DNA from: Branchiostoma floridae
Taxonomy: Eukaryota; Chordata; Leptocardii; Amphioxiformes; Branchiostomatidae
Length of the DNA stretch: 64,000 nt
NCBI RefSeq assembly: GCF_000003815.2
Contig: NC_049983.1
Span: forward strand, 13,514,000 to 13,577,999
Direction of reading: 5' to 3'
The notes under the pieces are model-generated. The model saw only the letters and a list, made by a program, of their open reading frames with translations, ran no database searches and was not told where the DNA came from. Positions 1 through 64,000 of the stretch are shown one piece after another. Within the stretch, counting starts at the first letter, position 1. Every line of letters begins with the position of its first letter. The translations under genes were made by a program, and so were the position numbers.

Positions 1-3000
1 GCTGTACATGCACTTTGCAGTTACAGGTAGATATTGAATCAAGTGACGGGCGTACAGCATATTGAAATGAATGCAGTCAATATGCATTGCTAGTTACGGT
101 TCGAATGGCTATGGTGTGTTATAAAATACATGTAGAAAGAAACAAATCAACACATTTGCCCTTTATTGTGACAAAGTTATCCTATCAAACTTGAAAGAAA
201 ATGAATGGTTTCCTAGGAGGCCTGATTACGAACCCTTCCAAAAGTCCGTTCACTGGAAAATTGGACAGCAATGACCAAGGTCAAGACATAGCTCTCCATG
301 TGTGAGCAATATACTTGAGCTGCAGAGAGCAGATTGAGATTCGTGTGCAACTGCAAGGTTTCGACCAATCATGCCTGGAAAGAAGGGAGGCTGTAGCTGT
401 GTGCGGTGTGCTGTATGTATATTACAAGTCAGGTCAAAGATTTCAGGTTAACTAATAATCAAGAAGAAGTACAATGTATATCAGCATATTTAGCACCATC
501 AGACAATGACCAGTGTTTGCAATATAGATGACCTTGTAAACGTATAGCTTTGGGGAGACATAATACTAGCATTTCAGATGTAAATGAACAATATAATTTC
601 CACCATGTGCAATGGTTTCAGCATCATGGTTGGTACTATAACATGTAAGTACAACTCAGTATCCCTATTAAGAAATTCTAACTATCAGTACAAGGTGACA
701 AGCACTGCCCATTCCATCACAAATGTACATGCCAAAAGAGCATCCATGCTATATTCTTTTCAGCTGGGTGATCTGTGGATGGTTCAATTAACATAATGGT
801 AAAGAAAACTGCTGGGACATATGAAAATCCCTGAATGGACTTAGAATGTGCAGAAATAGACTTGTGATGGAGATTTGCATTTTGGGGTGCCCCTCTGCCC
901 CTCTTCTCAAGAGAATATCCTGCAGCTGAATCAATTCTCCTTCCTCCACTAATTAGAGGTCAAAGATCCTGTCAAGGTTGATTTCATAGTGCCTCCACCT
1001 GACTTGGTGAGTGTTCCACCAGGCATGATGTGACCTTCTTGACCTTCACTGGTGATTAGTGCGTAAGAATGACCTCTGCTCCCAGGAGGCAATGATGTGT
1101 TGCTAGGGTCACAACACTTCATCAGCCTTCAGGTGCAGGGCAATCTTAAAATAGACTCAAAGATTCAATGTATCTCATTAGGTGTTACATGCACTCTACC
1201 AGATACGCAGCATCCACTTTCTTTTCACCAACAGCCAAAGGCTATGCCACAAATTCTAAACTTTCTTGTGATTTCAAGTCCTACAGAATGTCAAGTAGTT
1301 AGGTAAGTTAAGCAAGTTATGGCTGGTTGGGCAACCTTGGAAAGTTGCACACCTCTGACACTTCTAACAAGCTTTTTCTACTATACCAATTCTTCCGCCG
1401 CCTGTACACCAAGAAAGGGCGGGGTCAACATGAATATTTCATAAAGCAGCATTTCTAACATCCTGCAGGCTTAGACCTCCCAGGTCAAACCAGCAGGGGT
1501 TCCAACAGTACCTGACGGTGAGCAGCTTACTGAAATGTTTTCTAAAAGCTTATCTAGGTTGCAAGGCTTATCATAAGATTAAATATGAGATCTTAACAAG
1601 ATTAAGAAACAGTTTAAGGATGAAAAAAGGATTTTGTGTAGTTGAAGCAAGGCTGATGTTACAAAGCAGATGTAAACAGGAAGATTTGACATAACACTAG
1701 AGTATTCCCCTACAGTTGCACCTTCAGCACCAAGGACAGCATCAATATGGCGATAATGGTTTTGGGCTAACGAACTAAGTATGTAATGTATAAGCAACTT
1801 AAACTCAAATCTTTTGCCTTCACAAAAACTTCACTATCACACAATATTTGTGAAGTCCTTGTGGGCATCTACATTGGAAATCAGGGTATCACAATAGTGT
1901 GGGGAGTTCCTTTGAGTTGATCTCACTCCTGATATGCAAATTTTGACCTTTGCTGAGCAGCAAGAAAGCAATTAACTAAAGCTCCAGGGGAAGGCAAATG
2001 ATCTACTGGCTCACTAGAGGGGAACAAATCTTCACTAGTGGTCATTACATTTGTCTGCCCAAGGGAAGAAACCTTGAGAAACATCATTAACTTTCTCCCT
2101 TTTCTTTTGACAAGCACAGAAGAAACTTTTCCTTCTTGTATGAAAGTCTAGTGTTCGACCAAACCATATGCAAATACAAAACAAAAGCAAAAACTTTGCA
2201 AAATCTTAAAATGTTGCATTCCATAAAGAAAATGGAAGCCTTGTGGCATTCACCATTAATGCAACTGTCATAAAAGTAATGTATTTGTCATGTTTTTTTT
2301 TCCACCAGTGACACTGAACAGACAGTTATGACATGTACAATGTGGCTTTCAAATGGCACAGCCACAAGGGATTTGACACAAGTCCAACCTTAGGCTTTGT
2401 GCACTTTGCTTTCGCTACAGTGAACATGGTCTTGTGCTTCACTTTGCCCATTTCTAACAATTTATTCCTCTGGCAACTGGCATAAGACATACCCGGCATA
2501 CCAAATCAGTTTGTTGCTTCTCAGATTCTTTCTGAAAAACCACAAGGTAAAAAAATTCTATGACAACCAGCCTAATCCTGGTTCTACTAAGTATACATTA
2601 GATCCAGAGATTCGTTGAAAATCATTTAAAAACAACATGTTTTATATGTACTTCTGTCATTCATAGGAAAAACCCAAACATTAAAGATAAAAACACTGCC
2701 AGACAAAATTGAATGCATCCATATAATCCTATCTGCATAATTAACCCAGTTCTTGGCAACATTTAAAAATCATCACCAAAACAAGTACAGTATTTGGAGA
2801 ATCAATACAATGTAGTACAGTACTTTAGCTTAGCAAGATAGATGCAGTAATTGCTGTGTTCTTTCCTGCAGGACAGCTTTATCCTACAAGAGGTCTCTTT
2901 TGGAATTAACATAATTCATGTCAGATTCAGCAACAGCATTTTAAATCACCAAATGAGTATTGTTTGAATCACCCATATTTTTAAAGTAAAACAACATTGT

Positions 3001-5589
3001 ATAATATATGAATTCAGGAACAGGTAGATATGGAATAACACCAGTGGCATCATTAGAAAGATTTTACTGCAATATGCCAACATCTACACAGGCATGAAAA
3101 GGCACTTAGTGACAGGCCAGACAAGCAGGAGATCGGAAAGGACGATGATGAAAAATAAACATTACAAAGAACTTAAGAGCCATATTTGAAAATATTTTAT
3201 CATGTACAATGTTAGTTGTATAGATAATTGATCTGCAGTACAGTCCCCTGCAGATTTCCCCGCCCCAATCTGTGGAGCATTTTATGTCCGGCTGCTTGAT
3301 ATGACTTACTGGAAAGATGTCAAAAGTCAGGTAGGAGTTATAGTCCCAGCCTCACATTTCATCAGCTGTGGTTTAGGTCAGCTTACTGGCAGCAGCTCCA
3401 GCCTCATTGCGCACCAAATCTCCCAACCAGACACCCAGCACTGTCCGCAAATTGCCTCTTAACCAGATTGATACAGCCAATGCGGGAGTCATTCCCAAGT
3501 CGCCGCACCGTGCACAACCTGATTACAACGTCCCTACCAAGTGGCAACACCCCATCAGTGGTGAATTCCTCAGCACTGATTGCTGTTTGATAAGATAATG
3601 TGTAGTCAGTATTGCTTAAGTGCCACACATTGGGCTAAAGAGCTTGACGCAAATTCTGTCCTCATCAATGAGATGCTGCCTCAGCTTCTTCTGAATAATG
3701 CTGGTCCCTGTACTGAACTGAAGGACAGATGGTAGCACCCAGGGTCTGTCATTAATGGAACTACAGGGGCTCGTTGACTAGTGTACAGCATATTACTATG
3801 CTGGATTCATATTTCTAAGACTTTAAAAGGTACACCTACACAGTAACTTCCAATTGATCAATACAATTTAAGTTGAAGGCTGCTGTTTGTTTCCATATGG
3901 TGGTCCTGAACAAAAAGCTCTTCATCTGATCCTTGCCATAATATGGTTTTTTAGCTACACTTCAAATGGGACAAATAATTCTATGCCAATCTGGAATTAC
4001 ACTGAGTCACAGACAAGCAATGTGCATTGGATTCAAGTGATTATTATCAGCACAAACCCATCATCCATCTATGGTCTTATTGTCTAATCATCAAAAGATC
4101 AAGGCAGTTGTTTAAGTATGTACTACAGTTTTCTTGTCAGGTCTCTTAAAATACTATCTAAAAGGAAGCAGAGAGAGTGCATTCTACTGGAATAGTGACT
4201 GATGAGTCCTTTTGAAACAGGCTGATGTATATGTTCCCTACAGGAACCAAATGAACTGCCAAAAGAGGATGTACAACATTTCTGATGAAACTCCGGAGTG
4301 TGAAGCTTTCTATCACACCACGTTGTTAATCTCAAGAGTGCACAATTTCCCGGCTCCTGGTAAAGCTGTGTACATCACCAGAGACATCAATGCCAGGCTA
4401 GCCATAATGAATTCCCAACGTTCCTGTGCCATCCATCAAACCTGACAGTAAATCAAGCACTACCGATTAAAGTGAAATTACAGACACCCCAACATGTCAC
4501 ATGTTACATACTCATTAATACACAGCAAAGATACATTTAGACATGTTTAATGCTGTAGAAGGGATCACAGACCTCTCCGAAGGAATTTTCTCAATCCCGA
4601 CATCAACGAAATAGCTTTCACCCTCCATTAACTCTGTTGGAAAGAGCTCTCAGGCAATCCCTTATCATTTGCTACTCCCATGTTGTACAGGGTGTCTTCC
4701 TGGAAAGAAATCTCAATGTAACCACACACCTTTAAGCACCAAGCTGTGAAAATAACCCCGTCTTAATTTGCAGATGCACTTAAAGGCACAAATCAATGTG
4801 ACAGGATTGGTGCAATCTATTGCAGTATTTATTGTGGTTGACAATTTAAAAACTATTAGTAGAGCCTTAACACCAGGTATTACTTTGCTTAATTATACAA
4901 TGGTGAAGGTGAAATATACATCAAAAACGTTGCAGTAATCTAATCCACGAGTCCCCTACTCTGCTACTTGCCAGGAATGGAAATTAGCTAACGCATAAAG
5001 GTTGAAGCAGGCATGAATTTAGAGGTTTGTGGCTGGAGTTTTCATCTCTCTACAATGATGCGATGTGTACTCATGTAATGACACCATAAGTAGAAATTGT
5101 ACATCAGAATATCAATGCAAATGAGCATCTACTTAGGAACCATGCCAGCAAATTGGTCTGTCAATACACATCAATCATGGAACAGGAAGCTTTCCAGCCC
5201 CCAGGCTCGCTGGCTACTTTGTTCTTATTGCTGCCTCTATATATACAGGCCTGTGTAAATAGCAGTTGAGTATAATATCAAATAGATATTTCGTTACAAT
5301 TCCCAAGGCAAGACTTCAGGAATGAACATTGTGTACAATGGACTTAATGGGATATTTTTTCATCTACCACCTGTTACTGTACCCATTAATTCCTGCCCTG
5401 GGAGCAAAACTGAAAAGGTAGATGGCTGTATTTAAATACAGCCAGTGTAGCAAATTTGTTAAATATATCGACTCATTGATTCTATCTAAGAAGTTGTTAA
5501 AATGAAACTAAAACAGCAGACTAAAAGCCATCCATAACATTCCTAATTAGTTACATGCTTAGCAAACGAAGTTTTAAAGTGCTATATGT

Positions 5590-5614
5590 ATGTTTTCCCT
5601 GATAGGGAAAACAT
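5590..5614. repeat. Perfect 11-bp-stem hairpin
   Basis: Two perfect 11-base arms (ATGTTTTCCCT and its complement) surround a 3-base loop. It sits in AT-rich sequence with no gene around it. It may be the core of a small palindromic repeat; no convincing flanking duplication was seen. Confidence 0.6.
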
Positions 5615-5798
5615 GTTGTTGCTTGTGTGTTATTTTTATTTTCATTTCTCATTCTCTTTATGGCAGGAACCAATCAGAGCTTAGAATTCCTGTAGACCAT
5701 TTAGAGCTTAGAGCTGCATCAGCATATTAGTAATGTTTAAATACGAACAATTTTAGGTTTACGATGGCAAAAACTACATTAATTTTTGCTTTCGTTAT

Positions 5799-5980
5799 CT
5801 TATTCACACACAATACTATAGGGCAAGTCTAATGGTATTGTGCAATTATGTTAATGACCAGGTTCCAAAAACCAAGTAGATGACAAGTGGCTCTTTTTAC
5901 TTTATGATTCACACACATAAATTACTATAGTGCATAATAGGGCAAGCCTAATGGTATGGTATTGTGTGCAATTAGCTTGC
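5799..5980. repeat. Imperfect direct duplication of about 50-70 bp
   Basis: Two blocks share, in order, TTCACACACA, ACTATAG, AGGGCAAG, CTAATGGTAT and TGTGCAATTA. The first is at about 5803-5848 and the second at about 5910-5975, the second being longer by short insertions. It looks like an old local duplication. Confidence 0.5.
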
Positions 5981-6766
5981 CAAAAGGCTACAGGAAAACA
6001 TTCTCAGTGAGTCCAATGGATATAACTTGCCTTTCTAGCTGGCTGGTTTCTTTACTTCAGTGCTTCTGCGATCAGACATATCAACATGTCTTATCTTGGT
6101 CCTACCCATAGATGAAAGGAATGTTTGCACCTCATTGCCATAAAGAGTCAAATTACATCACCAAACCTGAGAGCTGCATTGACTTTTTTGTGCATTGTAC
6201 TACAGCCAGTAAAATCCTTTAGTCCCCTGGTACCTGGCCTGTATTCCAGCATTGTAGTAACACGAGTAATGAAAGGAGTGGTATTGTCCTTCCATTAAAG
6301 ATTGAGAAATGACTTAAATGCACAACATTGGAATTTTGTTGTTGTGCTAATGCTGATTTATTCATGAAAGATCAGTATCTTACAACTGTTTTACTATAAA
6401 AGGCAGAGTAAAATGCTATGAAAATGGGTCACTGATTATTTGTTGGGTTAGATCTTGCGGACAATTTGATAAGCCAAATGCCCCAAAGCACTCCATTATT
6501 AATACATGTATTATTGGTCAGCACATACACTACCTCAGCTACACTAACATCTGATCGCTTCTTGTAAAGATTGAAAAATCAATAAAACTAGGGCGTTTTC
6601 AGTTGAAGCTGCTCTATAAACACCAGAAGACACACTTGCCTGATGCTAGCTTCTCTTATCTCAAAATGCTATAACCATCATTGTAATATCAAAGGTATAC
6701 ATGTAGTCTACATTACTTTCAAGATTTGAAAAATGGAAAACTCTTCTTTTTCTGTATGATCAAATT

Positions 6767-7151
6767 TAGGTATGGGTGTCAGTATGGTATACCGGTACAA
6801 AACCATTTTTTCTTGTTGGACCGGCCCAAAAAAAAAAAAAAAGACCTAAAAAGTGGATGGATTTTGGATCAATTAGAAAATGAACAGATTATATCGACAG
6901 GCTCTCACACATTTGGGGGCTTACTGGTCCAATAGAATAACAAGAGCAAAGTAGAGTATAGTTTATGACTAATTTCTGGCAAATTTCCAGTCATATTTGA
7001 CAACTTTCACTCCTCTACATGTAATAGACACGGCTATTGCTGTTGCAACCACCATGAGTTAAGGACGTAAGTTATCAGACAAGTTCAGGTCCGGACCTCT
7101 GGACCTGAACCAGACCTGGACTTGAATTTTCTGTACCGGTACCCACCCCTA
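6767..7151. mobile_element. hAT-like non-autonomous DNA element (degenerate)
   Basis: The left end begins TAGGTATGGGTG and reaches ACCGGTACA. The right end, read on the other strand, begins TAGGGGTGGGTACCGGTACA, giving degenerate TIRs of about 30 bases. TIRs beginning TAGGGGTG/CAGGGGTG are typical of hAT-derived MITEs. The interior has a poly-A run at about 6826-6842 and repeated GGACCTG motifs near the right end. I could not find an intact 8-bp target duplication, so the superfamily call is tentative. Confidence 0.4.
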
Positions 7152-7497
7152 ATATAATCGACTTGCTGTGGCCTTACAAGAAAACACATGGGATTAATAG
7201 ACCTTTTCCAAATACGTCAGCCACAAAAAGCAGTGATGACAGGCAGGAGTGTTAATCAGGGGGTTACTGATTGGGGACGTTAGTTCAATTCAACAGGGGA
7301 AGACAGAGACAAAGTGGCTCCAGTCTGATATTCTTATCAGACTTTTCCTTAATAATTGCCAAGCCTGTCAGTTCTGCAAGATGAAAAAAAATCTCACAGA
7401 GTGACCTTAAAGTTTAAAACTCTTTGCATATATTGACCAAGGAAGAATGCAATGTTTAGGCCAAAGCATTGGAAAATATCATACATTTAATAGGTTT

Positions 7498-7593
7498 CAG
7501 TGCACATACAGAGGCTTGAAACAGTGCACATACAGAGGCTTGAAACAGCGCACATACAGATGCTTGAAACAGTGCACATACAGAGGCTTGATA
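7498..7593. repeat. Tandem repeat, 24-bp unit, 4 copies
   Basis: Four adjacent copies of a 24-base unit beginning CAGTGCACATACAGAGGC, with one or two substitutions in the third copy and changes at the end of the fourth. There are no spacers, so it is a minisatellite and not a CRISPR-like array. Confidence 0.9.
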
Positions 7594-10262
7594 AAATCTT
7601 CTGTGCTGTAGTCAATAGCAATACAAGTCTTATACTAAACAGGACCATGTTAAATCATTGTTAAGAAAGAAAATAAAAGAAACTCCTGAACAAATCTTTT
7701 GGATGGCACTATTACAAGCATCAGGCTTTTCAGCACCACGGACAGGACAGCACTCCTCCATATCATGGTACATTTTGTCAGCCCCAAGACCATTGGCAAC
7801 AAAAACTGATGAATCACAAGATTTCATGCATGGTTAACCTTAATAAGAACAAGACCAAATTCTACTTTTCAAGACAAAAAGTTTGCCCACATACCAACTT
7901 TTCATGTCAAGCATTCTTTGCTCCCAGGTTCTTTCTTCTATTCTAGCTATCTGAATCAAGCCTCAGATGAAAGTCTATGTCTATTGAAAACAACTGGCCC
8001 GCATCGTTTCTGCAAGACTAAGGCAACAACTTGAGGGAGGGGGAATCAAGTTGTCAGGGCTGTGACAGAGGAGCAGGATTGGAGGCGACAGCTGATATGA
8101 AGACTGAGATTACCAGGATCAGTCGCCATGTCATACGACCTTCTCCATCCATAAGAAGGTCAGTCTTATTTCAATACATGCTGAATCCAGTTTCTGGTTG
8201 AAGACAGTAGATGAGGTGATAAGATAAACCCATAGACTTATGTGGCCCACATTCAGAAAAAAATCATTCATCACTCAAATCATACAAGACTTCCCATATG
8301 TCTTCAATGGAGTGTAAAACCATACACACTATCCATCTTTTAGACTTAAGGAAGGAACATAAATCTTCTGATTCCTTTAGCTGCTGTATACAAAGTACAA
8401 GAATCTGTAAACTCAAGACGCTGAAATGGGTACCTGCTGATGGTATCTGCTTGAAGGATGTCACCAAAAAACTTCTAGGAAAGTAAATGGAGACAACCAT
8501 GAAAGACTTGATCGATCTTTTACTTAAGCTTGTGTGTGTTGGATAGGCTTACACCTACCAGACAGAAGCAGCAAACACTTAACCAGATTGCATCGAGTTA
8601 GCCAAACCCAGTTGGTAATCTACATGTAGCGCTGACAATTTTTCTGGGATTATTCCTCATCCTTACTTTAGACAACTGAGAGCAGAAAGAGCAGAAGAAT
8701 GTATATAAGTCATATCATATGACCAACATATCCCAATATGTCACCTACAAATTAATGCACAATCAATTTGATAACATCATAGAGTTCCTCTCCAACCACT
8801 TACCATAGACCAAATGTGGATTATAATTTCAAATGACTTCTCTGTCTTTTCAAAGAAAACGCCACAAGATATACAATTTGTACCCAAACGATACATGACA
8901 CTGAATGGAATGATTCACCACTGGCACTGGGTGCTTTCTCAAATTGCTTTCGAATGACAGATAGGTCTGAGGCGCCAGTATCACATCTGTATGACGCAAG
9001 AACAAGAATCTCATCTCAACAGACTCCCATTACTGACATTTCCTCCCTGGCTCTGCACAGGATTACTGGTTATGGTTTTTACGACCGCAGCTATCCGGCT
9101 GACGTCTCAGACGATACTCGCAGCAGCACAACAATCACATTAACAGACTGTGCACTCTGTTTTTACAGCCTCTACGTCATGATGTCTTTCAACACAGTTA
9201 GGAGACTTGGCAGGGGATTTAATGCAATATTGGAAGGACTGGCTTGGTGCAGTGCTTGTTTATTGCCTATGTAGGTGTGTGTCCCATTATCATAGGTCAA
9301 CACTCCATCAGTAGCTATGCCTACCAGGTATATACATAAGTTATACCTGCAAGAGTACTCTGTGTGTAGGGGCAGGCACAACCATGTACATAAGTATTCA
9401 TACCTCAATTTTGGGATCACCACACATATGATTCATGTGTACACATATTTGTACAGAATTACTTCACTGCAGGCTCCATGTCTGTAATCTACCACATGGT
9501 GCATCCACACTAGTGCATCATACATGTACATGGATATGACTTTTGAAGTCCCTTACAGAAAATATGTGCAGCAAAAGCAGAGGCATAAAAGATGTGAAAC
9601 AATAGGGGATTAGCAATTAAAAATGCATTCATAACTCCTGGAGTCATATTGGCTACAGACCAACCAAGACCAGTAAAAATATATCGTTATTTGTGGAGGT
9701 AACAAAACCCACTCAACATTTTCCCCATGGGTTACTTTTTGTTTCATATGACTTCTTTTCTATTCTAATAAGCCAGAAAGATTCTGCCCAGGTTTCCCAT
9801 GGGACAAAAGAAGACAAATGCTAAGAGATATGTCCTCAGGCAATATTCAGCAGCTTGCTGATGTAGAGATGAAAGCTATGTCCTGGAGCTCCTGGCTGGT
9901 ATGAAAGCGTAGCTGGGAGTGCAGTTGAATGCTAATGAGCATCATGCCGAGAACAACTTTACAGTTACATCTTCTAGCATGTTTTAAAAAAACAGGCGTG
10001 GAATTTACTTGTCACGTAGGAGGATAGACTATTCAGTTCAGAAAGTACAAAGTAAAGCTTTGTTATGACTAATGGTTTTGGTATAGGAATGTACAAAGCA
10101 GTTGGGATCTTCTGTAATAGGGCCTGCACACTGAAACTGAATCAGTAGGATTCAATGAGAACCAGCTGGAACAAAGAATTTGAAAAATTCATGCCACATT
10201 CGAGTGGAAGTTTCAAATGGACCTAACACCCCTTCAGACAAGAAGGGAATGAGCGAAATGAG

Positions 10263-10637
10263 TCAAACTGCAGTTGGAATGAAAATTCCTGGGTATTGGT
10301 AGTGCATTCCTGTATATTCCTGAATATTCGTTCATTCAAGAAATTCCCACTGCAGCCAGATAACTGTGCCCATTCTTGCAGACGGCTGGTTCACCACTGA
10401 ATGGGATCAGAATAATTTGAATAATGTTAGAATGCAGTGGAATGCTGTCATACTGCAGTTAAAATATACTTTGAATACCGTTTGATATTTCTCCCCTTCA
10501 AATTCACCTTAAAAGTTTTGAACTTTACCAAAACATTCAGGACAGCCACAAGAATGTGCACAAATAACTGGAATTCTGTGAGGATTTTTAGAATACACTT
10601 CGAATACCCAGGAATATACAAAGAATGTTCAGTTTGA
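10263..10637. mobile_element. Foldback/MITE with arms of about 110 bp
   Basis: The left arm starts TCAAACTG and the right arm ends CAGTTTGA. Reverse-complementing the right arm gives matching blocks in the same order: ATTCCTGGGTATT, then AGTG.ATTC, then TGTGC.CATTCTTG. The arms have drifted, so the element is old. There is no coding capacity. A target duplication is not evident. Confidence 0.55.
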
Positions 10638-11095
10638 TGGCATTTTATATATGTATCCCATCCTCCATTTCTCAATGTCTCAGTGCCTACTAGTACTTTT
10701 CTATCTTTTAGTTTGACTTAAATGGCCATGGCTTCAGCTGATACATTTGTACTTTGAGCAATAAAACCCGACCAATCTTGTCAAAATCTCAGAAACACTC
10801 TCTGACATTTTCTTCCATCAGTTCTAAAATGAGTATGTGAGCTCTCAAAGTGCAGCACAGATAGAGTACCAGTAAAGGAATTTACAATGTATATATGGGA
10901 AAAGTTAGACATGCTTCGCTTATACTCCCAGCATCATCCTGGAACAGAGCACTTAAGCTAAAGCTCTGCGCACACAATCACATGGAATATCTCTTGTCAA
11001 TTCTAACATCTCTGTGACACTAATCTTTATAGTAGTGACTGCTTTCAGGCCTAAAAATAGTAAAGCTAGTGAGAAGACCAGTTTTAGTCATCTGT

Positions 11096-11126
11096 CATAT
11101 ATATATATATACATATATATATATAA
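11096..11126. repeat. (AT)n microsatellite
   Basis: An alternating AT run interrupted once by a C. Simple sequence, no associated gene. Confidence 0.85.
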
Positions 11127-14100
11127 GTTGTGGATTCCCTATGTACATGTACATGATGCACTGAATCATTCTTCTGTCTTCAGTTGTTGTTTTCACATGC
11201 TGTCTTGCTGTAAAAAGCACAACTGATGCATTCAGCACAATGGTCTTGAGACTGAATGAAATATCACACACAGCTCAGGATGTAAGTTGTGAAATATGAA
11301 ATAAGGCATGGAATGCCTCAGCTCATTTGCAATATTTCATAGGATCACACCCATGATTTGTGAAAGTGACTCAATGCTAGTATTTTCTGGCAAATATTTT
11401 GTCTTTATTGGTACATTTGTAAGCTGTGAGATACCGTACTAAAATAAGATACAAAGCAAAATTTGGGATGGCTCTCTCATTTCTACTGTATCTCCATTTG
11501 CCCCAGAGTGAGCAGTCAACGTATGGCTCTAGTAATGTAAGGAAAGTAGCAGACATCCATATTTCCTGTAATATATCATAGAAATGCTATCTATGAATCT
11601 CCTGTCTGCTTCTTTGTACGAGGCAGGCGAGGGGTATTCTTTCCCTGGTTGAAGAAAAGAAGTGATTTGAATGGGATTTACGGTCAGTGATGCTTCATCA
11701 TGTGTAGTCTAAAGCCTGTCCTTTATCTCATACATGTATCTTACTTTCTTTCCTTTGAGAGGCTTGAGGGACATCGTACTTCATATACATAGATCTGACA
11801 TTGTAGAGAAGACAGTTCATGAGACCCATTATCAGATGCTCTTGAGTATTCCATACCTTTTGTATATTCAAGGAGCATTGTCTGTTTAGAGATGGGTACT
11901 ACTAGGCTTCTGCCATCAACATTCCGAGTTTTGAAATATTTGCCAATTTCCTGACTTTGTACAATCATCAGTGTACAGATATTATCACTACCCCTACTAA
12001 TATTAACAATAACACAGCATCAATGATATCATCGAGTTTGCAGACATTCATACTACCAATAAACTTGTTGCCTCTAAAACCAAATTAGGAGTTCTGGCCA
12101 AACTTCAATCTGGCAGCAAAGTCATCCGTATTGCAGCACGCAAGGGGGATCCCCCAGAGAGCTTTGTACATGGAGGAGAGATAATTACATTCTAGTGATG
12201 ACAATGAGGCGGAGATGGGGCCGGCTCCTCTGCCTTAACTATCCCTGATAGGAGCAGAACTAGTTATCTCCGTGAATGCCTGAGAGAGTCCTAATAATCA
12301 TCACATACAGACGGCCATTGTTGGCTTTTCTTCTGAAGTTTAAATGAGATTTTGTCATTTGCGGACTTTTCATGCTTAACAAAGTCATACGAAGCTTTTA
12401 GATATTCTGACCTAATCCCTAACATAGATATTGTAATGAGTAAAGAAGAATTTGATGATTTGACATATTGTTGGGTTGGCTGTGATACTGACACCGATAT
12501 TGATTGTTGCCCTAAAAACTGTAATTTGCTAGAGATGTGAAAACTAGTACAAGTCATTTTACTGATAACAATTCTTGACTGTGGTACTGAAATCTGTGCT
12601 GCTGTTGGTTTATGTAGAAATCATCATTACTTTCAATTGTTTAAAATTGTCTGGAGTTTCACAGAGTAAAATTATTTTCCTTCCTTTAAGAGATACCAAA
12701 AAAAGGAGAGCTCATGCAGATTAACTCTTGAACCATACTTTCAATTTAGATTGGTCACATGTCTGATTATAGACTTGGGGATTGGAGAAAAGGACAAATG
12801 ACAAAGAAAACTACACAATGCACTATATTTTCCACTCCCCTACACTGGCGTGAAACACATTAAACATATAATTATTGTCTATAATGTTACAGTACTGCTA
12901 ATATACATACATGTAAGCCTGGTTTCCTCCTTCCTGGGCTGACACATATGCTGCTAGATTACAATCGACTGTGACAATATAATTAGCCGTGGTACCTGAA
13001 CCTGTAATATGCCCTTATCCCTGATTTACACAACTCTTTCTCTTCTGAATGTTCTGCTCATGTATATTTTATCTGTTATCAGTAGTCACAGCCCGGTTTA
13101 CATGTAGATTACCCGGGCAACCATCAGCAGTTTGTAGCAACATTTCCTATCTTTTTACGTTTCTTCATGACTGGCAGTACAATATGTGGAACATTTCTGA
13201 AAAGAAAGTGCTAAAAGTCCAAGCTTCCATATCATAGATTTTCCTTAGAATGTTTGTGTTTAAGGTTGCCTTCTAAGTAACTACAACCTTTCAATAAAGC
13301 TTGGATGCCACCGTGCAACGTTGCCAATTTGCCAAGTGAGCAGAACAGTTACCACAGCAGATGGTGAATCCAAGTGTTATTGGATACTCGATAATGACTT
13401 TTCGGTCGTACCATCAACTCTCGTAATGTACCCTGCAACGGGCTGTACCTATAACCTCATTTGACCTTGAAGGCACAATACAAAAGTAAAAAAATATTCT
13501 CTGCGCAGAACATTGTAAATTCCATGCTTTAGCATGCTGTGATTTCATCACAATCCTACCACCGTAAAATAGTCCAGCTTGCCCAACTGTAAAATTACAG
13601 GCAAATTATAAAGCCAGCATTGGGATCTCTCCTGCTGGAGATCTCGTAAACTTGCACAGCGAATGGCACAATTGCACCCTGGGGGCTCTTCATTGCTGGT
13701 CAAAAAGACAAAGGGAAATCCAATGGTTTGGTCGAATAAAGCTTTGCACAAGCTTCTGTGATGCTCATTTCTACATGATAAATTAACCCAATGTATAATC
13801 AGACATGTTACAGATATAATGGAAAAGAGCCATTTCAATCATTTAACATAAAATCTAGTTTCTCAGCATTACTAAATTTACCAAAATCCATATACTAACT
13901 GTTTCAAAAGCCAGTTTTGAAAATACCACTGCTAGCCATATCACTTCAACCAAGTTGCTGACTCAGAGTCTTTCCCTGGAACTGGAACCACAAGGGAAAG
14001 ATGTAAAAAAAAAGGAAAGGTAGCAAGTGTTGCAAGCCCTGCTGGAATTTAAAGCTGACAACATTTTTTGGGGGTTAAAGGCAAACATACAGATTAATAT

Positions 14101-17100
14101 TGAGCTACATGCTACCTACTCACAACTGGCTTCACAGGGTGTGTCACAAAGCACAAGAAGCAGATACTCATTGTACATGAATTTCTATGTTACACACATG
14201 TATAATGTAAAGGATCTTTAGTTGCCCACATGTATTTGAATCTGTGTCTCCCTAAGATTATATCTTTTAAGCATGCTATGAAACAAGTAATGCCTTTAAT
14301 CTACTCCCTACTGTGTTAAATGAGTAATAAAAGTGATAAACCTGACTTACGGAACATTCCTTTCCAAGTCAATGAACATTGACATCCAGCTTAATGAAAT
14401 TGCAGTAAAGCAGTGAAAGAATTGTAAAATATTGGTTGGATAATATGACATTAATCTCTGAGAAGATTCACTTCCCTCTGCATTTCCATTTAGATTGCTT
14501 TTCCAATAACAAATGCCGGCTTCTTAGATTGAGCACACTTCAGAAGAAAATATGGCACAAGATTTCAGGATTAAGAAATTCTCCAAGCTTGGTAGTTCAC
14601 AACTACCAAATCCTTTAGGCAAATATATTTTGTACATAAAAAATGTTATCGATAAAAGCACAGCAGGGGTTGAGCATGTGCGTCATGCAAACCATAAAAT
14701 CACCTTTTCAACACTAATTCATAGCTGTGTAGTTAATGTGATTTTACTATATATTTTGTACTAAATTCATCTTAAGCATATATGGCTCTTTTTTTATGTC
14801 AACATAGCTGCGACACAAAGTACAGTTGTTACAATGGTACATAGTTGTATATGTGTTACCTTGGTGATATATTGAAACTGCAAGTACATGTATGCCAAAA
14901 GTCGACAATTGGGCAAGAATTGTCAGGCATAATGTTAATGTTTATAGAGAAATCTTGTTATAACATTGTTTATTTGCTGAGAACAAGAGTTTTAGTTTTA
15001 CTTTCTACTAGTAATACTAAAATTTCATAATACTTTGTTACATACATGTACAGGTTTACGCTAAATGTTGAATTCTTTCATCAGCATCAATTCAATAGAT
15101 ACGAGAAAGAAACCGCCTTCTTATATCCTGATATCGATCTTCTATTCTCATAGGTAAGAGGAAATATCACTCGACCTTGATGATGTGACCTCCACGGACA
15201 CAGCCCACTAAGTTTTACAAGGAAGTCAAATTGACCGAGAAAGATGGAAGTCTGCGAGCCTCTGTGATATCTGAACATGGCGGAGTGCAGCGTTTGTGCT
15301 GGAGCATACTGAGCCTTAATGTCATATAGGTTTGGTGAGATTAGGTGTTTACAGCATCAAGATCCATCAAGGGATTCAAGCATTTTGTAGGGTGGAGTCC
15401 TTGGTAATAAAATCCCAGCTGGCTGTATCAATATGCAGCAGAAGTCACGCAATATGCAGACATTTTCTGGGTACCCTCTACAGAGCAATCACTGAGATCC
15501 TTATCTTCTTTGAGCCCTAACAAGTACACTTCTGCATTATTTCTACCTTCAATCTAGATGAACATAGGGAAGGAAATATTCATGAGGACTGATGGCGGAA
15601 AAAGGTCCACTCCTAGATGGGCATGATGACGGTTCTGTCCTGGAAACCTAGTTTTAGGGACACATGTCTCAATATTTCTCTGCTGTAGGTATCTGATCTG
15701 CGCAGATTACTGATGACTCTAGCTGTTAGCACCTGGCCTTTTTGTTATCTTTGCAATGGCCGGAATGACAATATTGCTCTCACCTTGGCATAACCTTCAT
15801 ATCATCATAAGTATTAAAAATTATATTCATGCGACCCCTACTTTGAGTGGTGCTGACAGACCACTATGGCTTAATGAGGTAGAAGAGAGAGGTAGGTACA
15901 TTTTGTAGATGCCCTACACTCTTTAAGGGTAGAATCCATCATCTTGTTTAAGAGCAAATTAAGTTATAGGGTGGCTCCAGCATGGTACACATATACATAA
16001 TGATGCTATGTGCTTGCATTGCTGCAAAAGTGTTCTAGTCTCAAAGCTGTACATTGTGTTCTGAATATCTAATGTCATAGTTAATCAAGAACCGCACAGT
16101 CCGCACTATGTATACATGCAGTAGAAATGTCCTTAGAAAAGGAAGAAAATGTATTTCACTACTACCAGTAGCATCCCAGAATTAGTTTTTCTTGCAAAGC
16201 TTTTTGCAATTATCATTTATATGCAGCTCACATGGCAGTCACTTAGTGCTACCAGTCTCCCAAGCAATCCTTCAAAACATCATCATCTGCTAAGATGTGC
16301 TCTTAAGTTTAATGGTGCATACATTTCAAGTCCAATTCAAGTGACAAGTCACCCAGATGGCTAATGCACAGCTTAGAAACTTATCAACCATCCAGTCATG
16401 CAAAGTCTGTCCTACTTTCTGCACATAGAGTTGCATTAAACTTAAAGTTGTTTGGAAACAGCAGCGAAGCTAAAAATAACATCAAGCATAAAATGTATGG
16501 AACTAATGATATCAGTTCTCAGACTGCAACCTAATCTTGAAATATTGGTAAAATGAATTATTCCTACTAGAGAGAGGAGTGCAAGTTTAGAATATAGTAT
16601 CTACTTGACAGGTCTTTTTTTACTTAATTTTCTTATTGAATGAATATTCTATGGTTAAAGGGGTGTATTTGCAACGATGTGTAAAACTTCAGAGCTTTAT
16701 ATAATATAACTAATGTACAGACTATACCAAGCCTTGTATTCCTAAGTGTGAACTGAATGTGTTGAAATACAGAACATCACACACAAGCAATTTCATCTCC
16801 TCTGGCATCAGGAACATATTTTGTAGAATAGCAGTATATATGAAATGGAAACAAGATATCCCTCTGGTACCCATAGATCTAAGTAATTTTCTTCCATACC
16901 TTAGAGATTAGATGTTGATGAAGGATGCCACAACAGGTTGATGAAGAGAATATTGTATGTAGACACATCAGCAATGGCAGCATTCAATTGTTGTCAGCAC
17001 ATGCAGAAAAGGGAAAAAATGGAGACAAATTTTGTGAAAACATATTTGAATCAGTAACATAATTGCAACACAGAAAACATGTAAATTTAATTCTAAATCC

Positions 17101-18168
17101 ATAAAAAATATTTTCTATGTTCTGAAATCCTGTACATATACATGAATGTACATTATGTTCATGCATGTTTAGTATCTCCATTTTTCTAAACCTAGAATGC
17201 TGTAAGTACCTAATGTTGATTTAGGGTAACCGTTGTTCCTTTCAAAACTGTAAGATTTATAAGCGACTGTTTCACAATCCAAATGGTCAGAACCCATACC
17301 ATTTAGTTTCAAACTGCCCCATCATTTCAAGGGAATTCCACACAAATTGTACATTTTCATGGTTCAATGAGAAATTTCCATTGAAATAGGCATAAAGTGA
17401 GGTTCACGCTGACTTTCACATGATGTACCACCAAGTCACTCATAAAACATGCTCGTGTTCAAAGCCCTGAGCGTTTCACTCCCAACACAGGCTAATACAA
17501 GTAATAGGACTGTCAGAATGCTCTTCCTACATGTAAAGCACAAGACAGATAGCAATATCAGTATGAAGCTACCATATACACGTACAAGCATTCCGCCACC
17601 CCATTACGACCTGTGGGTGTGCACATTTGGGAACCAGTCTACATGAAATGCATGTTACAGCAGTTCTTGCTGAAGTTCTCAAACTTGGAAAAACTTATCC
17701 ACTCCCAGCATCTTTACCAATACCTTGGCCTGCTGGAGGTGATTTTTTAAGGAAGACAGATTTTAGGGATTTGGGGGTTCCTGGGCCACCATCAAGAATT
17801 CCCAGCGCATGGCAGAACTGCCTAATAGGGAAGACTGAGCTGGTGATCCTGACATGGAGGGTTAATGAAATGCAGAAATCAAGGCAGCCTTCAGCAAGCT
17901 GACCTGTGATGTGGGGGCCACACTCCATTCCATACAAACTATCAATCTGCAGGGAAATGCTATCGGCTGTGCAAGTAATATTGGGAAAAGTTTCCTTGGT
18001 AACAATTTGAAGACATGATACAGAATGCTATTAAGATATGTCAGAAAGTGTATGATTTCCAATTGATTTTTAAATTCGGGTCTTAAGACAAAAACGTGTA
18101 TGTCTTGTCCATGAAGGAAGGAAATGTTTGGTCTTGTATTAACCGTTAATACTTGTGTGACAAGAAAA

Positions 18169-18208
18169 CTGACACCAAGGAGGTTCCATATAACCTCCTT
18201 GCTGACAC
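18169..18208. mobile_element. 26-bp palindromic mini-element with 7-bp target duplication (copy 1)
   Basis: A perfect palindrome at 18176-18201 (10-bp arms beginning CAAGGAGGTT, 6-base loop) is flanked on both sides by the identical 7-mer CTGACAC (18169-18175 and 18202-18208). The same termini with a different 7-bp flanking repeat recur at 35704 and 45621, which is the evidence that this is an inserted unit and not a chance hairpin. Confidence 0.75.
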
Positions 18209-20651
18209 TGACAAATGAGGGTGAAAGCAAGAAGATGCCTCCTGTAATGAGTGGTGACATTTGGTAGGTCATTCCTTGAGAGGTGATACAATAAATCTTT
18301 AAGGAATATTGAATATACCTGTTTGTTGTAGACTGAGTCTTCCTGACCAACAAAGGGGCTCATGGGTGCAACTAAGATGAACCTTAGCTGCATTGGTAAA
18401 TTTAACAATTCAATGCTCATTTTCCTATTCAACTCATGCAAAATATATTCATATAATTATTAGCTCAAAACATTTCACTGCAGTTATGTAGTGGACATCA
18501 AAGGTTGAAATGAAATATGGCACACTGCACTACATGCTGAAGTGTTACACCCTCATCTTACCGCAACAAAAAAACACTAATCTCTGGATTGGTACTGAGA
18601 AACCGTATACTGTTGCTATTAACACTTGTACTCCACAAAGAGTTATGGTCTAAAATATCAAAAGCTCTAGTAGGGACCTTTAGCAGAAATCAATATTTTC
18701 CACATTAATCATTGTAAAGCTATCACTACAAGAAGCATGTACAGCCTGATATTTACTTGTGATCCGCCTGCACACCTGCACAGGGCACATAAACTCTGAC
18801 GAGGATTTTCAATTTATAGCCTGTAAAAAGACCTTGAAAACTTTAACTTCAAGGTCTCTATACTGAGCTATAAACTTACACTTACATGGGATGCATTTCT
18901 ATTCTCAAGTTTATCTAAGGGGATAGCCAAGGTCACCATAGGTCATAGTCCATCTTTCCATGCAACATAAATCTTTTCCCATAAATGATAAAGGCTATAT
19001 GGCTCTAGTCTACCTTGCAGCACTGAAGGACAGGAATGCAGTATGATATATAATAACACTGAGAATTTGTCTGAACTCAGACCAATGTCCTTAGCTGAAG
19101 TGGAGAACCTAAGAAGTGGCACAGGGTGTTACAGATACGGCAGTTTGAAGATCGCCCTATTTGATTGAAAGATGCAAATAATTTGTTGTGTAATTAGTTT
19201 ATAATTGTTTTGATAATCCATTGTAATGACCTGTTCACAATTACACAAGCCACTCCCTGCAGATATAAGTTTGCAGTTTACATATTAAACAGAATAAATA
19301 AATTGTGGCTTGCTAACAGCTCTTCTCATAAATCATTCTCACAGAAAAACAAAGGCATAACAGATCACATGACAAGTCATGACAGCTATCACATGGCAGA
19401 GTCTATAATGAACTGACTAGGTGAAAGGCTGACGTGTCCCCTAACTATGAACACTACAGTTAGTAACACAATGTTTTCATGTCAGTAGGATTTTGCACAT
19501 TCTGGTCACGTAGATCAAGCAAAATACAATAGCCATCCTTTCAAGATGATAAAAGTAGAGCAGGACAAGCTCACAGTTCTGTCGATGCTGACTACCATGA
19601 TGTACCTTTACCATAGCTCAAACTTGCAATAAAAAAAAAATTAAGCTGCTCGACTGATAACGTTACATATTTGCTCCCACAGCAAAGGAAACAATATCAA
19701 AATTCCTAAATTCCAGAGTTACAACATCACACAACCAAAGAGTGCTACGTGAGCATTGTTGACCTAGAGACAAGGACAGTCCAGAGGGACATCTACATGT
19801 ATCATCACAACACTGGCATTGTCCACAGCCAAGGTCAATTACGTGTATGAATCACAGCAAGAAACGTGACTAGGGAGCAAAGGAAATTTCAGCAGAAGTG
19901 TCTTTCTCGAAGATTGTGTCATACTCTGAGACAAATTATTTATGTAGTATACAAGGAGAAACTAAGTATCTACATGGTAAAATGTGCAAGTACCTTCTAA
20001 TGATATCATTTGCTCATTCATCAATTACATAATCCATTCAGCCATATATCATTATAATATAGGCATTGTTTGTCACAAAATTTTAGATAAGAAACAGATC
20101 AATTTTTTTCATATTTTGTCTTAAAATTTTCTAATCATCTTTACTCTACAGAGGCCCAAGGTCATTTGTGCATCCTTACCCATATAATACATCTGTGTAA
20201 CATGATTAATACTAACTTTTTTGCTGGCATCGTCCCAAGGGGTTTGTGCCCTCTATCAGCAACACTTCATCATGATCCATCAACTTGGACATTGTACCTG
20301 CCATACATCCTGCACTAACACATCAACTCAACAGCCACATCATCCCTTACTGGTAGTATGAGGAGTGATAGACATCCAAGCTTTTAGACTTGAGTTTACC
20401 TTGACATTCTTCAATGGACTAGGCTATGACATGTAAGATTGCCCTTGCCATCATGTGAGTAGTTTTTTCCGACAGTTCCAGCTAAACTTTGGTCCAAAAT
20501 CTATACCCTAAAGCAAATTGTCACTCAGAAAGGAGGCTTTCACCCTCATGTTCACAACTTTTGAAAGCTGTACCAAGTTGGCAAGTTTTGATCAGTGGAG
20601 TCCATGTTTGAAGAATACACATCATGTATTTGCCTGCACCCAAATGGGACT

Positions 20652-20871
20652 TAACGCTAGTTCACCTTTATTCGCAGGGTACCTTTATCCCTTGTATTTA
20701 ACTCCAGGATATTTCAGAATATCAAGTTGACGGACGGTGGTCTCAAACTTCATTATAAATGAGAAAAAATGCAATTTGAAACCACTGTCCATCCACGCCG
20801 TGTCCCTAAATATCCTGTTTTTAGGTACAACGGATATAGGTTACCACACGAATAAAGGTGAACTAGCGTTA
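20652..20871. mobile_element. MITE with TIRs of about 100 bp, possible TA target duplication
   Basis: The left end reads TAACGCTAGTTCACCTTTAT and the right end is its reverse complement. The arms can be followed inward for about 100 bases through further matching blocks (CAGGATATTT and GGTGGTCTCAAA versus CAGTGGTTTCAAA). The unit is almost entirely its two arms. The end geometry allows a TA target duplication, as in Tc1/mariner-type MITEs, but TA is part of the symmetric end and so is weak evidence. Confidence 0.65.
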
Positions 20872-23800
20872 CATACTTGAGGAAATATCTTTCCTCTTGC
20901 TACAATGACATGCACTGATGACACTTATGAGTTTATCTATCAAAAGAATGCAAGACAACTTTGAACTGAAGGCCACTATCTTCCATAGCATTAATCAAAA
21001 TAACTCTGTCTCGCTCTGCTTGGCTTCACGAACGAAGATCATCCATATTTGACTCATATTCAACCCAAAAAACAGTACCTACGAAAGGGTTTCAACATTC
21101 CAACACACTATAGATGAACTCACAATTTGTAAATGTTACGAAAAATATCAGTAGCTTTTCATCACTCTACTCATATATTATCTACTTTTCTATCAACATC
21201 AATTTTTATTTTTACTTAATAATTCATAATCCTCCAGCAAAACAACATGAACCAGCTGAGATTGAACAGCATTTCTTGCACATACCACTGCGACTAACTT
21301 TATTGAGCGTAACATAATTACATTGTTTAATAAGCCATTACAATGACTTCAATCCATGATTGATGCTATGGTATGTGTTAAGTGTGTGATGAACCTATAT
21401 TAATGCTCAAGTACAATAGCAGGGCCTCTAAATTTCAGCAAGATACTGGTAATAAAGCCTCCACTGCTATGGTATTACTCGTATATCAGCATTTTGGTGA
21501 CATAAACTTTCTGCAAGTGTTACACATTGGACGTGACATAAATCTAAATGGCTGAACAACTTGAGAATCTGAGAATTGCTTGGTCAACTTATTACATACA
21601 CTGGATGTGATTATGTGTGGTTAAAGTTGAATGTTCATAATATTGATCATATATATAGTGCTGTTCCCTTTACTCTACCAAACAATACCTTATTGGCTTA
21701 TACAGATATGTCCTCCTAGACCTCACCAGGGCATGGTTATCGATCTTTTTTGATGTCTTGAGATCCTTGTCCTGAAGAAATTTGCTGCCTTAAATCAATC
21801 ATGTGAATGCCTGTATCATCAGTCATAGCCCTCCAGATTAGCAGAACAGCGAAAGGGCGGAGATTTTTTAGCATTACGAATTCTCAATATCCGTGAGCTA
21901 TTCTCCATTTTCGTGTGCAAAATAAAGTTTTCATGTGAACTTTCCTAATCAGCATTTCTTCAAAGGCCCTTTGCATATTTTCTTATGGATATGTCTCCTG
22001 GATTTTATGGACTATCCCTGCAGCTTTCATTGGGACCCCTTTAGCTTTGATAATCAAACTCTCTGGCTTCTGATAGGCTGGAACTGATATAAACATTCCT
22101 AAGGGGTGCTGCCCTAGCTGGGGGAGTCAACTACACCTACATACCCACTCATATGAAATTAATGAGGGAAACAGGACAATCTGCAACTCATTCCCGCAAT
22201 TTTGTATTTTCTCGTTGAACATTTCAGCAAAAAGAATTAATACCAATACTTGCTATCAATACTAAACTTGTTTTCATTCTGAAAACTGAGAGACTAGCTG
22301 ATACATTCTTCACACCTGTTTCAAGTTTGTTTCAAAAAGTGACCATGCAACCAAAGCGCTCATCCCAATATTCTATCTTGGACTTGGAACACATGCAAAT
22401 CAGACTCACATCAGGAATCAGTTACATGTACATGCACCGCTCATCCAATTAAGACCAAGTTGAAAGGATTTTTGACCCTCTGTTTAAACTAATAGTATAA
22501 CTTGCTCGACCCACATTTGACACTAATGACATCCTACTCATTCTTTGGTCATTCTTACTACAATGATAGTGACAACTGCTGGTATCACTTTATAAGCTCT
22601 ATTTTAGCTCCCTACAGCTGTTATCGCTATCCTTGACTCGGAATAAACTTGACTTTGCCTTGGGGAAGGCCATGGCAGCATGCATGTTGTCAAGATAAAG
22701 GGCGACACCCGGTTACCTAGAATGTACATACAGTATGTGGGGGAGGTCAAGAAGAATAGGGAGGCAAAGGCTGTACAAGCGCCTTTGATGTTGCCTGTTT
22801 TCCTTCTCCATTGACAGCAGGAATTGTAACAATTCAGTTCTAGGTTATCCACACGGCTCAACATAGCTGCTACTGTCTATTTATACATGTATGTATAAAT
22901 GTATCAAGTTATCAGCTGACTTCCTGATACACTCTGGAGGAAGGGTGGCCATAAGTCTGGGTACACATCAGGGACCCATCTATTACTAAGCTGCTTTTCA
23001 ATTTCATGCCTTATCTATACACACAGTGACCTGTTTTTTCCAGTGTACAGCAATCCAACATGGAGTTTTGCTGCTAAGGTGAAATAAAAATCCAGACCAC
23101 CAAAGGGAAATTTATAGACCAAGATTTTCAATTCTGGAAATCATCACACTGCACCTTGGATAATAGAGGTAGACATTAATAATGTAGATGTTTCTAGTTT
23201 TCTGTTGTATAGGAATGTCCATATGGTTTTCATTGTTATGCATGTAGTTCTACACACTGTACAAAATACACTGTAAATGGGAGGGCACCATTTCATCACA
23301 TGAAACCCAAACCTCCAGAAGTGCCCTCCCTGCCCCCTCTACTCATGTTTACAGCAGGTTGCTAAAGCTGGCTACAAGGCCCATAGGTGACATAAAGGGT
23401 CAATTGAGGCCATCTGAGAGGTTTGCAGTAGTGCTGAGGTATAGGCAGGGTAGTGCTAATGACATTTTCATCATCATAAGCTTTCAACAATATGTGTGTG
23501 TTCTTTTATTCCAGCATCATTTATTATTTGTACAGTTAATGTTACTTTTGCATGGTTCATGGCATTTATAAGCACTGATTGGCTTCTGACAGAAGAAGAA
23601 TAAAAAGAAGACAAACACACCAGCAAAAATATATATTAAAATAATACATAAAAAATATATCTTTATATTCTATTCTAAAGTCTATGACCACAGGAATATG
23701 TGCGGATAATGTGCCCTTTTCTGTTTCCCTTACAATGAATTGACTCCTATATATTCTATACCACTATCATTGTATCCTAATTATAAGCATATAAGGTTTG

Positions 23801-25280
23801 CATGATAAATCTGGGTAACCTCTCAAGTATACCTGTGCATTTGAGCCCAATAATTTGTCTCCAACACAGCCAGAGAGGTATTCCCATCTGTGCCATATGG
23901 GCCCACAGCCAAGTTCAAGAGTGCCACCAAAGTCATCAATCTTGCATGGGGACATGAGACGAAAATTAGGTGCAACCAATTTTCCAATATCTAAATCACC
24001 AGCGAGTGAGCAGACAGCTAATGTCACGTGACATCGATTTGAGTGTTCATAAACTTCTCTCTAGCCTTTCAAAGCAGGGTTGCTGGAGCATTCAACGTTA
24101 AGATGGCTTTGAAAAGGTCATATTTTATATTCAATACCTTCTGATATTTCAGTTAGATTTGGACTTTAATTGACCTCAGAAGAATGTGAGGTAGGCCATG
24201 TGTAATTTTTGGTTTATAAGCTCTGTTGGCAGTCCTTGGTGGTCTACAGTCTAAAACATACACATTTGTGTGTAAGACATGATACCTGTCAAAATAAAAA
24301 CGAACCAATGGATTAAACTTTTTCAGAAAGGCAACAAACATTTAAACTCATACACCTGTCACAGCTCTTTGATTAACGTTATATGTCAAGTAACTAGTTC
24401 AGCAAAAAGCAAAGTTTGTATTGGTAGATAACATAAGGTTGTTATCAAACCCTACAGCGTTGTATTATTCCATTGACCAAAATGCGGATACACTGCACAA
24501 ATTACATTCACAGAAAATATCTAACATTAAATCATTCCTAGTTTGTTTCAAAACATTGTGCGAGGAAATTTGGAAAGTGAAACAAGCAGAAATTTGATAC
24601 TACTTAATCCTTTAATGTGGACAGTAATGATTTCTGTAAATAGGTCACATTATGCAACATGTAGGTTGGCTTGCCAATGCAATGGATTAGGTGACGTTCT
24701 GACAATATCCAACTATGACTAGAATCATACATTGACTAAATCAGGCTAAAGATACATGTACTGTAAAAATTGTTAGTCTTGTTGTCTCATGAACAGATCA
24801 TCTAGTCATGACATAGCAGCTACCCACATGACAGATGTCCTGTTGATGGTGAGGGTTTAATTCAATCCATACTAGCAGGCTCTGGTAATGTAAACATTCG
24901 GCAACCAGACAAATATTTGATGGGCAAAGACTGATGTTGGCTCAGTGCAGGGTCAGTCTGGAATTCTGGAACACCAGTGCCAACTTAACTTACTCAAGCA
25001 AAGGGGATGACATTCAGATTTGATGTAAACTGAAGAGTAAATGTGCCATCCCTTCCCTTGTCCTACATTTGCTAAGTTTTACTTTTAGATATGTGAGGTA
25101 AAGGAACAAGATATTCTTGTGAAATATAGTAACAGGTCATTTTTTCGATAAGTTATAATATGCTATAATAGTATCATCATCCCTTAATTGATATGATTTG
25201 CATGATAAAATATTACATGAAACATGAACATGGTAATGCTAATAGAAAGCCATCATGTCGAATGACTGAGATGACAATTT

Positions 25281-25324
25281 TAAACCAATGATCATGTTCC
25301 TTTAAACCAATGATCATGTTCCTT
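25281..25324. repeat. 22-bp unit in two tandem copies
   Basis: Two perfect copies of a unit starting TAAACCAATGATCATG. A recent local duplication with no other context. Confidence 0.85.
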
Positions 25325-26674
25325 TATTGATATGTGGTACTTATCATATTTCATACAAAATGGATTAGGCATTACAGATGATAACTACTTTGGATATGCT
25401 ACACAGAGAAGTAGACAACTTCATCCAATATTTATGCAACAGATTATCTTAGTAATTGTGATTGACAGAGATGTATGCCTTCTATACAACATTCTAAACA
25501 TATCTCTGAACCCTCTGGCATAGCACAAGACTTGGAAGCATATCAAGTATGCAAAGGAAGCTGGGGTTAGGATTGTTGTTCAAATCATATCCCACACAGA
25601 CAGAAAAGGCAAAACTACCTACCACAATATTATTATCCTAGGCTTAGTAAAAAAAGGATGTCTTACAATTTAAATTCAAACAACTATGTATAAGACCTGT
25701 TAATTATCACTAACGACGTAAAATATCTAGAAAACAGAGCAAGATGTAAATCTCCCATCCCTCCCCCACCTGGAATGGGCTGACCCATCCTAGTACCAAA
25801 AAGCAGTATTACAGAAAACCATTACTTTGATACTAGACACTTAGGCTTTATATTGAATATCCTGATAAATATGTTTTTAAAATCAATAGAATTCCCCAAT
25901 TAGTCTCCACAATTCCCAGATAACCATCTGACTATTTCTTTCTCGGCATATCCTTGTAGTTTCAAATGTCTGATTAATAATTCTGCTTTGTTATACTTTC
26001 AATTTGTCTCTTCAATCTTTTCTTGTATCGTCCCTTGTGTACGTCGGAATTGGGGCATTGCATTTCAAATTCAAACCACAGTTGCTGCCTGAATCAATAA
26101 AATTTTGCTAACCCTCATTACAACATGATACAGGTTATTGGGTGTGCTGCCATATGGTAAGTTAAGGGGTCAGAAGAAATAGACATCACTGGGTCAGGTC
26201 TGACTAGACTGCAGTATAGAAATGTTTTTGGTTTTAGAATACATAAGGTGCTGTATGGGATGCGAAAGGCAACCATTTGCCTCCACTTTTGGTAAAGTAA
26301 TAAGGAAAGACGGTCCATATAATATGATGTTTTCTTTTTTTCTGAATTTACTTTACTGTTCAACCTAGGCAGCTTTTCTTCAGATTTCTGGGACATTCTT
26401 TTATTGTTTTAATTTTGCACAAGTTGCTTGAGTCTATTGCAGCTTTATTCATAAAGATTGCCATTGGGTTAAAGTTGATTTTTCAGGAGCCTTGTGTGGT
26501 GTGGAAGCAGAAAGATCACTTTGGCAGCCTTCCTTGTTTGTGGACTGCTGATGCCATAACCTTGGAAACTCTGTACTGTGATCCATCCAATATTCCCCGC
26601 CAAGAAACCCGCCACGCAATATGGTCTACAGACACTACTTTCATTCACTACTGCAGACACTACAGTGTGTAGAT

Positions 26675-26894
26675 ACTGTAAATGCAGAAGTGTTCGCTGT
26701 GGATTAATGTTCGCGGTTTTCGTGGTGACCACTTCACCACGGAGAACTTTAAACCACTGCGAACATTTTTCTATAATGGTATAGACTGCAGTTTTAAGTT
26801 CGCGGTGTTGCCGCGAACTTAAAACCACCACGAAAAGCCCCTTTTCCCGCTACCACGAAATTAAATCCCCCGCAAACTTAAATGCATTTACAGT
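26675..26894. mobile_element. MITE with ACTGTAAATGC termini and central perfect hairpin
   Basis: Both ends carry ACTGTAAATGC in inverted orientation, followed by related GTTCGC/GTTTGC sequence. The interior has repeated GTTCGCGG motifs and, at 26791-26825, a perfect 15-bp stem with a 5-base loop. There is no coding capacity. Short palindromic elements with this terminus are common in marine invertebrate genomes (general recollection). The superfamily is unknown because no clear target duplication is visible. Confidence 0.6.
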
Positions 26895-27950
26895 TCCCCC
26901 TCATTATCTCCACTCTTTCTTGATCTTTGGTACTGTCCCTAGCAAGTCACAGTGAGACAGATTAGGACTCAGTTGTAGGAGAAGAGGTGGCTACCAGTAC
27001 CAGGTATTTCACTTTCACTGTAGCCTAACTAGCATAACTTCTAAAACACCCCTGTTGCGCAAGTGGTCTGTTCCAAAGTTAGGTCAGTACTATAGGGAGA
27101 TGGATGACACCATACTGTGGCAGGAGTCACCCGTAATTTATGGCCAATGCATTGGAATATTCCCCACTGCCATTATGAAAGCAGAGAAGAATGCAAAGCA
27201 AGTTGTCTGTCCCAGTAGGGGAGCTCCAAAGGCCCATGCTTTTATATGATTGATGACAAACCTATTCTAGTCTGAACAGCAGCATACAAAATATGGAGCT
27301 CTGATGCCTTGTCTGAGAAAGCCACTATTCCAAGTTCAAGACACATCTGGGAAAATACACCAAGGTCAACCAAAATAAACAGCCTTCTGGCATCAAATAT
27401 CATACAAGGAGTTTTCAGTTTGTCATCACCTCAAAAACACATAAACTTCCTCAAGTTCCTGCACATACCAGTAGGGCAACCTGAAGTATTCTGGTAAACT
27501 TGAACGCCCTTGAACACAGTGAATGGATGTAGCAAGAGAATGTGTTAGGTAACAAAAAATGCATTCAAGGAAGCTGATACAGATGTCAGGGTACCTTGAA
27601 ATTCAACACGTAATTGTAAAGAGGTTTTGACATCTGTCTCAACAGTGAAATGGCCATCTACTTTCCCTTGGAGCATTTTGTGGGTCTACATAGAATAACC
27701 TTGAGTCAGTACTGCCCAGTCGTTTTTTCATTATCACCAGGAGCTTGACAAGCCCATCAATAGCTGCATGTGCATGTACTTTTTATTGACCTGAAAATTT
27801 AGGTATAAACATAAAGCAGAAATGCTGCACTTGTTGATTCAATGATTGTCCTGTCATTACCTTTATGGCCAAATATGGGTCATGATTTCGACTCTAACAT
27901 GGTAGATCATCTATCTTATGTTCCTTCATTAATGTTTTAAATACTTAGCC

Positions 27951-28020
27951 TGGGTATCAGGCCCCCAACCCGATCTCACAAGATAGACATTTTTGAGATC
28001 GGGCTGGGGTCTGGTATCAT
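27951..28020. repeat. Imperfect inverted repeat, arms of about 26 bp
   Basis: The left arm, 27953-27978, ends CCCGATCTCA; the right arm, 27994-28018, begins TGAGATCGGG. The arms differ at a few positions and enclose a 15-base loop. The left end, TAGCCTGGGTATCAGG, resembles the end of the foldback at 47862-47977 (TAGCCTGAGTACC), so it may be a truncated relative. Confidence 0.55.
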
Positions 28021-28619
28021 ACAGCAAAAAAGGTACCGTATTGAATACTTCATCTGAAACAAAAGTGAAGGCCATACAAATGAGGCATGACAAATGAATT
28101 AGTCTTGGAAAAGCCTCTTAACACAAGAAGGTGTAAAGGGCCATCAGCAAAACAATCCTTATTTGTCATGCTCTCTTGAACAAACTCCTGAGAAAACCAC
28201 TAACAAAACTGGTGACATGCATGACAAATAACACAGATTTAAGGATCACAAGTTAGTGCTTGACTAAGTCTCCTAGGGTTGTACTGAGTGTTGATCTATC
28301 TTCTATTTTACCTCATCGTGCTGATAAGGGGCAATTCAGCAGTTGTGGAAACTTTACCAGAAGCCATAAGAGTGGGGAACCTTAAAAATGCTCCATTAAT
28401 TGGCAATATTCTTGTATTGGCTGGTCTTTCATTAGCTTACTTTGCACTTAAGAATTCTCATTTACACTACAGCACATATAACTCAACCATCTAAAATGTT
28501 CTTTTGTAAACTCAATACTGGCTGTAACAAAGATTCTATATTTGATATGTAAATACAAATTATTCAGACAGCCACAGAATATGGTGATGGTAGGATTGCT
28601 AATAGAGCAATCGTAGGGA

Positions 28620-29350
28620 ATTTCGCTGACGGAAACGACCCTTGACCTCACTGAGCGACATCCGCCAGCTAGGTCGGCCGGGCTCGCATTTTGCTTATCC
28701 TTTCGTTCAAAAATTCTGGAGTTTAGTTCTTATCAAGAGCTTCTACCCAGTGCACAGCGTGTCTGAACCACTGAGGCACACGATTCCGCCAGTAGACGAT
28801 GTGGGACCGCTGGATGGCTCACGGAATCGGCCGATAAAGCGCATCACCACGAAGGACGAGCTGTCCGAACACCACGCCATGGCCAGGCGCGCCATCCAGC
28901 CACTTTCGACAGCCAGTAACTCGCTCTACCTGGGGCTCCGAAACATCACGTCACTGAAACTCTGTCTCAGACAACCTTGCAGATGCTACGAAGGACTTGC
29001 CCTCTCTATTAGGGGACGTACAGTCCAACTGGAGGCCAAACGGTGACCGCCCCCCACCCCTACAGTTCCACCGAATCTTCTCGAATTCTCGCGCCCTTCC
29101 CGTTCTCGCGAGACGTTCGTGATTTCCCGTGACAATCATGGTCCCATCAGCGGCGCGGCAGCTACGTACATGAGCGGCACTTCCTTCTCTGCGTTTCTTC
29201 TGTTCACCTTCGACAACACTAGGAAACCAGCTCCAGCGGCGTGCTGAAGACCCTCAGGACCCCTCACTTCGCAGTACTAAGTTAGACTCACCGCGTCGGC
29301 GCACCTGTTTCCGGCCCGAGTCTACGCTGTTCGACAGTGCCCAGCGGCGT
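28620..29350 (+). other. CpG-rich island with an unrecognised 134-codon ORF
   Basis: This block is much richer in G, C and CpG than the roughly 28 kb on its left. It contains a plus-strand open frame at 28642-29046 (ATG to TGA, 134 codons) with many Arg, Ser and Leu residues, no signal peptide, no clear membrane segment and no motif I recognise. An overlapping minus-strand frame (28951-29139) is probably a shadow. The island could be an alternative internal promoter or first exon, an exon of an unrecognised gene, or part of a mobile element. I do not assign a function. Confidence 0.3.
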
Positions 29351-32300
29351 TCTGCAGGCAGATCTTCACCAGTTCTGGACTGTTTCCTTGACACTGACCT
29401 GAAATCTTATACTCTCTCTAATTTACTACAATAACAATACCACCCTTCTCCACACATTTTGAAGCCCAAGGAAAACGAATCCTTTACAAAAAAACTTGGG
29501 GGTTTTATATCTTGTCTCATCTATCAATGGCTGGTTAAACAAAAGTGAATATAAAAAAAAATACCAATCTGAATGACTCTTCTCCAGATGGTATAAGTCA
29601 ACAATGTTTGTGGAATCATGATTGAACCAAAATTATTTCAATACATTACGAATATTTTCAGAACTGATAATTCAAATTAAGATGCTCTCCCAGGAACGTT
29701 CTTTAGTTTAATTGAAACCTTGAGGATATGCAGTACTATATGTGGGAAGAAAGATGAATCATTGAACTGCTCTGAAATCTAACCTTTCAGAAAAAGAAAA
29801 AAGATGGATTGACCCATTCATGTCAGATAGTAAAATGTCTGCTCTCCTGTAGAATCTGGCCTTTCAATCCAGACATAAGAGGCTCATGTCTGGGATTTAT
29901 ATAATTTAGGATAGGCATTACAGAGTGCTCTCCTGCTTGGACTTTGTGTAGACTTCAATAGTGTACATTATCGGCCTGGCAGGCGGTGTTTTGTGCATAT
30001 CTTTTTATTCCCTGCAACTGGTAGCCAAAATCACCCTATTTCCTCACCAGAATTATTCAACTCCCAGGTGGCTGTGTTTGAAGCTGCCATCACAAGTATC
30101 AGCCTTTTGTGTCCTACAAAATAAAACTTATATACATGACAGACATCATCTTGTTCAATATATCTAGAACTGCAATGTACATTTTAACATGCTCTGGAAA
30201 TATGCATTTCAATGTTCAGGTTATGTGCAAACAGGCTGACCCATGTGCTGGGTCTACTGTACTTTTGTCCAACCCTACTGCTATTATGTACTTGCTCCAA
30301 ACCTAATCATTTGCACATTTGGAGAGGGTGGGCAATTACTGTGGTCTAGTCTAGTAGGACCCTCCAGGCTACTGACTGAAATTTACATCAAAATAGAGAA
30401 CCTTCCAGCACAGTCTGCAGCATCATGATGTATAAACTTCAACTACTGTTATTTCTGTCTAGACAGATTGTTGCTCCTGTCTCTCCTAATTCTTTCAACC
30501 AAGCTAAATATGACATTTGTCCTTTTGTGACTGAGAACAACAAATCCGTAAAGGTAACATAAATTTGGTACTTGCTTTTAGTTTTGCATTCAATTTGACA
30601 GATGTCAGATCAAAATACTTTTCCTGTCTTTTCCTTTTACCACACATGTAAATGATGAAATACGTACTGTTTTCATTCATAACAAATCTTCAAAGCCATG
30701 ATTTCCTCTTCCTTATTCCACTCATTCTTATACATATGTGTATCAACCATTCTCTACCTTGAGAATGACAAGTAAAATTGGAAAGGAAGTTATCCCAATT
30801 GTTCCTGTTGCTAGAGAGTCCTCAGCATGACTGTACAAACAGAACTAAGTAACGAGCAGATGGAGTAAACAGTTACAGGCATCTGATCAAAAAGCAGAGA
30901 TGCCCTCATCCTGCAGTGAAGCATCCTCAACTATCTACACTACTGTAGTCATCACTTCCCAACAACAGTATCCCTTTCTTCCTGTTCCACAAAAAAGGCT
31001 CTGTGATGTATTGTGACTACTCCGTATACCAAATACAGGTAACGTTAGAAGAAACACAAGGAAAGAATGTCTATTTGAATGCATGGAAGTTCCCAGTTTA
31101 TTCTGAACAAGAAGAATGATGTATCTTATAATTAAGAAAAAAAAATACTGACCCCACATCTCATCTAAGTAAATTGCTACTTCCAAATATATGTACAGAT
31201 TTTCACGTGGACACTTCTACTAAGTGGTGAGGACAATCATGCTTGTTTGTCTGCCAGCCATCTTGGCAGGTAGGAAATGTGGCTAGAAGATATTCTTCCC
31301 AAAAAAATTTTAGAAATCAATCATTCATAACAATGAAATCCAAGACTAAAAAGCATCATCATCGTGTAACATATATGGGTATTTTTCCCTCCAACTTGTA
31401 CAGTCACTCAGTACATCCTCCAAAGTTCATGTCTAGCATTCTTCCTGAGTCGGTATTATCACTTGTCTCAGGTGACAGGAAGCAGTTGTCATGTCACCAG
31501 AACGTCACAGGTAAGACAGGCCCAGGTCAGGGGGTAACTGAAGCTTGATGTTTTCATCATGATGATTGAGCAATTGTAAACATTTACAGTTTTCATTCTC
31601 ACAGCAATCAACTTTACATGCACTTAATCTTATAAACTATTATTGGATTACAGATGACAATTGGCCACTTTCTCCAGGTCCTATAAAACCCTATAAAAAT
31701 GTATGCCCTGCTTAAAATTAACATGTAGGGCATGGAATGTGATCACAACAATATAGAGATAGGGACAGTAACACAACAACATCAGGGTGTCCCTTTTCAA
31801 ACTTTGACCTTTGCCCTCAGGTCTCCACATATAGGCCACCATCATATTTGTCAACCAATTATAAAACATGATATGTCTGCTCCACCCAGAAGTGCCCATA
31901 AATATAGATGAAGCTTAATGAGAAAGAGCTGCCTTCATTCCTGTAAATCTGCCCAGATTTCTTCCTCAAGGTAGCAGCAATCCTTGCATAAGCTGCTAGT
32001 ACACTATACAGTGTGAGTAACATATTGACAGACCATTATTCCTCCCATTATTTTGTGTGTCATCATACAGATAAACATTGGACATCACTCCATCTTCTGG
32101 ACAGCTTTAGAGGAAATTCTTCAGATGAATCCCTTCCTGACCCAGATCACGTCTCCTGCACTGCTTTAGAGGTTCTCTTGTATCAAAATCACTGGCAGCG
32201 CCAGCAGTACACAAATCAGCAGGGTTGAAATAGGTCAAGCACTAGACTGAGCCCCATTTTTGGTACCTCAGGAGACTTCATCATGGTGATGAATGCTTTG

Positions 32301-33240
32301 AATTACGTTGCAACATAAAATCCTCTTGTTTGAGTTTGATGCTGTAACAAAGGTCAAGTTTTACAGTGGCAATTTTGTCTCAACAAATTGAAAAGTGCAG
32401 TTGAGCCGCACAATTCGAAAGAAATGCGGCTCAACCAAATTACAACAAACTAACAAACTTACTAGAATCCTAAGAATGGCAGTTGTTAGAAAAAAATTTA
32501 CCCACTTTCTTAATTTGATATTTCCTTTTATAATTGACAGAGTCAAGTGTGACAATGTCCCATTGACCTTTGATCCCTGTGGTGGCCATGTTTGCAATCT
32601 TGCAACATCACACCATAAACACTTCAGTTCTGCTCCATCAGCCTTCTCTCTACAATCAGAACATTCCTACCTTGTGATAACTACACTAGTCCTTAGCAGG
32701 ACAGCTCTCCTTGGCACAATATAGTCAGTGGGTGTTTCAAACTGACATATTCCTGTAGCCTGCTAGGTAATAACATCTCAAGAGATGGCATATTGACAGC
32801 TAATTGTTTATCCTAACATCCTGGAGGACCACAAACTCCTTATTACAAAACTCCTGCATGATGTATGAGCAATAACAGTTTTGCCCTGATACAGTATTCA
32901 CTTGGGTCACAGTTGGGTGGTTCAACCAGTTCAGAAATAAGAAACTCAGTATTGGATATCTGGTGTCCAATCTTCTAGATGGTGGGTGTGTCACAGCATC
33001 CTTTTGACACTTATTTACAGTCGTTGCCATACTTGGTACCATGTACAAATGTCGAGCAATAAAGTTCTACATATCTAATATTGATATCGTAATTTTTGTT
33101 ATTTTCCACATCATATTCATAGCTGGATAAAAAAAGGCCTCCAAATTGTGGGTGGGCCAAATGCCCTCCCTGTTTCAGATCTGCTGGTCCAAAGTCCAGG
33201 AGAGGGGGTATGGGGAGGTCAGAGCACTGAGCTTGGGACA

Positions 33241-33298
33241 CAGATTACCAGTACAGTTCTCTTGGGGAACCATGACAATAAAGATTTCATTTCATTTG
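33241..33298 (+). mobile_element. Possible 3' tail of a CR1/L2-like retroposon
   Basis: The sequence contains GACAATAAAGATTTCATTTC: an AATAAA followed at once by a short ATTTC-type pentamer repeat. That is how the 3' ends of some CR1/L2-clade LINEs and their SINEs look in aquatic animals. The upstream 60-80 bases may belong to the same fragment. No reverse-transcriptase coding is visible. Confidence 0.3.
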
Positions 33299-33808
33299 AG
33301 GATTCATATTGTGCACTTAGTTGTTGACTGCATGAAAGTCACTGTACTTTTTGTTGTCGTGTCAATAAATCTTCTGTGTGTGCTTCTGCCTTCAAGTGAT
33401 GCAGAACTGATGATCAACAGCTACATGTTAATTTGACATCTCAGTTTGGTGTCCCAAAGCTCCTACAACCCCAAAGCTCCTACAACCTCAGGTCCACCTG
33501 GACATCCTCATTGCCCTATGATACTGAAATGATGGGTTCAATCAACCTCCATCAGCTGCCATCTTGGACATCAGAATGACCACTCTTCAAATAAATAAAA
33601 ATTGGCTCTTTCTTAGATAGGTGCTGAGGGGACTACAGAATGAAGCGTAAATCATCTGAATACGATATTGAATCTTTTGTGTGACAGAAACAGATGGTCA
33701 ATGTGAAAATCACACACCACTTTCACCTTGATCTTATCAGACCCTAGGTGTGAAGTGTGCACCCCTTAGGCAGAATTTACACCTGCTGTGTACGTCTCAA
33801 GTACATAC

Positions 33809-34465
33809 CTGGTTCTCCTCGGACGTGACCCTGAGTTGCTCCTTGAGAAGTGCAAGTCTGCTGGCCTCCTCCTTCCGGATGGCTCGCTCCTTCTTCAGCT
33901 CTGGGCTCCAGAACGTCTTGATCGAGTTCATGGAAGACTGCAGCTTCCCCTCCTTGATCTCTATCTCCTTCCTTAAGGCTGAGTTCTCCCGCTGCATTTC
34001 CTTGGTCTGGGATTGCAGATCGACCATCACATTGTCCCGGACCTGCCTCAGCTCATGGCTGTGCGGCAGCTGTGAAGCCATGTTCGCGGTCACCGTGTCT
34101 GCACTGGAGCTGGCGGGGAGGTTGGGACTGGACCCGCGGGCTGGGAGAGGGGAGCCCCCGAAGGAGCCTGACCGGGAGTGCCCGGAAGCGGCAGGACTAC
34201 GTAGCGGAGACGAGCGGCCTGATCGTGGAACGTGAGTCGGACTGCTGATAGGATCTATGTACGAGGACATACCTGTGTTGTAGACAGCGTTCAGGGACTG
34301 GATGTTCTCCATCGACATGCTGGATGCTGAGTTCTTTCTACCGAGGGAGGGGGAGCGGTGCTGGGCCTGGGGCCGGGGCGCAGTGTGGGAATTACCTGGC
34401 CGCGACTGGTGCCCCGAACTGCCGGGACTCCGGCCGTCGGGAGATGACCTGCTCTGCGTGTACAT
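33809..34465 (-). CDS. ERC: ELKS/ERC (CAST, Bruchpilot-related) protein, first coding exon
   Basis: This is the N-terminal 219 codons of an ELKS/Rab6-interacting/CAST-family protein, a scaffold of presynaptic active zones and of secretory-vesicle docking sites that binds Rab6, RIM and liprin-alpha in characterised animals. The exon starts at ATG 34465 and ends in phase 0 at a GTATGT donor. Residues 1-50 are Ser/Pro/Arg-rich and disordered. Residues 51-60 read SMENIQSLNA, a family signature. Residues about 177-219 include SSMNSIKTFWSPELKKER and run into coiled coil, ending EENQ, which I recall as the end of the equivalent vertebrate exon. One gene probably stands for vertebrate ERC1 and ERC2. 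The rest of the protein (long coiled coils, and any C-terminal PDZ-binding motif) lies outside the window. Family assignment is firm; the subtype is not. Confidence 0.93.
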
Positions 34466-34519
34466 CGTGGTCCGATCAAGCTGGAGGTATTCCCGCGCCG
34501 GGCATGGCAGTCCGTTAGG
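34466..34519 (-). promoter_or_regulatory. ERC 5' leader with a 9-codon upstream ORF
   Basis: On the minus strand a good 3' splice site (pyrimidine run then CAG) ends at 34520, so the leader segment of this exon probably runs 34519-34466 and the gene has at least one further untranslated exon upstream. Within the leader, ATG 34505 opens an ORF of nine codons ending with TGA at 34476, out of frame with the main ATG 34465 and only ten bases before it. Such an uORF could lower translation of the main frame; that is inference. Confidence 0.5.
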
Positions 34520-35703
34520 CTGAAGGAGACAAGATACCGGAGAATTTCCCTAACCAAACCACCATTGTTCGACTGCGATTGCGGTCCTCAAAATGGCCTT
34601 TCGTTGAAGCTGGGCGAAACCATTCGGTCAGGGAGAGTGGCATTTGTTTACATTCTTACAAAAGCAACATACTAAGCAAATAATACAAGTGGTCTTCACC
34701 CTGATATTACAAAAATCTATTTCAAACGATATAATTAATAAAGCTACCATTATATCTTTATAGAAATGAACAGCGGTGACTAAATTTGGGATTCAAAAAT
34801 GATACGGCCCCTACAGTATATGCATTCTCTGCATGTGTAATTGATTTGCGGAAGCCAGTTTTCTACTTCCGGCCCCGTTCTCGATCTATGATCTCTGACT
34901 CTCTGAGCAACAAACGAAATCGCAGCACAGCCCTGAAGCATACATCCTGGGCGAGTATTATCCCTGTGAATTGAATAGAAAAGAAAGTTTCAAAAACCTT
35001 TTGCTCATCCTTAGTCCTTAGACATGCTATCAAATGTTACACTCGTTAATTATTTGCGACAAAGTATTTGCATCCTTGACCTCATCCCAGAAGGCAGAAG
35101 CTCGCTGCTGTCACTGACTGAAGACAATCGATATTTTCCAGGGGCAAAACGGGTGAATTTTTGCGCTTCCTTCTTCCCTTGCTGGAAAAGATAGATGGGT
35201 TTTGAGTGATTTCTTTTTTCCTGCGCGCTCTATTGTTGCTGATTGTTGCTTGAGTGCACTTCTCATTTTTCATTTCAATGCGGGAATGTTATTCAGCGAA
35301 GTCCAGTGTTGTTAAACGGCAAGCAAGGAAATGAATTGCCATCATTGGAAATCACGTCAGGATGGTAATTCCCGCCAAAACTGAGTAAAGAAAGGGAACT
35401 GTTACATCATTTTACCGGTTAGTAATTCAAAGACAAGACCGTTGAGAAGTGAAATCCGGAAGCGTCGCCTGTTTGGATGAATCACGCGAAGGTGCACCGA
35501 TAGAGTTGCCTACGGCATTGTGGGAATGTTTGGCGGTAAATTTTGGTTTGTGACGGCTTTTGCTACAAATTCCAATAAATACATCATTGCATTAAGCGCT
35601 TGCGTTATCCACATTCAATATAAATTATTACGCACCGTACATTTTCCAAGGACACTTCGGAACTAAAAGCCGCTAAAGGGAAAGTTTGGTATATTTGTCG
35701 GAG
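34520..35703. promoter_or_regulatory. ERC upstream region with E2F-like motifs
   Basis: There is no coding exon here. It lies upstream of the ERC coding exon and probably holds its untranslated first exon and promoter. CpG content rises in places. Two E2F-like motifs in opposite orientation are visible: TTCCCGCCAAAA at about 35369-35380 and TTTGGCGGTAAA at about 35529-35540. No TATA box or start site can be fixed from the sequence. Confidence 0.3.
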
Positions 35704-35730
35704 CAAGGAGGTTATCCTCCTTGGTCGGAG
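35697..35730. mobile_element. 20-bp palindromic mini-element with 7-bp target duplication (copy 2)
   Basis: The palindrome at 35704-35723 (CAAGGAGG, loop TTAT, CCTCCTTG) is flanked on both sides by GTCGGAG (35697-35703 and 35724-35730). It is the shortest of the three copies and consists of little more than its two 8-bp ends. Confidence 0.75.
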
Positions 35731-36059
35731 GAAAACGGGCTGCGTTTGAATCGAAAGGATACTAATACATGTATGACAAGACATGACTGGAATCATGATT
35801 TCTCGACCTTTTTAAATTCGTTTTAGCCGATTCGTAACTAGCATCCATCAAGTGGAAGTAGTAGCTTCGCTACCCACTAGAAGACTTTCAACTTGAGCCT
35901 AGCTATTATAGTGACTGTTAAAGCTGAGCCAAGTTATCCTAGTAGCGCTTACTCCTCAAATTGACGAAAGCTTGCATTCAAACAGTTGCGATTTTCTTAC
36001 TGGCAACATGTAAGGTCAGTGAAGTTTGTGTTCTGTGTTCCATCAGATCTGGACGCGCG

Positions 36060-36480
36060 CCCGTTCCTCTTTTAAGCTATCTGTATCTGTATCTATATAG
36101 CCGGTATAACCGCCGTTCGGCGTAACACACCAAGCTGAACTACGGATTCAATAGTAAGTCATCCTCCTAACGCCCGGTCCCCAACGGCACTACCTTATGG
36201 GGCCCTGCTGTCCCAGGCCCTACCTACGGGTATTATGATTGTCGCCACAAACAAGCTGTCAACCAATCAGAGAACAGGCCTTCCTTGGGCTTCATTTTGT
36301 CGGAAGCTGTCTCGCAAAGGCCGCTGGGAAGCTATCAGCCAATCATGTTACGTATTACCATGACTTTGTTTGCTCACCATGCCAACGCCCGATCCCCAAC
36401 GGCTGACTGCCCATATAAGGGCAAGCTCATTAATATGTAATAAGTAGGGCGGGTAATACCGCCGGCAAAAGGGAAGGAAA
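36060..36480 (+). promoter_or_regulatory. Possible promoter block with CCAAT boxes
   Basis: Two forward CCAAT boxes (AACCAATCAG near 36262 and GCCAATCATG near 36339) precede a TATA-like CATATAAGG near 36412. The start of the block, with repeated CTGTATCT and the AGCCGGTATAACCGCC region, looks like a degraded repeat. If it is a promoter it would fire rightward, toward the possible exon at 36937, away from ERC. There is no direct evidence of transcription. Confidence 0.3.
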
Positions 36481-36520
36481 GCAGAGTACAGTCAGGAATA
36501 AATGACTGACGGTACTCTGC
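36480..36520. repeat. Hairpin with arms of about 15 bp
   Basis: GCAGAGTACAGTCAG is followed after about ten bases by CTGACGGTACTCTGC, giving a 15-bp stem with one mismatch. A second, shorter inverted repeat (GTAGTAA/TTACTAC) follows at about 36533-36557. It does not match a structured RNA that I recognise. Confidence 0.5.
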
Positions 36521-36936
36521 TGTAGGAGAATGTAGTAAGTAGTTCTTTACTACTACACCGGATAGATACCTTGGTATCCTTGTTACTAGTATTTGGAGAA
36601 CCCTCTGTTTGGCATTGAAAATGGTTGAATTTTCATATGGTTTATCAAGGGCTTATTATAATAACGTCCTTTTGCTTTATCAAGTGTAAGCTTACTTTAA
36701 GGGCCGGTAATTCTAAAGAATGAGTAACATCGCATTGACGCTACTTGCAGGTAGTTGCTGTTCTCATATAAGTTATGACGTTACTGTTGTGTCAAGTTAT
36801 CACAAAGGCGCCGGTGTGTAAAATAAACGTTTGTTGGCCATGGTGCTGCCTGGCGAAAGTTTGTGCTGTTGTTGTCATCTTTCCTTTTGATTGCATTGGG
36901 GATTATCATATACTTACTGTTGCTTTTTCCTGACAG

Positions 36937-37263
36937 GTGTGGTAAAGAAAATCCAGGCGCTTGGTCGGGTTGCGTGCAACGGGCGGACCGACCCGGTGGG
37001 GACTTCTCCAGAGTGGGCGTTTTGTTGGGCATTCGCTAAAAAGTTCGTGCGAGATACTAGCACATGGCCGAAGGCTGGTATGGCGGAACAGACTGTCAGA
37101 AGCTAAACAAAAAGTACAAGACGATAATGCACCGATATGATACTTTGACGACCACTTTGTTGACGATTCTACTCAAGATTTGTCTCTTGGGCAGTGTTTC
37201 AGTAGGTAGGTGTAGAGACCTTGAGCATTTTGAACCGTTAACCCTCACTGGACTCTCACAGTG
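36937..37263 (+). CDS. Possible 5' exon of an unrecognised gene
   Basis: A good acceptor (pyrimidine-rich, then CTGACAG) ends at 36936 and is followed by GC-richer sequence. The first usable ATG of a plus-strand frame is at 37064; the frame stays open for 66 codons to TGA at 37262, with a GTAGGT that could be a donor near 37204. The peptide starts MAEGWYGGTDCQKLNKKY and has a hydrophobic segment at about residues 31-47. I do not recognise it and found no later exon before HDAC11, which is on the other strand. It may equally be a non-coding transcript or chance. Confidence 0.22.
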
Positions 37264-39453
37264 ATTATCCAGAACAAAGAGGGATTTTGTACAACTAACG
37301 TTACATGTAAGATCTAACTACTGCAAACCTTTGATTCTCAGTGTTGAGTAGATGATAATAACGTTTCAGGCCACTTTTGGAAGTAAAGGTAGGTTTATTG
37401 GACAAACGCATGTCCTTTGGCAACATGTTACAGGAATATATCTACTGCAGATCAGAAACATTTGATGCTAACGCAGTACCTTATTGTATGCAGTCATAGA
37501 TAAACACCTACAGAGTGTCTGAGAAAAACAATTTCATACAGCCCATTAAACTGAATCTGGAATGTCAGTTAAACCATCTACAACACAGTAACGTTGACTT
37601 GGTCACAGACATGCCATATGTTGGATATGAAACGGTCATAATGTGACATGCACCATAAAGTTGAAATTGCATAAGTAATCTGAGCGTATCCAACAAGAAT
37701 GCATTTTTTTCCACTATAGAATTTTAACATTCAAGCACATTGACTACATCTTTATACAGTGAAGCCCTTTGCATATTAATTCAAATCAACTTAAAAATAT
37801 ATTTCTTATAACCATAAATAAAACACAATACTATTCCATTCAGTCCATTTCAGTCATTTTACACTATAATTTGAGTATAAAGCCTGGTGCTAGAGTCCAT
37901 TCCAAGACACCATGAGGGTTTTTAGGTGATATTTATAATTAGTCTGAATTATTTTGAATAAAAGAATATCTGAGCCACAATAATCAAATTATTTTCAAAA
38001 AATTGACTAAGAAAATACTCATTTATTTGATTTTCTTTGAATATTTTAGAAACATTTTGAAAGTAACTGTACAAAAATATCTTTATTTAGAATAATTGTG
38101 AAACCTCTCTGTGATTATTTCACATTTACAAAAAATGGTAAACCTGGCCAAATGGTTAAATTAGTTTATTGCCCCCATAAAAGTAAGCCCTATTGTTGCA
38201 TCTGTATATTTTTAGGTTTCACTGCTGGGCACCGGTGGATCCTTTGTGGTGGGCCATTGTTGCATGGCACCCAACCATACTTTGCAAGGATGTGTGAATT
38301 GCTATCTTCCCAGCCCACCGAACCATTTACAAAAAATGGTAGAAAATGGTAAATAATGGTAGAATGCTGTTATCATTATTTAGAAACCATTAGAAGTATC
38401 CAATTCCACAGCATGAATATTTCCAAAGTTTTACAGGACCAGGGAAATATTTATAAAGTTGAAACAGTGTTAAAAATATTTCTGAAGTATCAAATGTCCT
38501 AGACATATAATTACAAAACTTTATAATCAATTCTAAACAATGGCACCAAACATCCGCATGGTGTCTTGGAATGGACTCTACATGTCAAAGACTACCAATT
38601 CATTGGATAATGCTGGAATAGTAAGGAAAATATAATGCATAAGCTAATAATGCTTGAATTCAGTAATGGTAACAGAAGCAGTTGAATGCCAAGTAAAATC
38701 TTACATTGATCAACTTAAATGATACAAACCTTGAGGAAATGTTGATTTTCTTTAGATAAAAAAAATAAAAGAAACCCCCTTATAACAGTCATGGAGGACA
38801 GAAAGAAGGCAAAATCAAGGAATGGATCCAGCTCTATGGATTGAGTGCTACATGTAGAATGCTGTCACACTTCCACTCAACAGTAGCCAATACATGTAAA
38901 CAATACTAAAATTCTTATTTTGATTGTCTTGTCCAACAGCCACTTTCCTGTTTGTTGCATGACCAATACAAATTTGCTACAAAAAAAAAATAGGGAAAAG
39001 GCCAAGTACCTGCACCATTTAAGTGACAAAGAGAAAGCACCAACCTGATGAAATTATTTTTGGTAACAATACAATGACCATCATAAAAAAGACATACAGG
39101 TCATGCATACAGGTCATATGTTGTAAAGCTCATAATGCGGAATATTAGTAGCACTTATCCGTCTTATGTGTACTATTCATATCATGTATCACAGATACTT
39201 TACTTTACTCTGAGGTAAGGTAATTTCAAACAATATACACCACCAAGCAGACCGAAGTATATTGAAAGCTTATTCATCATCATCATCATCAAGCTTATTA
39301 GCCAGGGAAAATACAAGAGCATGTGGTATGTACTGGTACACTGCAGCATGAATCATTACAATATTGCATATTTACAGCTGCCTCTCAAACCCAACCCATT
39401 GCAAGGCTGAGAAAAGGGCCTTAAGGGTCAGCTTGCACCAGTGGCAGAGATGT
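37264..39453. other. Intergenic stretch, no gene recognised
   Basis: AT-rich sequence lying downstream of HDAC11. A motif ACAAAAAATGGTA recurs near 38128 and 38330, with several AATGGTA copies after it, and a short (ATC)n run lies near 39275-39290. I see no coding exon or RNA gene. Confidence 0.6.
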
Positions 39454-40177
39454 GTACATTTTGGCCCCGTTCATGATGCAAAAAATTAAATGGTTCTATC
39501 GGTTAGGCCTGGAAATCCGACAGCAAACGACAGGAAACAGTTTGCATTTTAAGTTCACGATGCAAACTTGCAAACAGTTTCAGTTCCCTGAAAAGGCAGG
39601 GTATTGCCTAATGCGACCTCTGAGGTTGTTGTGATCTTGCCCAAACTTGTACTTCTGTGTCAGATTATTGGTCTTTGATCGAAATTGAACCAATGTCTTA
39701 CTGAATTCGAAGCTGGGTTCTGTTATGACCTTGGAAAACATTGTGGTCCTGATATATGCAATGCTATGACATTTCCACTGGATCTCCTGACACATTCCTC
39801 TTGCGATATCAGGACTGCTGGCTCCTCAGTCGACCAAGAGGCGGCCTGATAATAAAAACGAGTTTTACGATTGAAAATGTGGCCGAAACACCCGAATAAC
39901 AGATTAAAAATTGTACTTTTCCTCCGTGGCGCCACCAAATATGAACGCACATGCCCAGATGTAGAAGTAACTAAAACGGATCGCACCGCTTTTGCATTCA
40001 TGATGCAAATCCGCAATTCCGGATAAGGAAGAAACTGTTTCAATACTACCTTGCGAGGAGGTACCGAAAAAACCGTTTCCTATCGCTTCAGATCCGTTGA
40101 TGACAAAACTTATCTGTTTCAGCTGGCCTAACCGATAGAACCGTTTCATTTTTTGCATCATGAATGGGGCCTTTGTA
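39454..40177. mobile_element. Non-autonomous TIR DNA transposon, about 720 bp
   Basis: Near-matching TIRs of about 50 bases mark the ends: on the left GGCCCCGTTCATGATGCAAA continuing to GGTTCTATCGGTTAGGCC, and the reverse complement on the right ending TGAATGGGGCC. The interior repeats the TGCATTCATGATGCAAA-like motif. Short overlapping frames inside carry no transposase signature. Flanks read TTT on both sides (ATTTT before, TTTG after), a possible 3-bp duplication. GGCC-type ends with a 3-bp duplication would suit a PIF/Harbinger relative, but this is not secure. Confidence 0.6.
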
Positions 40178-40457
40178 CATAAAACATACAAATGTACTTC
40201 CTCTATTACCACATACATATCAAATCTGAAAACATCACTTTCCTTTAGTAAATTCTATAGTGGGTTTGTCATTTTAAAAAGACAAAAAGCTGTCAAGACC
40301 TTACATACAAAATACAAGCTTACATGAACAGGTTTCAAAAATCACATTTAATTCAAATTTTGCATATTGAAACAGTTTGACACTTGTCTCATCAGAACAT
40401 AGTGTTTACATGCATGATCATCAGGTAGATCTTCATAAAAACTGTGAGATCAAACTC
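40178..40457 (-). other. HDAC11 downstream/3' UTR region
   Basis: Directly downstream of the HDAC11 stop codon on the minus strand. No canonical AATAAA close to the stop was identified, so the transcript end is unknown and could lie beyond the transposon at 39454-40177. Confidence 0.4.
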
Positions 40458-43400
40458 TCAGATCTCTGTCTCGACTGCTGCAGCTTGGTGTGAGATCAGA
40501 CCTTTTGCTATCAAGTTCTTGATGGAATCTGCGATGATCTGGGCTGTTCTCTTCTGGTACCCACCTGTAGATGGAAGTAGGACAAATAAGTATTGGAAAA
40601 TGAATGAAAAGCAGTAGTTTGTGTAACCTTTGCACATCTATCTGTAGTTGTTTAAAGCAATCCAGATACAAGATCCCATACCACTGCTATAAACATGTAA
40701 AATCCTCATTTTTGTAGTCCTTCCAATTACTGGCTCTATGTTTTCAAACCCCTAGTAGAAAACAAGGAAGGAATCATGCCCGTTACATGTCCTTGTGACT
40801 TAAACACGTACAAATATACTTACCCGAGGTAACCATGAGGATAGGGATTTGCCTGGGTCTGCCCTTTCCCCTAGCAAGCTCAAATACCAACTGATCTCTC
40901 TGAACAATACCCTGCAAAAAAAGACAATAAAAGACATACTTTTGAGTACATACACAACAGACTACACCTGCATAAAGACTGTACTTGCAGTTTAACTTCT
41001 CATAATGCCAATGCTGGTTCAATAAAAATTTAAGACGCCATCAACTTGTGCAAGTTAACAACATGTTGAGTACATAGACTGAAAGCTAGTAAATACCTCA
41101 GGTGATATAGACAGGGCTCCCAGTGGATCACCCTCTAGGACATCAGTACCTGCATTGTACACTATGATGTCTGGGTTAAACTCTTCCAGGGCTTTCTCAA
41201 GGTTTCTGTAATAACAAACATTTCACACTGTCACATGTCAACCGATACTAGAGAAGTTCATAGATAATATCATAAAAGGGTCTATCAAAGCAATCTCAAA
41301 CCTGAACAAAAATGCTCTTAATAGCCAAAAGGAATAAAAGAATTTTCAACACTTACATACACTAAAGAACTTTCTTTCAGGTCTAGTTTGTTGACATGTA
41401 GTTTGTTGGCATATTTAGGCACACTGTGACCATATAAGATCAAAATCATGTACCTCCTTACAAGATTATGACATTAATATGTACATGTGTGACTTGAGTG
41501 AGTGTGACTTACTTCCTAACAAGACTGAGGTAGCGATCATCTTCAGTGTAGGCCTGTAACTCTACCTTCCGTCTGATTGCACCTGAAACACATTGAAGGC
41601 ATCCATGTAACACTTACTCAAATCTTCCTGTAAGTACTTATTTCTGAAAACACTGCATTTCTTCCAGGAATCTTAAGTAATCTTGGCAACCTACCTTTTG
41701 CATAGCTGTCATGTGGATAGATGTACCTATTGTATACATCCATGATGTAAACTCTGCTGTCATTGATGAAGTCCCTTTCATGGCCGTTACCCTTTGATGA
41801 AGAGAAAGACATTGAAGTTAGTATATATGTCAGGGTAAAGATTGTGATCTGGTAGAATTACCAATTCTGCCAGTACAGATCCTAGTTGGAGTTTGTAGAA
41901 GGCATTCATAACTTTTAAACTTCATGTTTTAGATCAATGAAATGGAAGACCATCCTAATGCATTCATAGATCAGAGACAAACATATATATACAGATAAAA
42001 GAACAAGCCACGGAACATTTTACTTTGGTCCTTGGGCAATGATAAAACTACTGATGGGTAATAAAAATATGCCATGTTTTCAAATATACATTCTTAGGTT
42101 TATGTGTTGTCAGTTCATCCCTTTGTAATTTTTACTAACTTACTTCAACAATTACTCGCACTTACTACCAGGATTCCCACCTACAAATCTTCCCCATTGA
42201 CAAACTAGTACTTCTTAATGTTTCCCCAAACACATACTAGCTTTTTATGTGTCCCTGTTTGTAAATAGAAATGAAACATTTCCTTATACATTAGTGCATA
42301 ATGTGTCCCCAATCACTCACAATACTCCTTTATGTTTCCCTCTCTGCACACATCGATAAATGAATTTGAACTTTTCAACCATAAGTTAAGTTTTACTTCA
42401 CAGACCTACCTGATGGGCATCTAGATCTACAATCATGGCCTTGGAGATGCCTTCCATTCTCTCAAACAGAAACTGTTCTTGACAAAAGAGATTATACAAA
42501 CAATCATTATTAGAAAGACAGCCATTCATATTGGGACAAATAAATGAAAGGTATCCAAGCTATTGTTCCACACCAAAGATGAATATCAGTTTATTCGACT
42601 GAATATGTGATAGTGTACATTATGCACACTTATTGAAAATAGCATCCTCTCACCTTGATAGAGAGTGTGATGTCTGCATATGCACAGAACCCCCCTCCCC
42701 TCTCTGCAGAACAATGATGGAACCCACCACCTGGAAATAAAAGTGATATCATACCATGACCCTACAAAGTCACAGTTAATCATGTGATGTTGCACATAAA
42801 GAGACTACATTGCTTTCAATGATACAAGGAAATGAACAGGTGGAAAAATGCCTTGTAATGGCGCTTTAGTTCTGAGCGTTTTTCCCAGTTTTTGCAACTG
42901 CTGTAAGTTTTACTTACCAATGTTCAAAGCCCAGCCTCTTTCCGTAGCTAGCTTTCCTGCCTGCGTTAAAAATAAAAGTTGGAACAATCCTGGCTTTAAC
43001 CACTACAACAGTGACATCATGTGTCATGACTTCTTAAAACAGAGCTTTATTGCGCTTTTGTATGCTCTTGCTCTTATGCTTACCTGGTATATGTAGCACT
43101 ACTGTAACAGTAACTTTAAAACAGTATGTGGCTCTTCCCACATGCTGTCCTACATGAAAAATGTTGGATGATCTTTAGAAACAGGAAATGATGTTTTGTT
43201 AGAGTTTTCTCCAGTAGCACACATACCATAACTGTTCCCCCTGTCTGCAATCTCAGTGGTTTCAGCAGCTTTCTTTGCACAATGAAGTTTGGCAGCAAAG
43301 CAACAGGGGGCACTTCTGTGATGCCAGCCACAACCATACTCCACTGAAGAGGAAGAAGAATTCCAACTTACAATGTTACTCCCTGAATACATCTATGTCA

Positions 43401-46400
43401 TAAACATACACAGTAATAGTATTAAAAAGGCTTAACATAAGTTTTAACAGTTTTTTCACAGTATCAAAGCAACACAAGGATATGGAGTCTCATAACTTTT
43501 TGTGTAATTTACTGTACATATCATTGAAAAAAAAATGAAAATGTCAACTTATGAATTGACTTACCTTTTTTGATACACATATATTGATAAATGTATACTA
43601 GGATGTTCACTTTTTAACCCATGGTACCATTATACTATTTTTGTCTATGGCTATAAGGGACCGTACGGCATTTAGCGAGGGGGGAGGGCCGGTCGCCAGG
43701 GGGGGGAGGGCCAAGCAAAAAAATATTTTGCCAGGGGGAGGGCCTAGCAATTTTTTTTTTACTTGGGGGGAGGGCCAAGCAAAAAAAAATATCTTGGTCT
43801 GCCAGCAAAATATGTCCCTTAAAATCCAAGAAACGGCGTTTCAGAGGGTCAAGATTTCAAAATTTTTCTGGACCTCTGCAAGGGATCGCCCGAGGTTGGC
43901 GCTCGGGATACAGTGAAAATGCGAAAGGGAGGGGGCGGGGCTTATGCATGACGCCCTCGAAAACCTTCTTCACGTACAGAAATGTTATTAAACTCTAGAT
44001 TAGTCTGCCAGCAAAATTTACCCCTGTCTTATTGCCCACAAAATGTAAGAAATGGCGTTTCAGAGCTCGAGGGTAAATATTTGCAAATTTCTCTGGATCC
44101 CTTTTGACGTGACCGGCCTCGCGCCTTTGATGACCGACATCGTGATAATGTGTTTGGGGGGATTTAATTTTGTATTTCTAAATTGAAATGCTATTAAAGT
44201 TAGCTTTGTTTGTCAGCAAAATATCTCCTCAAACTGAAGGAAATAGCTTTTAAGAGGGTCAAGATTTCAAAATTCTCCCGGACCTACCTTGCGATTCTTC
44301 GTGCCTTTGGCGCCGAACATGGTGTTCGGAACGTCGTTCTCAAAAACTTGAAACCCTCGTATTTTTTTTTATAAAAATGTCATCTAACCAGCAAATTTTC
44401 CCATAAAAAAGCAATGCAGGAAATCGTGGCCCAAAAAGCGTGGCATTTCTAAAAGACCTCCTGCTAATCTGCGGTCTCACGCCCGCCGGCGGCTAGAGAG
44501 AGGCGACCGGTCTTACCCCGCCGTGGGAATCAGCGTCACGCGTCGGCGCCCCCCTCCCCACTACAGTTTTGGAAGTCTAATCGTGCTGTCGTTTTGGTTT
44601 TCATTTTTTTCCCCGATTTACCGTAAGTTATTACCACCACAGAACCAAGAAAAAGTCCAAAATATGTAAATTGAAAATAGTTTCCGTCAAGCCGCTCAGG
44701 CCCGCGAGCTTGCAATACGTAAATTTAGGGAGCGGGGCGCGCGCCGCTTCGTGGCGCAAATCTACTAGAAATCCAGGTACAAATGCTTTTAGGTGTTGTT
44801 TTAATATCAAAACAATGAAATAGCTTCTATAAAGCAAATATTTATGCCTCTATGAAGGAGATATTTATCCCTCTATTAAGCAGATATTTTGAGCCATTCT
44901 GTTTTCCTTTTTTTACTAGGGGTGAGAGATCTGCTTCTCGATGAAAATCATAAAAAAAGTATGACGCAAAGCACATTTCCAAATGCGGGAGCGCAGTGTT
45001 TTATCGGCGTCTTGAATATTTTTTTTCAAAGTTGATAGGAGGGGGGAGGGCCAAGCAAAAATATTTTGTCTTGGGGGGAGGGCCTAGCAAAAAAAAATTT
45101 ACCTGGGGGGAGGGCCATGCAAAAATTTTTTGACCCGACCCTCTGGCGACCGGCCCTCCCCCCTCACTAAACGCCGTACGGTCCCTAACACACTCACCTT
45201 GAGGCTGTTAAGGTACCCACTGCTATGTACCATCAGCAGGTCTTCCTCAGTGGCCTCTACAGGAGTCACTACATCATCATCCTTCAGTAAGCCGCTCTCT
45301 GCAATAATACCAATGTGTATTATAATATAGCAATAATTTCATTTGCTTAAAGACCTTGTCTAGCTTGGTCAAATAAATGATGATGTAATGCTTAACTTAA
45401 ATGAAATTCTCCATTGCCATATCTGTGCATGGTTCATTTACAGTTACACCTTTAAATACTTTTTGATGTGCACTTCTTGATAATTCTTGAATCCAAATGG
45501 TGGTCTGGTCACTGTTAGTCCATTGGGCCAGAGGATAGGTTGGTACTGCCCAGGACCCAGGTCGTGCCGATATGTAATTTGGGATCCTGACCCAAGGACT
45601 ATTAGTTTGTTTACTATCATCAAGGAGGTTGAAAAAGAATTTTTTTCAACCTCCTTGCTATCATAATACAGTGTTGAATTACCTTTCAGATACCTGAAGA
45701 CTTTACCCCATTTACCAGAGTCGAAGGGATGCAGCTTTTCCAAACCCAGGAAACCAATATTGTAGTCAGAGCTGTAGACGATGGGCCACTTGGACTGGGG
45801 GATATCTTCATGTAGTCTGGTACTGTGGGAAAAGTGGTCAGACAGTTAAGCAGCTTTAGAAGATATATTTGAACATGTTTGATATTGTCATTATGCCATA
45901 TACAAATGTACAATATAATCTTAATGCTGATTATAAAGAAAATAAACAAGACCATAGCATGTCTATAAGACAAAAGGTCCAAAAACTGGAAATTCTTCTG
46001 CAGTACCAAGGTCACATGCCAGGAGGGCCAAACTTGACCTTGACTTTCATCTTTCCAACTCCTACTCATATACCAAATGTCATTACAATCCATCCAGAGA
46101 TTCTAATGTTATGCTAACCAGAAATATCTGTAAAGACAAACACATACACAGGCAGACAGGCACACAAACAGACAGACACACTAAAAACAACATTTTTCAT
46201 GGAGGAAATAAAGTCACCAAATTATGAATCAAACTAAAACAAACAAACTGACAAAGATACAGTTGGATCTGTCAATATTCAGATACAGATCTACAAATCA
46301 CCAGGCCATTAGGTGATTGTTTTTTTCTCTGTTGCCATCAAAGTTCAAAGTCTAGTGTATGGATGATGTTTTAACATTTTTCGCTTCTGTTTTCTGAGGA

Positions 46401-46789
46401 TTGGGATCTTGTCTTTAATTGTGCCATTTGTGGGAGAAATAAAGTGCAAAGTAACAATACTATAGGTGACATCCTCACCAAATTTACCGAGAAAATAGCA
46501 TTATTCATCACACTTAAATTATAATGATGATTCACCATCATCACTTAAACATCAAACAGGTAAGATGACATCATGCCATCACACGTAGCAACTTCCTTCT
46601 TCTGCAGAGTTTGGCAAATTTGGCAAAATTGCAAGTAAGTCAAGTCACAAAGACATGTACAAATGTATGTTGAGTTTCTATTCAACTTATATACGCTGTA
46701 TAAGGTAATGATGATTGAAGGCTAAGCCAGGAATCACAAGAAAACAAGTTGTGAAGTACACACCTCTTTCTGTCATCTGCAGCCGCCAT
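40458..46789 (-). CDS. HDAC11: Histone deacetylase 11, complete, 12 exons
   Basis: Class IV zinc-dependent deacylase; vertebrate HDAC11 removes long-chain acyl groups from lysine. CDS exons, all GT/AG and in phase: 46764-46789, 45683-45822, 45198-45298, 43227-43343, 42918-42960, 42654-42730, 42410-42472, 41695-41791, 41513-41582, 41097-41205, 40824-40911, 40458-40564. They sum to 1038 bases, 345 residues plus TGA, close to the 347 of the human protein. Catalytic features are present: GGGFHHC with His147-His148, DLDAH with zinc ligands Asp186 and His188, YNAGTD with Asp266, and GGY with Tyr313. Other conserved blocks are LEKLHPFDSGKWGK, QTGGT and GNGHERDF. The start ATG follows the promoter shared with LIN37. 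The large intron 3 holds a 1.53-kb transposon. I see no defect in the reading frame. Identification is firm. Confidence 0.96.
43657..45185. mobile_element. 1.53-kb TIR DNA transposon in HDAC11 intron 3
   Basis: The left end GGGACCGTACGGC and the right end GCCGTACGGTCCC start near-identical TIRs of about 43 bases that continue through GGGGGGAGGGCCGGTCGCCAG. The element is flanked by TAA on both sides (43654-43656 and 45186-45188), as expected for PIF/Harbinger insertion. Inside each TIR lie three units of about 31 bp of the form GGGGGGAGGGCC(A/T)AGCAAAA plus an AT run. The middle carries about four degenerate units of 180-210 bp, each starting near CCAGCAAAAT (about 43800, 44007, 44212, 44388). 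No transposase frame is visible, so it is non-autonomous. Confidence 0.8.
45614..45664. mobile_element. 37-bp palindromic mini-element with 7-bp target duplication (copy 3)
   Basis: The palindrome at 45621-45657 has 16-bp arms beginning CAAGGAGGTTGAAAAA and a short loop. It is flanked by CTATCAT at 45614-45620 and again at 45658-45664. It lies in HDAC11 intron 2, about 20 bases from the exon 2 splice donor. Confidence 0.8.
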
Positions 46790-47175
46790 GATCATGACGA
46801 TTGTTTTGGTCGAAGTCTCGTGTTTTCTCGCAAACTTTGTGGGCGTGAGTTGTGCGAGATTTCACATTGGAACCAATCAGAGAGCAGCTTTACATCCGGG
46901 ATCTTGGTACTCTAATGGCGTCTCTTTCGAAGTAGGAAGAGGCGAGGTGAGAGCGCACCGAAAATATCCTACAAATTCCTGGCTCAAAACAAATCCGTTC
47001 ATAATTTTTCCACCAGACTGACGCCCCTTCGCGGAAGGTTTTGCCTGGATATCTATTTGTTTGGAAGGAGGGGAGTTTTGTTGGTCGGATTTCAACTCCT
47101 ACGTTGGCGGAAAATTTGAGTTGGTGACTTGTGTGTTGGTCCCCTGTGGAGTGGTGTGGGAGGGGTAGTGGTGGC
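46790..47175. promoter_or_regulatory. Bidirectional promoter between HDAC11 and LIN37
   Basis: Only 386 bases separate the two divergent start codons, so both genes must be driven from here. A CCAAT box (GGAACCAATCAGAG) is at about 46870-46883. At 47104-47120 the sequence TTGGCGGAAAATTTGAG has the layout of a CDE (GGCGG), a 4-base spacer and a CHR-like hexamer (TTTGAG), about 55 bases before the LIN37 ATG. A further TTCGAA, a known CHR variant, is at 46926-46931. There is no TATA box. Cell-cycle regulation of LIN37 and possibly HDAC11 is inferred. Confidence 0.6.
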
Positions 47176-50100
47176 ATGGCCGCCAAGGTGAAAATCGAGA
47201 AGCCAGGTAAGGAAAAACAAAATTCCACTGCTGATAATCGGATTGTTGATGTGACAATACGTTAAACAAGTGCGGATTCCAGTGATCTGGACTTGTGTAC
47301 CAAACAAAGTGTTGGGAAAAAAGAAAAATATCATGCTACTACTTATATCTTTAGACAAAAATAACTTGTGTTTGTCTTATGATAACAAGCAGCTTGTGCT
47401 AACTAACCCTGTACAAAGGTGTCGATCACATAGCAGATTGTGGTGATAAAATATCTTTTATAACGTTCTCAGCATACATACTGCAACAATAATTTTGTGA
47501 AAAAAATATGGTAGAATTTAATTAGAATTAGAAGTTGCTTCCATAATTATGATAGTTTATAGAAATTATTTGACTGCACCTGTCAGATCTATCTATCTAT
47601 CTATATTGCTACTGGCCAAAACCCACTACGGGGTATCCCGGCCAGGGAGGTGACGGTAGTGTGGCCGGTGGTGGTGCGTAATAAAAGCGCGATGCGATGG
47701 AGCGATGGAAGTCAAATGAAATGATGCAGAAATGTGCTTGTTGGTTTTATGTTCTTGTTTTTTGCGATGATTACTTCACTGCAAACTCAAAGGCAAACCA
47801 CCCTGGTCCCACGTAAGGCAGTTTATCATGAATGGTTTTGGAGCTAATGGCAATTTATAAGTAGCCTGAGTACCATCATCCTTACTAACTGCTGGCTTAG
47901 TACTTTCACTTACTTTCCGTGGTTAGCAAGGGAAAGTGCTGAGCCAGCGGTCACTATGGACCAAGGTACTCAGGCTAATTTATAAGTATGATATTTATTT
48001 GCATATGTTTTCTTTCAGCCATGGAGGTGACTGCTGCGCGCAGTCGGCTGGATGGTATCCTACAGCACATGGTGGAACAGAGAGAGGATGGGTAGGTTTT
48101 GGGGCACTTAGAAACAAAGTATGGTAATGGTAGGAACTGATTTTTTTTAATAGGTATACTGGTTATACGAGTAGTTTTGTTTTTAAGATAAGTAAGCAAT
48201 ATGGAATTACATTCTGAACATTAAGTATGATCTGTTAAGAAGATTAAGATTTCAGGTATCAAGGACTGGGGTATTGGACTTTGGGCTTGAATGTGGATTT
48301 GATTGGATTTGAATATAGACAACATTGAGAAGAAAGACATATTACTAGAAGTAATTAAGGCTGCTTGTAGCATCTTAACAACATGATTTGCAGGAGAAAA
48401 TATGGCTAGTTTTCTAGAGGTCTGTATTATAAAATTAACAAGCTGATGCGTTAAATATAGACTATTTTCTGTTTGTGTACAAGTGTGTACAAATAGGGTA
48501 CCAGTGTCATTCCTCAAATAAACATGCACTTTCCACAGAGCTGGGGATGATGGAGACAAGGACGAGTCTTCAGGAGAAAACAAGTAAGTCTGGCAAAATG
48601 TGTCCTCTTACTCATACATATACCTGTACACTTGTAAAATTTACAGCTTGTCCACATTGATGTGATCCATGTGACAGCTGCCATCTGAATATGATGAATA
48701 GATGCTGTATGATATTATGACATCAAATGTGGTAACATTACATTAATGATTTTATAATGTTTCCATTTCTTATCCTCTGCAGAGAGGTATCCCCATCAGC
48801 TGGAAGCTCAGGCAAAAGAGGAGGGTGAGTTGTTTTTCTTTTGATGCTGTGTTCTGACTTTGGTATCTACAGATATTTTCTTAGGTGGTACTTACTGTCC
48901 TACAACTCCTGGTTGAAGTCCATTGGAAAAGGTATGAATGTATAAAGATGATTTTGTTTTTGGTCTTTTGTAACTTTTTCCCTATTTCCAAGAAGAAGAT
49001 CAAATCTCTTACCTCCACAAAGTTTGCTTATAAATAAGTATGTATTAATCACTGAATGCCTCCTACTTATTTCAGTGGTGGTGGGAAGTCATCCAGAAAG
49101 AGGAGAAAGAAGGATTTATCTTCAGACCTGAACAGTGACTCAGCACACTTCCCACAACGTAAGGATGTGTTCATGAGGGTACAATGTACCATTTTGTGGT
49201 TTGGTTCCAAAAAAACACAGTAAGATGTGCAGAAGACACTTGAGAGTAGACCATAATAACCCACATGTAAGAGTACTGGCATGATGATTTTGAAATGCAA
49301 TAGATTTGTTATTCAGAGCCAGTTATTTCATACACTGTTTCCTCCACAGATACATACATTATGAAGCTGTTTGATCGCAGTGTGGACCTGGCCCAGTTTG
49401 AGGAGAGCACCCCTCTCTATCCCATCTGTCGGGCATGGATGCAGAACCAGCCCCACAGACGTGTCAAGGTAGAGCCCGACTCCTCACCTCAGCCTCTACC
49501 AGCAGAGCCCACACCAGGCACCAGCAGTGAGGTATGTTTCCTGTAGTTTGTCCCATTCTCTCCACTACAACAAGGTGTACAGAGCTTTCCTCTTTTCGGT
49601 TTTCCTCTCATTTTTTCAGCATTTCCCTCTACAATTCTTTGGGCGTGTGATAGCTGAAGCGAGCAGTTCTGTTGTTTTGAGCTATAGACTATGTGGGAAA
49701 AGTCATGCAAGGTTTAAGCTGCCTTCTTATATGTTTTTAGGAGGGGAGGATCCTGACAAGCCCAAGGAATACTTCAGCCTCCCTGCCCCTGCACCCGGGC
49801 AGGAAGAAACCACTACAGATGGGGAGGTGCAGGATAGGAGAGTGCCTTCACCAGTACCACAGCCTGATGAAGAACTCAACATCCATGCTGTAATTATGCC
49901 GTTTTTCCATCAGCATCTGTTTGTTATTTTATTGTTGACCAAAGGAAGTAAAAAAAGCGTGAAGATCTTCTTCATCATTGCCTTGTCATAGGGCTGTACT
50001 TTCCAAATAATCTCTGGTTATGGTAGTGATTTTCTGCTGTGGTTGTTCCTTTCTTCTTGGTTGTTAGATATCTATAGAGTTTTTAAAAATGTGTAACTGA

Positions 50101-50501
50101 AATAACAGATCAGGGTCACAGTGTCTTCCAGTGGCAATACATATAATAGAGTTATTCCAAATCTTTTCTTTGTAGGATCAAGACCAAGCACCGATACAAG
50201 AAACTTTGCTGAGCAATCATTTGCAGAGGTGGAAAAAAGTCAGACAAAAGTAAGTTTGTTCCAAAGTATTAACTGCTGACCCTTGAATGTTTCCTGTTCT
50301 GTCATGAATGTTGTGTAATGTAAGTCTTGTGTTACTGCATGTGTACAGATTGATGTGTTGGATGATTATTATATTGCTTCATGTGTAACAAACATGACTG
50401 TTGATTTTCCTAGGTGGAAGGAGACATCAGGGTTGAACCAGGGTCGATATGCAGAAAGCATGACCATCCTGAAAAACATGTATGACAGGACAGTCAGATG
50501 A
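47176..50501 (+). CDS. LIN37: Protein lin-37 homologue, subunit of the DREAM/MuvB complex
   Basis: LIN37 is a core MuvB subunit; with LIN9, LIN52, LIN54 and RBBP4 it represses cell-cycle genes in quiescence. Exons: 47176-47206, 48019-48091, 48539-48583, 48783-48824, 49076-49158, 49350-49531, 49749-49889, 50176-50249, 50414-50501. They total 759 bases, 252 residues plus TGA (human about 246). The N-terminus [10 protein letters not shown] and [13 protein letters not shown] match the family. The diagnostic block [12 protein letters not shown] then [11 protein letters not shown] is at residues 97-122, and the C-terminal block [13 protein letters not shown] then GRYAESM starts near residue 215. 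Residues about 123-200 are Pro/Glu-rich and disordered. The acceptor of exon 7 is uncertain: a better-looking site at 49741 breaks the frame, while 49749 keeps it. The exon 7 donor (GCT/GTAATT) is weak but keeps phase. Confidence 0.93.
47587..47604. repeat. (ATCT)n microsatellite
   Basis: A short tetranucleotide run in LIN37 intron 1, followed by a GC-rich tract (CCGGCCAGGGAGGTGACGG) that may be the remains of a repeat. Confidence 0.7.
47853..47986. mobile_element. 116-bp foldback element with perfect 9-bp target duplication
   Basis: The element at 47862-47977 has arms of about 50 bases: TAGCCTGAGTACC at the left end and its complement at the right, with CTGCTGGCT.AGTACTTTC-like blocks matching inside. 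It is flanked by ATTTATAAG at 47853-47861 and 47978-47986, an exact 9-bp duplication. A 9-bp duplication suits a Mutator-like element. It lies in LIN37 intron 1, just before the exon 2 acceptor (48018). Confidence 0.75.
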
Positions 50502-51340
50502 AGGGGAGACTGTTGTTCAGGTCAAAATTTCAAAGGCTTGTCTGTGTCTTTCCAACACACCATCGCCTACTCATAGAAGCTACTACATGTACAGCTAATT
50601 TGGTTTCAATATATTTTTAACTTTTGTACTTTGTATACTCTAGTGCAGGTGTATTTTTTAGTTTAAATGCTGCCTGTATTTGTGGTTCTCTAGTATGACA
50701 GCTACTGACTGCCTTGTACACTTGTAACTCTTTATCCTGGTATAAACAGTACCACATGACATACATTCCACTTGGGGACTTTTCTGATACTATAACAGCT
50801 CAGTAGTAACACAAACTCATTGTTTCTCATACAACCTTCATTGTTTATCAAATATGTAGCAGTGTTATATTCAAGTAAAACCACTTGTTGATTCTCAGTA
50901 GTTCTCAACTTCTCAGGGAGCCATTACAAAACTCACAATGTCAAAATGTATGATGTAGCCTGAACAAGAACAAGACTCTTATTTCTGTACTGTATTTTGC
51001 TACTTACTAAATTATCCTTAAATTAACTTTATGGAATTATTTACATGTTTTATCTACAAAGCCCCATTTAAATCTGGTACGTTTGAATCTAGTACAATCA
51101 ATGTCTACAGTAAGTAGAATGATACAGTCTCACTGCACATTATGTTTCTAGTGTGTGAAACATCTGATAGGGCTATATGTAAGTGCAAATAACAAAACAC
51201 TTTTTATTTGTGTGGTAAGCTACAGGCAAGTCTTCCAGCTTGTAATAATCTAGTAGGGGTTTGTGTGAAGAATGTACTCACTATGTTTGTACCAATTATA
51301 TACATGTGTATATATACACTATATTGATTAATAAATCGGA
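50502..51340 (+). other. LIN37 3' UTR (probable extent)
   Basis: Non-coding sequence after the LIN37 stop. The first AATAAA I noted is at 51330-51335, a plausible polyadenylation signal, though an earlier variant signal is possible. Confidence 0.4.
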
Positions 51341-53490
51341 ATTGTTAATGCCCAGAAGAAGACAGACAAAAGGTAAACTTTGGTAGAGAAAAAATGACAT
51401 AGTTACGTAGTGTGGTCTACTCATTTAAGCTGATTGCAAAAATAAATGGTATTGCAAAAATAAAGTTTTGTATGTTGTTTTAGAAAGCTGATTGCAAAAT
51501 AAATGGTATTGCAAAAATAAATGAACAATGTACTCTTGGTCACTATTTTGATGTCATTCACATACATGTAGTTGGTCCTTTTTGCCACTATCTTCAGAAA
51601 TGGTCAATTTCAATTATTTGATACCAGTACAGAGACATTAAGACTGATGGTGATACTACAATGTAGTATATCCGATAGGTATAGTACAAGAGAGGTTGGA
51701 GATATTTGTGTATTCAATGATAACTGTAAGATGACATTAATGTAGCTGTTACAAAAGTTTTTAAAATGTGCATTTCTTCACATTTCTTTTGAGAATAGGA
51801 ATGATGTCGATATATGAGATAAAATATGCCCCTGTAAATCTTGGTTAGCTACTTACATAATGATGGTACATAAAAGTAATATGTATGTCAGGGCTTTGTG
51901 TCATATACACTCTGGTAATTTAGAAATGTTGGATTGAAGAGAGTGGACAACCTGGGGAAATACATAGCATTTCTTAACAATTATGCTTTACACATGTTGA
52001 AGCAAATTTCTTGTATACAAATGTTGGCTGTGACATGATTAATGGTAACATAAACTTTATAGTAGTATGTCAATTAGTTAACCATATTTCCTACCTTTTG
52101 ATAAAAATGAAGAATTAGAGCACAAACCTCTTGAATTTATTTATTTTCCTGCTGCGCTTTCTCATGTAGCTTATACAAATAATCTGCACTCAAGCCAGTG
52201 TCTTCAATTACCTTGGATTGTTTAGCTTCATTTTTTACTCTGCATTTTATCAAGGCCTGTTAGGACCAAGAACTTATCAAATGTCCATACTGACCTAGTT
52301 CACTAGAGTATCATTGCCTCTTTGGCTCTGGCTTGTTTTTTATGTGTTTTTAGTCAGCCTTTCTACTTCTGGACTTAAGGCATAGGCATTTTTCCCTATG
52401 GGATGTACAAGAATAAGCAACATAACAGTACGGTTTGTTATCTGGGTCTCAGTGTTTCTTGTTTGTATCCAGTGATGATAGTCATTTCATTGAATCACTA
52501 GTTTACATCTGAAGGTTGATGTATCAGAATTAGAAACTTTGGCTTGGAAATGATATATGATATAACTGTTAACAATGATAGGTAGCTATATCATTGCAGA
52601 TTTCTACTTGTACTTTCAGCATATCATATTGGCAGTTGATGTGCTCCATTTTGTAAATGAAGTGAAGATGAAAAATGAAATATAAAATGATTTTGTGTTA
52701 TCAATGTCACTTTTCTGTATGTCAATGTACATGTAACGTTACTTCTGTTTCTGCATTTCCCCCACGTGTCTATTTTATGATCTATAAAGGTATCTGCTAT
52801 GAAATAACGTTCCATTCTGTCTCTTGAATGATGAATGTCGAGAAGCCAAACACGCCATGTCTGTAAGATAAATGTACGCTTATGCAATAATGTTGAATGT
52901 AAATGAAGTCTTTACTAAGTCGCTTTTACACTAGCTATTGGGCGGTTAAGTTCAATACCTTGAGTTGCTCCTGGTAGGTTAATTGCCAAGCCGTACTTCT
53001 TTCTTGCTCCTGAGAAGTTTCTTTTTCACAATTCACCTCGAAGGCTNNNNNNNNNNNNNNNNNNNNNNNNNNNNNNNNNNNNNNNNNNNNNNNNNNNNNN
53101 NNNNNNNNNNNNNNNNNNNNNNNNNNNNNNNNNNNNNNNNNNNNNNACAGATATGCACAGAATTACAATTATGTATGTATTGTTCAGACCAATTGATATA
53201 GAAGTAAGCCATGTAGTATAGGATACTAATCTTTCATGAAGTAAATTCAGTAGAATTGATTTCTGCTGTGTTGTGATACGCACTAAACCAGGGGAAATAA
53301 GGTCATAGAATACGTGTACTAGAACCTGTTTCTTACGTTGTGCTCTATCGAACACACCCACCATTCAATCTTTGTTTGGCGACTGTTTCAAAAAGAACGC
53401 CCAGTGAGTTGAGCAAAAAAGAAGGGGACTTTTAAATTCAATGGAGACAGTGGCAAAAATGGTTCACCCGGGGGAATAGCAGGTGCCAAT
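51341..53490. other. Intergenic stretch between LIN37 and the channel gene
   Basis: AT-rich and without recognisable exons. A duplicated segment GCTGATTGCAAAA.ATAAATGG occurs at about 51429 and 51486. It contains the assembly gap listed next. Confidence 0.6.
53047..53146. other. Assembly gap (100 N)
   Basis: Exactly 100 N, the usual placeholder for a gap of unknown size. It lies upstream of the channel gene and may hide promoter or 5' exon sequence. Confidence 0.98.
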
Positions 53491-56400
53491 ATGTCAGGAC
53501 GTCTAACAGGTGTGTCCAGGTTCTTCAAGAGTCACGGGATCCAGGATGTGGAGAGCCAGGGTTTGCCGAGAGTGGCGTCAGGTGCGGGCAATCAAGGACA
53601 AGGTGAGTCGCGAAGGATGGGTGATTCATAATCATAAAGATGACGGCGATATAAAACAGCAACTTTGCTGGACAAACTTAGGTTTGTGACATATCGATCA
53701 AAATCTTTCGCACACAACGGTTGCCGTTTAAAGTGACTCGTGTGTATCAGGGGGGTGCACTCTACTAAAATGCCATGCGTATGATAGTCTTGTCTTTGAT
53801 GCACACAACAACGCGTCCCTGCAATATGACCTTTTTCGGAGAGCACATGAGCATGTAACTTCGTTATTTCTTTTATAATTAAGTGATATTCTGAAACGTC
53901 AGATGAAGACCACGTAGCCTTTTGCTTTATCTTTTACGATTCTTGGATATTTTCCCGATGCCTTGTGTGACATCTTTGTTCAGGTGTCTGGGTCACCTGT
54001 TCCAGGAGTCCAAACGGTGGAACGGTTGAAAGTAGAGCTCGGAAAGAGCAAAAAGCGGACCTCAACGTACCTTCTACTGTCAGCCTACATGGCCGTGATA
54101 CTTACTTTTCCTGACGTGGAGTTGAATTACAGGTAACTCCTTGGGTTCAGTTAGTCTAAAGTGGCTGAAATATGTGTTGCTGATGTAAAATGATAGCCAT
54201 GGAAAATGAATAGAATGTATTACATGTCTAGCGCCTAAAAACTTCTCGTTGACTGATATGAAGAAATATAGAGAATGGATGCGAAACTGCTTTATGTTGA
54301 GCAATTTTGTGTTTGGTCCATTAGCAATCAGTCATTTTCCCCCCAGATCACGACAAAACTACGACACAAGCTACAGCTCTGTTCACGAGATGTTTTCTGC
54401 CGCTCCGGGGATGTTCATAGCGGGGTTCGTCATCAGCGTTGTCTTGACGCTTCTGTCTCTGGGGATGTTCATAGCGGGGTTCGTCATCAGCGTTGTCAGT
54501 TAAGGTTGATTTTGCAAGACAGAAGAAGGTTCATAGTTCATATCCCACAACCAACGTATGTCTTGTTAGCATTTGGTCCATCATAGTTCATATCCCACAA
54601 CCAACGTATGTCTTGTTAGCATTTGGTCCAAGTGAAGTCCCTCTCTTTCCTTTGATCGATGCTTCCTTAACGTATGCTAAAGGTAAAAAGAGGGTTATAG
54701 AGTATAATGTAATATAAATATATTTCACAGAGACAACAGAGGTTTATGTTATTTGGCACAAATGAAATCGTGGCGCTTAAGAACAGACCAATCAGAGCTT
54801 TTTTATCCACTAGTTTCCCCAATTGAGAAAAACATACTCTTTCAGCCCTCTGTCATATGTGTCAAACTCAAGGGTCAGATGTCTCTATGATAGGTACTAC
54901 AAAATGGAACTGGACCTACTGAAGATCCGACACCGTGTTCCCGAGAACGCCAGTTTGTTTAAAGTTCCATCCCGGTACCGCTTGGCGATAGAACTCTTCG
55001 TCAACTTCCTTCACGTTCCTCCCATACTGCATATTTACGTGCCACCAGAACTGCAGCTCATCGTGTTGTTGAGATTTTATCACCTGTTCCGATTCCTAAA
55101 GGTGAGAGATATATGAGTGTATTTGTTGCTGACATTTAACCACTTGATTCTAAATAAAACTTTTGATAAACAACATCTTCGAAATCTCCGCTGTTGTGTT
55201 TTGTCACAACGGTACGAACCCCATCACTTCCCGTTTTTTATTGTTTTCTAAAGTCCTTGTGTACACCCTTAGAACCACAACACCATTGCGAAGTCCGCGT
55301 CCATTCGTCTGCTGGTGTCCTTCATGCAGAAGGATCTAAGTGACGCCTTTCAGTTCAAGTCGTTCTTCATGAAGCACCCGTTTTCGATCATCTTCACGCT
55401 GTACCTGTTCGACGCGTTCGTGATTGGATACGTGGTGTTTGTCCTGGACAGAGCTTCTGGCATGTACAGGAGTTACTCGGTGGGTCATTCATTACTGATA
55501 TTTGATTGTTAAGCAACAGGGTTAAAAGTCAAAGTAGTTTCTGAGAACGCACACTGCATCGAACGCACGTTTTGGAACCGATGACCCCCGCTCATTGACT
55601 TTACAAGGTCCGATTTGCACAATCTTCACACGGATTGGTTATGATTAAAAAGGCGCATATTCCTGGATCACAAACACACGTTTTGTTTCCTTTTTTTCCA
55701 GGATGTCGCATGGTTAATGGTAGTTACGATGACGTCGCTCGGCTTCGGTGATATCGTCCCGAACAGCGTGGGCGGGCGCGTGTTCATCAGCCTCTCGTCC
55801 ATCTACGGCATCCTTCTCATGGCGCTGGTCATCGGGATTGTGCAACAGCTGCTTACTCTTACCGATGATGAGAGACGGGTTCTGGCGTACGACGAATTTA
55901 ACAGTGGGTGCATCTGTGTGGAACTCAAGTACCTTTCCAATAGACTAAATCATTTCTTCAACAAAACAATAAAGATATTAATTGTCCCCATTCCATAATA
56001 TCTCTATCTTCCTAGAATTCACCAAGAACAGAAAGTCCGGAGCAGCCCGCTGTATCCAGGCTGTGTGGCGTATCTACAACTGTAAGAAGTACGGCAGGTA
56101 CAGGGGCATTGCTGAGAACGAGTCGGCTCAACGCCTGCGTTTCAAGCTGCTACTCCACCAGCTGTACGTCGCACTTAATGACTGGCGGCAGATGAGTAGG
56201 TTAGACATCGGTAAGTTGTACTGGGCGTGGGACCCATATAATCCGACAAACAAATTTCTGAAAACATTCACAGAATACTGATATGTGAGTCTATTGCGGC
56301 TGTTTGGTACCCGAATTACATGATCTATTCCCACCCTCAGATCATCGGCTGCGGGAATCCATGGCGGAGAGTTTGAACACAACGATGACTAACGTGGACC

Positions 56401-57215
56401 GGAAGGTGGAAACTCTGGATGCGAAACTGGCTAAACGGCGGAGATCATCCCTAACACACGATGGACTCCCTCAACAGGTAATTTCACACACAAGGACATG
56501 CTTAAGTGAGACCTTTTAATGCTTTACGAGAATCCTGATAAAACATTAAACCGAATCGGTGTGTCTTTTGTGCTACGGTATTGTCCACAGTCTCCACAAC
56601 TTAAGAACGAACTATTTCGTCGTCCTTTGCAAATTTACTACAGCACCACAAGACTCCCCTGGCCAAGTCGCCGTCCATACCCGAGCATCCTTCCACGCCG
56701 TTCCATGCTTCTTCATCCTCACCACTGCCGCCCATCGCTGGCAGACTCCCCCCGATATCTGCCGGTCCAGCCGTCGGGCATATGTCTCTTCCCCCGATCC
56801 AGCCCTCTGCGTCAGGCCCGGCACCTGTCATCCCAGAGGAGCAGGCCATTGAATCCATACTTAAGCATGTGGAGCGGTTGGAGCAACGGACGAAGAAGTT
56901 CTTTGACGTACGTAAATAGCCCTTCTTATCTAAATCAAATTAGGCTGGTCTAATACAGATGTAGTCGTCATAAGTAACGCTTTAGACATTTCATTGTAGC
57001 AAATGCGGTTGCCGTTGAGATGTTGAAGGTAAGGAATATATAGCTAAACTGACGTTTGCTGTGCACTCATACAGAATGTCATGGAAGAGACGGCTTCCAT
57101 TCGGTTGCTGACTATCTCAGCGATGAACCACATGAGCTCCAAGTCCCGCCGGGAGAAGGACGGCCTGCCCCAGCTGAGCCTACCCTCACTGGTAGAGGTG
57201 GCAGAAGACAGCTAG
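53491..57215 (+). CDS. SK-like (KCNN-like) calcium-activated potassium channel, model with a disturbed S2 exon
   Basis: Six-transmembrane potassium channel subunit of the small-conductance type. Clear exons: 53984-54132 (S1, STYLLLSAYMAVIL), 54347 to about 54497 (S2), 54873 or 54879 to 55101 (S3-S4), 55273-55479 (S5, FSIIFTLYLFDAFVIGYVVF), 55702-55903 (pore and S6), 56016-56210 and 56341-56477 (calmodulin-binding-type region), 56644-56907 and 57075-57215 (coiled coil to TAG). From 54880 to the stop all phases agree. The pore reads SLGFGDIVPN where SK channels have SIGYGDMVPN; after S6, the segment AARCIQAVWRIYN lines up with the SK calmodulin-binding helix AAANVLRETWLIYK. The S4 segment has few charges, as in SK. 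The first exon (53491-53602, from MSGRLTGV) ends in a phase that does not fit exon 2, so an exon is missing or the start is wrong. Exon 3 has no fitting donor. Confidence 0.8.
54407..54497 (+). repeat. Perfect 37-bp repeat, 54-bp offset, inside the S2 exon
   Basis: The 37 bases from 54407 (GGGGATGTTCATAGCGGGG) recur identically at 54461. The offset of 54 bases is 18 codons, so the frame is kept and a membrane-segment peptide (GMFIAGFVISVV) is repeated. After the second copy the frame meets TAA at 54500. A recent duplication or an assembly error at a haplotype join are both possible. Confidence 0.9.
54531..54630 (+). repeat. Perfect 50-bp tandem duplication
   Basis: Bases 54531-54580 and 54581-54630 are identical and adjacent, starting TCATAGTTCATATCCCAC. 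They are in the intron after the S2 exon, only 33 bases from the previous duplication, so the two probably share a cause. Confidence 0.95.
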
Positions 57216-58831
57216 ACAACAACGTTGCTTGGAATCCACTTATCAAAGCCTTATCTGCTTTCTTTTATGGCATATTTTGTGTTGAAAATTTAATTAACGT
57301 CTTTGATAGTCAATTGCGTGTTTGCTCATAGAAGATGTTGTTCTAACTGATAAAATAGAGGAAGAAGGATGTAGTTCATCGAGCGCCAAACCATAATGTC
57401 TTCAGCCTGACAAGCGGACTTGTCCTTGGTGCTGAAACTGCTGTACACCTAGTCGTGAATTTAATACACTCGTTTGTGTTGGACACAAATGTTCTTGAAC
57501 CACATCTGTGACCCCGTTACTATGTCCTTACAACTGATTTTTCTCTCTTCACATACAAATGGCCATAATGACTTGATTTTGTGGATGGCTTCCACCGGAC
57601 ATCCTCAGATATGAGAAAAAAGTCTTGATTTCTTACATCTAAGTGATGACGAAGGCTATAGGCTATGAATTAATTGAACACTCCAAACAGTTAATTACTT
57701 GTCATGTGTTGTTATTGTTTAGGCAACAATTCCCAGATGTGATATTAGCTTAGGTAACAACAGTAGTTTGATATACATGGTTCACTCCACAAAAAGCAAC
57801 TATTACTAGATTTGACCGCTATCTATCATACCAGTTTTGTAAAGTGTATGTAGTTGCCTTTAGCCACTGGAGGCGTGATCAGCTATATGATTGATATTTT
57901 ACGGTTTTCAACAAAAGGACGTTTATTCAACATGAGAATCTCAGTAAATACAAAAATATAATTCCCCAATAGTTCACTTTAATTATTTGCGTATATACAC
58001 TAATTGGGCTGAATTAAAGACTGTGCATCCTCACTTGGTATAGCTGACTACATTTTGCTCCACTTCAATAAACATTGTTCTTAAGCAGCAATTTGCTCTT
58101 AACTCTTTGATTCCATGGGCATGGGATAATGCATTTTCTGATAGAACATCTGATGATATCATTTTCAGGGAGCGGCTCACAAAACACTTTATACAAAAGC
58201 AGAACAAAAATATGTACACATTCAATTAATTCTCCTTATTTCTAATTGTGATCCTCTGTTACAAGTTGCACATTGCTTCTGGTAAAATAACATGATTATA
58301 TACTCTCTTGATTACTGCTATTATGTACATCATGAAAGATAATCTTTCAAGCTGAAATTTTTTATCCAAAGTTCCATCATTCATTACACATGGAATTGTA
58401 GTGCACTTAAGTTTTTTAAATGTTGCAAGATTCTTTAGTTTGTTTATGGTGAAGATTGACTGCACCCATGTATACAGAAATGTACAAGTCACGTAAATGT
58501 TAGCTCAGTGATATAACGTTTAAATCAACATTCTCTACAAACATGACAAAAAGTTTCAAACAAAAGTGTGAGGGACCAATAAATCAAATGCTGTTGGATT
58601 AAATGTTAGAATAGTGGAGGTAGTTATTACAATGTACACATAGATGTTATCAGTTACTTGTAGTTGGGCAACTGTATTACAAATTAATCTGTATTCTTTC
58701 TCAAGTGTAATACTTAAAATATGGGGAACTGGTGTGCTAAGACTAGAGATTGTATTTGATAGCTATCCTGGCTTATGGTGAGATGGGGGGCAACGCTGAG
58801 TGATGAGGTTGTGGCAGCCATGGCACAGGCA
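57216..58831. other. Intergenic stretch between convergent genes
   Basis: The plus-strand channel gene and the minus-strand dynein gene end facing each other here. AT-rich 3' UTR-like sequence with no exon recognised. The exact transcript ends cannot be placed. Confidence 0.6.
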
Positions 58832-61800
58832 TTAGTCATTAAGCTGACAGAGGCCAGCCACGCCGCGGATGATCCAGTGGTCCTGTGGTTGGTCGGTTGG
58901 CAACTGGATACTCAGCACGTAGTTTGTGGAGTGGCCAGTCGTTGAGAGGACCCCACGCCGCGCACTTGTCTTATACACTGTGGATGGAACATTTAACGCA
59001 ATTATCATTTGGTCACAACTTTCTGACATTCCTTTTTTGTATTCAACATCAAACACTGTTACACCAAGAGAGGTTGCTTGGAGTTTCATTCTTTACAAAT
59101 GTTTACAGATTTACATAGGTCTTGAAAGTACTTTACATGCAGCTGGCAAGTTTAATGACAAAAAAAAAGAAGAAATCTTTACCTGGACACTCATAGGTTG
59201 CCTTTTCTGTGATCTCAGATATCTTTCCTGGTTTGAGCCATATGACTGGCAGGGTGTCGTAAAGGATTTTGGGTAGAGACTCTGCGAGAAGTCCTTTCTG
59301 TCGGTCCCAACGTGCGCCCTCAAGGAACAGGCCCCTCACATAGACTCCATCAGTCTGACGAAAATAAAAATGGCTTTTTCAATTTACATTCAGCATTAGT
59401 TCATACTCAAATATATGTAACTGTATCAACTCATCCTAATTCTGACAGATTGGTCTTACTATTAGATTGATTATCTTCATACTGATAATTCCTGAGGATA
59501 CATGTATTTTGGAATGGTCTTAGATGATCTTAGATGAAGCAAACACTTCTATTTATCAATATGAACAGTGTCACAGTTCAATCCGTCCAATGATGTTAGC
59601 AAAACTTTGATTTTTGGGGGGTTTGGTGGGTGAAACTTTACATCAAGGTAAAATGATGATATTGCTTAATAAGTGTAGACCCTACCGGTTTGCCTGGCAT
59701 CTTCTTCTCCTCCTTCTGTACAAAGAACTCAAAGGCCAGGTGGTCAATGGGGATCTTGTACTTCCTGGCATAGTTCTGGATGGCCCCAGTCATGAAGGAG
59801 TGGGTGAAGTAGAACCCTGATAACCAGAACACATGGGGAGGACCGCCATCTATCCACACCTGGAAGAACTGCAGCCTTGCTATCAGGTCAGCAATGTAGC
59901 TGCCCAGTGGCTTGAGAGAAGGGTAGGACTTGGCAGCCCACATTGCTGGGATCTGAAATAAAGAGAGAAGAAACATTACAAATACTGAGGGAATCGCCAA
60001 ATGTTTTAAAGTCACATCTTCAGGATTCTTTATTTTCTGTCCCTGATATACCTGGTGCTCTGAATTGAAAGTCGGATTTTAAGGGAGGATTGCAGCAGAT
60101 GGCATGAGAATACCCTCTCTAACACATGTACAACCATCCTGGGAATATCCACACTCCTGATGCTTCATTAAAATAATGCTGTATATCACTGAAAGGTGTG
60201 TTTTACCTTTCCCACCATCATGCTGTCAAACACATCCTCCAGTTCTGACGACATGACCACCAGCCCGTTGGTGGCCTTGCGGATGTCCTGCAGACTGGTG
60301 CGGATCACCGTGATGAGGCGGTTGAACCGGATCAGCTCCTGAACCAGGACAGTGTTCATGGACTCCTCATAACGGACTGGGTACTTGGTCTGAAATGAAA
60401 ATGATGAGGATGGTAACTTAGGTGAAGGGAAACAAGGATACATGTTCTAACAGAAAAAAGTCAAAATTCTAATGATTCAATTTAGAAGACATTTATCACT
60501 TGATTAGTAAAGATTTTCTTTTAGTTCTATTGTTAATATGGATGGCCTAGTGTGAATTGACAGGTGCAAGTAGTGCTTGCTTGTGAGCTAGCTAAGCCAT
60601 GAATCACCTGCACTTGCTCCAAGTTGAAGTTAGGAGGGATCTTGGAGAGGATATCCGAGGCCAGCTCCAGGATGAGGTCCTCTGCAGACTTGCCTCCCCC
60701 TGCTGCCTGTCGAGGCTGGGTCAGCAGGATCCCGTCCAGCAGCTGCTGCGTCTCCTGCTGCTCCTTGGAGATGTCTGCATTCTCGTGGAGACCGAACACC
60801 TCAGGGTGTGGTGTCCATGGCAACGCTCGCACATACTCCACAAAGGAGTCGTAGCTACCTTGCTGAGGTGCGTAGTACAGGCCACTGGGGGATAACTTGT
60901 ACTCATCATCCTGGGTGATCTGTGGGCAGTAGAAGATGGCCAGTATGCTGGTGAGCAGGCGACGGTCACGCTCGTCAGTCACCCGACCCCCGTAGTTGCA
61001 TTCTCCGGTCAGATACGTCAGGGCATCTAGTGGAACCTTGTCGTAGTCGTTGAGGAACATTTGGAGTTGCTTGACGCTGATCCTGAGGTCGGACTCGTTG
61101 AACTCGTATGGAATGTTCCATCCCAGGGGACCAAAGTTACGCCGCTCCTGGACTAGTGCGTGGAAGAAGCACAGACCAAACAGCAGCTTCTGCCAATGCT
61201 GCAATAAATACATACAATATACGTCAGCTATACACATGTGCATCAAAATGAACTTACACTCTATATCACTCTTTGTCTTTTTACAAGTTGTTGTGAGGCA
61301 GATCTGCCTGTATTATAAACATTTCGACAGGAACACTGAGTTATTAACATTCGGACTGTCCTAATGAAGTAACACCACATCTGTGTACCTTAGGTTTATT
61401 GCATCCATTGAAGAAGTCTGGGTCACTGATAGGATCATTCAGGTAGGACCTGAGCAGGTTTGCCTTCAGACCCTTGGGTGGTTCATTGGTCATCTTCACA
61501 CCATTCTGCAGGGCTGAGACAGGGAAGGCTGGGGAGGGGTAGGACGTCAGCCACAGCCGGAACTCTGGCTTTGTCTTCTCAGGATCTGTGATTACCTATC
61601 AGAAAGAAAGAAAGATATCTTTACATACCTGATACTGCCATAGGGACCCTCAGCTTTTCATTGAATTTGGTTAGAAATTGATACAATGTGAAGTTTGCTA
61701 CATGTCATTTGACCAGAACTTTGATGATGTAAAATGAAGTTTGATGATGCTGTATCCACTCAGTGCTATGTGGNNNNNNNNNNNNNNNNNNNNNNNNNNN

Positions 61801-64000
61801 NNNNNNNNNNNNNNNNNNNNNNNNNNNNNNNNNNNNNNNNNNNNNNNNNNNNNNNNNNNNNNNNNNNNNNNNNTTTGTGATATCGAGACAGTAAAGCCCT
61901 GATGTTTATTTTGAATGCCCCTTAATTAGACAACTTTGTAGATATATATGAAAATACTGGAGAAGGACCCATTTTATTTAGTGCACAATAACCATGCAGG
62001 AAGACAGCAAAAAATTGGAAAAAGGCAAAGAAGAGAGTTTCACCTTGTCTGGCCGGATGCACCGTAACACAATTGCCTTCTCCAGAAAGCTGAGTTTACT
62101 GTTCCAGGGTTCAGGCAGCTCTTCCTCATGGGGACAGTTGGAGTCGTAGATGCTCTTCCAGGATCCCAACTGGTAAAATAGCATGGACACAATAATCTTA
62201 CTAAAATCGTTGGCAACACCTCAGGATAAGAGCTTTTGAAAAATCATAAAATAGAATGTACTCCTACATCAAAACTTTATAGTTTGATACAATACTACAA
62301 AATAATAGTAGAAGAGAACAAATTAAAGAAACTTACGTTGGATTTGAAATGTTGCATAAAACCTTGGAAGGCTGTCAGATCAGAACACCTCACAATCTCA
62401 TTCCAGGACTTGTCTTTCAACCAATCAGGAGCAGGGTTGGGGTAAGGGTTGTCAAGGGCAACACCTCCAGTCAGGAGGAACCTCCACTCATCTTCATCTA
62501 CTGCACCCCTGCAAGAAGTACATTCAATTCAGTTAAGTCTGACAGGGAGATGGCTAATTTTACTGCAAATGTCCCACTAAATCTCTGCGTGGCATATCAT
62601 GTCCTACAGAGAGTTATATAACTAACCTTATATACATCAATCTGGTTAACCCTTTCACTTTAAAGGGATTCAATGCAACAACAAAAAGTAACTTACTCGA
62701 CCATCCTGGCCAGCCCAATGGACAGTAGGAAGGAGAACAGAAGCTTGTCCTTCTCAAACAGGGACCTGCACACGTTCTGGTAGATGCTGTGGTTTACAAA
62801 AAAATGTGTTAATGCAAATGATAACAAGTTACTTTACTATAAAGCAACAATGTCAGGTTAAACGATTCTGCTATCAATGGCAAAAGTTATGAGAACAATG
62901 TATGACAAGCTCTAACCTGTATGTGAAGTGGTTGTTGAGATTGGTGATTCTCTCCTCCAGTACAGGAGATGGATCACTGTTTATGATGGACTGTGGGAAA
63001 GGAAGATAACAATTGAGTATTGTGTACAAATGTAAAGCTTCATGTATCTTCATGTATCATATTTGTTAGCAATTCATTTCTCTGATCCTTGATTTAAGGA
63101 GAGATACATGTATGGCTAGTACTGGGAATTTTTACCTGTAGATACAGGTTGATGAACCAGGTGAGGCTGTACTGGTACATGGGCTCAATGTTGGCCAGGT
63201 CCGAGATGGCAAAGAACAGGACAGAAGAGTGCTTGGCAACCTGAAAGAAGAAACAATCAGTTTCTGTCATCATCATAAAGTGTTTTGATTTTAAAAATGT
63301 CAAAGTCAGGAAGGAAACAAATTAAACATTACCCTTTGTCAAATATTCCATACACTATAGATTGTGTCAAAAGCCTCTTTAGATATTCACAAAGCATCTC
63401 GAGATCATGTAATCAACATTTGATCAGTCCAACCTTGTACAAATTTCATACAATCTACAATACAGATTTTGTACTATATAGCCTTACTAAGCTTGTGGCT
63501 ATTGGACTCACAGGTTTGTAGCCATTCCTGGTGTCGTCGATCTCCCGTTCTGTCCGTGAGGCCACCTCCTGTTTCTCACTGATCTCCTGACTCAGGGCCT
63601 TGCTGGATGACAGAATCTCTATGGCAGTCTCATCCTCCAGGATGTTGCCTGAATATGGGATAATACCAAAACAGTCAATATTAGATAGATGGGAGTAGGA
63701 GTACTAACTATGTAGTTTACTTAAGATATGGCGGTGCAAGGCTCTTTCAACCTTCTTGGGCAATGGAACATGAATAACCATACAAGCAATGTTATGATAT
63801 TATCATAAAGAAATTCAGCATAATTCTCTAGTGACCAAATGACTGACTGAATTACCCTGACTCACAAAGGGGAAAATTCAAGTGCAACAATGTCAATGAG
63901 TTCCTACCTTGAGATAGTGCCAAGACTTTCTAGGATCTGTCCTCTATCTCCTTGAGGAGTTTCTTTGTGCGAGCCCCCTCCAGATGAGCTCGCTCTTCTC
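58832..64000 (-). CDS. Axonemal dynein heavy chain, C-terminal part (DNAH3/7/12 type), partial
   Basis: Inner-arm axonemal dynein motor of cilia and flagella. Exons: 63908 to beyond 64000, 63512-63648, 63136-63240, 62917-62990, 62697-62786, 62337-62508, 62044-62169, then a gap, 61389-61595, 60608-61198, 60207-60389, 59686-59952, 59183-59354, 58832-58977 (TAA). They encode about 786 residues covering the end of the stalk, AAA5-AAA6 and the C-terminal domain. Diagnostic stretches: [76 protein letters not shown] and, at the end, [19 protein letters not shown] and CQLND. All visible phases agree. From family alignment, 110-125 residues of AAA6 expected between 62044 and 61595 are absent, presumably in the 100-N gap. 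One TAG at 63930-63932 interrupts the frame. The start of the gene is outside the window. Confidence 0.93.
61774..61873. other. Assembly gap (100 N) inside the dynein gene
   Basis: A 100-N placeholder between the exons at 62044-62169 and 61389-61595. Both flanking exons meet the missing part in phase 0. The AAA6 segment normally found here is not present in the flanking sequence. Confidence 0.98.

Follow-up and report, generated by a model that had tools for sequence, protein, structure and literature searches.

Short palindromes in the genome of Branchiostoma floridae as probable excision footprints of P-superfamily transposons

P excision junctions and the palindromes of the window

The transposase of the Drosophila P element is described as cutting 17 nt within the terminal inverted repeat (TIR) (PMC7776569, PMC10983969), and the excision junctions reported for this element in PMC2895639 consist of a target duplication, an arm, sometimes an insert, a second arm and the other duplication. 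The window, meaning the whole 64-kb stretch of DNA that was analysed, contains three palindromes (18176-18201, 35704-35723 and 45621-45657), each bounded by an exact 7-bp repeat (CTGACAC, GTCGGAG and CTATCAT, respectively). These coordinates and repeats reproduce those of the first-pass annotation, and its judgement that chance is a very unlikely cause is borne out by dinucleotide shuffles of the window, none of which reached three matches in 100 attempts (mean 0). Scans of the window for tRNA genes and Rfam families gave no match.

The features at the three sites are listed without strand. The palindrome at 18176-18201 reads CAAGGAGGTT + CC + ATATAACCTCCTTG, probably one arm of about 10 nt and one of about 14 nt plus two extra nucleotides, and lies between copies of CTGACAC at 18169-18175 and 18202-18208 that match exactly. 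The palindrome at 35704-35723, between copies of GTCGGAG at 35697-35703 and 35724-35730, reads CAAGGAGGTTAT + CCTCCTTG, and its arms would be of about 12 and 8 nt. The palindrome at 45621-45657, between copies of CTATCAT at 45614-45620 and 45658-45664, reads CAAGGAGGTTGAAAAAGAAT + T + TTTTTCAACCTCCTTG, with one putative arm of about 20 nt and another of about 16 nt; the 20-nt arm is also present in a longer end at C4:10733098 (CAAGGAGGTTGAAAAAGAATAGGAGTCGGCTCATAAT...), which continues into terminal sequence of parent elements (GGAGTCGGCTCATAAT).

Each palindrome is very probably the footprint of one excised DNA transposon of the P superfamily. This reading is the most likely one given the duplications, the intact parents, the limits on arm length, the transposase domains, a target found in three states and the published fly junctions; the support consists of sequence patterns in one genome, from which we infer excision itself. 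The first-pass annotation had offered incomplete excision of larger elements as one possible origin, with which the parents, the arm limits and the empty, full and scar states agree, and had known of no described family that fits; the P superfamily does fit, including its 7-bp-duplicating Galileo branch.

Genome-wide counts, parent elements and arm lengths

The first-pass annotation had proposed a whole-genome search for such palindromes with 7-bp flanking repeats. In the 513-Mb genome, 2,051 units of the form CAAGGAGG(0-30)CCTCCTTG were found, versus five with the reversed pattern as a control, and 684 units of a sister type, CAAGGAGC...GCTCCTTG, versus two in the control. By length, 1,929 units of the CAAGGAGG type span at most 40 bp, 122 span 41-46 bp and 117 span 47-76 bp. 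Flanks were read at 53 sites of this type (50 among the matches listed, all on C1, and the three window sites): the 7-bp duplication is exact at 33, has one mismatch at 12, two at two and at least three at six, one of which (L002) has an exact 8-bp duplication; mispaired flanks, as a control, are exact at 7 bp in 0.07% and have one mismatch in 1.0%. At five of the 53 sites no duplication was seen, whether of 7 bp with up to two mismatches or of 8 bp, and none of the 53 has a duplication of 5 or 6 bp. The 21 sister-type sites comprise 16 with an exact 7-bp duplication, one with an exact 8-bp duplication, two with one mismatch and two without a 7-bp or 8-bp duplication. The preferred target at insertion sites is approximately GTNNNAC. 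A scan blind to the end sequences, for arms of at least 7 bp lying between exact repeats of 7 or 8 bp (five overlapping loci excluded), returned 35 matches, all with ends starting CAAGGA or CAAAGA, and none in three block-shuffled passes, which indicates specificity weakly because most of the scanned loci were chosen for holding CAAGGAGG.

A search for longer relatives with the same ends and a transposase, likewise proposed in the first pass, led to two elements of 8.4-8.7 kb that encode a P-type RNase H domain. Three parents, each with an exact 7-bp duplication, are an 8,684-bp element with a perfect 38-bp TIR (C11:17071456-17080139), an 8,442-bp element with a perfect 31-bp TIR (C19:10308832-10317273) and a 1,580-bp element with TIRs of at least 99 bp, duplicated at CTAAAAG (C6:18436542-18438121). 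Exact 23-nt ends (n=48) formed 15 pairs, and all ten pairs that were read have exact 7-bp duplications; the C19 element is one further pair of the 15, outside these ten. Elements of 1.2 kb have exact 7-bp duplications at five of the seven loci read, the other two being without a usable partner. Altogether, 18 of 18 correctly paired intact elements with scar-type ends are flanked by exact 7-bp duplications, a count that excludes one wrong pairing (L020:183 with L020:8140), which had no duplication as a single element and for which the true left end is 726 bp to the left of the one tried. The first loci contained no long element with both ends; the pairs that did appear there were a duplicated scar in L047 and others at the level expected by chance.

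The arms of the scars are truncated TIR prefixes whose length is sharply capped: none of the 50 listed for one type exceeds 19 of 31 nt, and 81 of 85 for another stay within 21 of 38 nt. For the sister type, represented by the C19 element, 50 scars among the matches listed of 684 have a longest arm of 10-19 of the 31 nt with a mode of 17; it is 16 or 17 nt in 28 of these, three need 18 nt, and 29 are exactly two TIR prefixes. For the TTGAAAGAGG type, every place that matches 18 nt or more of the 38-bp TIR was taken (n=85), and the longest match is 18-21 nt in 81, 22 in three and 28 in one, with an arm mode of 19 nt; 50 of the 85 follow from the joining of two truncated prefixes. Single sites have longer arms of 22 nt (L125) and 26 nt (L131). 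As arms of 19-21, 22 and 26 nt are unlike the 17 nt of the fly, either the subfamilies cut differently or a few of these sites are internal deletions.

The P-type RNase H domain (PF21787) scores above cut-off in both large elements. In the C11 element only, a separate frame matches PF21789 above cut-off and PF21788 is matched in two pieces, each below cut-off; in addition to the RNase H frame, this element shows parts of the insertion that binds GTP and of the C-terminal RNase H domain. The order of PF21787, the PF21788 pieces (below cut-off) and PF21789 suggests the P-type catalytic arrangement. Preceding the RNase H domain is a match to the RAG1 importin-binding family (PF12560). No THAP domain was matched at E ≤0.01 in the five frames scanned. 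At E up to 1, ORF1 matched no solved structure by sequence and neither did ORF2, which also matched no Pfam family at E up to 10.

One target, CTAAAAG, occurs in three states within one repeat family: empty, as a single CTAAAAG in a copy on C9; full, as the 1,580-bp C6 element between two CTAAAAG; and as a scar, CTAAAAG-CAAGGAGGTTAACCTCCTTG-CTAAAAG. The series is seen at this target only, and its empty copy is diverged (69%). Comparison among the fetched loci yielded no empty site spanning a scar. A long multi-copy unit of 46 bp (L036) has identical flanks in all 13 of the copies that were read, so it was copied along with its host repeat, and these further copies with the same flanks rule out a templated junction at a single site; the unit is one ancestral scar, amplified within the host repeat. 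A duplicated piece of it already adjoins the full element, and this piece is therefore older than the last excision.

Proposed mechanism and rival explanations

The duplications show that an element whose ends are of the CAAGGAGG or CAAGGAGC type inserted and duplicated a 7-bp target resembling GTNNNAC. Arm length, together with the parents' P-type domains, suggests that the transposase then nicked one strand at the edge of the element and the other about 17 nt inside it in one subfamily or about 19-21 nt in another. Such a staggered cut would leave the donor flanks with single-stranded 3' tails made of the first nucleotides of the element. To judge from the junctions, host end joining would trim and join these tails, often at microhomology and sometimes with extra nucleotides, giving in order a duplication, an arm, a reverse-complement arm and a duplication. 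The scar would be palindromic because both tails bear the same inverted-repeat sequence, and its middle and length would vary because trimming differs. Scars would be inert and spread solely through copying of the surrounding DNA. One-armed scars are also predicted by excision, but they are not counted as support since the control matches nearly as often: among 17 unpaired ends, the 7-mer recurs within 8-44 bp with at most one mismatch in five, against four for the reversed 7-mer, and exactly in two, against one. L038 is the best candidate for a one-armed scar.

The first-pass annotation had also entertained minimal elements that a transposase making 7-bp duplications mobilises in trans, in effect mini-MITEs, which now appear very improbable. 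Most sites read do have 7-bp duplications of their own, identical short units occur with different duplications (L032 and L075; L027 and L053), and a 29-bp unit, CAAGGAGGTTGAAAGAGGGAACCTCCTTG, recurs many times in the genome, its sequence being counted without the flanks. Identical junctions also recur in fly end joining, however, where Table 1 of PMC2895639 gives one junction in up to 14 isolates, and recurrent joining would account for short identical units with differing duplications. Most middles differ, and two truncated TIR prefixes account for the 29 of 50 listed and 50 of 85 scars given above; the sole long multi-copy unit is the one that keeps its flanks in every copy read; and a 16-bp unit (L015) would be too short for two transposase-bound ends. 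At the CTAAAAG site the idea is refuted by the full element in the same place in another repeat copy. Hairpins or regulatory palindromes under selection, with flanking repeats made by replication slippage, are scarcely credible: the palindromes can fold back, and no further support was found, whereas 33 of 53 repeats are of exactly 7 bp, one is of 8 bp and none of 5 or 6 bp, intact transposons bear the same ends, and the three-state series, in which one copy has a single 7-mer and no palindrome, speaks against this explanation as a whole.

It is also very unlikely that the scars were left by a transposase outside the P superfamily that likewise cuts well inside its ends. ORF1 is without a solved-structure match, the frames scanned contain no THAP domain, and the N-terminal match to PF12560 recalls the RAG1 N-terminal (Chapa) domain described for Chapaev-type transposons (PMC4411706). 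Against such an enzyme stand PF21787, the PF21788 pieces (below cut-off) and PF21789 in P-type order, as do duplications of 7 bp and, in one subfamily, an arm limit of 17 nt, both of which fit members of the P superfamily.

Significance and comparison with known systems

The excision mechanism of P elements is already known; what is notable here is how many scars there are, how far they exceed the parents in number, the subfamily-specific arm lengths and the RAG1-like N-terminal match. There is perhaps an even chance that the scars record, as fossils, a few thousand P-type excisions in the germ line that were sealed by end joining, the work of a distinct clade of the superfamily whose transposase has a RAG1-like N-terminal domain and is accompanied by a second, convergent gene. 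Scars would outnumber recognisable parents by more than 10:1, so that end joining, not copying the element back, would mostly close excisions, and cutting depth, about 17 or about 19-21 nt by subfamily, would be recorded in arm-length steps. In their thousands, the scars may document how an animal germ line has repaired DNA breaks. From an assembled genome they would yield a catalogue of numerous double-strand breaks whose starting ends are known, in which microhomology use, inserts and trimming during germ-line end joining could be followed through evolutionary time with no experiment and transposase cutting depth could be read from sequence alone. The scars also account for short interspersed palindromes that could be mistaken for new mini-transposons or regulatory hairpins.

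The end-joined P excisions of Drosophila melanogaster described in PMC2895639 are alike in having a duplication on each side, partial inverted-repeat arms, and microhomology, blunt, inserted-nucleotide and recurrent identical junctions. They differ in having been produced in the laboratory at a single reporter site, with duplications of 8 bp and tails of 17 nt. The genome examined here holds some 2,700 pattern matches belonging to two end types; its duplications are of 7 bp and its arm limits 17-19 or 19-21 nt. Galileo, a Drosophila member of the superfamily, is described as having 7-bp, sometimes 8-bp, duplications, a P-type transposase and many non-autonomous copies, and its palindromic target preference, GTANTAC, resembles the approximate GTNNNAC found here, a likeness by duplication length and preference (PMC2775673, PMC4168063). 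According to the same accounts, its TIRs are long and internally repetitive, and it carries a THAP domain. By contrast, the pair of large elements found here is bounded by TIRs of 31 and 38 bp and shows, besides a second ORF, the RAG1-like match at the N-terminus; the 1,580-bp C6 element differs from them in its TIRs of at least 99 bp. MITEs are likewise short dispersed inverted-repeat elements with target duplications, and the 1.2-kb elements are MITE-like by size, but the tiny palindromes, by present evidence, are not themselves mobile. N-RAG-TP of Aplysia (PMC8355894) and the Chapa-domain transposons (PMC4411706) share, by description, a RAG1 N-terminal-like region in a transposon protein; here, unlike in those proteins, the RAG1-like match precedes a P-type RNase H domain.

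Palindromes, their genome-wide counts and their flanks

The window sequence agrees exactly with the first-pass annotation of three palindromes (18176-18201, 35704-35723 and 45621-45657), each between copies of its own 7-bp repeat (CTGACAC, GTCGGAG and CTATCAT, respectively), and its judgement that chance is very unlikely was borne out, as three matches were not reached in any of 100 shuffled versions of the window. When the whole genome (513,431,437 bp in 431 contigs, with the window at C5:13514000-13577999) was searched as the annotation had proposed, CAAGGAGG(0-30)CCTCCTTG was found 2,051 times, versus five for the reversed pattern. Gaps of 25-30 account for 122 units (two in the reversed control), and therefore 1,929 of the 2,051 are no longer than 40 bp; gaps of 31-60 gave 117 units versus seven. 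About 26 of the 41-46-bp units are copies of one scar (a tiny palindrome between target-site duplications, read as the footprint of an excised P-superfamily transposon), judged by match length; 11 such copies were read. The sister type, CAAGGAGC(0-30)GCTCCTTG, occurs 684 times versus two in the control. A scan blind to end sequence, over loci mostly picked for CAAGGAGG, found 35 palindromes, all starting with CAAGGA or CAAAGA. Scar-like palindromes with different ends (CAAAGACG, CAAGGACG) were seen at L045:69-93 and L036:3336-3355, each with its own exact 7- or 8-bp repeats, which suggests additional subfamilies.

Flanks were read at 53 CAAGGAGG-type sites: 50 among the matches listed, all on contig C1, and the three in the window. 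Exact 7-bp duplications flank 33 of them, versus 0.07% of mispaired flanks, an excess of the kind the first-pass annotation had proposed looking for; 12 sites have one mismatch (1.0% of mispaired flanks), two have two, and six have three or more, one of which (L002) has an exact 8-bp duplication. The duplications tend toward the consensus G/A-T-N-N-N-A-C/G. Among 21 sister-type scars with flanks, duplications were exact over 7 bp in 16, exact over 8 bp in one and mismatched once in two, with no match in two.

Parent elements

A genome search with PF21787 (10 candidates scored) identified three loci, two of them inside elements with matched ends; longer relatives with matching ends and a transposase, whose existence had been proposed as a check, are thus present. 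The C11 element (C11:17071456-17080139, 8,684 bp) has identical 38-bp inverted repeats, CAAGGAGGTTGAATAAGGGAAAGGAGTCGGCTCATAAT, and the duplication AAGTCAT, and the C19 element (C19:10308832-10317273, 8,442 bp) has identical 31-bp inverted repeats, CAAGGAGCTTTTATCAGGAGGAGAGAGCAAG, and the duplication CTCTAAC. Both carry a PF21787 frame and a match to PF12560 (RAG1 importin-binding), which in the C11 element sits in a separate, overlapping frame. Frames further downstream in the C11 element match PF21789 above the curated cut-off (E 3e-7) and PF21788 below it, as two fragments with E values of 6e-4 and 4e-4.

Smaller relatives share these ends. Searching with 300 bp from an end of the C11 element gave 40 genome matches; of seven loci read, five are elements of 1,213-1,220 bp with differing exact 7-bp duplications and two lack a usable partner. 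Exact copies of the 23-nt C19-type end occur 48 times, as 15 pairs and 18 unpaired ends. The spacing is 1,187-1,190 bp in 13 pairs and 4,111 bp in another, and the remaining pair is the C19 element; all 10 pairs read have exact 7-bp duplications, each different. The 4,111-bp element is at C5:13467869-13471979, some 42 kb before the window, and has the exact duplication ACTAGAT. From their size, these shorter elements are probably non-autonomous. Set against these 15 pairs and 18 unpaired ends are the 684 CAAGGAGC-type matches, of which 40 of the 50 listed share at least 14 nt with the C19 repeat. For this end type, scars may outnumber their parents by more than 10:1, an estimate because both counts rest on exact patterns.

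At loci L019 (C19:10307000-10316999) and L020 (C11:17072000-17081999), the P-type transposase frames and PF12560 match are accompanied by a convergent second frame of about 350 aa, for which no Pfam family was matched in either large element. Three copies of the second frame, at L040 (C1), L041 (C3) and L042 (C7), are more than 97% identical in long aligned segments, are 56% identical to that of L020, and lie within a larger repeat with common flanks, where 68-bp tandem repeats adjoin a CAAGGAGGTTAAACAAAGTG end. Several short or stop-bearing second-frame matches cluster on C6 at 14.97-15.01 Mb and 27.0-27.9 Mb.

Arm limits and three states at one target

Compared with the 31-bp C19 repeat, the 50 listed sister-type scars never had an arm above 19 nt: the longest arm measured 16 or 17 nt in 28 of them and 18 or 19 nt in six, and was shorter in 16. 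The three 19-nt arms overlap the opposite arm by 2 nt, and the three 18-nt arms are in blunt joins that require 18 nt. Exactly two repeat prefixes make up 29 of these scars (14 blunt, 15 overlapping); the other 21 contain other nucleotides or originate from variant ends. Intact 1.2-kb members (L086-L088) define a subfamily with a 38-bp repeat, CAAGGAGGTTGAAAGAGGGAAAGG..., and every scar that has 18 nt or more of this repeat in one arm (85 places, from 98 rows) was compared: the longest match was 18 in 13 places, 19 in 33, 20 in 13, 21 in 22, 22 in three and 28 in one, and 50 places consist of two prefixes (28 blunt, 22 overlapping). Arms therefore stop at about 19-21 of 38 nt in this subfamily, against about 17-18 of 31 for the C19 type. 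At 24 places starting with CAAGGAGGTTGAATA, the C11 repeat was matched over at most 15-21 of its 38 nt; this set includes members of other subfamilies, and its search pattern already requires 15. The 29-bp unit CAAGGAGGTTGAAAGAGGGAACCTCCTTG, which may be a copied scar or a favoured join, recurs at many places in the comparison with the 38-bp CAAGGAGGTTGAAAGAGGGAAAGG... repeat.

The 46-bp unit of L036 was read in 12 more copies (46-bp or a 55-bp variant), with 60-bp flanks common to all barring small changes. A 286-bp query around it gave 33 matches: 29 full-span, three half, and one diverged and about 57 bp shorter. The short match (C9:12515034-12515242) has one CTAAAAG and no palindrome, the empty state. 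Two half matches are the left and right sides of a single copy interrupted by a full element (C6:18436542-18438121, 1,580 bp by coordinates, ends read) that has CTAAAAG at both sides and inverted repeats identical over all 99 bp compared; the third is on C7. At the matching position, L119-L121 have the scar CTAAAAG-CAAGGAGGTTAACCTCCTTG-CTAAAAG, in which both ends of the C6 element are joined at TTAA. Adjoining the full element, L134 (reverse strand) has an arm and flank copy (CAAGGAGGTTAAAGAAG, then GACTAAAAG) ahead of it, as though the element had stayed put while one of its ends was cut and then mended by copying of the flank.

Excision model and comparison with known P elements

Insertion with a 7-bp target duplication, a staggered cut inside the element and closure of the break by end joining together account for the palindromic form, the ends and duplications, the varying middles and the step in length. 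The duplications, the parents, the arm limits and the three states at a single target are shown directly, whereas we infer that the cuts are made by the P-type transposase of these elements and the breaks closed by end joining. At single sites, the left flank is copied again directly after a 15-17-nt arm (L047), and L001 holds a piece of its left flank. The model also predicts scars keeping one arm, and L038:1005 is the strongest candidate, its 19-nt arm being flanked by two exact GACACAT; among unpaired CAAGGAGGTT ends the 7-mer was found again nearby (at most one mismatch) in 5 of 17, near the 4 of 17 obtained with the 7-mer reversed.

A limited look in the open-access PMC literature found no report of lancelet P-type excision scars; P-superfamily excision junctions as such are already known. 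Duplications of 7 bp are described for Galileo, of the P superfamily, in PMC2775673 and PMC4168063, and fly P is stated to cut at 17 nt in PMC7776569 and PMC10983969. The junction classes of Drosophila P excision (PMC2895639), namely microhomology, blunt, insert and recurrent identical joins, are like those found here. The RAG1-like N-terminal match preceding a P-type domain recalls both N-RAG-TP (PMC8355894) and the Chapa domain (PMC4411706), and the PF12560-bearing frames may connect these elements with N-RAG-TP and with how the RAG1 N terminus arose.
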